Below the pieces are notes generated by a model. That model did no database searches. It was given only the letters and a program-made list of their open reading frames with translations, and was not told the origin of the DNA. Made by a program: the position numbers and the translations under genes. Shown piece after piece: positions 1-64,000 of a stretch of 64,000 bases of DNA (positions are counted from its first letter, which is position 1; every line of letters begins with the position of its first letter). The DNA lies in contig NC_064672.1 of the NCBI RefSeq assembly GCF_023278565.1, positions 2,604,001-2,668,000 on the forward strand, written 5' to 3'. Source of the DNA: Colletotrichum lupini (lineage: Eukaryota; Ascomycota; Sordariomycetes; Glomerellales; Glomerellaceae).

Positions 1-851
1 AGCTGGAACCCTGCTCTTAATATCTCTTTTCTCTCGAAACCTTCTCTTACACCAGATATACCATCATCATCTGCAGGCGCTGCGCCTGTAATCAGACTTG
101 CGACAGACCGACCTACCTTACTACAGCTGGCGGCGGCCTTGTCCGAACTCATTGTTGAGCTCATCTCGGGCAGCAGCCAAAGTTGGACTGTCGTTCTCAC
201 AAAGGTCAGTTACTATTTCACAAAGTGTTTTTTTTATGTATGGCAGTCAAGCGACAGTCTGATCAGTCTCGTGTTCCATTATCGAGCGAGCTGGCTGAGA
301 TGGCGCATCTTGAGTGTTTCTCTTAATGCCGTTTGCCTTTCATCAAGACCGAGCAACAAAGAAGCTTCATTTGATCTTTCCCAGTTCTCATTTTCATGCC
401 GAGAGGTGTTTTTGATGCTATCACTTATTCAAGAGATGCGCTTACGAAAGAACAAATCGCAAAAGATACACTTTGTCTTTCACTTGGCCTGCCTTGCTGT
501 TCCTCAGCGTTCGGCACCTAGACGAATCCTGAATATATAACTGACCTGGCATTAGAAGACCGCCTGCTTCTGGGCAACCTGGATAGTTTCTTCCTGTGTG
601 GTTGAAGATCGATCAGCCTTCGGAAACAGGGCAGAGCATTCAGTCAGACCTGCTCATCTTTCTGAGACATAGGACTGCCTTCCGTCCTAGCTCGAACTAT
701 CCCGGCTATCAGTACCTTGGAAAGTCTCTGTTGGTCAGCCACGGCGATCTCGCTCTGCTGCCCGAAGTATCAGACACTGTCATCGTCCCGTATCACTCAC
801 GATAAGCATCATCTGCGTTTTGGGGCGTGTCGACACAGCCGGTTTCTGACC
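1..851. other. 5' flank and leader of the histone deacetylase gene
   Basis: No protein family is recognisable on either strand. An open frame at 139-540 lacks recognisable domains and is probably fortuitous. The frame of the downstream deacetylase is open upstream of its ATG, but only from a TTG codon at 717, so this stretch is read as promoter and 5' untranslated leader. A leader intron is possible but not provable. Confidence 0.5.
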
Positions 852-3140
852 ATGGAAGGCGGCGACCCGGACGTCGTCATGGGCGGGGATGATAAGCCTT
901 CAAATAACATCACGACTACCAATGGAATTCCAGTGCCTGCTGACGGGGTACAAAAAGACGAGAATACCACATCGCCCGACGACGAGGATGAGGAGGACGA
1001 AGAGGACTATGAAGAAATTCTAAACGATGACTCGATTCGCAGACGAGGACTACTACCCACGGCATGTTGCTACGATGACCGCATGAAGCTTCACGTCAAC
1101 GCCGACTTTGGGACTACGCCTCATCACCCGGAAGACCCTCGCCGAATAGAGGAAATTTTCAAAGCATTCAAGAGGAATGGCTTAGTTTTCAATGGCCCGG
1201 AAAGCAAAATCACGGAGGTGATGCGTCACAACCCGTCGAAATACATGTGGAGGATTGGCGCTCGAGAAGCAACTAAGGAAGAAATTCTTACCACACACAC
1301 TCCGCTGCACTATCACTGGGTCGAGAGCCTATCGAAGATGGACTACCCCACGCTACGAGAAACGAGTCGGCAATATGATCAAGGCCGTGCCTCGCTTTAC
1401 GTGGGCAGTCTGACATTCACGGCAGCCCTTCTCTCCTGCGGCGGCGCCATCGACACCTGCAAGCATGTCGTCGAGGGCAACGTCAAGAATGCCTTTGCTG
1501 TCATCAGACCCCCGGGCCATCATGCAGAGTACGACCAACCCCTCGGCTTCTGCTTCTTCAACAACGTGCCCGTCGCCGTCAAGATCTGCCAGCAAGAATA
1601 TCCAGAGGCCTGCAGAAAGGTACTGATTTTAGACTGGGACGTTCATCACGGCAATGGCATTCAGAATATTTTCTACGACGACCCGAATGTTCTGTACATC
1701 TCCCTCCATGTCTACCAAAACGGACAGTTCTACCCTGGCCCGCCAGAGAATGCGGAAATACCGGATGGAGGTCTCGAGCACTGCGGTACAGGGCCTGGAC
1801 TGGGAAAGAATATCAACATTGGATGGCACGATCAGGGTATGGGGGATGGCGAGTACATCGCCGCCTTTCAAAAGATCATCATGCCTATCGCCAAGGAGTT
1901 CAATCCCGACCTGGTTGTCATATCCGCAGGATTCGATGCTGCCGACGGAGACGAGCTCGGTGGATGCTTCGTGAGCCCTGCTTGCTACTCACACATGACC
2001 CACATGCTCATGTCCTTGGCAGAAGGCAAGGTCGTCGTGTGTCTGGAGGGTGGCTACAACCTGCAAGCCATCTCAACGTCAGCGGTATCAGTTGCTCGTA
2101 CGCTGATGGGAGAACCGCCACCGAAGATGAATCTGCCATCTCTGAACAAGGACGCGGCCAGGGTCCTCGCCAAGGTGCAGAGCTACCACGCGCCGTACTG
2201 GGAATGCATGAGACCTGGCATTATCCCGATGCCGGATATTCAAGATCTGCATGTTACAAGACTCAACGACCACATCAGGCTCGGCCAAAGGCAAGCACTG
2301 TCACAACGCCATCAGATGATTCCTCTTTTCATACAAAGAGATATGCTCTTTAAATCCTACGAGAATCAGGTCCTCGTAACACCAGATATTCCGTCCGCAC
2401 GGCGTATTCTCATCATCTTTCATGATCCGCCGGAGGTGTTGGCTCAACCTGATGTGGTTGACCGCCACGTGGAGGCCCATAATGCCTGGGTAGTTGATAG
2501 CGTCGAACAGTACATCGATTGGGCTGTTGGCCAAGGCATTGCAGTCATGGATGTCAACGTCCCGAACAAGGTTCTACGAGACGAAGATATGGAACCTTAC
2601 ACCCAGCAGACAGGAGAGATTGAGCTCCTGGGCGAACTTCAGGAGCTGGCGAACTACCTATGGGACAACTACATCCAGCTCTACGAGGAGGCCGACGACA
2701 TTCTTCTTCTTGGTGTAGGTCGGTCGTATAGTGGAGTTAGGGCGCTTCTGACTGGACGAGGTATGTCTTTTCACCATACAGCAGTAACGTGCTCTTCCCC
2801 CGCTAATCATTTCACGGTAGACTGCAAAGCCAAAATTGCTGGAGTCGCCTGCTTCATCAAGGGAATGTTGCGACCCGTCAAGTCTGACGTCGACACCGAG
2901 CTTGCACCCTGGTATAAGGATCACTCTCAAATCTACGTCGAGCATGATCACGCGTGCTGGTCTCGTGCAGACACAAAGCACAGAGTAAGTAAGCGCCGCT
3001 TCGGCACAGTGATTCGGAGTCCGGAGAACGGTACCCAGAAGATGGCGCAGGCCCATGCCAAGGAGGTCCAGAATTGGATGCTGGATATGCTCGCGGCTCG
3101 GCAGAATGGTGATACTACGGAGGATGACAAGATGGCTTGA
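852..3140 (+). CDS. hda1: Class II histone deacetylase, Hda1 type
   Basis: Zn-dependent lysine deacetylase, expected to act in the nucleus on histone tails in an Hda1-like repressor complex. After an acidic N-terminal region (run of D/E around residues 38-52) the catalytic domain shows RPPGHHAE (about residue 220), DWDVHHGNG (about 262), GFDAADGD (about 361) and CLEGGYN (about 400). These supply the His-His charge relay, the zinc ligands and the catalytic Tyr. The C-terminal third resembles the Arb2 domain of Hda1 orthologues. A 60-nt intron fits 2761-2820 (GTATGT..GTAG, branch GCTAAT); splicing gives LLTGRDCKAKIAGV, matching the conserved Arb2 stretch. The intron is a multiple of three without a stop, so the unspliced frame stays open. 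The predicted protein is 742 aa. The ATG at 852 is chosen because the upstream extension of the frame has no ATG before it. Family assignment is secure; the exact complex is inferred. Confidence 0.93.
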   Translation: MEGGDPDVVMGGDDKPSNNITTTNGIPVPADGVQKDENTTSPDDEDEEDEEDYEEILNDDSIRRRGLLPTACCYDDRMKLHVNADFGTTPHHPEDPRRIEEIFKAFKRNGLVFNGPESKITEVMRHNPSKYMWRIGAREATKEEILTTHTPLHYHWVESLSKMDYPTLRETSRQYDQGRASLYVGSLTFTAALLSCGGAIDTCKHVVEGNVKNAFAVIRPPGHHAEYDQPLGFCFFNNVPVAVKICQQEYPEACRKVLILDWDVHHGNGIQNIFYDDPNVLYISLHVYQNGQFYPGPPENAEIPDGGLEHCGTGPGLGKNINIGWHDQGMGDGEYIAAFQKIIMPIAKEFNPDLVVISAGFDAADGDELGGCFVSPACYSHMTHMLMSLAEGKVVVCLEGGYNLQAISTSAVSVARTLMGEPPPKMNLPSLNKDAARVLAKVQSYHAPYWECMRPGIIPMPDIQDLHVTRLNDHIRLGQRQALSQRHQMIPLFIQRDMLFKSYENQVLVTPDIPSARRILIIFHDPPEVLAQPDVVDRHVEAHNAWVVDSVEQYIDWAVGQGIAVMDVNVPNKVLRDEDMEPYTQQTGEIELLGELQELANYLWDNYIQLYEEADDILLLGVGRSYSGVRALLTGRGMSFHHTAVTCSSPANHFTVDCKAKIAGVACFIKGMLRPVKSDVDTELAPWYKDHSQIYVEHDHACWSRADTKHRVSKRRFGTVIRSPENGTQKMAQAHAKEVQNWMLDMLAARQNGDTTEDDKMA

Positions 3141-3580
3141 CATGCGCCGGTTGAGTGAGCCTGCTTCAAAGTTGGGATGAGATATCGGGGGGAGGCGCGT
3201 GCAGTGCAGCATATATACAACTGGGTACTGAAGCCTACGCGGTTGGCGTTGAGGACGGAGATATGTTCCAGGTCCGCAGCACGCTGGTCACGGGAGAGCG
3301 GAGGATTTTGAGAGAGAAGAGACACTTTTGGTAGCGAGGAATCTTCGAGCGCGGGATGGGTGTCAGCGACGTACCTTAGGCATTTGGCGAGAGAATTCTG
3401 TTGATACACCACCACAATGCCAACCATGTTGCGCCGAAGTCGACTGAGCCACCATAATGCTCTATACTCTGTGTAGGGGGGGAGTGAGGGAGCATCTGTC
3501 ACCAAGAGGACGGCGGGGTTCAAGAGATGAGTCACGGGCTTCCTCTCCAACAGTGGATCACAAAATCCACACAATAACCC
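3141..3580. other. Intergenic, deacetylase 3' side to tRNA
   Basis: No gene recognised. The antisense frames here are low-complexity overlaps. It contains the deacetylase 3' untranslated region and the 5' flank of the tRNA gene. Confidence 0.5.
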
Positions 3581-3653
3581 GCCTTGCTAGCTCAATCGGT
3601 AGAGCGTGAGACTCTTAATCTCAAGGTTGCGGGTTCGACCCCCGCGTGAGGCT
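3581..3653 (+). tRNA. tRNA-Lys (anticodon CTT)
   Basis: Complete intronless 73-nt cloverleaf. The acceptor stem pairs GCCTTGC with GTGAGGC (two G-U pairs). The D arm holds the A box TAGCTCAATCGG. The anticodon stem TGAGA/TCTCA encloses loop CTCTTAA with anticodon CTT. The T arm GCGGG-TTCGACC-CCCGC holds the B box. Discriminator base T matches fungal tRNA-Lys(CTT). The 3' CCA is not encoded, as expected for a nuclear gene. Confidence 0.97.
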
Positions 3654-3696
3654 CAAATCCTCACCGCGATTGGCAAAGCCATTCCACGGGTTCATC

Positions 3697-3707
3697 TTTT
3701 GCTTTTT
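3697..3707 (+). terminator. Candidate RNA polymerase III terminator
   Basis: First T-runs downstream of the tRNA: TTTT at 3697-3700 and TTTTT at 3703-3707. The distance of about 44 nt implies a rather long 3' trailer; no earlier run of four T is present. Confidence 0.5.
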
Positions 3708-4374
3708 GAACTTCTGATGATATGTTTTGCACTAGATTTTGGCACATGTAGGTGAGAGGAAGGCATACAGCAGCAAGTGGCCTGACTTTCCTATTTTTCA
3801 GTATCCCAGTGTAAGAGATACTTAGTTAGTGGACCCTTCCTTTGAAATCCTGTTACCGCAACATTTTTCGTGGTCTTTCAAGACTCGCCTAGTCGTGTCG
3901 GCGTCTACAATTTTTCCGGCAAATCACTTTAGATCCCAGCCCATCGTCAATTCTCTCGGCTTTGATTGGTCCCAGCCGAAAGGTCAACTTGTGGACCAGC
4001 ACTGACGTTCGATAGTACGCTCTGGTTGGCTCAACAGCCGACGTACACTTATCTTATCCGGACAACCGCGTCTGAGCGCGCTTCACAGCTGTCTCTCAGC
4101 CTCCGTTTTGTGGGTACCCTCTGGTTTTCAGGGGGGCCGGATCCCAATCCTCGGACGCTTTTTGCTGCTTGCATCCTTAGGAGCCCTGCTGCTCCATCCA
4201 AGGACGATCGACGTCTGGCGTTGGCGCGCATTCTAGCTGACCCATCAACCTTCCCAATCCAACAACCTATCGCGCGCGCGCGCAAAGCAAAGATCTACGA
4301 CCCCCCATCGTCAGGAGGTTTTTGTTACGAGCGTTGTCTTCGGCCGATCTGCAGGCTACACGACACGAACAGAT
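3708..4374. other. Promoter and leader of the RS-rich gene
   Basis: No coding gene recognised. A GC alternating stretch (GCGCGCGCGCGC, about 4271-4282) lies roughly 100 bases upstream of the start codon. The open frame 3966-4550 has no recognisable content and overlaps the first exon of the RS-rich gene in another frame. Confidence 0.45.
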
Positions 4375-6662
4375 ATGGATCGCGATCGGAGAAGCAGGTA
4401 AGTGGTGTTAGCTGTTGGCAGCTCATGTTGTCTTTCCCACCAGTTCATCCCGGGCTCATCGAGGACCTGCCTGATCGAGTTTGGCATATTCCACGATTAC
4501 TTCATACCGGAGTATCGCTCTCGGGAACTGCAACCCCGCGGCACCGATGATCAGTGTATCGCTTGCTTTCCAGCTTGGTACCTGTCACGGCCCCTTCTCA
4601 GACGGCGGACCTGTACGGCGATCACACCTCTTCGCAGGCTAGCATAGAGCGATGTCCCTTTTGCACTGAATCATCATTGCCCAGCCTTCCGACTGCGTCG
4701 AGCCATTCTCAATGGAACCAACTGACGAAACATCCTAGGTACGAGGACGGCGAGGTCACTAGGTATGGCGCTGGCGAGTCCTGGAGACCCTTCCCTAGAG
4801 GTGGAGGTGGCGGCGGCGACCGCTCCCCTCGACGAGCCCGAAGCCCACTGAGAGACCGCGAACGAGACCGAGATAGAGATCGTGACCGCGACCGCGATCG
4901 CGACCGTGATCGTGACAGAGACAGAGACCGGCCAAGATCTCGCGACCGCGACAGAGACCGAGACCGAGATACCAGAGACACCAGAGATCGCCCGAGATCA
5001 AGAGACCGCGACAGAGACCGCGCCCGCACGCCGCCATTGACCTCGGATAGCTATGTCCCCGGAAGGTCTCCTGCGCGCCGCCGCTCGCGCAGTGCTGAGC
5101 GTTACCGACGTGACCGGTCCCGTGATAGAGACCCGCGCCCTCAGAGCGACACATGGCGCAGACGAGACAGGACTCGAAGCCCTCCTCCGGTGAGACGGCC
5201 CTCGCCGAGACGTAGCCCGTCAAGGCGCCGCAGTCCCATTGGAAGATCTCCAGCCATCCGAGATGAGAGAAGCGATCGAGCCAGATCGCCGCCGCGTCGC
5301 GACAACAGAGACAGAGAGCGTGAGAGGGACAGAGACAGGGACTTTGATCGGCGGGACGACAGGTACCGTTCGTTGCCCCCCTTTGCGCAGACTACGGTCT
5401 CATTACCTTTTAGACGCCGGTCGCGTTCGCCATACGGCCGCGACAGAGGTCCTAGGGATAGAAGTCCACCCCGGCGGTCGCCTGCGCCGGCATCTCGTGG
5501 CAACTACCGTCCACGGTCTCGTAGTACGAGCCGCCGCGGCGGTGGGGGCGAGAGATACGTAGGATCCTCTTACAGACGGGCCTCGCCGCCCCGAGATTCT
5601 GGCATCTCGTCAGCGATCACGTCTCGATCAGCTTCAGGCAAGTCGTCACCGCATCCTCCTCCTTCCACCCGAGCACGTTCGCGGCCGCAATCGAGGGAGC
5701 GTGGGGAGCGTGTCGAGCGAGTCGAGCGGGAGCAGCAGCGAGAGCGAGAGCGGGAACCTACACCGCTTCAGACCGGTGCTTCTGCTGCATCATCGTCCTC
5801 CACGATGACGACGACGATTCGCGAAGCACCCAAGCCTGCCGCAAACGCCACCGCAAACGCCGCCGTTTCCGCCGCCTCCGCGATCGCCGCCCCCCAAGAG
5901 CCGGCCCCGCCGGCCGCAAAGACACCACCTCGAGGCCCCGCCGCTTTACGTGCTCCTCCAACCGGCCCTGCCGCGACCCGAAACTTCACTGCGCCCGCCA
6001 GCTCACCAGCTGTCCAGCCACCTAGACACCCGCCGACCCCGAGCGTGCCACCCTCGCGCGCAGACGCCGTTAGCCCGACAATCCCACCGGCCGGCCCCCG
6101 AGGCTACGTAGCTCCGGCCAGGGGCGGCGGATACGGCGCCCGCGGTGGACGAGGCTCGTGGTCTGGTCCATCCCCTCGACAGGCCCCTGCCCCCACGACA
6201 TCCCCCTCTGCCATTGGCAACGGACCTTCCAGCATCCCAACCGGTCCACGCGCCAACCCCTCCAACACAACACCTTTGAGCACATCGTCAGCACCCAAAG
6301 CCTTCAACCCCCCTACCGGCCCCTCCTCGCAGCACGGCGGCCCCGGAAACGTCCGCCTGACGCTCGCGCAGAGCATGCTTGCGACCTTGCCGCCCATCAT
6401 CCCCGGCGGCAAGATCGACCCTTCCTTGCTCCCGACGACGACGGGCATCACGAGGGACATTGAGCCGCACTACAAGAAACTCAAGGCGGAGGAGGAAAAG
6501 GCCCGCGCAGAGCTGGACGCGAAGCAGGATAAGTTGCGGCAGAGCCTCCAGATGTGGGACAAGCTCGAGATGGAGTCCAAGGCGTGGAAGACGAGGGTAG
6601 ACGTGAGCGAGCAGAGCTTGAAGAGCTTGGCTGGTGAAGGCATGGGCGGTGCCGCGTTCTAG
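4375..6662 (+). CDS. RS-domain (Arg/Ser/Asp-Arg repeat) protein
   Basis: Predicted 648-aa low-complexity protein, probably nuclear and linked to RNA processing; no named family is recognised. Exon 1 is 4375-4397 and encodes MDRDRRS; a 341-nt intron at 4398-4738 (GTAAGT..CCTAG, branch ACTGAC) joins it to the main exon, giving MDRDRRSRYEDGEVTRYGAG. The first ~300 residues are long runs of RD/RDRD and RS/SP dipeptides with Gly-rich spacers. The middle is Ala/Pro/Thr-rich. The C-terminus (about 565-640) is a conserved-looking segment starting RLTLAQSMLATLPPIIPGGK, followed by a charged coiled coil (AEEEKARAELDAKQDKLRQ). A second, in-frame 51-nt intron could lie at 5363-5413, where RS composition is broken by LPPFAQTTVSLPF. 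The frame is open further upstream to 4554, but that stretch is intron. Confidence 0.75.
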
Positions 6663-6829
6663 GTGGGAGCAAGCACCGTCACGTGGTAGAGTACGTTGAG
6701 AGGGATGTAGAAGGAAAGGCATGGGGCTTCTGTGTTGCGATTTTGGTGGGATCGGAGACGGGGGAAAGGGTTTATTGACTCTTGTTTTCTTTTTTCTTCT
6801 CTCCCCCTTTTACAGCGGCGACGAAGATG

Positions 6830-6865
<36 letters not shown>

Positions 6866-7529
6866 AATTATCTGTTAGTCGGAGAGGCACATACCCTTGC
6901 CTCCTCGCTTGCTTTTGCTCCATTACGTGTAGGAAAATACAAGAAATCAAGTGGGCGTCTGAGTACGTGCTCTCCGTGCCTCGAGTTGCGAGGAGGAAAT
7001 TTGACGCGCGGCGTATTGGGCACCTCCGAGGTCAACGAAGAAGAAGTGAGCCTGCATTGGCAAGCCAATTTTTTTTCTCTCCATTTTTTCCCATTGAGCA
7101 ACTGTTTACTGCTTCTTCTGTGCTGCATGGTATAGAAGAAGCCATGATCTGAGGTACCTCATAACAAGGTAAGGTAGGCCACCTGTGATGACCCCAAATT
7201 GCCTCTTTCATGGCCTTCAGCCTAGCCCGTCATTTCATATCCATAATCCATACCCGTTTCCGTAAACCCATGCTGGCCAACCAAGCGAGTTCCAGTCAAG
7301 CCCTTCCCCATGTTCCGAAGCCAAACCATAGCCTATCTCGTCGTCTCGTCTTCCATGGTATCGAGCTATGGACCCGTGTGTGTAGAAGACGGCCAAGTTG
7401 TAATATTATACAATATCTGAGGGAAATTGCATCGTCCTCAGTGGTTCTCTGAGAAAGCCAAAATGAAAAAAAAAGGTCATGCGCGTACCTCTCGCCGACA
7501 AGGAAAGGGAAACGAAGAAACAATCAATC
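6663..7529. other. Convergent 3' region
   Basis: Lies between the 3' ends of the RS-rich gene (+) and the F-box gene (-). No gene recognised. It holds a trinucleotide microsatellite and T-rich tracts. Confidence 0.5.
6830..6865 (+). repeat. (TAC)12 microsatellite
   Basis: Twelve perfect tandem TAC units in the 3' flank of the RS-rich gene. It is read as poly-Tyr or poly-Leu in two forward frames, but those frames are not genes. Confidence 0.95.
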
Positions 7530-9878
7530 CTACGCGTAGTCCATATCGCTATCCCATTCGTCATCGACCTCAAAGTCGCGTTCGTCGTTCAGGAAGTCAT
7601 CCATGCTATACTGATGCTCCCGAGGCTTTTGGTTGTCGATGTGGATATCGACAACGTTGCACATGCCTTGTACAAATGTGTCTGCCGCTGCTTCTTCAGA
7701 GGCTTCGTCGGTCTCGCCCTTATTGGATTCTTCTCCGGGTTCTCCCATATCGACATCGTTTTCAGAGTAAAATTCGTCGCTGTCAGGCTCCGCGTACGAC
7801 TTGGGCTGCAGCTGCTGGCCACGAAGCCCTCTCGACGTGCTGCTAGCGCGAGAAGAGGTACCCGAAGCATGGGACACAACTCGATTGCTCCGCCGGGATG
7901 GCTCTGCGGCAGGTTTCTTGGACTTCCGCTTCCCAACGACCAGGGGAGATGACTCGACGGGCAACGGTTTCTGCAGGGTGAAGTGTGGTTTTGGATCGGG
8001 GCTTTGTCGAAGGAAGATCTTTTCAAACTTCTCCTGCCACGACTTTCGGAGTTCCACGCGTGATCGCCAGGAAATGCTGAGCATTGCCTTGATGGAGATG
8101 TGTCTGAGATCCGGTAGCTCTTTAGCGCTATCAATCAATGATTGAAGAAAGGCCTCAGCAACCGCAGTATCAGCTGCGCCGGAACTCCAGTGACGAAGAT
8201 TCTCCAGATGAACCACTTGCAAAGATGCCGGCCAGCTAGGAACCTCATTCGGCAGCAATAGCGTATCGTAGGAGGGAAGTCGATCGTTACTCGATTCCAA
8301 TAAGCTGAAGTACTGTAGGTTCATACGCAGCTCCTTAAGGTGCGGACACGCAGTTCCCAGCACCGTAAGGAAGGACAGGTTCAGTGAACGGTTGTGATTC
8401 AACACAAGCGACTGCAACTGATGTCCTTTCGTGACCAGAAACAAGCTGAAATCGTCGGCAATGACTTCCGCGCAGTTCACTAGCTCTAGGCGTCTCAGCC
8501 TTGCTGGGAGCAGGGGAAATAGTGAGGTAGTAATGATTGTCGACGATTCGAAGACCAGATCGTCGAGATTGGGAAGAGCAAGAATAGAGTTCGCAAGCAG
8601 GCTCACAGACTTCTGATCTTCGGCAAGCAATTCGGGATTGGTCTCGGGATCTTTGTCTAGTCTGATGGACGGCATCTGGTAGTTCACAAACTTGAGTTTC
8701 CGTAAAGAGACGAAGCTCGGCATCTGGTGAACTTCTTGAAGTCTCGCAAGGCTCGCATCCCAGTTCTTGTCCATCAGCCTGGAGCTCCACTGCCAGCTTT
8801 GGAGCCGTGTTATTGCAGTCTTTTCCCCAGCCTCAGCAGCGGCAGTAGGAGACACCTCAAATGCCTCAAAGAGCTCGTCAGGATAAGTCCACTTGATGGA
8901 TTCCTTCAGCTTTCGGAAAGGGGCCTGGTCAAATCCATGCACGAGTAGGACCTCTTTGAGACGAGGCAAGTTCTGCATCAGCTTCAGTGGCGATGTTAGG
9001 CCTCGTAAAGACACCAGTCTGACGTCGATGTGGAGGGCCTCGATTTTCGCTCTATAGTTGAATGTAGTCTGCGATGGCGGCTTCTCGAGCAATTCCACAA
9101 GCCCATATGCTTTGGTCTCGTCCCGTACTGGTGGGCATTTGTAGAGAACGGTCAATGCCGGATCAGCGAACTGCCTGCACGTCCTGGCCGTATGGAGGAT
9201 CCAGTTGACGTCCAATGTATCCTGCTCATCGCCTGAAATCGCCGCGAATTGAAATATCTGAACCCAGATTGAATGCGCAATTTGAGGGTCGAGCCAGTTT
9301 GGAATGATAGGGCTTGTAGTCTTCATGTCGATATCCACCTTATTTTTCGGTGGCCTCCCTCGTGGCTTAGCCGGAGTGGTCTTTGGGGTAGGTTTGGCAT
9401 CTGAGAGTTCGTCTTTGAACCCGTTATCTTCGGATTCGTCCGAGAAGTCGTGCTTGGCTTTCCGCGGTGAAGCCTCTACTTTGCGAGGCCGACCTCGACC
9501 TCTCTTAAGGGCAGAGTCTCGCGCAGTGGTGGTCGACTTGCGTTTGGTGCCGGCCCGGCTAACCCCTCTTCCGTCGCTAGCCTTGGTCGGCGTCTTTCGG
9601 GGACTCTTGCGTGAGGTGCGTGGTAATTCTTCAAAATCTTCGGATTCGTCCGCAATGGAGTCTTCCTCATCAGAGCTTTCCATGCCAACATATGACTGAA
9701 TGTGGGAGCGAGTCGAGGATCGAGTTTTAGATCGGAGACCATCGGTGAGCTTATTCGGGGACGTTTGGGCTCCAGCCTTGGTAACTCGCATTCGATCTTT
9801 GGCAGTAGATTGGGAACCTGTAGCGTTCGCTGAGTCGCGACGAGGCCTCGAGGCTGTGGTTTGCCGCTTAGACGCCAT
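7530..9878 (-). CDS. F-box-like / leucine-rich protein with AT-hooks
   Basis: Single-exon 782-aa protein. The start is the ATG at 9878 (MASKRQTTASRPRR); an in-frame ATG 57 bases upstream is possible but less likely. Residues 1-200 are basic and Ser-rich with two AT-hook-like motifs (KRGRGRPRK and KPRGRPPKNK) and acidic patches (SSDEEDS, SDESEDN). Residues about 205-270 look like an F-box-type helical domain (PNWLDPQIAHSIWVQIFQFA...ARTCRQFADPAL). The middle is leucine-rich-repeat-like (LPRLKEVLLVHG, LPNLDDLVFESS, ARLRRLELVNC, CPHLKELRMNL). The C-terminus is strongly acidic. F-box proteins usually bring substrates to SCF ubiquitin ligases; the AT-hooks suggest a DNA- or chromatin-linked substrate, which is inference. 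Confidence 0.8.
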   Translation of the reverse strand: MASKRQTTASRPRRDSANATGSQSTAKDRMRVTKAGAQTSPNKLTDGLRSKTRSSTRSHIQSYVGMESSDEEDSIADESEDFEELPRTSRKSPRKTPTKASDGRGVSRAGTKRKSTTTARDSALKRGRGRPRKVEASPRKAKHDFSDESEDNGFKDELSDAKPTPKTTPAKPRGRPPKNKVDIDMKTTSPIIPNWLDPQIAHSIWVQIFQFAAISGDEQDTLDVNWILHTARTCRQFADPALTVLYKCPPVRDETKAYGLVELLEKPPSQTTFNYRAKIEALHIDVRLVSLRGLTSPLKLMQNLPRLKEVLLVHGFDQAPFRKLKESIKWTYPDELFEAFEVSPTAAAEAGEKTAITRLQSWQWSSRLMDKNWDASLARLQEVHQMPSFVSLRKLKFVNYQMPSIRLDKDPETNPELLAEDQKSVSLLANSILALPNLDDLVFESSTIITTSLFPLLPARLRRLELVNCAEVIADDFSLFLVTKGHQLQSLVLNHNRSLNLSFLTVLGTACPHLKELRMNLQYFSLLESSNDRLPSYDTLLLPNEVPSWPASLQVVHLENLRHWSSGAADTAVAEAFLQSLIDSAKELPDLRHISIKAMLSISWRSRVELRKSWQEKFEKIFLRQSPDPKPHFTLQKPLPVESSPLVVGKRKSKKPAAEPSRRSNRVVSHASGTSSRASSTSRGLRGQQLQPKSYAEPDSDEFYSENDVDMGEPGEESNKGETDEASEEAAADTFVQGMCNVVDIHIDNQKPREHQYSMDDFLNDERDFEVDDEWDSDMDYA

Positions 9879-11829
9879 GGTGCAGTAGTGGTGTGCCCTG
9901 CATCGATAGGAGTCGCATCTTAGGGAATGTTCCAATAGAGGCTGTCTTGGACTTGGTGACTAACCTGTGCTCAAACTATCCGTAGAGCCGTCCGGTGATG
10001 TAACCAGTCAGAAGAGTGTCGAGTTGCACACCAAACTTAGCGCATGCTGATTGAAGCTGTCGAGTGATGACGTTTGCGACAGTTATGCGCCAGCGGCCGG
10101 AAGTCCGTTATTAACAAGTACGACGGCACGCTGCAGAAGCGATTCACTCATGCAACATGCAATAGGAGATGGAGGAAGAATTCAGTGCGCAAAACGACAC
10201 ACTTGTGTAGAAGGAAAGTGTAAGGTAATGTATTTGGAGAGACTCGTGGAGGAAGGTTCACACCTTTGCAAGTGAGTTGGAGTTGGTGGGGCAGGTGCGC
10301 GCAACAGTCACCTCACTGAACCACCAACGGGGAAGAGCTGTCAGCCTTGCACTAGCGTCTTGGGACACCTCAAGGCTGCCGTGGGCTGCAGTAGACGCTT
10401 GTCAATGACCCCCGCAAACACATGGCCTGTGCACCTGAAGAGAAAGGAAAGATGAGGGAAAAAAAAAGAGCAGGCAAGTGGAAGTCCTCGATCTCTCCAA
10501 CTTTGAGAGTGAGTTTGCTCGCAGTTTGGCAGCATCAGGTTTCCCAAGCGTAACAGCATCGACACAAAGAATGCTAAAGTGCGGGATGACCGGAATTTGG
10601 ATAGGAGCAAGTAGATCCTGGCCGGCGAGGCAAAGATTGGCCGTCGTTTGCTTTGCGCCGAGTTGCCTTGCGGATGGCAGCTCTAGCTCTGGAGGAAAAC
10701 ATCATGTCATGTTCAAGTGCAAGTTGGCCTGAAGGAAACAGAAATATTTGTTCGAGAAATTCGAGACAGGGTTCCATACTCGGGAAAGCAGGACCAACTT
10801 GATTTGGGTGTCGGGGCGAGCATTTGCGCAGTCGGGTGCTTTCCGCTTCGCCTGGAGAGAAAGGACCCACTAGCAGAGCATATTGACCAATCATGAACAT
10901 GTTTCGCTGGTATCTGTAGCCAGAAGCCTAGAGCCAACCAGAGCAGGCACTAAGCACAGTAGAAGACACCTGCAAGTATCCGTACATCGAGCAAGTGCTG
11001 CGGTGACCCCTTGCCCTGGGCAGTTAGTTTCACGGGTAGTTAGGGGGCATGAGAGTCTGGCAACACTGGCCAGTAACAAACACGTTTGCTGAAAGCCCCC
11101 CCGGTCCACCTCCAAAATTCAATTGCTCCGGGGGTGGATTGCCGTCCACGTTTTTTGAGCCATCGACAACGACGCGCTTCCACTCCCGCTCTATCACAGC
11201 CTGTTCCTGTTATTGTCATCGCCCAGCGCCACCACTCTTGACCGTCAGGAACGCGCCGCCTTTCTTCAGCCAAAGCTAGAACATGGTTTTCTAGTCTTGC
11301 AGTCCGTCATATTTTAGGCTCGATTTTCTCTTTTTTGTCCAAGCAGCCTACCGCCCGGGCTTCGTTTCCTTTTTCCTTGACCAAGACCCGAGTCACAGTC
11401 GCGGTCGCGTCTCGTTCCTTGGGTCCCACTCATTGTCTCGGCCCTCCTGTCGCATTGCTCTCGAGTCACCACGACACCTCTTTGGCTCAGGTCTGGCACA
11501 AAAATTCTAGACTTGACTTGCGCCTTATCCGGATTGTGCAGCCCGCCACTCTGCATTTTCTGCTTCAAGACGCCAGAAAGGAGACAACGGTGAGGCGCAA
11601 CCTCACTGCCCCTTTCTCGTGAGACTCGGCCTCTCACTCACAGGCCTTCAATGAGCATCGAGACCAGACATCTTTCCACTCTGGCTCACCACGTTGAAGT
11701 GGACTTTGCGAAGTAAGGGGCAACCACACTCAGGGTAGATTCGAAGGCTTACGGTCTTCATTTAGCCTTTCTGGGAAGCACCAAGCGGGACTATCTCTAT
11801 AAACCTCTCATGGTCCCCCTTCACCAGCT
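9879..11829. other. Divergent intergenic region, about 1.95 kb
   Basis: Separates the divergent F-box and SUZ12 genes, so it carries both promoters. None of the short open frames shows a domain, codon bias or splice pattern that I recognise. It is pyrimidine-rich on the + strand at 11290-11640, consistent with the leader of the SUZ12 gene. Confidence 0.5.
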
Positions 11830-14062
11830 ATGACGCTTCACTCGCGGCGCCAGCGCAGTACCCCTTTTCTCCAGAGGAACATCTTGCAAGGCATGGGCAA
11901 CACCCAGTCTTCGGCTTCCAAGGCCGCTGCTTCCGGAGATGTTTCCAACGGCCATCATGAGGTCCGCCCCAACAAGCGCCGTCGCATGGATGCCGATCAT
12001 CAGCTCGCCGACCAAATATTTCAGGCGCGAGATGTTGGCGACCTGCAGCGCAACCTCCGTGTTCAGGTCAACAGGATCTTCCACAGGGCCTCCAAAAGAA
12101 TATCCCTGGCTCCTTCCGACGATGTCGTGAACCTGAAAGCCCGATGCAAGGTTTCGCTGTCGCATGTCACCAAAGCTGGTGAGGTCTTGCTCTACTGCAA
12201 CAGCCAGCTGTGCGATATCAGGTCTTTCAAGGACCCTGGCGGCCCAAACCGGATGGCGCGCATCTGCCTGCAACGACCGTTCTATATCCCGGAAGACAGC
12301 ATGCGCATCAACCGCGACGACAACGGCTCCTTTGACTTGGCTGATTCTTACCGTCTCTGTGTCGAGCTCGAAGCTGCCGGCCCAACCTTTTGGCCTCCGA
12401 TTAACATCAACTCTTCAGCCGATGATGCAAACCCTACCGAGGCCATACACTGGGTCCTCGCTGCCGCATCGTCAGATTTATTCACACGCAGGAAGGCACT
12501 ACTAAACCTCAAAGTCAAGAAGACACCGCAGTCCCTTGGCCCGACAGAGCATGTCATCGATATTGATGCGCAGTGGACGACTGCCTTTGAGGCAGGCCAG
12601 ATCCGGGCCGTGGAAGCGGGCACAGAGCCCTCCATCACAGTGTCCGGCATGCTAGCCGCGCAGGACTCACTTCTCACGGATTACGGCCAGGAGCCATTAT
12701 ACGAAAGTCCACCAGGAACTCCAGTGAAGGTTCCTAGAAATGGCGCGGTGAACGGGGATGTCCACATCGACGAGGATCTCGAAGAAGAACTCACCCCCAA
12801 CCGGTCGCTGAGAGTGCGCGGCGCCACCAAGAATTACAACCTGAAAGTCCTCAGTGACAAGGCTCAAGGCAGGGACAAGAAGCGGAAGAAACGCGGTGCC
12901 GCGAATGCCGTTGAAGAGGGGACTGTTACCTATCACCTACCCAGCGAGAAAGTCTGTCTGGATTCATTCCGCTGCGTCACGTGCGGCATGCCACATAGCT
13001 CGCTGCCTCAGCTACAGGTTCATCTCATCAGTCAACATGACCAGTATGAGTTCCGGCCGCAGTCTCGCGCGAAAGGCGCCGAGTTCGAGGTAGCACACCG
13101 CTATGAGTCGTACACATTTGGTCCGGAGCCATTTGCTCTTAGAAGACCTACAAAGGCGTTCGATTTGGATCAGTTCGCAGATGGCAATATTTCATTCTTA
13201 ACATCACGCTTTGGTACCGAAGACCAAAGCACACCTGGACCCCAACCAGTAGGTCGTGGCAGCAAACAACCGCTCGCCAAACCTGCGCAGGTTCGTTCTC
13301 TCGCAAATCCTCTCACAAGAACGTTACTGACTCTGTATAGACACGCTCGACAGTGCTTCTGCCAGATATTGGACAGACGCTCTACGACCCCATCACTAGG
13401 GCCACATTACAACCAGGCACCGAATACAAAAAGCCCCCCGCTAGCGATCAATGGCTCATCCAATGGCATCGTGATGCCTTAGCGGACTTCTCTGATGTCC
13501 CACCGGATGAAAGGGAGTACATGCAGGAGTGGGACAAGTTCATGCTCACCAAGCGCCTCTCGTCCAGCATATACTTCCCCGCGGCCTGGCTGAGCTTTGT
13601 GAGGCTCAAGTCGGAATGGCTCCTCTCCTCGCCTTCTCGTATGACCGAGTTTGGCAAGCATTTTACATACCTGTTGGCGCGAAGTAGTCTCGACCACGGC
13701 ACCGTCGTGGAGGCCCTCGACCACATTGCAACGCGCAAGGCGAAACTTGGCATCAAGACCGGGGAAAATCCGACGCTGGTACCCAAGGGGTCGCCTCAGG
13801 GGCCTCACATCCGCAAGAGTGCCGGTGGTTGCTTGGTGTGTGGGCTGACTGTTCTGGGGCCGAGGCTCCTCCTGTGTACCAACCTGGTGAGTGGTGACCC
13901 CTGAGTAACATTACAAACGACGCCAGCTAACCTTGTCTACAGAAATGCTCGAAACGGCTTTACCACTCGGATTGCATCAGCGAGAACGCAAAGATGAGCG
14001 TCGATGACCCGGATTGGGTTTGCAATGAGTGCTTTGACACACAAGCAGCAGAGCGGACGTAA
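11830..14062 (+). CDS. suz12: Polycomb protein SUZ12 with C-terminal PHD-like finger
   Basis: Core subunit of Polycomb repressive complex 2, which methylates H3K27; nuclear. Exons 11830-13290, 13341-13886 and 13943-14062 (introns of 50 and 56 nt, the second with branch GCTAAC, both in phase 0) encode 708 aa. The N-terminus has TPFLQRNI, the fungal counterpart of the FLxRxL motif near the start of the SUZ12 core. A C2H2 zinc finger follows at about 381-404 (FRCVTCGMPHSSLPQLQVHL with the His pair after it). A VEFS box lies at about 530-620 (MQEWDKFM, WLSFVRLKSEWLL, FGKHFTYLLARSSL). The last ~55 residues form a Cys4-His-Cys3 PHD-like finger (CLVCG, LLLCTNLKCSKRLYHSDC, WVCNECF), which animal SUZ12 lacks. 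An internal Met at 11893 could start translation, but it would lose the conserved FLQRNI. Confidence 0.92.
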
Positions 14063-14628
14063 GAGGGACGCCCGGCCACCGTCAGCCGTGGAAGCAAGAC
14101 GTATAAGTGTATAGTAAGAAATGTCAACCCGTCAGCTCGAGGGACGAGAGAAAGATTGGGGGAGGGGGAACGGAGAAGTGTATGAGGGGAAGAAAGAAGC
14201 CAAGAGAGAAGAAGCTCATCATTTTCCATTTCGACAAACAAAGCGGATGGCATCTACCTGCATGGGGCAAACGGCGTCGCATCATCATCATTGGGGCGGC
14301 CGATAGAGACGGGATTCTAGAGGCACCAGGCATGAAACTATACTAATTGAATCTCACTTTGAAATGACAGTAAATGGCCTCCTGACGACTGAAGTTGTTC
14401 TGTTTTTATAGAGCAATCTATTCGAGATACCAAGACCAACACGTGTACGCGCGGAATCATCAACTAGCAAAAAAACAACGGTTAGAATTTCTGTATGCCC
14501 AACCCGGCGCCGGTGCCCCTTTTGCAATATTGAAAACCATAAGGATACCATTACATTTCTCTCTCTCTCTCTCTCTAATTTGCCTTCTCGACAAGAGAAT
14601 TCAGCCAGCCACCAAGCTCCCAGGTCAC
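14063..14628. other. Convergent 3' region with (TC)n tract
   Basis: Between the 3' ends of SUZ12 (+) and SF3B2 (-). No gene recognised. A short TC dinucleotide run lies at about 14560-14576. Confidence 0.5.
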
Positions 14629-16509
14629 TTAGAACCTGTACTTGCTCTGCTTCTTCTTCTCGTCGTTGCGCTTCTCGTCCACCTTTTGCCTCTTGCGCGA
14701 CTCCTGCGCAATCATCTCGGACAGATCCTCCTCGTACGCCCACTTGGCACCCAGCCCCTCCTCGCGCTTACCCTCCTCGAACCGCCGCCGCACCTCGTCC
14801 TTGCTGATGCCGTCGTTATTGAGCAGCGCGTCCGGGTCGAGCGCGACGTCCACGTCGCCGGGCTTCTTGCGCTTGCGGCTGTCGTCCTCCTGGCCGAGCA
14901 CGGGCATGTTTGCCTTTTGCTGCTGGTTGAGGTCGTACACCCTGTCGCTGCCAAAGAAGCCCTCGGTGCGCTGCTGCCGCTCGGGGATGACCTGGTACGC
15001 CGAGCGCGGGTGCGAGCTCTCCTCCGTGTCGAAGCCGCGGCGCTGCTTGCGCAGGTCCATCTCGCCCGCCACCGAGGTCTCGACGCCGTGGCCCGGGTAA
15101 TCCGTCGGTACGGACGAGACCATGCCGCCCGAGGTCTCGATGCCGCTCGGCGAGGCGAGGCCGCCGCCGGGGCCGTCCTCGTCTTCGGACTCCTCCTCGT
15201 CGGATTCCTCTTCCGAGTCTTCCTCTTCGGACTCCTCGTCGCGGGGTTGCAGCTCACCCCAGAGAGTCTTCTCGACGGGCTCGCCGGTGGCCAGGGGCGC
15301 GGCGACGGGTGGTGCGATTTGTGCGCCGGCCTGGTTTGTGAGACCAAAAACGTCACCTCCGTATAAGGGGCGGTTGAACTCGTCGACGGGGGGCTTGCCC
15401 CAGCCACCGGGATGGAAACCCCACGAACCGCCTGGTGGCGGCGGAGCGTTGAGTCCTGGGATCTTGAGAGTGGGATATGATGGAGGCGGGCCGAATCGCT
15501 GCTGGTTGATGAGCCATGGTGGAGGTGCGCCTGGCGGCATACCCAAGGCCTCCTTTGTGGCCTCGGTCAGGTCGCCCGGCCGGAAGTGCTGGAAATCAAC
15601 CTCGCTCTCCTTGCCCTCGTAGTACACCTCGCCGAACCGCGTGAGCTCCGGCTTGGTCTGGAAACGGAAGAACGCATCGTAGAGCTTCTGGTAGTCGATG
15701 TCCAGTTTGCCCATCTTGGGAGCGACACGCTCACGTTGCTTTTGCTTCAGAGATTGCTGCTCTTGCTTTTCGAGAACAGCATCGCGCATTTCCGTAATGC
15801 CCGTCTCGGCGATAAACTTTGGTAACCGGAAAGGCGGCTTCTCGATACCTCGCTTCGAGGAAAGGTACTCCCTCTTGAGCGCCCAGTGGCCAGGAACGGG
15901 CACCACGTTTCTTTGCGCCTTGATCTGCACGAGAAGGCGGGGATCTGTGGCTGAGGTGTCCTGCCACTCGACAACATCGGGTATCTTGACTAAAGCCTTA
16001 AGTTCCGCAATAGAAAGCTTGTTGAGCTGCTTTCTCTTCTTCTTGGAAAGCTTCGTCTGTCCTGATGCCTCCTCGTCCTCGCTGGGAATATCGTCTTCGT
16101 CCCATATTACCTCGCCTGTGTTTCCTGCATTGGCCTCCTTTGAAACTTCGTCCTCGTCTATCGCGACGCCGAATTTTGAAAAGATATCCTTGAATGCGGC
16201 AAACCTCTCATCGTCAAAGTTGAAATCATCGTCGGCAGGGCCGTCGGCTTCGACCTTGGCGTTGGTCTCGGACTCGTTCTTAACCTCGAGGTCGTTGCCA
16301 TTTGTTTCTTGTGTTGCCTCAGTCTCTTCAGGCTTCTTCTCGTCGTCTTTGACCTCGGGAGTGTTTGACGCGACCTGATTGTCCTCTACGTCAGTATTAC
16401 GCGCGCATGCACCGACATCGAACGGGAAACGCACCTCTGTCTGAGCCTTCTTCTGCTCCTTCTTCTTCGCCCTCCGCATCTGGTTCTTGGTCATCTTTGG
16501 GGCCGCCAT
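14629..16509 (-). CDS. cus1: Splicing factor 3B subunit 2 (Cus1/Sap145)
   Basis: Component of the SF3b complex of the U2 snRNP, needed for stable branch-site binding during spliceosome assembly. The frame encodes 626 aa from ATG at 16509. It begins with a Lys-rich segment (MTKNQMRRAKKKEQKKAQ). An acidic region follows, then the conserved DUF382 part (LKALVKIPDVVEWQD, KRNVVPVPGHWALKREYLSS-like sequence, SKRGIEKPPFRLPKFI). The Pro/Gly-rich PSP domain comes next (EALGMPPGAPPPWLINQQRF, PGGSWGFHPGGWGKPPVD). The tail is acidic, then basic, ending in KYRF. A 51-nt in-frame intron is plausible at 16384-16434 (GTGCGT, branch ACTGAC), which would remove a 17-residue insertion (VRFPFDVGACARNTD and two more) and leave 609 aa. 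Confidence 0.93.
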   Translation of the reverse strand: MAAPKMTKNQMRRAKKKEQKKAQTEVRFPFDVGACARNTDVEDNQVASNTPEVKDDEKKPEETEATQETNGNDLEVKNESETNAKVEADGPADDDFNFDDERFAAFKDIFSKFGVAIDEDEVSKEANAGNTGEVIWDEDDIPSEDEEASGQTKLSKKKRKQLNKLSIAELKALVKIPDVVEWQDTSATDPRLLVQIKAQRNVVPVPGHWALKREYLSSKRGIEKPPFRLPKFIAETGITEMRDAVLEKQEQQSLKQKQRERVAPKMGKLDIDYQKLYDAFFRFQTKPELTRFGEVYYEGKESEVDFQHFRPGDLTEATKEALGMPPGAPPPWLINQQRFGPPPSYPTLKIPGLNAPPPPGGSWGFHPGGWGKPPVDEFNRPLYGGDVFGLTNQAGAQIAPPVAAPLATGEPVEKTLWGELQPRDEESEEEDSEEESDEEESEDEDGPGGGLASPSGIETSGGMVSSVPTDYPGHGVETSVAGEMDLRKQRRGFDTEESSHPRSAYQVIPERQQRTEGFFGSDRVYDLNQQQKANMPVLGQEDDSRKRKKPGDVDVALDPDALLNNDGISKDEVRRRFEEGKREEGLGAKWAYEEDLSEMIAQESRKRQKVDEKRNDEKKKQSKYRF

Positions 16510-17603
16510 CTTGAATCGAGATGCGCCGTGGAGCTGAACGCTTTTGGTGTAGCTTGTGTTACGACGTAGCAGACCACTGCGGCTATGGTAAATCTTCTCG
16601 GATCGATGCGAGGGCGCATGCTTTGTGGGAAAGCAAAACGGCGGTGGTGCTGCAGGCGCGCAGAAGTGGACTGGAGAAGTACAATGCGATGGAACAGATG
16701 TTGATGGGCGTCAAATGCTGAACAGCCTTCTGGAGGCGACTGGCGATACGTGACAGCCGCGCCAAACTTTTGGAGGCTGCTTTACGATTAAGTGGGTCCG
16801 TCCCTAATCCTGGCCGAAGTGAGAACGGTACGTATTCCTAAGTAGCGCAGTAGGTACTGCTCGAAGCTTGGGCCGGCGCCGTCCAGTAAGATGCTTGGGG
16901 TGCCAAGTCTTGTCGGTAGGCGGCGTTACTAATCATCCAGCAGCGCCGTAGGTACCTCCCCATCAATGCCATAACGCCGTACGGACTGCAGGTGCCAACC
17001 CGTTGCGCCGGTCCTCCAGCGGGTTTAGTGCCCCGGGCACGGGCTATTGAATGCCGTGGTACTGGTGGGCGAAGCTCCGTGGGGGGATGCGTTTCTGCCC
17101 CTTGCTCAGCAGGGATAGCAGCCACTGACAACGAGCCATTCCTAAGCCGCGCTGCAGCACCGTGGGATCTCCGATTGATTGAGATGAGGACAGCTCCCCC
17201 AGTAACTTTAGGGAGCTGACTTTTGTATGGACGTGTAAATCTCGCCCTGCCGTCGAGACTTTTTTTTTGCCCATGCGAACAAGAGAGAACGTCTGGCCTC
17301 CCACCATCAGAGCGTCGCCATCTGAAAATCGACCTTCCACAAAGGCAGAGACAATGCTCGACCTTAAGCAAGTCTAAGGTTTTTTGATTCTCTTCGCGCA
17401 TGATTGCCGCATCTGTCACTCGTTTTTCTACCAGTACAAGAGATATATCTCCAGAGGGGTGCCCAGGCCTCAGAGGTACTAGGTAATTTACGAAAATCGC
17501 ATACCCACCCTGCCAGCATTATCAGCTACCTTACGGAGACGGGATACCTTGTCTTGATACCAAGAACTTTTGTCCCCGCCAAATTTCCCCCAGTGCTCGC
17601 GTC
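16510..17603. other. Divergent promoter region
   Basis: Separates SF3B2 (-) from the Sly41-like gene (+). No gene recognised in about 1.1 kb. Confidence 0.5.
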
Positions 17604-19380
17604 ATGCCTCACTCCACAACTTCTGGTTCTATAACACAAACCTCCTCGGTCAATCGGTCGCAGCACTCACCAAGACCGTACGGCGATATCGATTCCCTCT
17701 CTGCCAACGGCAACGGCGGCATGGAGAAATTCCCCGACCACATCGATTCTCACCTCACCAACGGTTCGAGGGCCCCGAGTCCTGCAAAGTCCAACGGCTA
17801 TGCGCTACCAGGAGCGCCCGTAGGCGGCGACCGCTGGCAACCCAGAAAGGAGAGTCTCCAGGGTCGCAGCGTCAGATGGGGTGCGCCGGGCCAGCAGGTG
17901 CCAACGCGGTATGGCCATGGGAGGCAGAAGAGTCTGGGTGACGCCATTCACAACATACGGACAAGAGGCGGAAGCGTCGGCCAGAATGCTCACGAGATAG
18001 CTGATGCGCTCAAGGCGCCTGTCTCTCCTAGGTTGATTGTGAGTCTTGCTTAGAAACGCTGCTCTGCTCCCTTCTTTTTTGCTTGCCAGGCGCTAATGGC
18101 TTGCATCGCAGGCGCTCTGTGTCCTCTGGTACACCTCGTCCGCCCTTACGAACACGTCCTCGAAGTCCATCCTGACCGCCTTCGACAAGCCCGCGACGCT
18201 GACCCTCATCCAATTCGCCTTCGTGGCAACCTACTGCATTCTCTTCGCCTGGCTTGCCAATATCTTTCCAAGTCTCAAGACGACGATACCAGCTCTCAAG
18301 CATGGCATTCGCTACCCTTCCCGCGATGTCATTTCGACGACGATGCCCCTTGCCGCATTCCAGATCTTTGGCCACCTGCTGAGCTCGACCGCGACCTCCA
18401 AGATCCCCGTCTCGCTGGTCCACACCATCAAGGGTCTCTCTCCCCTTTTCACAGTCCTGGCCTACCGCTTGATCTTCAACATCAGGTACTCTGTCAACAC
18501 CTACCTGTCCTTGGTGCCCCTGACCCTCGGGGTCATGCTCGCTTGCTCAGGCAAGCACAACAGCTACAGTGGCGAGCTCCTGGGTATCTTGTACGCCCTC
18601 CTTGCCACCATCATTTTCGTGACGCAGAACATCTTCTCGAAGCGTCTCTTCAACGAAGCCGCTAAGGCCGAGGCTGAAGGTCAGTCAGCGCGATCGCAAA
18701 AGCTCGACAAGCTCAACTTGCTCTGCTACTCCTCTGGCATGGCATTCATCCTGACGGTCCCAATCTGGTTCTGGAGCGAAGGCACCGGAATCATCGGCGA
18801 CGTCCTCCACGATGGCGCAGTCGACCTGAACGAAAAAGCGGGTTCCTTTGACCACGGCCGCCTCACCATCGAGTTCATCTTCAACGGCACCTTTCACTTT
18901 GGACAAAACATCCTCGCCTTCGTCCTCTTGTCCCTCGTCTCGCCAGTGACGTATTCAGTCGCCAGCCTGATCAAGCGTGTGTTCGTCATCGTCATTGCCA
19001 TCATCTGGTTCCGCAACCAAACCACCCCTCTCCAAGGCGTCGGCATCCTGCTGACCTTTGTCGGCCTCTACCTCTACGACCGCACACACGACCGGGACAA
19101 GGCGGACCGCAAGGCAAAGATGATGGAGATCAAGGAGGAACCCCTGCTACCCCTGAATACAAAGGACGCCTTGAACGCCAGCCAGAATGCACCCGTCTTT
19201 GAGAGTCCCATGGTCTCTGCTGGAGCATTTCAGTCATTTAGCAACGGGCATTCGCCTCATGGCGAAGATGCCAAGAAATCTGACGGGCCCAGCAACGGTA
19301 GAGCCCGCGGGGCGAGTAATGCCGCCTGGCTCGCACCGGGTACCAAGCAGGAAGATACCTGGCGATTTGGGGACCGGTAG
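17604..19380 (+). CDS. Sly41-like triose-phosphate-transporter family membrane protein
   Basis: Member of the nucleotide-sugar/triose-phosphate translocator (TPT, DMT superfamily), closest in layout to yeast Sly41, an ER/Golgi membrane protein. Exons 17604-18038 and 18112-19380 (73-nt intron, GTGAGT..GCAG, branch GCTAAT, phase 0) encode 567 aa. The first ~150 residues are hydrophilic and Ser/Gly-rich. About ten hydrophobic segments follow, starting with LCVLWYTSSALTNTSSKSIL and including TIKGLSPLFTVLAYRLIF and SPVTYSVASLIKRVFVIVIA, both typical TPT signatures. The last ~90 residues are a hydrophilic tail starting at DRTHDRDKADRKAK. The first AG after the pyrimidine tract (18088-18089) is rejected because it lies upstream of the branch site and breaks the frame. 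The transported substrate cannot be told from sequence. Confidence 0.88.
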
Positions 19381-19800
19381 AGGGGTTTTTTGGGGCAGGT
19401 CGCAGGATGGGAGTTGTAAAAACATGTCTTTTTTAGGCCAATGAGTCGCAAGGAGTTCAATGTCAATGTACTATCATGATCGGCGCCAGTCTGGGTTGAC
19501 GGCAATGTATGGATGAAACACACGCGCATACACACATGTTCTTGTAAGCTTGCCTTGGGTTTGATGTGATCGGGAGATCTGGGCGAGGCATATGGCGACG
19601 TTCATTCTTCGAGATGAGATACCTAGACACTGGGGATCAAGAAAGGCTCCGGCGTTTGAATGACACTCTCGGTGCATGTAAAGCTGAAATTCCACAACAT
19701 TTCATAACAATTGACAGGATGTCCGTGTCCCCTTCATATTGTTACTGAGTCTAGCCACAAGACCCATCATGCGCCATGTCATACATACGCCAACTCAAGC
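19381..19800. other. Convergent 3' region
   Basis: Between the Sly41-like gene (+) and ORC5 (-). Nothing recognised beyond the two 3' untranslated regions. Confidence 0.5.
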
Positions 19801-21467
19801 TCAGTCGATGAGCCATTCCTCCACCTCAATACCAACGCTCCGCCCCACGCCCCGAATGATATCCCACCCGACGTTAATCCTCCACTTGCCTCCACGGTCC
19901 ATCGGATCACCACCCGTGCCAACCTTCATCAGCAACCGCAAACTCGCAAGCGTCGAGATAGCCATACCCACGTCGCCGTCCACCACGCTGCCGCCACCGA
20001 CAGTACCAAACCCGCCACGCACGTCGGCCTCGGCCCACTCGCTCCGCACGGCAGCAAAGATGGCGAGCATGCGCTCCAGAACGAAAGCGTGCGCGCCGAG
20101 CAGCTTGCGCGAGATCTTCTTGTGCTTGCTCGGCCGGCCTCGTTTGGGGGCTACGAACCCGCCGCCGCGGCGTTTTCGGCGGCCGTGGTGGTAGGTTGAG
20201 AAGAGCGTTAGGTCGTGGCGGGGCGCGTTGTGTGAGGCGAGGTAGGCTGCCAACAGCAGCAGGCGGGTGGTTGTCGGTAGTAGGGTTGTTAGGTCGGCGG
20301 TGGCGGTGCTCATCAGTGCCGCCGCTGATTGAGCTGATGCTGTTGCGTGCTTCGAGGGCGTGCCCACTGGTGTGTGGCCATTCACCTTTGTCGTTGTCGT
20401 CGTCGTCATAGACACCGTCGAAGAAGAATTGCCGAGCTTGATGGAGACGATACTCGGGTTCAGGAGGCTCTCGTCCTGAAAATGCACGCGCGAGGCGATG
20501 AGGAGCTTGGAGAACTCGCGCGGGCCGTGGGTGCGCGCCAGGATGGGCGCCGTGAAGCGCGGCCAGAGGGCGTCGCAGCTGTGGCGGCACGAGGGTAGGG
20601 TGCGGGACGCCGACGTCGTGAGGGCGTCGCAGACGGCGCCGACGAAGCGGGTCCAGAGGAAGTTTGTGTCGTCTTGCGTCGTGGTCGGGGTCGGCGGCGG
20701 CGGGGACGCCGAGATGATTTTGACGAATTCCTGCTTGGTGTAGTTTGGGAATTGGATGTGTGGTACGAAGGAGATGCGGAGGCTGGAGGGGGGAGGGGCG
20801 GTGACGATGAAGACGCAGGTTAGGCATGGTATCTATGGAACGGTAGCTTGTCAGTATGCCATAGTTGAGCGCATGCGAGGTGTATGATCACTCACCACTT
20901 CGGATAGCCGTGCTAATGCTGGGAGGAGAGTTGCGGGAGCGTCTCTCTGACGGTCAATTGCGTCAAAGACGAGCACGAGGCGCCAGCCGTCGGGTCGTTG
21001 TGTGTACTTTAGCATCTTGCACAGCTCAACCATCAATTGAGCTAACGTCTCGCACTTCTTGGACGGAGCCTCCCATTGTATCGCGTCCACCACGGCAGCG
21101 ATTGTCCGCTCGAATAAATGCCGGCCCGTGATACATTGTATAGAGTTGACGATGGCGAAGCTGAGAGAGGTTTTGGGGTCGGCTTCCGGTTCTTCGTCGA
21201 GGGGCTTGGAGAGCCTCTGCAGGAGAGCCTCGATGATGGCCGACTTTCCGGTGGCTTCGGTGCCGTAGACGATGAGGTTCCGGCAGGGCGCGGCGGCGGG
21301 CTGAAGTGTCGAGGTCAATTTCTGGCCTTCACATAGAGTCAAGCAAAAGATTGGCGACTCACATGGAGAAGAGTAGCTAAAGACCGGATCTGACGTTCGC
21401 GGCAGGGGAAACGTTCGAATAAGGGGGATAGGAGGAGCTCCTCGGGAAGCTGGAAGAGAGACGCCAT
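19801..21467 (-). CDS. orc5: Origin recognition complex subunit 5
   Basis: AAA+ subunit of the six-part complex that marks replication origins. The model is exons 21467-21363, 21300-20896 and 20832-19801, coding 513 aa. Exon 1 encodes MASLFQLPEELLLSPLFERF and then CRERQIRSLATLLH. The Walker A motif GTEATGKS falls at residues 48-55 and the Walker B-like LVLVFDAID about 95 residues later. The C-terminal ORC5 domain holds SKLLIASRVHF and SRKLLGAHAFVLERMLAIF. Intron 2 (20833-20895, 63 nt) is clear. For intron 1, two acceptors keep the frame: one gives a 41-nt intron, the other (chosen) 62 nt and the join LLH-PAAAPCRNLIVYG. A basic AT-hook-like stretch, KRGRPSKHKK, lies in the C-terminal part. A Thr-rich insert (TTTTTKVNGH) interrupts the C-terminal domain. 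Confidence 0.9.
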
Positions 21468-23104
21468 GTCAATTGGGTCAATTGCTCTGGCGTTCGAGCC
21501 TTTTAGTAAGTATCAACTCGAAAACAGCGTTCGTCACCCGGAGAAGGAAAACCGGGGAAACGGGCCGGAAACCCAAGACCGCCGTGTCGCGTACGAAGGT
21601 ACGGAGTACATGGGGAGGAAAGGACCTGCAAGCCGTTGAGACGCGAAATCATGTGACCGGAGCATCGGCCCATCTCGGGCCCCTCTTACGGCGGGCGCAG
21701 GGGACCACAATGGCCCGCGTGCGTTGGGACCCAGGCGCCCTGTGCCGGGCGCAGCTCCACTTCTCGAGACTTGACCACACTCAGTTTTAGCTCGTCTGCG
21801 GCAGTGCGGCCTCACAGCTCGCAGCTCACAGTACCGGTAACTTCTCAAGTCACAACTCTCTCTGTGTGTCTCTCTGGCTGGCCCCCTCCTTCACTCACCC
21901 GGAACTGTGCGCCAAGTGTCAAATGTCCACGTTCCCCAAAGGTCAAACAAACATGTCCGTATCCAAACCCAGTCCAGCGCCCAAAAGGGCAACCCACGGA
22001 GGGTTGACAGCAGGGAGAAGGGTACTGCGGGAGGCGCAGTGCTTTTACGGATACACAGTACCCTTCTTCCCGACCCTTGGAATGAACAAACTTGTGTGTG
22101 TTGCCGGGTTCTAAGAGGCTTGCGCAAGCCTCTTATCCGTACTTTTTCTCTTTTTGCTGCCGCTGCACATGCTTCGTGGCCCTCGCGGCGCAGTTTGGGT
22201 ACGTCAACGGCATGGAACACACACACCATGTACTGTTGCGGTGCGTTCGTTTCTCTCCCACTTGTAAGGTTGAGCTTCTCCGGCTTCTATTAGCCCGTCT
22301 CATCAAAACCCGCATGCCACCACCTTCGAAGGATTCGTGCCGCCTAACGGGGAAAAGCGCTGGACATCCGTCAGATGAGAGTCAGGTAGGGAGCTCGTCA
22401 GCTCAGTGTGGGGTCAATGATCTCTCCATCTGTGGCTTTGATAACTAAGGTAATAACACACCTGGGAAGGCAGCAGCATGAGATTCGTTTGTTCGTGAGG
22501 CCTCACACACACTTAACCCGACACAACTCAAGTCGGCATGTGCATATTAGAACCAACGGAACCAACCACCTACCTAACCCCTGGGGGCAAAAAAGAGACA
22601 AACTTGAAGCTAGCGGGCCGACTAATCAGTGCGAAGGGGGACTGTGTTTTAAAGCTTCATCCGATAACTAGGCGTCTCATTCCGTCAGCAGCGTCACCCG
22701 CCCACGGAACTCTGTTTCAACCCCGACGACATCTCTACTTCCCCCGTCCGGCCGTTGGACATCATCCCTAAAAAAGTAGAGGTCCGAGCATCACCAACTC
22801 AACCCCTTCTACCTAGCGTCCCGACTTCACACACACTTGACAATTTCCGAACGACGTACCTTTCACCTCATTGCCACTACCGCGAAGCTTCTCTTTCTCT
22901 CCCTCCCATCTTCCCCACTCGCCATTCATCTCACCCCAACAACCTCCACCTCGTCTCACTTCACCCCGTAGCCATCCTTCCCTCTCATCCCGAATCCTGA
23001 CGGACGCCGTAAGACTGAAGGGCAGCCACTTGGTTCAGATTCCCCATTGAGACGAGAGTTGGGTGGCCTTGGGGGGCCCCGTCAAGGACACAATTACACA
23101 CACG
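21468..23104. other. Divergent intergenic region, about 1.6 kb
   Basis: Carries the promoters of ORC5 (-) and the Zn2Cys6 gene (+). No gene recognised. It contains a 24-bp perfect palindrome, and the last ~300 bases are pyrimidine-rich on the + strand like a leader. Confidence 0.5.
22112..22135. repeat. 24-bp perfect palindrome
   Basis: Each half reads TAAGAGGCTTGC on its own strand, with no spacer. It could form a 12-bp cruciform stem or bind a dimeric regulator; function unknown. It lies about 1 kb upstream of the Zn2Cys6 start and about 650 bp upstream of ORC5. Confidence 0.85.
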
Positions 23105-24709
23105 ATGACCATCCTCTCATCCTCCGGACAGTCAGACTCAGCGGACGCCGCCGCAGGAAGCTCAACAAATCACATCGAGGACAAGCCATACCACTCAAAA
23201 CGGCCTCACAAGAAGTCCCGGACGGGATGTAAGAACTGCAAGACGCGCAAGGTGAAGTGCGACGAAGCTCGTCCAACATGTCGTAACTGCGTGCTCCGCA
23301 AGGCCAATTGCAACTACCCCGGACCGTCCCACTCTCACTCCGACCACCGCCCACCGGGATCGCCATCAGGCTCCTCCGCCGGGCCCTTCTCCCCGGCCCG
23401 CTCGCGGTCTCACACGCCGCCGCAGCACCGCCGCAACAGCCACCACGCGGCCGGCGGCGACGACGACGACGCCAACGCCCTCGTCATCAAAGAACCGCTC
23501 TACATCCCCGCCGGCGACAGGGACGCCATCGACATGAAGCTCCTCTGGTTCTACACCACAAACACCTTCACCTCCTTCGCCACGCAGGCCGGCAGGGTGA
23601 AGCGCATCGACGACATCCTCAAAGTCAAGATCCCGAGCCACGCCTTCCAGAGCCCCTTCCTCATGGACTGCCTCCTCGGCACCTCCGCCCTCCAGCTCCA
23701 GCACCTCAAGCAAGACATCGCCCCCTCCCGCGCCCTCCGCTACCGCGCCCGCGCCTTCGAAGGGTACCGCAAGGCCATCGAGGAAGGCAAGCCGGAAACC
23801 TTTCCCGCCCTCATCGCGACTTCCCTGCTGCTCACCGCCTTATCGTCGCAAATGTTCCGCGAAGAGGGGACAAAGGACCTCTACATCATCGACTGGATGG
23901 TCGTGTGGCGGGGCATCGGCCTCATGATCGACATGGCTACGCCGCAGACCCTCTGGGACTCTGGTCTCGCGGAGCTCTTTATGCGTCCGCCCATCAACCT
24001 CGACGAGGCCGCCAAGCACATCCCCAATAACCTCCTCTTCATGGTCTCCTCCATCCAGCCAGGCGACCCGGACTACGAAGACATCTCGACGTACTACGAT
24101 ACGCTCAAGTACCTCGGCTCCCTCTACGCCGAGCTCGTCAACGGCTTCGGGCCCATCATGACCCTGCGCGTCGTGACGTGGTTCACTTTCATTCCAAAGG
24201 GCTTCGTCGAGCTCGGGCGGGAAAAGAGGCCTCGCGCGCTCGTTATTTTGGCTCATTACCTCATGTTCATGAAGGCGACGCAGAATCTGTGGTGGATCGA
24301 GGGTATTGGCGACCGTGAGATTGCCGGGATTGTGAATTATCTGGGCGAAGGATGGTATGAGCAGCTTGCCACTCCGCGTCTGGCTTTGCTACTGGACGAC
24401 CGTACAGATATCGCACGGCTGATCCTCGGTGATCCGGACTGGGAGTCGCCCATTGACTTTTACAATGCTCCGACGCGGGATCCACGAACGGAGTTGCTTA
24501 CTTGGGTTGATGATCACGGCAAGCGGTATAAGGGCATGCCGCAACGTGTAGGGGACTTGCACCCTGCGGATCCGGCGCCGAGGACGCTACCCTGGGAGAG
24601 GGACGGTTTTCATCATGATCCTATGATGCTCAGCCCTGCGGGGCGGCGATATGCTGAGAGGGTTTTAGAGGCGATTGATTCGGGAGTGCAGGACATGGAC
24701 GTATCATAG
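23105..24709 (+). CDS. Zn2Cys6 (GAL4-type) transcription factor
   Basis: Single-exon 534-aa fungal binuclear zinc cluster regulator. The start is ATG at 23105 (MTILSSSGQSDSADAAAG); the frame extends upstream only to a GTG. The DNA-binding domain at about 42-70 has the six-Cys pattern CKNCKTRKVKC, then CRNCVLRKANC, preceded by a basic KRPHKKSRTG. After a Ser/Pro/His-rich linker comes a fungal-specific effector region with LLWFYTTNTFTSFATQ and FLMDCLLGTSALQLQHL, features seen in proteins commonly annotated as sterol uptake control (Upc2)-like. That label is loose and does not establish a role in sterol metabolism. It lies 2.5 kb from the NRPS end of the siderophore cluster, with the C2H2 gene between. 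Confidence 0.9.
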   Translation: MTILSSSGQSDSADAAAGSSTNHIEDKPYHSKRPHKKSRTGCKNCKTRKVKCDEARPTCRNCVLRKANCNYPGPSHSHSDHRPPGSPSGSSAGPFSPARSRSHTPPQHRRNSHHAAGGDDDDANALVIKEPLYIPAGDRDAIDMKLLWFYTTNTFTSFATQAGRVKRIDDILKVKIPSHAFQSPFLMDCLLGTSALQLQHLKQDIAPSRALRYRARAFEGYRKAIEEGKPETFPALIATSLLLTALSSQMFREEGTKDLYIIDWMVVWRGIGLMIDMATPQTLWDSGLAELFMRPPINLDEAAKHIPNNLLFMVSSIQPGDPDYEDISTYYDTLKYLGSLYAELVNGFGPIMTLRVVTWFTFIPKGFVELGREKRPRALVILAHYLMFMKATQNLWWIEGIGDREIAGIVNYLGEGWYEQLATPRLALLLDDRTDIARLILGDPDWESPIDFYNAPTRDPRTELLTWVDDHGKRYKGMPQRVGDLHPADPAPRTLPWERDGFHHDPMMLSPAGRRYAERVLEAIDSGVQDMDVS

Positions 24710-25251
24710 GAGCCGGGAACTGGTCCCATCGATTGACAGGCCGTCGGGACCACTGGCAGGGTTCGATCACAATACCCAATTGGCGCACTTGACTCATGGA
24801 ATACAGTCGATGTTGTAACTACTTATCTGAACCCTTCCAGTTTGAATAAACAGAATCGGCACAGTTAACATTAATCCAGTGCGAGCCTATCGAATTATAT
24901 ACTCGATCGAGACCAGAACTCCCGATGCAAACGGGAGTCGAGAATATACGACCTGGAGAATACTCACAAGGACATAGCCGCGGGAGATATTTCAATGTGG
25001 TCACCGTGCAGCAATTGGGGGGGGGGGTCCGATCAAAAGACACCACCTATGGTCATACGATGATAATTGAGCATAGAACTAGGCAGTCTAGATTAATCTT
25101 TGCTGGTCATGTGGCTCCAGCGCTTTCGTCCTACCTCCACTACCAGGTTCACACATCCTTACCCAAACACCTACTCTCGGCCGCAAAATAAGCTTGTGAC
25201 TGCGATAGAAAGATCTGTCGAGGCAAAAAGCAGCAGAAAAAGCGAAGTATT
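24710..25251. other. Convergent 3' region
   Basis: Between the Zn2Cys6 gene (+) and the C2H2 gene (-). No gene recognised. It includes a run of 11 G at about 25017-25027. Confidence 0.5.
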
Positions 25252-26554
25252 CTAACAAAGCCGTGAATCTTTACATCGGTGGTAGCGCATGCTGTTCGGT
25301 CCCAGGCTGGCACCACACTCCTGGCAAGTAATCCTGATGTTTCGCGTTGCTGGAACGTATGTTTCCGTCTCAGAATGGTCCTTCTTTGTGTGCTTGATGA
25401 GATCTTTCTCCCTCGCGTAACCCTTGGCGCCAGTCTTGCTGCATCCTCTCGCCGTACAGGGGTATTGTGTGAAGTCGTGGGCGTTTTTCATGTGCTTCGT
25501 ATAGTCCGATTGTGTTTCGAATGGCTTGGAGCGGTTTTGCTCTTCGCGACTGAGTGATTTGAACTTGCTGTCCCGGTGGTGCGGGCAATCCGTGAAGTGA
25601 CAGACCGGAGGTGTCTGATATTTCCCCCGCCGGCTAGGCATGATATCTTCGATCTTTCCCTCAGCCTCGAACTTGTGGTAGCCCCGCACATGTTGTAGAA
25701 AATGATCTCTTCTCCGAAACCCGTTCTCCCCGCGGTGACTTTTGCAGAACTGGCAGGGGAATTTCGGCAGGTCGGTCCCCATGGAGTCAAGATGTCGGTT
25801 GAGAACATCAAGTCGAGCGAAGTGTTTGCCACAGGAACAAGCAAAGGGGTTGTGCTGTGCTCCGTTGGCGTGCTCTTGGAGTTTAGACTTGTTCTTGAAC
25901 TCCATAGAACACTCCACACAGGCAAGCGGATGCCCCTTCTCAATCCGCTTATGGCCGTCAACGTGTTGGCGCCGATGGTCGTCCCGTTCTCCTTTCGCCG
26001 TGAATCCCTTACCACACCCTTGGACTGGGCACAAATATGCCTTGTGATTGTTCTCCTTAGCATGCCAGTGTACGAGTGAGTCAAACTCACACTGTTTGCC
26101 GCACTCTGCACAAGTCGGGTCTGCGGTCCTCTCGACTGAAGCAGTAGAAGCTGTCTCCAGGGCCTTCGAACCATTTTGGATTGAAGCGCTGGCCAATGAC
26201 AATGTCAAATCGTTGCCGTCATCCGGATTGCAATGACGCATAATCTCATCTGCGCTAAGACTGTGTTACTTGGATAGGAGGTATGGGGAATAGGGCGGGG
26301 AACTCACGGCCAAATCGAGTTGTGCGCGCCTTGTTTTTGCAACCTGACACCCTTTTTGTTAGCAAGTGTTAAAAAAAAAAGTCTCACGGATCCAGGGGGT
26401 CCGCAGCGCCAAGAGCGCCATCGTCGACGTGGCCGAAGTCGTAGTAACGAGTAGGATCAAGGAGATCCATAAAGCTGGTGTCATCGGCGTTGTCCCCGGC
26501 ATCGAGCTCGGCGAGGAACTTGCTGTCGGTAAGCCAATTGACGTTGTCAGACAT
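25252..26554 (-). CDS. Multi-C2H2 zinc-finger protein
   Basis: Predicted 403-aa nuclear protein with about seven to eight Cys2-His2-type units, probably a transcription factor. Exons 26554-26388, 26343-26308 and 26260-25252 are joined by introns of 44 nt (GTGAGA, branch GCTAAC) and 47 nt (GTGAGT..ACACAG). Splicing gives a continuous frame: MSDNVNWLTDSKFLAELDAG, then ADPLDPLQKQGAHNSIWPLS, then ADEIMRHCNPDDGND. Zinc-finger units include CAECGKQCEF, CPVQGCGKGFTAKGERDDHR, CVECSMEFKNKSKLQEH, CSCGKHFARLDVLNRH, CQFCKSHRGENGFRRRDHF, CTARGCSKTGAKGYAREKD and CQECGASLGPNSMRYH. The acidic N-terminus could activate transcription. Its upstream region contains an exact iron-GATA motif (27149-27157), and the gene abuts the NRPS 3' end, so it may belong to the iron regulon; that is inference. 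The middle 36-nt exon is small but supported by both frames. Confidence 0.82.
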
Positions 26555-27236
26555 TGTGGCGTTGGTTGATTGCTGGGGTGCGTTGAAGCAGCGAGAGAAA
26601 ATCAGGCTGTGATAGGAGCTGTATGCTGATGTAGAGTCGCAAAAGAGGTGCGGATGAGTGTTGGTCGAGGAGAACAGAAGGATGGGGAAAGCGCCCTGCT
26701 TATCTCACTTCGAGAAGAGCCTCCTGACAGTCTCTCGCTGCTTTAACGAGAAGACAACAAGTCTGAAGGGCGGTGGAGGTTTGAACCTGGAGACGAGAAG
26801 GTGATAGGATGGGGAAGCAAGCCACTTTCCGCCCTATTTGTGTGAGGAACAGGAACTGACACCCTATTTCTGTGAGATAAGGAAAGTGAGGCTGTTGGAA
26901 GCGGCCATATGCAGATTGGTCTGGGGTTGCCTCAAGCAGGCGGCATACAACTTGCAAGGAAGTTGGGCGAACCAGAGAAGCAGCGAGGAGGGGTCGCAAG
27001 GTATGGTATGGTATGATGTGTGTATTGAAACAACCAAACTCCAAAGAGCAACAAAACAACATGAAATCGTTCACAGCATTTTCCAAACCAATTGCAAAGC
27101 CCCTCGTCCAATCGGAGAATCTTCAACATCAACGAAACAACAAATGATATCAGATAAAAGACAAAAAATGGTAACACACCCGAAACTAGTCCCCCTCTAT
27201 GCAGTCTTTAGTACAGTATGTACAAAATCTCTCCTC
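26555..27236. other. C2H2 gene promoter / NRPS 3' region
   Basis: No gene recognised. It contains the C2H2 gene leader and, near its far end, an exact ATCAGATAA motif. Confidence 0.5.
27149..27157 (+). promoter_or_regulatory. Iron-GATA motif ATCAGATAA
   Basis: Exact match to the ATCWGATAA site bound by fungal GATA iron repressors (SreA/Sre1/Fep1 family). It lies 595 bp upstream of the C2H2 gene ATG and 80 bp beyond the NRPS stop codon. Confidence 0.6.
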
Positions 27237-30200
27237 TTACTGCTGCTCAAACAACAGCGACCTGGGGTTACCAAGCAGAATCTTGAACGTCTCCTCAATC
27301 TTATCAAGAAGCTCGGCAGCATGACCCTTCCACGACTCGAAGGTGACAATCTCAATCGTCAACTTGTCGCCCTGGGGGAACGCCTGGATCTTCCACTCGC
27401 GAAGTGGCTCCTGCTGCGGGTAGATCGTCTCCATGCGACTGCTCGCCGTCTCGAAACCGAGGCTCTCGACGTGCTCGACGTCCTGGTGCACCACCGTGTC
27501 GAACCAGTCCACCGAGGCGGGCCAGTCGGTGCACAGCTTGGCAATCTCGGGCAGGCCGATACCCTCGTGCGCCGAGCTGGCAATGTGCTGGTTCTGCACG
27601 AGGTTGAGGAGGTCGAGGACCGTCCAGTCGTCCTCGAACTTGACGCGCACGGGCACGTATTGCCAGCAGGGGCCGACAACCATGTCGGCGTTGGGGAAGT
27701 CGATGTTGCGGCCGCTGACAACTTCGCCAAAGGTGACGTCGCGCGTGCTCTGCAGGCGGGCGAGGGTAAGGGCCCAGGCTGCGGTGGGGAGGGTGGCGAT
27801 GGTGACGTCCTTGGAGCGGGTTGAGATGTCGAACGTCCTGTCGATGGCGTAGTGCTGTCTCTCCGTCACGGGGGTATCGGGCTTCAGAACATTGACGGAG
27901 GATCCTTGGAGGAGCTCCTTCCAGTAGTCGACGCTCTGGGGGATGTTGGACTTGACAACGTGGCCGACGAAGGAGGAGAAGGGGAGAGCCTTGGGAACGG
28001 GCTTGCCCTCGTGCAGAGCTGAAAGCTGGTGCAGCATGATGGGAAGGCAAATCTCATCGTACTGAGCGTGCGAGACGCGGAACACCAGAGCGGACTGGCC
28101 ATTGCTGCTGTGGACGAAGAACCACTTGACAAAGATGGAGCCAAGTGGCATCCGGGTCTGGACGTCCATGTTGCAGAGGTCCTTGACAAAGGTCTCAACG
28201 TCGCTGTCGATCTCATACTCGACGACGGGGGTCTTGACGTCTTCGAGGATGACGCTCAGGCAAACGCCATTGTGCTTGACAAAGACTGATCGCAACACCT
28301 CGTTGAGAGTGACAAGCTCTTGGCAGCTCTGGAAGAGGCGGGGGCGGTCGACGTCGCTCTCGAAGTACATGGCCTCGTAACGAGCAGAGAAGCGAGGAAT
28401 CTCAATCGTACCCTTGACGGCGACCTCCTGCAACGGTCTTGCGGGGAAGGCGTCGACAATCTTCCATGATGGGTCGGCGAGAAGGGGACGGAGGGTTTCT
28501 GCCGGAGCATCGCCGAGGTTCTCAACCAGCTCAAAGGGAACGAGAGGCTTCAGGGACTCTTGAGAGTCCTGAGTGGGCTCAGAGTCCTGCAGGACGCTGG
28601 CCATGTCGTACAGCGTCCTCTTCGTGAAGACCTGGTTGACGGTAAGTGTGAGGCCAGCCAAGCGGGCCTCGGAGACGAGCTTCATAGCACCGATGGAATC
28701 TCCACCAAGACGGAAGAAGCTGTCGTTGAGGCCGATATCGCTCTCGGGGAGCCTGAGTACACGGCTCCAGAGAGTTCGCAGACGACGCTGCTTGGCGGAT
28801 GTGGCAGAGATGCGCTTAGTAGGCGCCTTGGTAGCAGTGCTGGCCTTTTGGACCAGATCGCTCGTCTTGCCGGTGATCTCGACAGATCCATCTGCGTTGA
28901 ATTTGGCGAGGCGCTCCGTCTTGTAGAATTTGCCAGCCTCCTTGTTCTCGGTCCACGAAGGGTTCTCCAGCGTGGAGAGAGACAAGTCGGACTTGCTAAC
29001 GACCACCAATTCACCAACAACTCCAAGAGGTGCCAGAAGCGCAGAGTCGGTTGGGTTAACAATGTACACCGCCTCGGCCTCCGGGTACTCCTTCTGAACG
29101 CTCTTGACGCTCTCGGTGCTCAAGCGAGCGACCTCGGTCTTGTCCTCCTCAGTCAGGTACGCGATGTCGCCAAGTGGCGTGTCGGTAAGCTGGCAAAGCT
29201 TCTGCGCCACTTGAGAGAACTGAGCGAGTGCCTTCTCCATGAGAGGCTTCTGAACAGTCTTTGAGTCGAACGAGGCCATCACCAAGAAGCCCTTGGGGTC
29301 CGTCGAGCAGACGAGCATGAGGGCGTAGGTGTTGAACTTGAGAGCTTCTTCCGCGGCTTCCGCGTCGCCGGCGGGGACGAGGCGGTTGGCGGGGTACTTG
29401 TTGAACTCTTCCTGATCAAAGTCGTCGGCGCTCGGGTGCAGCACGAGACCGGTTCTCAGCTCGCAGGCCTCGAGGGCATCCGGGCTGAGACGGCGGATGT
29501 GCTGGAGACCGGTGTGCTCGTAAGGGATCTGTTGGATGGTCTGGTCTTGGATGTCTTGGAGGTAGTCGCTGACGAGCGTCTCGGCGTTGACCTGGGTGCG
29601 GAAGGGGACGGTCGTGATCATGGGACCCTCGATTTCATCGGATCCTCTGATGGGCGCGTTGCGGCCGGTGAGGGTCTCGCCAAAGATGACATCGTTGGAT
29701 GAGGCGTAGTGGGATGCCGCGTAGGCCCAGGCACCGCGAATCACGGTGGCGACGGTGGTGTTGGAGGCAGGTCTGCCGTTCAGGGGCACGTAGACCTCCA
29801 GAAGAGAGTCGGCCTGCGTCTGGTAGCCCTCGTACGGCAGCGCGGGGAACTGCGTAGTGGCAGCGGCACCCTGGAGCTGTTCGCGCCAGTATGTCTCGGC
29901 GGCGCTGCGGTCCATGCTGCCGAGGTACTTGATGAAGTCCTTGAACTCGGCCGGGCGCTGGACCTTCTCTCCGTCAAAGGCCTTGTTGACCTTGTCGACG
30001 ATGAGGGGCATGCACCAGCCGTCGTACAGGGCGTGGTGCATCGTCAGCACGAACTGCACCTTGCCCGACGCGTTGTCCGTGACGAGGGCGTAGCGGACGA
30101 GGGGTCTGCCAAGGTCCATGCCCTCCTCGCGGTCCTTGACGAGGTAGCCCTGGAGGTCGTCGCCAATGTGCCAGGCGATGTCTTCCTTGACGACGACCTG

Positions 30201-33169
30201 GGCGAGGCCGCGGCCCGGCACCTGGACGATTCTCGTGCGGAGGATGGCGCAGTCCGCGGCGGCGACGTCGAAGGCGTTGCGGAGCTTGTCTGCTGTCGCC
30301 GCGTCCGCGAGGTCGACGACTCTCTGCGCGACGTACGCCGAGGTGACCTTGGCCGACAGAGCCATGAGACCCTCTTGGAGGGGCGTGCAGGGGTAAATGT
30401 CCTCGATGGCGGACTCGTCGATACCGCAGAGCTTGGCGGACTCGGCGCGGGCCTCCTCGGGGGTCCATCCTTCCTCGAGGAGGGAGAAGGGCGCGACGGC
30501 GGCGTCGTCTTCCTTGGACACCTTGGTCGCGTTCTCAGCCATGGCCTTGAGCGTGGGGAAGTTGAAGATGGTTGCGACAGTCAGAGCGATGCCGTCCTCT
30601 CTCGCGGCAGCGACGAGCTTCATCGCGCGCAGGGAGTCACCGCCGAGAGCGAAGAAGCTATCGTGCAGACCGATGGCGGCGGCGGACTCGCTGCCCAGAA
30701 TCTTGATCCAGACCTGCTGCAGCGCCTTCTCCATCTCCGTCTCAGGCTCCGATTTCTCGGTGGGCGCGACGCGCAGGCGGGCGACCTGCTCGCGGGACAT
30801 GGAACCTCCGAGCTCGCGCAGGCGCTTGCGGTCGATCTTCCCCGAGACCAGGGAGGGCATCTTGCGGAGGGGGATGTAGGCCGAGGGGACCATGTAGCGG
30901 GGGATCTCGGCGCCGAGGGCAATGTCGATCTCGGCGATGGCCTGGCTGAACTCGGGGGAGAAGGTGGTGACGTCGCCGACCTCGGCATCTGCAGGGCCGT
31001 CAACGGGGTTCTGCTCGACGACAAAGGCGACGAGCGTGGGCTCGCTGCCGCCGGGCTTGATGACCTCGGCGACAATCTTGACGCCCGAGGGCATCTTGCC
31101 CCGGAGGTGGTGCTCGACCTCGGCCAGCTCGATGCGTTGACCGCGGAGCTTGACCTGCTGGTCCTTGCGGCCGACGAAGGCAATGGAACCCGTGCCATCC
31201 GGGTCGTAGCGGACCAGGTCGCCCGTCTTGTACAGGCGTCCGTGTCTGCCGCGGGCGGGGCCGCCGCCGGCGAGCAGCCAGGCCGGGTCCTCGATGAAGA
31301 CCTCGTCCGTCTTGGCCTTGTCGTTGAGGTAGCCCATGCCAACGACGGGGCCCTCGATGAGGAGCTCGCCGACGGCGCCGACGGGCATGAGGCGCTCGTG
31401 GTCGTCCGGGTCGACGATCCATGTGAGGCCGCCGGTGCCCTTGCCGATGTTGGTTGAGGTGCTGCTGACGTTGCCGTTGATTGTGCAGCCGACGGTGCAC
31501 TCTGAGGGTCCGTAGGCGATGATGACGCTCGTGGTCTTGCTCCACGTCGAGGCGTCACCCGCAGAAACGGCTTCACCTCCGAGACCGAGGACCTCGAGGG
31601 AAGGGATGACGTCCGCGTCGAGGACGCGGGCGACAGAGGGGGTCATGTGCGCCATGTTGCACTTTGAGTTGCGGATGGCGCCGCTGAGGTCGTTCATGCG
31701 GTCCTCGTCCGAGGCGATGCAGAGGCAGCCGGCGGCGGCGAGCGTGCAGAGCATGCAATCGATGCTGACGTCAAAGGCGTACGAGGCGAAGTCGAAGCAG
31801 CGCGAGTGGGCGCGGTAGCCGACCTCCCAGCCGCGGGGCACGGCGCCGCTGGTGAAGTTTTCGTGGGAGATCATGACGCCCTTTGGCTTGCCCGTGCTGC
31901 CGGAGGTGAACTGGATGTAGAGCGGGGACGAGGGCGGGACGACGGGCAGCTCGGCGGCGAGCTCGAGGGTATCATTGTTGAGGGTGTCGTCCGAGGCGAT
32001 GACGAGGGTCTGCTCGGGCGCGATGCGCCGGCCGAGGTCGCTCTGGTTCTGGGAGGTGACGATGATGGTGGCGCCGGTCTGCTCGACGATGGTGCGGAGG
32101 CGGGCCTCGGGCTGGGACGGGTCCGTGAGGGCGAAGGCGGCGCCGGCTTTCATGACGGCCAGGAGGGCGACGGTGGTCCAGCGGGACTTTTCGAAGCACA
32201 TTGGCACCGTGGAGCCGACGGTGACGCCGCGGGCGACGAGGTGGCGCGCGAGGCGGGTGGAGAGGCGGTCGACGTCGCCGTAGGAGAAGTTACCGTCCCA
32301 GGACTCGACAGCCGGCCTTTCGGGTCCCTTGGCCGCGACCTCGGAGATGATGTCCTGCATGCACTTTTGCATGTTCTCGGGCAGCTCGGCGTTCCATGTC
32401 CAGAGCTGCTCGAGGTCCTTTGCGGTGGGGCCGATTGTGTCCGAGACCTGACGGTAGGGCTTCTCGAGGACAGTGGTGAGGATCTCGATGAAGGAATCGA
32501 GCTGGAAGATGGCGTGGCGGTAGGAGAGGACGGCCCGGTCCCATTGGGCCTTGATCACCAGCTGGTTCTCGTTGAGCGTCGCCTCGATCTGGTATGTCCA
32601 CTGGGTTCCGGAGTCAGCATGTTGAAGTGAATGTTGTATAATAGGGTACAACGTATCACGAAAGAGGGTCGTCTACGTACGTCTTGTGATCTCTTGGAGG
32701 GAGCCTTCTCAGAGTTGCCCTGAGGTTTGGGTGCTCCATTGTTAAAGTATATCACCGGGATGGTCTGCGTTTCACTCTCGAGACCGCTCTCGCCGAGGTC
32801 CTTGATGACCTCCAAGGCCTCTGCTATCGAGTCGCTGTTCTTGAACGGCGCCTCGCTCAGGCTCAGGCTGTTGTGTGTCGCCGACGACGGTTCCTGGCCG
32901 TCCTTTGTTCTGAATCCCCAGTTCACCTTGCTCAGGCCGTCGTCGTTGTTGCGGTGGAGGACGAGCAGCCATGCAAGAAGGAGCTCATGTCTAAAGTCGC
33001 TTACACCGGCGGTGGTGGTGGTGGATTCGGCCCGCGATGTCACGACGACGGTCCTCGTTGAAGAGGGGTTCACGGTATTGTTGCCGTTGGTCAAGCCGTT
33101 CGTTGCGCCGTCAGTGAGGCCTGTTTCTTGGTAGGCGGTTCCGCCGCCTTCGCTGTCTCGCAAATGCAT
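27237..33169 (-). CDS. Siderophore non-ribosomal peptide synthetase (NPS6/SidD type)
   Basis: Large cytosolic megasynthetase predicted to join acylated N5-hydroxyornithine units into an extracellular hydroxamate siderophore (fusarinine- or coprogen-type). Exons 33169-32681 and 32600-27237 (80-nt intron, GTACGT..CCAG, phase 0) encode 1950 aa. Order: a partial N-terminal C-like region (about 50-210); an A domain with FTSGSTGKPKG (about 393), YGPSECT, GELLIEGP and YKTGDLVRY; T1 with GGDSLRAMKL (about 817); C1 with intact HHALYDG (about 1020); a remnant second A domain (about 1340-1440, only pieces such as GVVGELVVVS and FYKTERLAKFNADGSVEITG); T2 with GGDSIGAMKL (about 1463); and C2 with SHAQYDE (about 1674) in place of HHxxxDG. 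This A-T-C-dA-T-C layout and size fit the NPS6/SidD group. SidI- and SidF-type genes nearby support the assignment. The released product cannot be fixed from sequence. Confidence 0.92.
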
Positions 33170-34164
33170 CGTGTGTTTGGTTTCTGTTTACTTCCGGAGG
33201 TGGAGGAGGGGGTATCGAAGAGAAGTGAGTGGTGGCAAGGAAGAGGAGGATGGAGGGGTAAAGTTAACGAGCGTTATGAAGTAATTCGAGGTTGAACTCG
33301 CAGCATTTCACAAGCCTTTGGACAACGATGGCTTCGTCTGGTTTCTTCTGCAAAACGACGTCTGGTTTGAGACTTGTTGAAGAAAGATGTTTGGATTTTT
33401 GTCTGACGAGGACGATCAACCGGCCCAAGGGTGGAGAGCTGCCCTTTCACTCACACATACGCAGTACTTCGTAGACATGCACCAAGACTCCTCCGAGTCT
33501 TGTATCCTCACAGTAACCGCGAGAGGCTCTTATGTGTGCGACTCTGCAGGTCTGTCCGGCAGGTATCCTTGCATGAAGACTACCCGAGAAACATACATGG
33601 CTTCCCGACTTCTTGATTAGATCGACGAACCCCATGGCTGGGTACTGCGGTATGTACCTTGCGGCGGCGCTGCAGCCGAGCTACGTCTCCTCGCAGACCG
33701 AGCTGGATCATGAATGGACTGCGCTGCCGCTGCGGAGAGCAAGCGGAGGAGGGTAAAGCGGGAAAAAAAAGCCTGTGAAAGAGAAAGGGCGTGCATATTG
33801 TTTCTCGCCCCGGGAACCACCAGACACACCAGTCAGTTTCTTGCGATGCTCATTGATGGGAAGGGCAGATGCGAGCCACAACGGCGCAACGTGCCTAATC
33901 CATGGAGCCGTCCGGGTGGGTATAGCAGAAATGGGCTGTGTAATGTGTGACTTTGTGTCCGTATGTGTGTGTGAAAGAACGGAGTATCTGGTACGCTGGT
34001 ACGAATACTGGTCGTTGATTCCGGCCAACTCGACTTCGGCGCGAACGAATGGGCCTGACTAAACAACCTAGGAACCACCAAAGGAACCTAGCATAGGTAT
34101 GCTGCATGCAGAACTATTGCGACTGTACCACAAAGTCAGCGTTCTGGGAACTTTGGGAGAGCCA

Positions 34165-34185
34165 CAGAGAGAGAGAGAGAGAGAG
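34165..34185. repeat. (AG)n dinucleotide tract
   Basis: About ten AG units on the + strand in the NRPS/GNAT promoter region. Confidence 0.8.
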
Positions 34186-34354
34186 TGAGGGACGTCAGAT
34201 GCGAACGAGTTGAGCACACCCTCGCAGCACCAATGAGGCAAGAGTTTCATGACGGGTCCCCTTGAGCTAAGGCGCCATCTCATCATACGTTCTCGTGGTT
34301 CTGGACGGGAGGGAAAAAAGGTACACTACTGGGAGGAGTGAAGGAGGGAAAAAA

Positions 34355-34378
34355 GAGAGAGAGAGAGAGAGAGAGAGG
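34355..34378. repeat. (AG)n dinucleotide tract
   Basis: A second AG run, about twelve units, roughly 190 bases from the first. Confidence 0.8.
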
Positions 34379-34807
34379 CAAGGGGGTTGATGTGGGAGGG
34401 GAGGGGCGTGTGATGATGTCGTGGGTCCTTCCTCCGATGCGACCTTACGAAAAAGAGAAGCGAAGCAGGAGCTTTGGGGGGAGCTGGGAGGGTGCGAGGT
34501 ACAAAGATACCTGACCGGTACCTGACCGGGGGTGTGGGGCCTCAAAGACGGATCTGATTAGGAGCGCCAAGGGGGCGTGTCCCGCTTGTGGGCCGGCAGG
34601 CCTGAGGCGAGAGCCGGGAGGACATCGGCCCTCATTTCTGCAGCAGAATTTTTTCCCTCAAATTGCCAGACTCTTCAATTATTATCCGCCATCCTCTCAT
34701 GCTCAAGTTATCCACTAATTGGCACAAACAGGGTGGGTTTGCTGTCTCGCGGCCTCGCCTGACGGTGACACACGCAAAGAGAAAAAGCGCCGGCTCGAGA
34801 GACGCGG

Positions 34808-34816
34808 ATCTGATAA
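34808..34816 (+). promoter_or_regulatory. Iron-GATA motif ATCTGATAA
   Basis: Exact ATCWGATAA match with the extended 5' G (GATCTGATAA). It sits between the divergent NRPS (ATG 1.6 kb away) and GNAT (ATG 1.0 kb away) genes, so it could serve both. Confidence 0.7.
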
Positions 34817-35853
34817 CTTTAACGCGTCCATCTCCCACTCCCACTCTCCCAGGATGTGACGAACAGATTGATGATGGGTCATGCATGCCGTGACCTCTTC
34901 CTCAATCTCGACAAGTGGTGCCCGCCTCACATGTGGAGGGGAGGGGGAGAGCCGAACCCAAGCCCAACGTAGCACTTACTACTCTACTTAGTATAGTATA
35001 GGAGGAAATTGGGCCTTTTAACACACTTCTACTGTGAAGTGTGAGAGAAATCGGGCCCTTGGCTGAGATAGGTAGGCGCACACTGCCACACACACATGGG
35101 GTCAACGGGCAGATGGTTCCTACTCCGTACTCAAGATGGGTATAACGGCTCCGCGTCATCCAGTAAGCGCTCATCAAGCCCATTATCCATGAAGGGCAAC
35201 GCTGTTTAGTTCCCTTCTTGGGCTCTCCCGCTACAGTGCCGCTGGCAGCGGAAGCTCCCAACGGTTGCGGCATTTCCTTACGATCCCCCTCAGGGATTAC
35301 CGAGAACTGCCGCGTCAACCCCCGTGGTGTTTTGTGTGATCACAGTGCTTGGCACGTCAATCCGTCATCTCCTTGCGTCCTTGAGGATATCGAGCCGGTC
35401 TTCGGGACCGACCTGCTCGGAGCTGCTCCAGTTCCGTGAGGGAAAAGTCTTCAGACGAATCCCCAGCCTAAATACTCACACCACCAACGCACTGTGGTGA
35501 CCCGGCAAAAAAGTTCCGTCCTGCTGCGTTGCTTGCACCGATATTTCCGACCTATCGTTTGTCATTGATTTGTTTGGCCTTCGCTGCCGTTGACGCACAA
35601 TTAGCAAAAACGAACGCACTTTTCTTGTTGCGAACGAACCATAGAACGCCATCTATCCCACTTCGGAACAGCTTCACAGACGCGGACATACGCAGAGAGA
35701 CCTCAGGATCGCAAGACAACCAGCGACAGACGGTGCTACCAACCAGCCAGACTACCGCGAATTCAGTCAAGTCAGACTGTTGCTCGCGAACAAGCAGACT
35801 CGCCAATTCTTGCCCTGTGATTTTTGCCCTTTCTCGGCTTTCACTCAGACGTC

Positions 35854-36701
35854 ATGGGCCTCACCGTTCTACCCGCTTTAATCCCCGACATCCCCCAGGT
35901 GTACGATGCCTATTTTGCGGCCTTCAAGGGGTCGGTAATCCTCGACATCCTGTTTCCGACGGGGATTGACGAGGCTTTCCGTGAGGGTCATACGAAACAC
36001 ACTGTCGAGTACTGGCACAAGACCAGCACCCAGTACACCATCAAGTGCGTTGATGTCGAGACTGGCGAGGTCGTCGGCATGGCCCTTTGGGACGCGTTTC
36101 TCAAGGAGCGCACACCAGAGGAGTACAGGAGCCCTGGCGCCGTTTGGCTCCAAGGCGAGCAGAGAGCTCGCGCCGATGAGTTAATCAACCCGCTCAGCGC
36201 AGCCAAAGAAAAGCTTTGGGCTGGCCGAAAATACGTTTGTGAGTGGGACCCGCCGTGGACTCCCACGTCCTCCTTTTCCCGATCCCTTCCCCTTGCACCC
36301 GGTTCGCGCCTTTTTTGTTTCTTCAGGCTTTTCGAGACATACCATGTGAACCCCAGTTGCTGATGACACACGCTTTGGCGTTTTCCCCGGGAACAGACTG
36401 TCATATCATTGCAGTGAAGCCTGAACACCAAAGAAAAGGCGTAGGCGCCCTTTTGACGAAATGGGGCCTCGATATGGCCGAGCTGGCGGGACTTCCCGTC
36501 TACCTCGAGTCGTCTGAAGAAGGATTCGGCCTCTACAAACGCCTGGGTTTTGAAGTGCTCCAAGACAAGATCGTGCACCGCGGAGGGCTAGTGGGCAAGG
36601 ATAAGGACGTTGAAGTTCCTCTGATGGTAAAGATGCCGTCTGCCGCCAAGGGTTTGACTTTCGAAGAGTGGCGTGCTCAAGGATACCCGTCTTTCCAATA
36701 A
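35854..36701 (+). CDS. GNAT-family N-acetyltransferase
   Basis: Predicted acetyl-CoA-dependent acyltransferase of 229 aa. Exons 35854-36238 and 36397-36701 are joined by a 158-nt intron (GTGAGT..AACAG), giving AGRKYVYCHIIAVKPEHQRK. The acetyl-CoA-binding signature is HQRKGVGALLTKW (Q/RxxGxG/A), followed by LPVYLESSEEGFGLYKRLGF, the usual GNAT C-terminal half. The ATG is followed by MGLTVLPALIPDIPQVYDAY, a normal GNAT start. It lies inside the siderophore cluster between the NRPS and the SidI gene, sharing an iron-GATA-containing promoter region with the NRPS. In Aspergillus a GNAT enzyme, SidG, acetylates fusarinine C, so this gene is a candidate for an analogous tailoring step. That is inference from position and fold only; it could also be a generic fungal GNAT. 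Confidence 0.82.
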
Positions 36702-36789
36702 GCTTTTCTTCTCTTTCGTGTGGCTGTGTTGGCTGGCTGGACGCAGTATCCGTACGCTTTTGGACGTGGAATCTGCGATGTCAGCAGGA

Positions 36790-36798
36790 TTATCAGAT
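36790..36798 (-). promoter_or_regulatory. Iron-GATA motif (ATCTGATAA on minus strand)
   Basis: Exact motif with extended GATC form. It lies 89 bp after the GNAT stop codon and 2.1 kb upstream of the SidI ATG, so its target is uncertain. Confidence 0.5.
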
Positions 36799-37772
36799 CT
36801 TACCTTTTGGGAGTCTTGGAGGATGGATCCTGTGTAACGACTCAATGAGTGTCATAGACTAAAGGTAGATGTTGGATGTTCTGGAAGCGCCAAGACAAAA
36901 AGCGCCCAGGAAGCAAAGTGCCAAGACGAAGCCAAGACGAGGCAAATCTGCAAGGCAATCTGAAAGAAAGGAAGGTTGTCTGTACCTGGATTATTGTGCG
37001 ATGGTGCATGGCTTGGCTTGGCTTTGTATTGTATTTGACGAAATATTAACCGTGCCCTTGCTCGCATGAAAAATAGAAGTCACTTGGTCTTTCACCCTGC
37101 GTGGCCGAGGGACGCGCCACACCGCACCCGACGACTGCAAGTGGGAGGAAACGGGATGAGGGGGTGGTACCGTGGTTCACGGGGTCGGGTGAGGGAGGGG
37201 ATTGATGGGTTAAGGTGAAGGGTGTTGGACGATGCCGCGATGGTCCAGTATCAGATGGAATCATGGCGTGAGAGAGACAGAGGCGCTAGAGGCAGAGGTA
37301 CCGATACTGACGACTTGTTTCCTGCCCATCTGCCCACATCGGTCCCAAGGTTAGAAGGTGGATGAAGAAGGGGGGTGGGCAAATGCAACCTGACGTCTTT
37401 GGCGAGGCGAGTGAACGGCGATCGGTGGATTGGCGTGGAGTTAATCTTCAAGGATGATGGAATCTGAAGAATTGTCCCGAAGTCGGAGAAGGGGTGACTG
37501 GGAGGGTGTGAGGGAAAGAAATGCAGCGGGACATTTTCGGGGAACGAAGGTACATGGGTACGTATGTCGGTACGGATTCTCCGTACCTTTTCTTGGTGCG
37601 GTACTGGAGAGAATGTGGAAGGAGGGGTCCAGTGACTCTGTACCACGGGTGCCCTGTAGGGGAAGCTTGGGGAGGTACCTCAGACGATGTGGGAAGCTGA
37701 GGAAGGATGGATGGAAGCGAGAGAAAATTTTGCACGCTGAAGAAGGTGAGTGAAATGCTCCTTCCCTAATCT

Positions 37773-37781
37773 TATCTGATC
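37773..37781 (-). promoter_or_regulatory. Iron-GATA motif (ATCAGATAA on minus strand)
   Basis: Exact motif with extended GATC form, 1.1 kb upstream of the SidI ATG; adjacent sequence adds degenerate GATT repeats. Confidence 0.65.
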
Positions 37782-38886
37782 CAAGATTTGATTGATTAGA
37801 TCGAGCACTGAACCTATCCGAGGTGGTGACAGGGGATGGTGGCGGGTACAGCGGGGTCCCTTTGGCTGCCATGTGGGGTCTCACTATTTTCTGAGTGGCT
37901 GCACCGCTGCAGTCCCGGCGCAACTGGCGATGGAGGGGAAGGAGCTACAAACGCCATTGACCAATTTGAGACACGACCCTAAGTTCCTCCACATTCAATG
38001 CAATCACACATGTCAACTTTTTCAAGACTCGAGAGCATCCTGGGACCTTGGACCTTACTCTGACACACCCACACGTATGATCCATCGCGATCCCACTCCT
38101 CCCACGCTCTAGACTCGCTGTCAGCCCGCCGAATACACACGAGTACGTGACAAAGTGACAAAGTCCGCTCGCTGGCAAGCACACAGTTCCTAACAAGTCT
38201 CGTGGCTCCATCGAACCCATCTGCTCGTTTTGGTGTGTCACTATGTGTGTCCCCGCATCGCCAATCGAGTCGCCCTGTCATGACGCGAGTAGCCTTTTCG
38301 ACCGTTCGTATACGCCCCTCAACACTGGGAATACTCGAGAATACTCCAGGTACTTGTCGTGAAACAATTGCCCGTTCTGTCTAGCCCGTCGCTGGCTACA
38401 TACGCAGGGCAAGGTGAAAACCTCCAAGGAAGAAAAGAAGCAATTCCAGCTAAGGTTCTGCGCCGTACGACTACTTGCGTGCAAGTTCGCAACGTCCCGC
38501 TGTGTGGCGCCCCATCTTGGTGGCCGGCAAAGCAGCACGGCCAACACCTTAACGGGCTAAAGCCCAGCCCAGCGGCAGCGGGGGGTGAAGAGACCTCGCT
38601 TGCGGCTTGCCTCCTTGCTGGATCCAGATGATCCCCGAAAGCCGTTCCTCGGTGACGCAGATGCAGGGCCCTTTAGACATGGGTCGTCTCTGCCATCTGG
38701 ACCCAGGCCAGTTATTTCTGCCATGCGACCCGAGAGGATGGCCGGCGTTGCACCTAGATCGCGGTGACACTTTTTTGGACCTGCCATAGACAAACATTTC
38801 GACCAAGACCAAGACGTTCATTTTGTCTTCCGTAGTAATTTCGTTAAGCAATTGAAGCATTTATTCAGTAATTATTTGTCGACACA

Positions 38887-40783
38887 ATGGCCGCAGAAGC
38901 ATCAACAACCCCGGTATCCGAGCCTTTGGCTCCCACTCAGAAGCTGTCCATCCTCCACGGACCCCGCGATCCTCCTCTGGTTGACCTCAGTCTCGGTGAG
39001 CTGCTGGAGCTCCAGACCTACCAGCACGGCACCAAGGAATGCTTGGTGATTCCTTGGACTGGTGCACGATGGACCTACAATGAGCTCAACCAGCAGAGCT
39101 TGCTGCTCGCGCAGGCCCTACTCGAGATGGGCATCAAGGCCGGTGACAGAGTCGGTGTTATGGCAGGCAACTGCGAGCAATACGCCGCCATCTTCTTTGC
39201 AGTCTCTAGAATCGGTGCTATTCTCGTTATTCTGAACAACACGTACACTCCCAGCGAGGCCATGTACGCTGTTGAGTTCTCAGGTTGGTTACCAGTCTAA
39301 CAGTTGCTGATTTCCGAGCTAACTCCGTTATTCAGAATGCAAGATTCTCTTCACCACCAAGCAGATTGGCAGACTCGACAACACCAAGTTCTTGAGCCAA
39401 ATAGCGAACAAGATCAACGGGCCCAAGATTGTCATGATTCGGGGCGACACGAGCGGATATCAGACATACGACGACCTCATCAAGTCGAGCTCAAGGCAGA
39501 GCCCGAGAGAGCTTCACCTGGCCATGAGCAAGGTGGTGCCGCATCAAGTATGCAACCTCCAGTTCACCAGTGGTACCACTGGCCGTCCCAAGGCCGCCAT
39601 GCTTACCCATCAGTAAGTGCGATCAAGCTGATAGAGGAGGTCGAAGAGGCTAACTTTGGATTCAGCAACGTCGTTAACAACGCTCGTTTCATTGGTGATC
39701 GCATGCGCCTCACCCCGGACGACGTGCTGTGCTGCCCTCCCCCTCTGTTCCACTGCTTCGGTCTTGTCCTCGGCCTCTTGTCTGTCATCACGCACGGTGC
39801 CAAGATTGTTTACCCCGCGGAAGTTTTCGACACCAAGGCGACACTCAAGGCCATTCTCGAGGAGGACTGCACAGCACTCCACGGCGTGCCTGCCATGTTC
39901 GATTCCCTGTTCCAGGCAGCACCTGATGACTTCAAGTCATCCAAGATCCGCACCGGAATCGTGGCCGGCGCCCCTGTCCCCAGATATCTGATGGAGTTGA
40001 TGGTCAACCGTCTCGGTATGAGAGAGTTCACCAGCAGTTACGGTCTGACCGAGGCATCGCCTACCTGCTTCAACGCCTTCACCGACGATGCCTTGGGTAA
40101 GAGACTGACCACCGTCGGTACGCTCATGCCCCATGCCTCGGCCAAGATTGTCGACAGAGACGGCAACGTTGTGCCCATGGGCCAGCGCGGAGAGCTTTGC
40201 ATGGCCGGGTACCAGCTGCAGGCTGGCTACTGGAATAACTCGGAGAAGACCAACGAGGTCATGGTCCGTGACTCTGCAGGTGTCTTGTGGCTGCACACTG
40301 GTGACGAGGCCGTCTTTGACGACGCCGGATACTGCTCAATCACCGGCCGCTTCAAGGACATCATCATCCGAGGTAAGCTATAAATGTCCGTCACGCAACA
40401 ACAGCACAATGTACTAACACAACTTTCTCCCTTCAGGTGGCGAGAACATCTACCCGCTCGAGATTGAAGAGCGCCTCATGGCCCACCCGTCCATCTCCCA
40501 GGCCATCGTCGTCGGCCTCAAGGACGAGCACTACGGCGAGGTCGTCGGTGCCTTTGTGCAGCGCGCCGAGAACGCGGACAAGCCTTCGTTCCAGGAGCTC
40601 AAGGACTGGGTCCGCCAGCGCCTCGGCGGCCACAAGAGCCCTGCGCACATTTTCTGGCTCGGTGAGGACGGCGTGCCGGCCAACGTGCCCCTCACGGGCA
40701 GCGGCAAGGTGCGCAAGTTTGAGATTGCCAAGGTGGGCGACGAGATTCTCAAGAAGAGCAGAACCGTCTCTGCCAAGTTGTAA
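38887..40783 (+). CDS. sidI: SidI-type acyl-CoA ligase (mevalonyl-CoA ligase)
   Basis: ANL-superfamily adenylate-forming enzyme. In Aspergillus, SidI activates mevalonate to mevalonyl-CoA, the first step to the anhydromevalonyl group of extracellular siderophores. Exons 38887-39283, 39336-39612, 39666-40372 and 40437-40783 (introns 52, 53 and 64 nt) encode 575 aa. Seen motifs: P-loop FTSGTTGRPKAAMLTHHN, YGLTEASP, LHTGDEAVFDDAGY, and GRFKDIIIRGGENIYPLEIE with the catalytic Lys in LTGSGKVRKFEI. The protein ends in AKL, a peroxisomal PTS1 form, which agrees with the peroxisomal site of this pathway in Aspergillus. Other medium-chain acyl-CoA ligases share these motifs; the SidI call rests on the overall fit and on NRPS and SidF genes nearby. 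Confidence 0.85.
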
Positions 40784-41109
40784 GATTGCGGTCCTCGTAG
40801 GATATCTTGCCGAGGACGGCGTGGAGTGTGTTCAATGAGTGATACCACACAAAAGTTGTCTTTTGACCATTTTCGTTGTTACTATTTCATGTCAGGCGAT
40901 GGCTTCTGTCTTTTGGGGTTTTGGAATTTGGCTTAGATTTTTTTAGACCCGTAGGATTACTGAACGTGTCGTTGAATTGACTTTCCCTCTCGTCACACTC
41001 CCATGTGGAGTTAGCTTGTGCAAGCAAGTCATCCTCAAAGGCTCAAACTTTGTTTTTTTACCTGTATTCTCAAAGGCTAATTGCCTTTCGTCACATTCGG
41101 CCCCCTTTA
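40784..41109. other. 3' flank of SidI gene up to the element boundary
   Basis: Normal-composition sequence with no gene. CTCAAAGGCT occurs twice (about 41034 and 41069). ATTCTCAAAGG at 41066-41076 has an inverted copy beyond the far end of the element. Confidence 0.55.
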
Positions 41110-41140
41110 CGGCAGACTGCAAGAGGCACTCCGCCAAAAC
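41110..41140 (+). repeat. Left terminal inverted repeat, 31 bp
   Basis: Perfect inverted match to 46001-46031. Its GC-rich sequence has escaped RIP, unlike the interior. Confidence 0.93.
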
Positions 41141-41164
41141 CGTTCTTTCCAATAGACCTACGGC

Positions 41165-44100
41165 CACTATAAATTTTAGGTATTAATAGCGCGACTTTCT
41201 CGTACGTATAAATAAATATTATAATAAATCCCGTATATTATTATAAAGAATTACTTATAACCGTAAGTAATAGTGGTTACGTAAGGGCGGTTATACTACT
41301 TAGCGAAAGTAGGGTAGCTAAGGGGTATATCCTCCCTACTAATTTCTATTACTAATCAATTTCCCTTTCCTCTTAACTAACCTAATATTCCTTAAGTAAG
41401 GTAAGTAATCCGCCTACGCCCCTATAGTTACTTATTAATAATTATATTTCGCTTTATTACACTTTATACCCTTTTCTACTTTACTTTTATTACTATTACC
41501 CAATTATACACGCAATTATAAGTATAATATTCGCAATTTACTAATTAGAAATATTAATTAGGTATAATTAGGTAATTTTATACGCAATTACTAATATAAT
41601 TTTTATTAATTAGTAATTATACTTCTTCTTAGGCTAATATACGCGCAATTATAAGTATAATTATACGTATATACCTATTTATAATTTAATTCTTTTTATT
41701 TACTTTTTTCTTTAGTATTAACTATTTACGTATATATACTAATAATTTCGTATAAAATACTCCCTTTTTTAACAATCGTATACGCTATATAATACTTATA
41801 ATAAGCGCTTAATATAGCGTTCCGGCCCGTATTAAAAATATATAGCTCCTAACGGTCCCCGTATACTAACCTACGTAGTACCCTAACGACCTTACGTCTT
41901 ATAAAATAACCTCTTACCTCTTTATTAATACGTATACCTCTATATAATAGCTTTTTTATTATACGGATTCTTACGTTATTTATAAGCTCTTTATCTTCCT
42001 TTTTAAAAACTTTTTACTAAATCTATAACCTTAGTATTATATAGGTTAGTATATACTACCCTATACTATCTAATATTACTATACTAACTTATATAATCTA
42101 GCCCTAGCGTTAAATTAAGCTTAACCCTAAGATTATTAAAAATAGCCGTTATATACCCCCGGATATCGCCGTAACTCGTACTTAGGTTATTAATACTATT
42201 TAAATAACCGTATATAGTAACGCTAAAACTAATACTAAGTCGTACGCTCGTTATAAAGCTAATAAAAGCATTTTTATTAATTACGTTACTTTTATAAATA
42301 AGGGCTACTTTAATTATAACTATATATTTACTATATATAAATATACGCTCATTACGCCTCCTATTATTACTTATATATTACCCTATACTACCTTATATCT
42401 ATTTATAATTTACTAATAGTTCGTATTAGCTCGTAATACGCTTATTAAAGTCGTTAAGCGTAGTTATAACTATAAGGGCCGTAATAAAGTCTATATCGGC
42501 GCTCTACTTAAGTCTTTAGGTACTATCCCCGCTATATACCTCTATATAATAATAAAAGCCCTTAAATAAATAGCTAAGTAAGTTAAAAATAATAAAAAGG
42601 GTATATATAATAACGTATAGGATTATAAAGAGCGTTACTAACTTATATAAACTCTAAATAAGGAGTAATTAATTCGATATTCTTATATAGTATAGTATAG
42701 GAGTTTATATAGGTATATATTAGGATATAGTACGGTTAGGCTTAATACCTAGGTAATAAGGCCCCTACGGAGTCGTAAGGTACTTACTAGTTATAAACTA
42801 AAGTATATGCGCTTAGTTTAGCCCGTAAAAGGCCGTAACTAACTATATAAAGGCTCCCCCTAAAGTTCAACGTTTCTAATAAAATTACAGAACTTTTATT
42901 TATCGTATATTATTATTATATACTTTTCTATCCTTTTTAGCGTTATAGATCCCCGTAAGCGTCTATATTTCTATATATATACTTATAAAACCTTATAAGT
43001 AAAAGAATACCCCTATATATTGCTATAATTATATATAAATATTTACCCCTTACTTAAAATTTCTTTCTTAGTTTCTTACTTTATATATTACTACTTTCTT
43101 AGAATAATATAACTACATATTAATTTTTTATTATATTGAACGATAATTATTATAAAGTTAGAGAGTAATTAGACTTATAATATAATCATTATACATATTT
43201 TTACAATTTTTAGTACTAGAATTATAAAACGAACTTTCGAACGTCAACTTACGAAATAGGACTTATAACGAAAAGAGCGTACGGTCTTTTCTAAGGATCT
43301 ATTAATTCGTATTTAAGAATTATTTTTCTAATAATACTTAAATAATAAAGATATCCTTTTTTAACTCTAGTCTAAAGGATTTATAATTACGGCTATAGGA
43401 TTATTAATACTTCGTTAATAAAATTAGCTTTAGTAATAATAAATACTAAAATAGCTCGTAATTATATAATAATAATTAAAAAAGTTCTTTTTTAATATAT
43501 TAGAGGTTACTTATCGTACTAAAGGGTACGGTAAAGAGTATTTTTATATATAAGTTCGCTAATAAGCTTATATTATTAACTAAAATAAACTATACCTTAT
43601 ATATTACAAAACCTTTTTATAATAAGTTTAAAATCAGTTAAGTAAGATAAGGTATTGTTATAAAGGGTTTACGACTCCTAGACTAAATTATATTTAGTTT
43701 TTAAATATATATAATAAGCTTTTACTATTTAGATTTAAGATCTATACTAGTATTAATATTTATTCGCAGTTTATTATATAGTTCTATATAGGGGTTTTTA
43801 CTTATACGTCCCGGAATATACTTATATAATATCTTACTGTTATTTAATAACGGGGATTTATATTATTACGAGTTCGTTTAGACCGAGGGAAAAAAACCGT
43901 TCTTATGTCTAGTATTTATTACTACCTTTTATAATACCGTTTAATAATAAAAAGTCTAATTATATTCCGTAATTATTAGATCTTTAGTAAAAGTATTTAT
44001 AACGTTAAGATTAAGAGTTAGTAAAATCGTCTTTATTAAAGTAGATTAGTATATTAGCGGGTAAGTAATATATATCTTAGTATATATAAGTATACTTACG

Positions 44101-45945
44101 TTTATAAAAATACTTCTAACTACTTAAGTTCTAAGGGCTATTCTATATAAATATACTCTCTAACTAGATTATATTTCTATTTACGTATATACTACTAATT
44201 CGTTCTAATTTTATTAACTTCGTATAAATTTAGAACTCTTATCGAATTCGTTGTTAAAAAGGTCGCCCTTACGTTATTTTTAGTTAACTATAGTAACTAT
44301 ACTATTAACTTACGTTACGAACTGTATAAGACTTTATATAGCTGATTAACTAAAACTAAGTTTAATAACTATTAAACGCTATTTAGAATAATAATAATCT
44401 AAACGCATATTTTCTTTAAGCTACTTTATAAATTTATACCTTAATTATTAAGGGCTCCCTAATTATATTAGCTAAAAGTACGAAGTTTAGTAAGGCTAAT
44501 TATCTTTATTTTAAAGCGTATTAATATTTTTATATTTATCTAAAGTAATATATACGCAATAAGCTCTAATTAGAAATTACTTTACTTAGTAAACTATAGG
44601 GCGGTATTATATAAGTTAAGTAGAGATTAGAAGACTTTAGAATTAATTTTAAAATATTAAATAGCTTCGTAATTATAAGCGATACTAAGGATAAAAAGGA
44701 ATTATAAATATAATTATAATTTACTTTAAATTATTTATTAACGAGAATGCTCGTTTCTATCCTTATAATATACTAAGTTATTTACTATTATAAACTTTAT
44801 TTTCTTATCGAACTACTATAATCTCGTCTTTCTTATCGTTTTTATCCTTTTTAACCTTTTTCTTAGCCTTTACCTCCTTCTTAACGATCTTCTTTTCTTA
44901 CTTAACTAATAATTCCTCCTTAATCTTTATCGTTAGTTTAATACTAATACTTATTAAAAGCCGTATTTTCGGAACATTTCTATACGTCGATTTGCTTAAA
45001 GTTTTAGTTATAATTAGCTTTATACGACCTTTTCCCTTCTTTACTAACTAAGGTTTAATAACTAGTAACTTAATTCTAGTTTAAAAAATAATAAAAAGTT
45101 AATAATTATCTTTTTTATATAAGATCGTAGCTTTAAAAAGGAATCTCTCTAAATTTATAACTTCGTACACTACTTTATGGTACTCTAAAATATTATAAGG
45201 ATTCTTTATATTAATTAGAAATACTATCTACTCTATTAAAAAAATTTACTAATTTATTATAAAATATAAAATAATAAATCGTATTATATTTTAATATAAA
45301 ATAAACGTCGAGAAGTAATTAAACTAAACTTTCTTAATAAACTTCTTAATAATTTAGATATTAATATAAGTCGTTACTTAGAAACTATTAAGTTCGTTTT
45401 TAAAAAAGGATGTGTTATATAATATAATAGAGATATTAATTATTAATAATTACTTTAGCTCTTTTTTCGTTTATTAAATACTTCGTTCCCGCTCCTTTAA
45501 GCCTATAAAAAGAGATTTTATTAATATCGAGGCTTATATATTTATACGTTCTTATTATATAAAAAGGGTAGAGCCTATATAAGTATTATTATTAATTAGT
45601 CGTTTTAGAATAGCTTTATAAAGAGGTATCGTAAGGTCGATTAGTTTAGTAACGTCTTATATAGAGACTAGAAGTTATTATAAATTTATATTATAATATT
45701 TATAAGCGAGCTATTAGTTTAATAACTTAAGTAAAAAGTGATTTTTATTTATAAGAGGGTAAAAAGTAGTAGTTATTTTTATAATAAAATTATAAAAAAA
45801 AGAAAAACTTTTATATTAGGGTACGATATTACGTAATTTTATATACCGCTATACGGTCTAATATATTATAAAATTAAAATATCTCTTAAGTTATAAATCT
45901 TTATAACCCCTATTTATAAGTTATTATACTAATCTAGACCCTATC
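41165..45945. other. AT-rich RIP block
   Basis: About 4.8 kb with no open frame of note on either strand. Most 60-base rows hold zero or one CA or TG, while TA is very frequent and CG persists. This fits C-to-T change at CpA on both strands rather than general CpG deamination. Such blocks are typically heterochromatic in related fungi (inference). Confidence 0.9.
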
Positions 45946-46000
45946 CTGGGTAGTGGGGTGACCGTAAAATACGATTTCTGCTTTGATATATAAAAAAAGT

Positions 46001-46031
46001 GTTTTGGCGGAGTGCCTCTTGCAGTCTGCCG
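46001..46031 (-). repeat. Right terminal inverted repeat, 31 bp
   Basis: Perfect inverted copy of 41110-41140, followed by TA. Confidence 0.93.
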
Positions 46032-46033
46032 TA

Positions 46034-46560
46034 CCCTTTGAGAATCGCGTTTACTGGGAGTATGCTTACCCCGATCAAGGCTTAGCATCCAAAATCGCGA
46101 TTGCGTGATGAGAAACCCGATGGTTTGGGGCGAACCCACATAAGTGAGGCCAAAAATCGAATCCTTCAATTGAGGCCAAATTCGACTACAATCGTCTGTG
46201 AGGATGTGACTCATTTTCAACCCTCTTTTTTGATCTCATTCAGGAAGGTCGGGAATTTTCATGTTGCCGTAGATTGTTCATCTGGTTCTATTGTGAGACT
46301 CATTCGGGTCAAATTAGTGATCTCAATTGAGTAAGGGGACTATTTTGACAGGTAGATGTGCGCAAAGGTACGGATCTGAATGCTGGATATAAGTGACCGG
46401 AATCCAGCTTCAATTAAAACCACGATCAAAACACCACCAACACATCAGTAGCCAATTCCTCAATTTACCCAACCTATTCCCGTCCAAAATTGCAACTAAG
46501 CTAACATTCAACAAACTTCGTCCAACAACAAGAAAAAACAAACACAATCACTTCACTACA
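46034..46560. other. Methyltransferase promoter region
   Basis: Normal-composition sequence between the element and the methyltransferase ATG. No gene recognised. The last ~150 bases are A/C-rich, as in leaders. Confidence 0.5.
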
Positions 46561-47541
46561 ATGTCTCAATCCAACCACGAGCCAAACTCCCAACCGCCAT
46601 CCCCCTCTCCCCTCCTCCTCTCCCTCGCAAAATCCTATCCTCACGATCCAGCCCACTTACACAAAGTCCTCCTCCCGCAACTCACCCACCGCCTCCGCCT
46701 CGCCTCCCTCTGGTCCATCGCCCCCGGCAGCCGCGTCCTCGACATCGGCTGCGGCCAAGGCGACTCCGCCCTCGTCCTTTCCCAAGCCGTAGCCCCGCTC
46801 TCCACCACCGCCGATGGTGACGCCAACAACACCAGCCCGGGCCCGGGCCCGGCCGGCCACGTCACGGCCCTAGACCCGGCCCCCGGCGACTACGGCAGCC
46901 CCTACACCCTCGCCCAATCCCAATCCCACATCTCCTCCTCCCCCCACGGCGCAGCAATCACCTTCCACCAGTCCGACGCGCCGACCTACCTCGCATCGCA
47001 CCCTTCCTCAGCCTTTGACGCCGCTACGCTCTGTCATTCGCTGTGGTACTTCCCCTCCGGCGCCGCAATCACCTCCCTGTTCAAAGTCCTCTGCAAGCCC
47101 AACGTCTCCAAGCTCTGTTTCGCAGAATACGCAGTCAGAGCCCGGACTCCCGCGCAGAAACCGCACGAACTGGCCGTCGCGGCGCAGAAGCGGTTTTATG
47201 CGCTGCGGGCTGGCGCGGAGAAGGGGTTTAGTCTCGACCAGGGCAACGTCCGCGGCGCGCTTGCGCCTGAGGAGATTGTGAAGTTGGCGGAGGGGGCTGG
47301 GTGGAAGGTTCGGGAGAGGGGTGTTGTTGATACGCCTGGGTTGTTGGATGGGGCATGGGAGGTTGGTGTTGTGGTTGATGCGTCGTGGGCCGAGGAGGTT
47401 GTCGCCGAGGGGTTAGGGAAGGATGAGGAGGAAGAGTTGTTGGGATATGTGAGGGAGATTCGGGATGCGGTCGAGGAGGTGAAGAAGGGTGGTGGGAGGG
47501 TTGAGACCATGGATGCTGTTTGGGTTGTTATGGAGCGTTGA
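46561..47541 (+). CDS. Class I SAM-dependent methyltransferase
   Basis: Single-exon 326-aa protein from ATG at 46561 (MSQSNHEPNSQPPSPSPLLL). The SAM-binding motif I is VLDIGCGQGDSALVLS (about 59-74). Later segments, VTALDPAPGDYGSP (motif II-like Asp) and FDAATLCHSLWYFPSG (motif IV-like), follow the usual Rossmann order. No signal peptide or membrane segment. Substrate is unknown. It sits between the transposon relic and the SidF gene, inside the siderophore region, but no exact iron-GATA motif lies close upstream of its ATG, so membership in the iron regulon is doubtful. The first half is strongly C-biased and the second half G-biased on the coding strand, an abrupt change near 47180. Confidence 0.83.
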   Translation: MSQSNHEPNSQPPSPSPLLLSLAKSYPHDPAHLHKVLLPQLTHRLRLASLWSIAPGSRVLDIGCGQGDSALVLSQAVAPLSTTADGDANNTSPGPGPAGHVTALDPAPGDYGSPYTLAQSQSHISSSPHGAAITFHQSDAPTYLASHPSSAFDAATLCHSLWYFPSGAAITSLFKVLCKPNVSKLCFAEYAVRARTPAQKPHELAVAAQKRFYALRAGAEKGFSLDQGNVRGALAPEEIVKLAEGAGWKVRERGVVDTPGLLDGAWEVGVVVDASWAEEVVAEGLGKDEEEELLGYVREIRDAVEEVKKGGGRVETMDAVWVVMER

Positions 47542-49835
47542 ACATGTTGTTCGATCAAACGTGACGCAATACTGGAGAAATCATATCAAACGCGAAGAAT
47601 GAGTACGCGTTCAGAGTGTTTCGTACAATATTAAGCAACGATGCCCAGAGACGATACCAAGTAACGATGTCGAACGCGCCTTGACCGCCATGGCCGTCCC
47701 GGATAATGAAATTCCGCTCTATCGGCAATCGCCTTGAAGCTAGATTTTTTTTGGTCTGCTTGACGTCTACAGAGATGAGACGCTCGAAGTCATGTTCTGA
47801 ATAAGTAGCACATGATATATTTCAAAAGAATCTGGTAAGTGTCCCAATGTCCACCAGAGTTCGTAAAGGGGATGCATATCGTGAGAGTTATAACGGATTG
47901 GTAGAGGCTAGCTAGACAATGCGCCAGAGGTAGGGTCAGATAGATGCCATGATATCATGGAGGGAAGTATCGCAACAATACAGTTACTGGCGACAGTCAC
48001 CCTGAAAGGGGAGTGAGACATGCGGCGTTGAGTTATCTACAGCTATCGTGGGAGCGACTTACACCCCCCGGAACCGCCTATATCTGATCCTTCTCTTAAT
48101 CACGAGATTTCACTGAAGAAGTTTTAAGGATAAATAGCAGCAGAGCATCTCACCTACTTGGTGGGTATCTTGTCTAGGTACTTTGAGATAGTTTGCACCT
48201 AGCTCAAATGTTAGGTGGCTTCTGCTCATAAAGCTGATGACCAAATGGAAGGTAAGGTAGGGTAGGTACTTTCTTTTTGTACCACACAAATCAAGGTAGG
48301 TTCTGCCGGCACGTTTGTTACGCTCTGTTCAAATAGGCCTTCTTCGTGAGCGACCTGCTCGACCCCTTGACTTCTCACTTAATCTTCATGGATATGCTCA
48401 ACGGTGTTCATCTTCATTCGCCAAGAACCCATAAGGCTACCATTGCAAGTAACGACTTGTCCGCAGATCTCATCAATGGGGCTCTCCCATCGTGTGGTCG
48501 TCTCGGCGCGACTATCCGTCCGGACTCCGGGATCCGGATCCCGAGGACACTTTTAACCTTGAAGGGGATGCGCAAGTTTCCATCGACTCGGAAATGCCCC
48601 AGAGTCAGACACACAGACACATCATCATCTGGGACCATCGGCGGGGGCCATAATGATATCAGACGAACGAGACGGCACAATGCATCGACTCGACAGAATG
48701 CAATACGACATTCTCTATGGCACTGTGTGGACAACTGGACACAGGATACGACGGCGTGTCCCGAAGACCCGAGAGAAGACTTGTCGGAACGAATGCCATT
48801 CGACGTGGAACAATCAGCACTTCCTAACAAAAACAGGGGACTCTCCCAGGCGTTGACGGAATTTGACGGTCGGCGTTAACGATGATCTGGGTGGCGCACA
48901 TCGGTCCGGAGCGTCAATTGCCGCAAGGGACTTGTTGCAGGTCCAGTGCAAGAGCTGCAGAAAGTCTCAGCCATCGACGTGCAGGAAGACGAACCGGCTT
49001 TCGTCGATCTGGTACAAAGGCTTGCACAAGCTTGCCAAAGTACCGCTCGATGGCTTGAGATCAACGACGCTATTACCTAGCCCACTTGAACCCCATTACG
49101 AAAGCGCCTTGGCCGGGAAACGAGTACGATGCCACATTCTGAATCGCGTGGCGGCAGACCAAGTTATCAATCTCTGTGGAGTTGAGCTATCCCATAGTGG
49201 ATTGTAGGCATGGAGCTGTTGTGGACAACAGGTGCAGCTACCTGTGGGACGTGGGTGGACAACCGGTCGGAGCAACAGGCGTGTTCACGAATACCAGGAC
49301 CGTCTGAACTTCTGAAGAGCATCACGAATATTCAAAGCAAGTCCAGAGCCGGCGGCGCAGCTCGCCTCAGAGCGGGAACGGCGCGGTTGACGGGCGGCAG
49401 ATGTGACTTGGCAGGCGGGGGAGGCCCCGATCGAAGAACGGCTCAAGAACCGACGAAAAGAAGAAGCATCGAGGCACACGGATGAATCCTCACAACTTGC
49501 GAGTAAGCTGAAGGCGTCACTGGCGTTCCGATTCCCAAGTAGGTGTGGCAGGGGATGGGAGGTAGTGGAGACGAAGAGAGTCACGTACCCTGATCTAAAG
49601 AGGTGCGTCTTTTTTTACCAAGGATCTGCCCAAACAGGCCACTTGAACCGAAGGCGACCCCACGCGAGCTACCTGTTTCTACACACACGCCCTCTTGAAC
49701 GATGAGATGATGGGATCCACGGGTAGGTTCGGGATGTTGAAGCAGTGAACCATGCTGCAAGTATCGAAACCAGCCTTAGTGTATCCGTAAGTCCACTCCC
49801 GCTGCCCCGCCAGTGAGAAAAATTTTGCCTTGATC

Positions 49836-49844
49836 TTATCAGAT
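49836..49844 (-). promoter_or_regulatory. Iron-GATA motif 1 upstream of SidF
   Basis: ATCTGATAA on the minus strand with extended GATC form; 1.15 kb upstream of the SidF ATG. Confidence 0.75.
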
Positions 49845-49937
49845 CCATCATCCAGCTTGCGGCGGCCACCGGTCGGCTTTGAGTGGGTCCCCAGAGCTCC
49901 GAGGCCGGAGCTATGGCCGAACTTGGTTCTAATAAAG

Positions 49938-49946
49938 TTATCAGAT
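49938..49946 (-). promoter_or_regulatory. Iron-GATA motif 2 upstream of SidF
   Basis: ATCTGATAA on the minus strand with extended GATC form; 1.05 kb upstream of the SidF ATG. Confidence 0.75.
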
Positions 49947-50136
49947 CCGCTAAGACCAGGTCGGTGCAGCCACCTTCCTTGGAGGAAGAAAAAAAAAGAA
50001 GGGGAAAAAAGCCGGTACCCTTATACTACGTAGGTACCTAGCTAGTAGGCGCCACGCACGCAATTGACGGCAATACATCAACTACGAGGGACGACCGCCA
50101 CGAACCCCGTTTCCATCAACCCCAACGCCCTCTTGG

Positions 50137-50145
50137 TTATCAGAT
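50137..50145 (-). promoter_or_regulatory. Iron-GATA motif 3 upstream of SidF
   Basis: ATCTGATAA on the minus strand with extended GATC form; 0.85 kb upstream of the SidF ATG. Confidence 0.75.
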
Positions 50146-50988
50146 CTATTCTGAAGGGTGGCACAGGCTGTGAAACTCAAATTTTCTTCGGAGCATTTCG
50201 TCGCCTACCTACCCTGGCCGGGGAACCCTTCTGGCCCGAGGTCTCGGCGTTTCGCCGCAGGCCACCTCAGTGATGGAGGGGTGAAGAGTGAGGCCCCCCT
50301 TCAACGTCGACCATGCCCGCGTAGGTACCTTGATCCTCCTTGTACTCAGTTGTACCCTTTTCTTCGCATATAGACACACCCCCTACGCTACCGTGGAGTC
50401 GAGGTACAGATGTGCCCCGCCGTCGAACTTCACTCTGACCACCACCCCGTGCCCCAGAAGTTGTGATGGATGGTGTGCTGGAGACGATGTCATGGGCCGG
50501 TCCTGGAGGCTGGAGCTACCAGTCGCTTCGCTTCCTCGCTTGAAGCTCTCTTGCGTCGCGCGCCCTGCAGCCTATTGAAGAAAAAAAACCATGAGCCATG
50601 GCAAGGCATGGCGTGGCATGGCGGCAGACACGCAAAGACAAGTGAGCGGCGGGCTTCCGTTTGTCAATGGACCAGGGTCATCATGTAATGGCATTGGACT
50701 CTTGGAGACCAGGGACCCAATGGCGTTAACTCGGTATGTCTTCCAAAGGAGTAGGCGGTGGTGACATGAATGCCCGCGAAGCTCCGAACTCGAAGCTGAA
50801 CCTTGGGCAACTTTCTCCGTGAACTTTTGCTTTCCTATCTGTCCCTTCACAGAATCTCGGAGTCAAGCATCGAGGAACCTCTTTCACGTTTTTGATACCC
50901 TCCTCGAGAAGCCTTGTCTCCTATTCCCAATTCGTTTCCAACTGTATTAAGTCAGTTTGGGGATAGCCTTCACACATCAACCGCAACC

Positions 50989-52462
50989 ATGTCGGCACCA
51001 ATCTCTCTGTCCGCTGTCTCCTCCAGCGAGAGCATCATCAAGCTCCCTCACCCGTACCACGCCGAGTACGCCGTCCAGCGCGCCTTCAACCACGACACTT
51101 TCGCCGGCAAGACGTCAGAGGGCGGCCTTCACTTCTACCGCCTCGCGCCCCTCGCCGCCCAGGACAACAACGCCAAGAAGCAGACGATTCCCCTCCCCGA
51201 GCGTCTTCACAGCGAGAACCTCTACTTCTCCGAGCCCGCGGACCTCAAGTCGAGCGAGCTCCCGGCCGACTCCAACAACAGCGCCTGGGCCCGCGCCCGC
51301 CGCTCCCCGAGCACCGTCTTCTCGTGGGACGGCAAGACCAAGCCCACGCTCGCCCAGGCCTGGCTCCTCGTCTACGTCATCTTCGTCCTCCGCCCCAACG
51401 AGGAGCTCGTCCGCCTCGAGCTCCGCGGCGCCAGCGCCGACACCCTCGGCCAGCAGCTCCGCGATGTCCTCCTCGCCATCGAGCACCCGACCCAGACGGA
51501 GGCCCAGAAGCCCGCCGCCTCCGCGGAGCAATCCACCGTCGTCCTCCTCCGCTCCGCCTTCTGGCAGGGCGCCGGATCGCCCTTTGGCCCCCGTCCCGTC
51601 TGGCTCCCTCAGGAGTCCCCCGCGGCGCTCGACAACCCTCTGTCCTCGTACCCCCTCACCCCTCTGCAGCACACCATGACGGCCGTCCCGGCCTCGGACC
51701 CGTCCAACCCGAACCTCTACCAGCAGGCGTGGCACCCGATCCGCCCGGCCAAGCCCGCGCCGGGCGCGACGGTGTACAGCCGCTGGATCCCGCACCTCAA
51801 GGAGACGTTCAGCATGGTGGCGCTCGACTACCGCAACGCGGAGCACCTCCGCCTGTTCCACGAGTGGCAGAACGACCCGCGCGTGTCGCAGGGGTGGAAC
51901 GAGACGGGCACGCTCGACCAGCACCGCGAGTACCTGCGCAAGATTGACGAGGACCCGCACCAGTTTGCCATCCTCGCCGCGTGGGAGGACACGTTTTTCG
52001 CCTACTTTGAGGTCTACTGGGCCAAGGTGCGTCTTCTCTCTTGTCTCCCGTATTCCAGCCTACAGAAAGTCTTCATAATCACTAACAAATCACCAACAGG
52101 AGGACAAGCTAGGCGGCTACTACGACGCCCAGGACTGGGACCGCGGCCGCCACTCCCTGGTCGGCGACGTGCGCTTCCGGGGCCCCCACCGCGTGACGGC
52201 GTGGTGGTCCTCGCTGATGCACTTCCTCTACCTCGACGACCCGCGCACGACCTGGGTCGTGGGCGAGCCCAAGAAGACCAACGACACGGTGCTCATGTAC
52301 GACTTCATGCACGGGTTCGGGCTCGACAAGTTCGTCGACCTGCCGCACAAGCGCAGCGCGTTCGTGCGGTGCTCGCGCGAGAGGTTCTTCCAGCTCTGCC
52401 CGCTGGGGGATAACGAGAAGGTCGTGGGCGGTATGAGGATCCAGCTTGTGCCCAAGTTGTGA
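50989..52462 (+). CDS. sidF: SidF-type N5-hydroxyornithine acyl-CoA transacylase
   Basis: Acyltransferase that in Aspergillus transfers anhydromevalonyl from CoA to N5-hydroxyornithine, giving the monomer used by the siderophore NRPS. Exons 50989-52026 and 52100-52462 (73-nt intron, GTGCGT, branch ACTAAC, phase 0) encode 466 aa, near the usual size. The C-terminal half is the Acetyltransf_8 / IucB-like GNAT domain: [77 protein letters not shown] and [20 protein letters not shown]. The N-terminal half is the less conserved family extension. The protein ends VPKL; PKL is a weak PTS1-like tripeptide. The ATG at 50989 ([12 protein letters not shown]) is preferred to a non-conserved in-frame ATG 75 bases upstream. 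Three iron-GATA motifs lie upstream. Confidence 0.93.
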
Positions 52463-52668
52463 GAGGACAGACACATTGGGTGGTGGTTGCACTTATGACA
52501 CAGTGAGATGCTACGCATGTGTGGATTATTAGTCTTGTTCGAAATCTAAAAGTGTTGCGGTATGTGGGCGTGGGAATAATGTACATGGAAGATATGCAGA
52601 CAAAGTTAGGAAGGTGTCATTTTGGTGAAGAATTTTGTGTCACTGCTTTTTTTTTTCCGGGCGCAATC

Positions 52669-52677
52669 TTATCTGAT
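52669..52677 (-). promoter_or_regulatory. Iron-GATA motif in a convergent 3' region
   Basis: ATCAGATAA on the minus strand, running into tandem CTGAT units. It lies 207 bp after the SidF stop and 331 bp from the oxidoreductase stop, so it is not in an obvious promoter. Confidence 0.4.
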
Positions 52678-52692
52678 CTGATCTGATCTGAT
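52673..52692. repeat. (CTGAT)4 tandem array
   Basis: Four pentanucleotide units that repeat half of the GATA-type motif; they may have arisen by slippage from it. Confidence 0.8.
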
Positions 52693-52999
52693 TGATTATG
52701 CCTCAGTGACATTAATCTGCGTGACCTACCTTACTTGACCTTACCCAGGCTCTGAATCTTGACAGCGACACACCAAAATGAAGAGAAAAAAGGTCTAGGC
52801 AATAGACACTCACGAGAAACATCATTTGCATTTCAAAGTCTAGCCAATTTAGTCTAAACTAACCCCCAAGAGACGGAACTTATTGCGTCCGTCTTTCGTT
52901 CGTCATCATTGTACTCCCAAGAACACCTTTGAAACCCAAAAATAAACCCTGAAAAATCCATTTTATGCATTTTTTTTTAATTCATAAACAACTCAAGAG

Positions 53000-54581
53000 T
53001 CAAGAGTCAGGAGCCCTTCCGAGACCGAGGTGGTTCCAGCAGACTGTTGTGGGAGAACACGCACGCAACGGTTAGCAATTCAATCAATTTCTCACTGACG
53101 ATGGGGTCGAGTCGGAGAAGGGGGGGCGTGTGAAAAGGAGGAGAGGAACACAGAAGAAGAGGAGAGGGTAGTAGACAGGGAGGGCCGGTCGGCGCCGGTG
53201 GGATCCAAAGAGTCAAGGAAAACACAACCAAAAAAACACAGCAAAAAAAAAGGAAAAAAAAAAAAAAAGGTAACTCACTGGTAAAGCCGAGGTCGTCTCT
53301 AAAGTACGCGTGCATGACATCCTCACCCCACGTAGTCCCCACAACGGGCCCGCTCGCGACGGCCTTCTTCCCAATCGCCAAACCGATCATGGGCTCGACG
53401 GGGCCGAGCTCCGAGAACGTGGGCTTGTGCGCGCCCGACGTGAGCTTGGCCAGCATGAGCTGGTGCGCGTTGATGGCGGCGTAGTGGCCCATGTGCATCG
53501 CCGTGCCGCACCGCTTGATGCCGGGCCACAGGCAGATGTCGCCCACGACGATGTGGTCCTCGGCGTTGGGGACGTTGCCGTCGCCCTTGAGGACCATGTT
53601 GGGGTGGATCTTGACGTAGCCCTCCTCGTCCTTTGCGGCGGCGGGGAGGTAGTCCGTGGACGGGACGCTGCGGGAGATGGCCATGACGACCTCCGAGGCG
53701 ACGAGCCTGTCGCCGTTTGTGAATTCAATCTCGTGGCGGGCGCGGCCGTTGGGCAGGGGGTCGAGCTTGCGCGTCTCCTTTACGCGGTGGTTCAGGAGGA
53801 CGTCGACGCCCGCCTCGCGCGTGAGCTCGAGGGCCTTGTCCTTGCACTCGTCCGACAGACCCTCGGAGGAGAGGAGCTTGTCGCGGGAGTGGACGAGGGT
53901 GACCTTGGAGTCCGGCTCGACGAGCTTGAGCTCGGCGGCCATCTCGATGCCCACGGCGCCGCCGCCGACGACGACGACGCCGTCGGGGGCGTCGCGGACG
54001 GCGTTGATCTGTTCCTCGGCCTCGAGGAGGTACTGCTTGCGGGTGAGGGACTGGGGCACGACGGGGAAGACGCGGCGGAGGCCGGAGGCGGCGACGAGGA
54101 AGTCGTAGGAGAAGTCCTGGGGTTGCTTGGTGGCGTGGTCGAGGACGGTGGCCGTCTTCGTGGCCGGGTCGACTTTGGAGACGGAGCCCTGGACGAAGCG
54201 GACGTTGGGGCGCTGGAGGGAGGCGATGTCCTCGAACTTTACCCAGGACTTTGCTGCGTATTTGGAGTCGGCGAAGGCGAGGGGGGAGCCGATTAGGTGG
54301 ACTTTGGAGGGGTTATGTTAGCGGGGTTCTGATATAGTCTGTGAGCTTCAGGTTCGGAAGCTTCAGGGTGTCTTACAGAAGCCATCACGCTCGTCGACGA
54401 GGGTGATCTCGACGGGGATGTTCTTGAAGTCTGGGTGGTGCTCGTAGGGAATGTGAGCGAGACGAGGCGACTTGCCGCTGCTCAGGTCGAGCAGGTTCAA
54501 GGTGGTAGAGACACCGGCGTAGGAGAGACCTCCGATGACGAAGACCTTGAAGGGGGGAATAGCACCAGGAAGAGAGCCCAT
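53000..54581 (-). CDS. AMID/AIF-like FAD-dependent NAD(P)H oxidoreductase
   Basis: Pyridine nucleotide-disulfide oxidoreductase family, similar to AIF-M2/AMID and Ndi-type enzymes. Exons 54581-54377, 54301-53279 and 53043-53000 (introns 75 and 235 nt) encode 423 aa. The N-terminus has the FAD-binding fold FKVFVIGGLSYAGVSTTLNL, joined over intron 1 as VDERDGFFHLIGSPLAFADS. The NADH fold is GVVVVGGGAVGIEMAAELKL, and the C-terminal FAD contact is DHIVVGDICLWPGIKR. The last exon gives DDLGFTICWNHLGLGRAPDS. The frame is open a further 201 codons upstream to an ATG at 55184 whose product starts MAKRILRPALSAARRLILRA, a possible mitochondrial presequence, but the Ser/Ala-rich remainder looks non-conserved, so 54581 is preferred. 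Intron 2 contains a long T tract on the coding strand. The gene lies between SidF and the ABC transporter, with iron-GATA motifs upstream; its role in siderophore metabolism is unproven. Confidence 0.85.
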
Positions 54582-55601
54582 CTTGTCTGCTGTAGTCGAA
54601 AATGTAGAGGAGTCGTTGGAATCTACAACTACGTCTGGATGAGAGAAGGAGGAGGAGGAGGAAGTGGAAGTAGAGGAAGAATAAGACCGGTTGGAGCTAT
54701 AGGACTCTAGCGGCGAGGCTTGATGAAGAGGGAGGCAAGTAGAGGCGAGGGAAGGGAGTGAAGATGCAAATGGGGATGCAGATGCAGAGGCTGTGGCAGT
54801 TGCGGACGAGAACATTCGCATGGACAGGAGCAAACATAAAGATAGCGTCCGCCGGAAGCCGAGCGGAGGGCCTGCATCGGACCGGAGCTGGTGCTGGCGT
54901 GCTGGAGCTGATGGTGGTGGTGGTGCTTGTACTCTGCGGGTGACGCTGCTCAGACTGGTTAAAGTTGCCCGTTGTTGGATCCCACCACCACCGACGAATC
55001 CTTTTCCCAACATGGAGGACCCAATTCCAGATTCACCCCTCCGAGGCTGGGCCAAGACCAAAGAGGAGTAGAAGCAGGAGGGCGGCGAGGAACACGAGGA
55101 AAGGGGCAGGTCGAGCCGAGGGCTGGCTCGGAGAATGAGACGCCTTGCAGCCGAGAGTGCTGGGCGAAGGATCCGCTTGGCCATGGCGGCGATCGCAAGG
55201 AAGGGGAACAGCAGGAAAAAAAGGAGAGGGAAGACGAGGTCAAGGGGCCGACGGACGGGACTTGAGTGACACTCTCACACCGGCGGCGTCACTGTCAGTC
55301 AGTAGGGAGGGGAATGGGAAAGCGACAGCGGAGATGACGGCATGGCTGGGTGGGTTTTGGAGCCGCCGGGGAGTTTGGGAGAATTTGTAAAAGGGCAATT
55401 CCCCCCTAATGTATGTATTGTAGGTATTGCTACATTGTGACTTTCTTGGAAGGATGAGAATACTATGGGTAAAGTTGCGCGGATCTTGAAATTGCCGTCG
55501 TCGTAAATCTGCGGCTTGTACAAGTTCAAAGGGGGGAGGGCATTTTTGCTCGGTTCGGTTGTTCGGGGATGTCTTCGTAGAACGGCGTTTTGTTGGAGCC
55601 C

Positions 55602-55626
55602 TTTTTTTTTTTTTTTTTTTTTTTTT
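55602..55626 (+). repeat. T25 homopolymer
   Basis: Uninterrupted T run, 38 bases from the first iron-GATA motif of this region; it may act as a nucleosome-free poly(dA:dT) tract (inference). Confidence 0.9.
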
Positions 55627-55663
55627 GGTGGTTGGAGGGGTGTTGTTGGGAGGGGTCTGAGAA

Positions 55664-55672
55664 TTATCAGAT
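55664..55672 (-). promoter_or_regulatory. Iron-GATA motif in divergent promoter (a)
   Basis: ATCTGATAA on the minus strand, lacking the extended GATC form; 1.1 kb upstream of the oxidoreductase ATG. Confidence 0.65.
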
Positions 55673-55688
55673 GGTGGAGGAGTTAAAG

Positions 55689-55697
55689 TTATCAGAT
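55689..55697 (-). promoter_or_regulatory. Iron-GATA motif in divergent promoter (b)
   Basis: ATCTGATAA on the minus strand with extended GATC form. It starts 25 bases from motif (a) in the same orientation, a close pair. Confidence 0.7.
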
Positions 55698-56603
55698 CCT
55701 TTCAGAGACATGCAAGCCACTCCCAGCGCCGGGTCTAAGAAGCGGACTGGCTGGGCTGGGATCTAATCAGCATTACCTAACAAAACACAAGCATGAACAA
55801 GTTGACAAGCCTAAAAAAGACCAACAAAATGAAGGAAACCAAGGTACTCTGTACGCGTTGGGGCACTGCGCCTCGTTTTCAGTGGGCAGCAGCACTGTTC
55901 GGAATTCAAGGGTAGAAAAAAAAACTGTAATTCTCCTCTCTTTCTTCTTTCCAGGGCATCTCGGGTTCCTTTGCTTTCCGTTGCTTCTACCGAGTACCTT
56001 GGTAATGAAGCAACGGAGTAGAGATGCTGGATGGATCGGCCGTTGAAGCTAATGCCGCCAAAGGTTCTCACTGCAGCACACAGCAAAAGACACGGGATTC
56101 GCAATTGGCCTTGCTCCTCACTGCTACACACCAGCGAGATGTGTGTACCCAATGACGCCTTCTTTTGCAAATTCGAGATGAAGTGGATGAGTGGGTGTGG
56201 CGGTGGAATGTACCCTCAATGGGAAATGGTGTGTGTGGGTGCCCAGCGCCAGAAGAGATGCGCCATTTTCCCCAGGAGCAGCCATGGCCGGGGCCGTCGC
56301 AATGGCTTCTCTGAAATTTTCTATCCACGACATGGGAGGATCAGGAAATCTCAAGAAGTATTCCGTAAAGCTTTCCGAATGGACAACAAGTTCGGCAGAT
56401 CCGCAAAAAAAAAATACTGCGTAGAGAATGGAGTATAGGCAGAGAGCAAGGAGCAAGGAGCAAGAAAGATACATGGGTGCCCGTACCGATGTACTTCGTA
56501 CACTGAGGTGGACCAAGGTAAGGTAGGTACTTTATACCCGTTCGGGTCGGCGTCTCCAGCCTTACTTAATCCGGAAGGGATGGGCCGTCTCCGCCAAGAC
56601 AAA

Positions 56604-56612
56604 TTATCTGAT
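56604..56612 (-). promoter_or_regulatory. Iron-GATA motif in divergent promoter (c)
   Basis: ATCAGATAA on the minus strand with extended GATC form; 985 bp upstream of the ABC transporter ATG. A near match (ATCTGATAG on the minus strand) follows at 56701-56709. Confidence 0.7.
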
Positions 56613-57588
56613 CCGAACCCACAGTCCGGTCCTCGGCCCCACATCCACTCGCTCCATCTGCTTGTCTGATTCTTTCACCCCCTTTGACCCTCACAAATCG
56701 CTATCAGATGCTATCGCGAATGCGCCAATGTACATCTGTACATGTGGCCTCGCCCACAAACACTACACACTCCCTCAGGGATGCCGCCAGTACCCTTCAC
56801 GTGCCGTAGCACATTGCACATCCCGCTACAACCGTCAACTCCCGCAGTAGCGTGATCGTCTACCGTGGCTGCTGTGGTCACTGGTCTCTCGCCGCTTAAC
56901 GATCCCCGAACCTCCCTCCAGGACCACCTATGAAATGTCGCAAGAAAGCAGTGCCGTATACCGTTCCGCAGGGGGGATCACAGTCGGCGGTGGGCGTCGG
57001 TCGCCGTTCTTCCCCCCTCGTTACGGCATGCCCCCCTCGTGGCCCTCTCAGCTCCCTAACTCGGCTACTCCACGGCAGGGTACTTTGCATTACCACCCAC
57101 CTCACCTACGGGGAACGGATACCTACCCTCCCTAACGTCCCGTCCATGCTGCTTCCACTGCTAGCCTGACAAGGTACGTGGGCAAGTTACAATCGCCCCC
57201 AGCGGAGACTCGAGTCGCTTCTGTGAAATGTGCTGTCATCAAAGCCTGTGAAGCCAAGCAAATGCTCGCTACTGTTGGCTGGCCTTGGGAATGACTCCCC
57301 TAATTACCCGCTAATGCTGCGGATGCCAATGAACACACAAAACAAAAATCGCCTCCACTTCTGGGTTCTGGTTCTGGCATGGTGCAAAGAACGGCAAGGT
57401 TGCCCTGTACGGTTGGACCTTGCTCGACGCTTTCGCTGAGCTCTTCCTTGCCACCAGCTGCACGCCAAGTCTCTGTGTTTCTGGGGGCTGGCGATGAGAG
57501 AGAGCTCCTTTCTTAACCATCTGCTTCAATTGCGAAAAGCGGTCAAACTCTCCCTGATACCTGTTCGTCAGTTCAAGGCCGGATCACC

Positions 57589-60500
57589 ATGCCTGACCAA
57601 GACTCACGATCGGCTGCGGCCGAGAAGGCTGATACTGCTCTCTCGACATCACCAGAGCAACAACAAGTACAGACAACATCAACAGAGACTGCCGAGGTCG
57701 CGAAACCAAAGGGAAAGGTGAGTGTTGCACGTCTGGACTGGGCTGAATCTGAATCACATTTTCAGCATTTTATTTTTTCTCTTGGCCTCAGTCTCTCCCC
57801 TTCCTTGAGTACGTGTACGTGTGCGAAGAGAGACTGACCATCCTCTCCCAGCGCTTCGAGACTGTCTTCAGCTTCTTCAAGCTGCTTTTCTATGCCAACC
57901 CAACATGGCTCGATTACACGCTGGTCTGCGTGGGCACCATTGCCGCCATCGGCTCGGGTGTCCCCTTCCCTCTGATGGGTATTCTCTTCGGACAGCTGAT
58001 TGACGACATGAACGGCGCCACCTGCGCCGACGGAATCGGGGATGTGGGCGCTTACCAGGACGCCGTCAACGACAAAGTCATCAAACTCGTCTGGATCACC
58101 TGCGTCGCCTTCTGCCTCATCTACACGCACACCACCTGCTGGGGAATCATCAGCCAGAGACTCGCATCCCGCCTCCGCGAGACGTACTTCCAGAGCTTGC
58201 TGAGACAGGATGTCGGCTTCTTCGAGAGCAGACAGGCCGGTGAGGTCTCGTCCCGCCTCAACTCCGATATCCAAACTATTCAGTCCGGAACGTCCGAGAA
58301 AGTCAGTCACTTCATCGGCACAATCTCCTTCTTCGTCACCGCGTACGTTATCGGCTTCATCAAGTACGCGCCCCTCGCCGGCATGCTGGTTTCGCTCATT
58401 CCCGCCTACTTGCTCGCGTCCATGATTTGCGGAAGCTACATCCAGAAATGGAGCGGAGCCATGTCGGAGGGCATGGCTAAGGCTTCGTCCATCGCTTCAG
58501 AGGCACTGTCTCACGTCGCCGTCGTCCAGGCGTTTGGCGCCGGACCTCGCCTCGAGAACAAGTTCGCCGGTCATGTCATGGTCGCTCAGAAGGAGGGTAT
58601 CAAGAAGGCCATTGCTGCTGCCTCCAACGCCGGACTCTTGTACTTCATCGCCTACGCTGCGAACGCCCTCGCCTACTGGCAAGGTAGCAAGGCCATCTCC
58701 AGATCGGTTGCTGGAACTGGCGACGGCACTTCAGTTGGTGACATTTACACCGTTGTGTTCCTCATTGTCGACGGTATATACTTCGTTTTTATACTACTTG
58801 GGACAACTTTGCTGACTACGACTAGCCTGTATCATGCTCGGTACCATCGCACCTCTGCTGCCCCTTTTCGGATCAGCAGCCGCTGCCTTTGTCAAGCTCC
58901 GGGAGGACATCGACAAGCACTCCACTATTGACTCCGTCACCGAGGACGGTGACAGACTGCCCACCAATATCCACGGCGAGGTTGAACTTCGCGGAGTTAC
59001 CTTCTCTTACCCCTCGCGCCCCGATACGGACGTGCTCAAGAACATCTCTCTTGTCTGCCCCGGTGGAAAGTACACTGCCATCGTCGGTCTTTCTGGCAGC
59101 GGAAAGTCGACCATCGCCGGCCTTGCCACGAGAATCTATGACCCCAAGGAGGGCACAGTCCTCATCGACGGCCAGGATATCCGCAACCTCAACGTCAGAA
59201 ACGTCCGCAGTTACATCAGTCTCGTCCAGCAGGAACCTTCCCTGCTCGACCGCTCCGTCATCGAAAACATTGCTCTCGGTCTCGTCAACTCGCCCAAGGA
59301 GGAGCACCAGAGACTCAAGGAAACGCTCTACGGACCCCAGCTCGCCCAGCTTGCCGAAGATCTCATGGCCGGAGAGGACCTCAACACCGCCGCCCAGAAG
59401 TACGGACCCGAAGTTGTCGAGATTGTCAAGCTCGTTCAGAACGCGACCGACCTGGCCGACGCCACTTCCTTCATCGACCGCCTCAAGCATGGATTCGGAA
59501 CCGCCGTCGGCAGTGGTGGTAAGCTCGTCAGCGGTGGTCAGAGACAGCGTGTGGCCCTCGCCCGTGCTCTCATTCGTGACCCCAAGATTTTGATTCTCGA
59601 CGAGGCCACCGCCGCCTTGGACTCTGCCAGTGAAGCCCGTATTCAAAAGGCTGTTGAGAATGTCTCCAAGGGCAGAACCCTCATCTCCATTGCTCACCGT
59701 CTCTCCACCATCAAGAACGCCGACAACATCATTGTCATGAGCGCTGGTGATATCATGGAGCAGGGAACTCACGCTGATCTCATCGCCCGCAACGGCGCCT
59801 ACGCCAACTTGGTCAACCTGCAAAACATCAACGGCTCCGAGGAGGAGAAGGCTCCCTCTCGCGCAAGCACCGCCGTCGAGTCGTCCGCGGCCTCTGTGGA
59901 CGCCGAGACGCCCGGCGTCGACCCCAAGGATCTTGCCAGGGCCATCGAAACGGAGGCGGGCACGGATGCTGTCGTGACCGAGAAGACCAAGAAGCAACTC
60001 AAGAAGGAGGCCAAGGAGCTCAAGAAAAAGAAGAAGAACGCGGCCCTGGAGACCGAGAACAGCGGTCTCGACAACGACAGGTCAACCTGGTGGATCACCA
60101 AGAAGGCTGGCGTCATGGTCCGCCCTCACATTCTCTACCTCCTCCTCGCCATGGTGTCCGCCTTCATTGTCGGCTGCACTTTCAGCGCATCTGGTACCAT
60201 TTTCGGTTTCGCCATTGGCGTTGCCAGCCCTTGCAACGAGCCCAGCTACATCCAGAGCAGAGGTGCCTTCTTCGCCGGCCTCTTCTTCATGCTCGCCTGC
60301 GTCGAACTCGTCGCCAACTTGTGCAGTTGGTCCGCCTTTGGTTACATCGCCGAGAAGCTCCTGTACAAGATCCGTGTCGGCTCGTTCCGCGCCCTCTTCC
60401 AGCAGGAGCTCGAGTGGCACCAGTCCGGAGCCCGCAACCCTTCATCGCTCCTGTCTCTCATCACCAAGGATGCGGCGTCCATCGGTGGCTTCAGCGGTTC

Positions 60501-61935
60501 CATCATGGGAACCATCTTCGCCGTCGTGGTCAACTTGTTCGTCGCCATCATCTACTCTCACATTCTGAACTGGAGAATCGCCATCGTCTGCCTGGTCATC
60601 GTGCCCATGCTCCTGGGCTCCGGCATCATGCAGATCCGCGTCCTCTCTCGGTTCGAGGAGAAGCACGCCGGCGCCTACGCCACCGCCGTCGGCATCACCG
60701 TCGAGTCCGTCAACTCCATCAAGACCGTCGCCATCCTCTCCCTGGAGCACGAGGTCTTTGGCCAGTACAAGCGCGCCCTCAAGGACCCCAAGAAGGAGAT
60801 CATCTCGGCCGTCACCTTCGCCAACATTTGGCTCGCCGTCGCCAACGTCACGGGTAACATCATCTACGCCTTCGCCTACTGGTGGGGATCCAAGCAGATC
60901 GTCGCCGGCAACGCCACGCAGACGCAGTTCCTCATCATCAACGTCGCCATGCTCGTCGGCGCCCAGCTGTGGGGTCAAATGTTCACCCTCGCCCCCGAGG
61001 TCACCCGCGCCCGCATGGCCGCCTCCAGAATCTTCAGTCTCCTCGACCTCGGCAAGTCCGACGCCGACCCGGCAGGCAGGGCCGCCGACGCCGCCGACGC
61101 GGCGTCAGAGTCCTCCAAGGGCAAGGAGAAGGAAAAGGACGTCGAGGCCCTCGCCAACCCCAACCCGCGCCCCTCCCCGGGTCGCGGCGGCGTCGCCGTC
61201 TCCTTCAAGAACGTCTCCTTCTCCTACCCCGCCCGCCCCGAGGTCCAGATCCTCGACAACATGTCCTTCACCATCCAGCCTGGCCAATTCTGCGGTCTCG
61301 TCGGCCCCTCGGGCGCCGGCAAGTCCACCGTCATGGCCATCGTCCAGCGCATGTACTCCGCCGGCACGGGAACGATCGAGATCGACGGCATGGACATCTC
61401 CAAGTTCGACGGCACCGACTTCCGCGACGACATCGCCGTCGTGCCCCAGGACAGCGCCCTCTTCGACGGCAGCGTCAAGTTCAACGTCGGCCTCGGCGCC
61501 CGCCCCGGCCAGGACGCCACCGACGAGGAGATCGAGGAGGCCTGCCGCCTCGCCAACATCCACGAGACCATCGTCGCCCTCCCGCAGGGCTACGACACCG
61601 AGTGCGGCCCCAACGGCTCCCAGCTGTCCGGCGGCCAGCGCCAGCGCGTCGCCATCGCCCGCGCCCTCGTCCGCAAGCCCCGCCTCCTCCTCCTCGACGA
61701 GAGCACCTCCGCCCTCGACGCCGAGAGCGAGAAGGCGCTGCAGGAGGGCCTCGAGCGCGCCGCGCGCGGCATCACCGTCATCGCCATCGCTCACAGGCTG
61801 CACACGGTCCGCAAGGCCGACGTCATCTTCGTCGTCGAGGCCGGCGCCGTCGCCGCCAAGGGGAGGCACGAGGAGCTCATGGAGAAGAGCGAGAGTTACC
61901 GCCTCAACGCCATGCAGCAAATGCTGGGTCACTAG
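57589..61935 (+). CDS. Full ABC transporter, ABCB/MDR type (SitT-like)
   Basis: ATP-driven membrane pump of 1386 aa with two TMD-NBD halves. Exons 57589-57717, 57852-58773 and 58826-61935 (introns 134 and 52 nt) join as PKGK-RFETVFSFFK and LIVD-ACIMLGTIAPLL. NBD1: Walker A GLSGSGKST (about 439), signature LVSGGQRQRVALARAL, Walker B ILILDEATAALD. NBD2: Walker A GPSGAGKST (about 1176), signature QLSGGQRQRVAIARAL, Walker B LLLLDESTSALD. All catalytic motifs are intact, including the H-loops (SIAHRLSTI, AIAHRLHTV). A Lys-rich linker (KKQLKKEAKELKKKKK) separates the halves. In Aspergillus an ABC gene (sitT) sits in the SidF-SidD cluster, which makes this the likely counterpart; export of siderophore or a drug-efflux role cannot be told from sequence. 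The second half has very C-rich codon use. Confidence 0.92.
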
Positions 61936-63170
61936 GCAAAATCTTGAGCTGGTTTTTTTTCTTCTTCCGTTACATGGTTCCATATTTTCTCAATCTTTTT
62001 TTTTTTAAAAAAAATGTAATATCAAGTCCCTATCCCCTTTGAGGACGGACCATTTTGGAATTTTCTGCCCCCCCGCAAACTCATCATCATCATCATCATC
62101 ATCAGTTAGGAGTTCATAGATAGGAATTGGGTGAAATATCAAAAACAAAGTTCAAATTTTTTTCCCACCACACATCAAAGAAACAAAGTAGTGAACACAA
62201 CACGAAGTACCTCAGCCCCATGCAGACCAGATCACACACAGCCTTGTACTTTGTCCATTGCCCTCTCCTCCCCCTCCCCTATGCAGCTCCAAACAATCTG
62301 ATGTCTCTCGCTCGTGTCATCTCACCCTCAGACGTGCCATCTGTTCGCCCGAGCATCCAAGCTCATCACACTCCGAAAAAAAAGAAGATGCGTCTAATGC
62401 ATGAAATAGCCGGGGCGAGCCGAAGAAAAAACAAGACAACTTCTGTCGGGGTCTCGGAGAGCTCGTGTATCCCGCATGCCTTTTCTCCATGTCAAAATTT
62501 GCGGCTCTTTGACCGTCTCATTCAGGGGCCTTTCTCTCTCGCATGACATAGCTTCGACACGTTTTGTGTCGCTTCACTTTATTCCCTTCTGCGTGTGGAC
62601 TGTTCAGCGTGTGGACTGTACTCTGGCACTCACGATACTGATACTGACTGAACTTGGGGGGCATCATCGCAACGGCCTGGTTCCACACATGGACGAAATT
62701 TGAAGAAGAACGGTCAGGTCAAGGATTGGCACGGCGCGCTAACGAATGAAGTGCTATACAGAATGCCAAGAATATTGTCACCATAGCCCACGCGACAGTT
62801 ATAGGTGAGAGATATAGGGGAAGGGAAGTAAGAGGTGATGGAAGGCGACTGAATATGCGATCTAAGAAAACGTTTCCACCTAGTATCCGTGAAGCCAATT
62901 TCCATGCATAGTCCTCCGCCAGCCTTCAATTCTTGGATTGTACCCAAGCATCGCAGGAGTTTCTCTGTGACCAGGTCAGGAGGCTGCACCTGATCCTGTG
63001 ACTCCGAGCGACAACGTGACTGCGTATCTTCATAAACCCCTGCTTCGTGGGGGGAGACCGATAACCGTGTGAAAACCCATTCCAAAAGTGCTGAACCGTT
63101 ACATAGCAGACCGAAACGCCGGGGACATTCTGAAGCCGTGAGGTGACTAGACCGTCAGAAAGTCGGGGGC
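61936..63170. other. Convergent 3' region of the ABC transporter and ATG8 genes
   Basis: No gene recognised in about 1.2 kb. It contains an (ATC)n microsatellite and several homopolymer runs. Confidence 0.5.
62081..62104 (+). repeat. (TCA)8 microsatellite
   Basis: Eight tandem TCA units in the 3' flank of the ABC transporter gene. Confidence 0.9.
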
Positions 63171-63808
63171 TTAAGCCATCTCAAAGTCGCCAAAGGTGTT
63201 CTCGCCGGAGTAGGTGATGTAAAGGAATCTGAACACAACATGTTAGCAACAAACAGCTTGTTACAAAGTAATATAGTGGTCGGAAACGTACCCGTCCTCG
63301 TCCTTGTGCTCCTCGTAAATGCTGCTCATGAGAGCTGCGGTAGGCGGCAGCACCTCATCGACGAAGATGAAGATGGCCTTCTCCGGGGAGAGCTTGATGC
63401 GCTTGCGGATGACATAGACGAACTGACCAACCGTCAGGTCGGCGGGGACGAGGTACTTCTTCTTATCAATAGTAGCGATATCAGACTTCTCGACCTTCTC
63501 GCAGATAACCTGTGTTGTGAGGAGGCTGTCAGTTTTTTGGACTTCTAGAGGTAGATAGGCAGATCGGCGGTGACGGTCGGGGAACGTGGGGCAGCCGACA
63601 GTAACGCGCGAAGCTGACGAATGCAGTTACGGCGAAACGGCGGAGCTGTATCTCTGTACAGAAACTACAGAGGAATAACCACGAAATGAGGCCGAAGAGA
63701 AGGAGAGTTACGACGTACGGGAATACGGTCAGAATACTTCTGGCGGATACGCTCGGCCTCAGCCTTACGCTTCTCAAAGGGGTGCTCGTCCTTGAACTTG
63801 GATCGCAT
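63171..63808 (-). CDS. atg8: Ubiquitin-like autophagy protein Atg8
   Basis: Ubiquitin-like protein conjugated to phosphatidylethanolamine to build autophagosomes. Exons 63808-63719, 63509-63292 and 63228-63171 (introns 209 and 63 nt) encode 121 aa. The start [20 protein letters not shown] gives the two N-terminal helices. The ubiquitin fold includes [20 protein letters not shown] (hydrophobic pocket for AIM motifs) and [20 protein letters not shown]. The C-terminus is NTFGDFEMA, where Atg4 cuts after the Gly to expose it for lipidation. Length and sequence match fungal Atg8 throughout, so the splicing is firm. Confidence 0.98.
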
Positions 63809-64000
63809 GATGACGGATATGTGGAGGGGGAAGTGGAAGTGGGTTGTGGGTTTGCAGATGGGCTGGTCGTGGGGAGTTGGGCGAGGGTCAAGATATAGAT
63901 GGCTCGATGTTTGTCGACTGGTGGTGCCTGATGCGTCGGAGTATGTAGAAGGGAGAGTTGAGGTAACGAGGGGCCGTTTGCGAAAGGCAGAAGAAGGATG
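63809..64000. other. ATG8 promoter/leader, window edge
   Basis: Upstream flank of ATG8; no other gene is visible before the window ends. Confidence 0.5.

Follow-up and report, generated by a model that had tools for sequence, protein, structure and literature searches.

ATCWGATAA words clustered in a sidD-type siderophore region of Colletotrichum lupini point to a SreA/Sre1-type iron switch

Introduction

The closest described systems, for which we draw on excerpts of the papers cited, are iron genes of other fungi whose promoters carry the SreA/Sre1 word. In Histoplasma, every siderophore-cluster gene has (G/A)ATC(T/A)GATAA (PMC2275787), in agreement with the form of the Sre1 site that a first-pass annotation of the DNA analysed here had given. 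The SreA site of Aspergillus fumigatus is ATCWGATAA, for which SreA-regulated promoters are 5.4-fold enriched (PMC2610380), and one of the 15 metalloreductase genes of this species acts in iron metabolism (PMC5932178). FgSreA of Fusarium graminearum occupies promoters with ATCWGATA, more strongly in iron excess (PMC10602907). In Scedosporium, sidF, sidI and a transporter accompany sidD in one cluster, and there is a separate sidC/sidA cluster that is also found in Colletotrichum higginsianum; the excerpts of that paper contain no ATCWGATAA survey of any Colletotrichum cluster (PMC5932178).

Results

An exact search of both strands of a 64,000-nucleotide stretch of the C. lupini genome, hereafter the window, found 11 copies of ATCWGATAA, all within 27149-56612 and none in the rest of the window. 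This number, the confinement to about 30 kb and the extension of nine of the 11 copies to GATCWGATAA had been proposed in the first-pass annotation and are confirmed. Ten of its 11 start positions were also right, whereas the one given as 37773 should read 37772. The two copies with another base before ATC are those at 27149 (T) and 55664 (C). None of the 11 lies inside a coding model, as drawn by eye, and the RIP-mutated transposon within the cluster contains no exact copy.

Across 100 dinucleotide shuffles of the window, the word occurred 0.70 times on average and at most three times, against the 11 observed. A genome-wide count showing the same density had been named beforehand as one that would refute the first-pass proposal, and the proposal survives it: pooled over intergenic and coding DNA, the 63,443,975 bases (63.4 Mb) of the genome hold 573 ATCWGATAA (positions are listed for the first 100), or 0.58 expected per 64 kb, and at this rate the Poisson probability of at least 11 in one 64-kb window is 3.6e-11. 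GATCWGATAA occurs 168 times genome-wide; no other 30 kb of the genome is as dense as that with the nine copies in the window, the runner-up places having three. For the 14.2 kb of noncoding, transposon-free DNA of 26555-57585, a second-order Markov model gave 0.13 expected words and a maximum of two in 300 runs, compared with the 11 present, and ATCTGATAA, with seven copies, was the top 9-mer of this DNA, three simple repeats excepted. Gene models were drawn by eye and the Markov test was run with starts at 50996 (sidF) and 57586 (ABC transporter), a few bases from those of Table 1, which leaves the conclusions unaffected. Words with exactly one mismatch numbered 21, bringing those with none or one to 32, compared with 18.8 in shuffles. 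Because one-mismatch words are thus near chance, the excess is essentially limited to exact ATCWGATAA. All in all, the clustered excess of this word is real and well supported.

Family matches showed that a SidD/NPS6-type NRPS is grouped with a transacylase, a CoA ligase and a transporter, and its predicted proteins assign the cluster to the sidD (fusarinine/coprogen) type (Table 1). In its large exon, the NRPS has a single adenylation stretch and two stretches each of the condensation and carrier kinds. Fusarinine C synthase is the name of three among the 120 NRPS homologues listed, most others being generically named, and an NCBIfam search of the cluster proteins returned generic matches with no informative names. 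Membership of the SAM methyltransferase-like gene is uncertain; no exact ATCWGATAA lies upstream of it as far back as 37772, and as it is without such a site we set it aside as the coprogen N-methylating enzyme. We likewise rejected the oxidoreductase as a close paralogue of one at stretch L035, the two being only 29% identical over 163 columns.

Table 1. Predicted genes, elements and exact ATCWGATAA words of the cluster, in window coordinates
Feature	Position	Strand	Remarks
C2H2 zinc-finger gene (by-eye model with two exons)	25252..26554	-	Colletotrichum-centred family
ATCAGATAA	27149..27157	+	595 bp upstream of predicted ATG of C2H2 gene; ~80 bp beyond NRPS stop
NRPS, fusarinine C synthase (SidD/NPS6/NPS1) type	27237..33169	-	by family matches
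GATCTGATAA	34808..34816	+	divergent promoter, sidD-type NRPS (1.6 kb) / GNAT (1.05 kb)
GNAT acetyltransferase	35854..36701	+	C. orbiculare homologue named putative acyltransferase SID5
GATCTGATAA	36790..36798	-	right after GNAT stop; ~2.1 kb upstream of CoA ligase
GATCAGATAA	37772..37780	-	~1.1 kb upstream of CoA ligase
Acyl-CoA ligase, SidI/SID4-like, C-terminal AKL	38887..40783	+	by family and place
RIP-mutated transposon	41108..46033	.	41-nt terminal inverted repeats; within cluster
SAM methyltransferase-like gene	46561..47541	+	Pfam matches under their cut-offs
Three GATCTGATAA (49836, 49938, 50137)	49836..50145	-	~0.85-1.15 kb upstream of sidF
SidF/SID3-type N5-transacylase (Acetyltransf_8)	50989..52462	+	
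GATCAGATAA	52669..52677	-	end of (GATCA)n run; between convergent 3' ends of sidF and oxidoreductase
Pyridine-nucleotide oxidoreductase, OXR1-like	53007..55184	-	by family and place; start uncertain, ~54590 or 55184
Two sites: 55664 (C before ATC), 55689 (GATCTGATAA)	55664..55697	-	divergent promoter, oxidoreductase / ABC transporter
GATCAGATAA	56604..56612	-	~1 kb upstream of ABC transporter
ABC transporter, ABC1/SitT-like	57589..61935	+	by family and place

The sites stand 0.6-2.1 kb from the predicted start codons of the gene models drawn by eye. The flank GGATCTGATAACTTTA is common to the sites at 34808, 49938 and 55689 and the remaining flanks vary, GATAAGATCA being seen by eye at other sites; a longer consensus built on these two flanks is not claimed, as they were recognized by eye in too few sites. 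The weakest site is that at 52669, which may be a chance product of the (GATCA)n repeat because it terminates the run and sits between two convergent 3' ends. What counts against SreA is these distances, the lack of G or A before ATC at two of the 11 sites and the location of another within a simple repeat flanked by 3' ends.

The site at 27149, which falls outside the (G/A) consensus because it is preceded by T, is the least expected of the set, and it precedes a C2H2 gene that appears to evolve fast. Named Colletotrichum account for 27 of the 45 C2H2 homologues found. In all four Colletotrichum species present in both lists, the longest contig with the C2H2 gene equals in size that with the NRPS; the longest contig of the GNAT gene has the size of the C2H2 one in two of three Colletotrichum species and of the NRPS one in one of three. 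The C2H2 protein is 77.8% identical in C. paranaense, where GNAT has gaps only and no mismatch, and in C. truncatum identity is 59% for C2H2, 80% for GNAT and 87% for the NRPS; this greater divergence than that of its neighbours is a hint of fast evolution. A C. lupini database entry is 76% identical to the C2H2 protein. It is conceivable, if rather unlikely, that this protein is a lineage-restricted, fast-evolving regulator placed under SreA through 27149, which would add a second, local control layer in Colletotrichum.

Elsewhere, the genome encodes a SreA-type GATA factor whose two fingers (C8:1987729 and C8:1988245) share a reading frame and are separated by a Cys-rich block, which is characteristic of SreA. 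GATCWGATAA was found within 3 kb upstream of the hapX gene (1/1), of 2/16 PF13434 loci, one of which is the strong sidA match, of one of the three FTR1 genes (two of three with any base before ATC), of one of 15 ferric-reductase loci (C7:3911851), there as a pair of words, and of 3/41 TRI12-type transporter loci (P 0.004). Three ATCWGATAA, one being GATCTGATAA, separate the sidA gene from the probable start of a divergently oriented sidC (AMP-binding), and the marked FTR1 loci are two FTR1/multicopper-oxidase pairs. The targets expected of a SreA/Sre1 regulon, namely hapX, sidA/sidC, ftrA/fetC and one ferric reductase, therefore carry the motif, with exceptions: the 1.3 kb examined upstream of the third FTR1 gene contains no ATCWGATAA, and the G-preceded form is absent within 3 kb upstream of 38 of the 41 TRI12-type loci, the best-scoring included, and of all four glutaredoxin matches. 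One of nine GATA genes also has GATCWGATAA within 3 kb upstream, a count that may not reflect a promoter because the site, in stretch L042, falls inside a long reading frame. These family counts merge neighbouring matches (PF00320, 10 to 9 genes; FTR1, 8 to 3; Ferric_reduct, 18 to 15 loci; TRI12, 46 to 41).

At six loci outside the window, two or more GATCWGATAA share a 1-kb interval; three of these loci are linked to iron or to families of the cluster, and no such link was found for the other three. The 20 stretches examined were a non-random choice, taken for several sites, for gene matches (hapX, sidA, PF13434, SreA and another GATA gene) or as further listed sites (L043-L045), and no iron gene was established in stretches L026-L028, L030, L031, L033, L034, L040 and L042-L045. 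The genome-wide count, the marked hapX, sidA, FTR1 and ferric-reductase loci and the presence of a SreA-type gene lend support to the SreA/Sre1-type repression suggested in the first-pass annotation.

Discussion

We put at about 0.92 the probability that the ATCWGATAA words are binding sites of the SreA/Sre1-type GATA repressor of this fungus. The observations comprise the words with their excess and placement, a gene for the regulator and further loci that carry the word; binding, its iron dependence and repression would be as in relatives. When iron is sufficient, SreA, with its two GATA fingers and Cys-rich block, would bind the partly palindromic GATC-W-GATAA at the sidD/GNAT, CoA ligase, sidF and oxidoreductase/ABC transporter promoters and silence siderophore production. 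Sites of this kind at hapX, at sidA/probable sidC, at both FTR1/oxidase pairs and at a single ferric reductase would tie these genes and the cluster into one regulon.

GATA cores are common to several factors and the genome has ten PF00320 matches, counted as nine genes, so that the words might mainly serve AreA, NsdD or a light regulator. We consider this very unlikely, since plain HGATAR falls short of expectation in the window (89 vs 143), the excess being limited to the ATC-extended word, which also marks iron genes elsewhere in the genome. The ATC extension is, moreover, the signature reported for SreA and Sre1 in the excerpts consulted (PMC2610380, PMC2275787).

Still less probable is control by HapX and the CCAAT-binding complex in place of SreA. 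A hapX gene is present and expected to act as well, and CCAAT occurs within 40 bp of 13 of the 61 sites examined, compared with 14% of random stretches. HapX activates siderophore genes in other fungi. However, CSAATN12RWT shows no excess in the window (10 vs 14.1 expected), and CCAAT lies within 40 bp of 3/31 sites at loci labelled iron and 10/30 at other loci. Joint control by SreA and HapX is likely, and HapX leaves the GATA words unexplained.

An origin in chance, base composition or repeat expansion, to which the (GATCA)n run ending at 52669 and an AT-rich block inside the region might point, is of negligible probability, given that the shuffle, Markov and genome-wide tests exclude it for the set (single sites could still be chance), that the AT-rich transposon is without an exact site and that flanks vary from site to site, though GGATCTGATAACTTTA is common to three.

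Sequence alone indicates that the SreA code of Aspergillus, Histoplasma and Fusarium has been kept in a Colletotrichum. The sites are sharp enough for a draft iron regulon to be drawn by exact string search from the 168 GATCWGATAA of the genome, and among the candidate targets are the C2H2 gene, another GNAT that belongs to the cluster's family and a single one of the 15 ferric-reductase loci.

Set beside the same excerpts, the locus shares with the Histoplasma capsulatum Sre1 cluster (SID3, SID4, NPS1, OXR1, ABC1, SID1) the promoter word (G/A)ATC(T/A)GATAA and, by family, the NRPS, transacylase, CoA ligase, oxidoreductase and ABC transporter kinds (PMC2275787). Unlike in Histoplasma, sidA/SID1 sits elsewhere, where it adjoins a probable sidC. 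Further differences are the transposon and the methyltransferase-like gene inside the cluster and the C2H2 gene adjoining the NRPS. The separation of the sidD cluster from sidA/probable sidC is as in Scedosporium, whose separate sidC/sidA cluster is also found in C. higginsianum (PMC5932178). As in the A. fumigatus SreA regulon, ATCWGATAA is in excess, HGATAR being only slightly so there (PMC2610380), and the single iron-related metalloreductase among 15 in that species has its counterpart in the one of 15 loci with a GATCWGATAA pair (PMC5932178). The A. fumigatus regulon is backed by mutant transcriptomes, and occupancy of ATCWGATA promoters of iron acquisition genes in F. graminearum by ChIP-qPCR (PMC10602907), whereas the present one is predicted from its DNA. 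Since further iron-uptake genes of the genome carry this word too, the cluster seems to be a clear additional case of an already familiar iron switch, not one new in kind.

Enrichment of the extended GATA word in the siderophore cluster

Exact searches of both strands found eleven copies of ATCWGATAA, the motif of SreA/Sre1-type iron GATA repressors, in the window, where dinucleotide shuffles gave a mean of 0.70 and a maximum of 3 in 100 shuffles. Ten of the start positions listed in the first-pass annotation were borne out, and the one placed at 37773 should read 37772. As had also been claimed, the sites are confined to 27149-56612, with zero elsewhere in the window, and nine of the eleven have the form GATCWGATAA, the base before ATC being T at 27149 and C at 55664. 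None lies inside the coding models, which were drawn by eye, or the AT-rich transposon. In the remaining DNA, 14.2 kb between 26555 and 57585, the second-order Markov expectation was 0.13 (300 runs, maximum 2), and ATCTGATAA was the top 9-mer, three simple repeats aside. One-mismatch words numbered 21 in the window, against 18.8 in shuffles for zero and one mismatch combined, and HGATAR was below expectation (89 observed vs 143 expected). It is thus the extended word alone that is in excess.

A search of the assembly (63,443,975 bases, 12 contigs), in which the window is C1:2604001-2668000, returned 573 ATCWGATAA, corresponding to an expectation of 0.58 per 64 kb and a Poisson probability of 3.6e-11 for at least eleven. 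The first-pass annotation had named an equal density in random intergenic regions as grounds for refuting its reading; this count, made over all DNA rather than random intergenic DNA alone, does not refute it. Of 168 GATCWGATAA in the genome, 97 carry T and 71 carry A; the nine in the window make up the densest 30 kb of the genome, the runner-up places holding three. Genome-wide, the reversed control word occurred 1712 times, about threefold more often than ATCWGATAA itself.

Placement of the sites relative to the cluster genes

Cluster genes were assigned by Pfam and by-eye gene models, and predicted starts were found 0.6-2.1 kb downstream of 10 of the 11 sites; 52669 is the weakest of the set. 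Colletotrichum scovillei and C. fioriniae, both of the acutatum species complex, have proteins 99% identical to the NRPS piece, which places the genome in Colletotrichum and in that complex. SID5, the name given to the GNAT homologue of C. orbiculare, is a Histoplasma gene name too (PMC2275787). At window 63264-63626 there is an Atg8-like reading frame, its translation judged by eye.

Genes of the sidD-type siderophore cluster and ATCWGATAA sites (window coordinates)
Feature	Position	Strand	Basis or context
C2H2 zinc-finger gene	25252-26554	minus	no above-cut-off Pfam match for the piece given; C2H2 domains precomputed for many homologues
Site	27149		ahead of C2H2 gene
NRPS, fusarinine C synthase type	27237-33169	minus	Pfam, gene model
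Site	34808		NRPS/GNAT intergenic
GNAT acetyltransferase	35854-36701	plus	C. orbiculare homologue named putative acyltransferase SID5
Sites	36790, 37772		ahead of acyl-CoA ligase
Acyl-CoA ligase	38887-40783	plus	Pfam, gene model
RIP-mutated transposon	41108-46033		inside cluster
Methyltransferase-like gene	46561-47541	plus	Pfam matches below cut-off, gene model
Sites	49836, 49938, 50137		ahead of sidF
SidF-type transacylase	50989-52462	plus	Pfam, gene model
Site	52669		end of (GATCA)n run, between convergent 3' ends
Pyridine-nucleotide oxidoreductase	about 53.0-55.2 kb	minus	Pfam, gene model
Sites	55664, 55689, 56604		oxidoreductase/ABC transporter intergenic
ABC transporter	57589-61935	plus	Pfam, gene model

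The transposon that interrupts the cluster ends in inverted repeats of 41 nt that are 93% complementary, and TA flanks it on either side. Its interior has a GC content of about 0.19-0.29 and a (CA+TG)/(AC+GT) ratio of 0.04-0.18, a combination typical of repeat-induced point mutation. The repeat end had 172 genome matches at two or fewer mismatches and, among the first 100 of these, many were in pairs ~4.9 kb apart.

A C2H2 gene beside the NRPS

The least expected site is 27149, which lies ahead of the C2H2 gene and departs from the (G/A) position of the consensus. P0256 matches the N-terminal exon of this gene. Homologues came from named Colletotrichum in 27 of 45 cases and from other named fungi in 7, with 11 lacking a species name; among the matches listed, the closest relatives were at most 79.5% identical. 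In C. paranaense, the C2H2 protein was 77.8% identical and the GNAT showed zero mismatches, only gaps. Judged from these comparisons, the C2H2 gene appears Colletotrichum-centred and faster diverging than its neighbours. The longest contig was equal in size for NRPS and C2H2 in all four Colletotrichum species common to both lists, for GNAT and C2H2 in 2 of 3 species, and for NRPS and GNAT in 1 of 3. These matching longest-contig sizes, the sole basis for the comparison, suggest that the C2H2 gene is linked to the NRPS in other Colletotrichum. It is possibly a candidate local regulator under iron control.

Regulator genes and sites at other loci

The PF00320 profile gave 10 genome matches, counted as 9 genes. 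One of these GATA genes (contig C8:1987729-1988325) encodes two fingers with the block CPGGGKCNGTGGAEGCSGCPAYNN between them, as in SreA; no exact ATCWGATAA was present in the 9.9 kb examined around it. HapX is also encoded, with Cys-rich regions seen by eye. Scanning up to 3 kb upstream of each family's matched stretch detected GATCWGATAA at hapX (1/1), 2 of 16 PF13434 loci (one of them the strong sidA match), 1 of 3 FTR1, 1 of 15 ferric reductase and 1 of 9 GATA genes, 3 of 41 TRI12-type transporters and 0 of 4 glutaredoxins. With any base allowed before ATC, two of the three FTR1 genes had sites, located in the stretch separating them from a divergent multicopper oxidase; the third had zero in the 1.3 kb examined upstream. 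Three ATCWGATAA separate sidA from a divergent adenylation-domain start, which probably belongs to sidC.

Outside the window, six loci carried at least two GATCWGATAA inside 1 kb. Three were iron-linked or of cluster families: FTR1/oxidase, a ferric reductase and a second GNAT. The last (C9:2370500-2380400) showed 53% identity to the window GNAT over 133 columns and had three GATCWGATAA upstream, and a nearby oxidoreductase belongs to the Pfam family of the window's own. The other three comprised an MFS transporter, a FAD_binding_1 + NAD_binding_1 protein and transporter-like frames seen by eye in a piece without a Pfam match.

Groups of sites were also observed at individual loci. Four ATCWGATAA, spanning 3.2 kb, precede a Zn2Cys6 transcription factor gene without known iron link (C1:4852300-4862200); GATCTGATAA adjoins a JmjC-domain protein gene on its 5' side, two further sites lying within 2.6 kb (C1:7598000-7607900); and two GATCAGATAA, spaced by 14 bp, lie just ahead of a FAD_binding_1 + NAD_binding_1 gene (C5:2064000-2073900).

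Proposed regulation

SreA would bind these sites and repress the genes under iron sufficiency, and iron shortage would free them from repression. By analogy with other fungi, HapX likely acts as well. The HapX motif showed no enrichment in the window. Of the 31 sites in loci labelled iron loci, 3 had CCAAT 40 bp away or less (random stretches, 14%). In those of the twenty non-randomly chosen stretches (L026-L045) that were not labelled iron loci, the corresponding count was 10 of 30 sites.

Comparison with known systems

In A. fumigatus, the promoters of 49 genes putatively regulated by SreA show a 5.4-fold over-representation of ATCWGATAA and no more than a slight one of HGATAR (PMC2610380). 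In the Histoplasma siderophore cluster, every gene has one or more (G/A)ATC(T/A)GATAA in its 5' region, in agreement with the longer site given in the first-pass annotation; in vitro binding of Sre1 is cited there as submitted work, and the cluster parts SID3, SID4, NPS1, OXR1 and ABC1 are of the same kinds as those of the window cluster (PMC2275787). FgSreA of Fusarium graminearum occupies ATCWGATA promoters, and occupancy increases with iron (PMC10602907). Published work describes a sidD cluster distinct from one of sidC/sidA, the latter found also in C. higginsianum (PMC5932178). Among the matches listed in a literature search whose coverage excluded most subscription journals, there was no report of ATCWGATAA in a Colletotrichum. 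On the sequence evidence, the cluster is a predicted instance of the known SreA/Sre1 system in another fungus.
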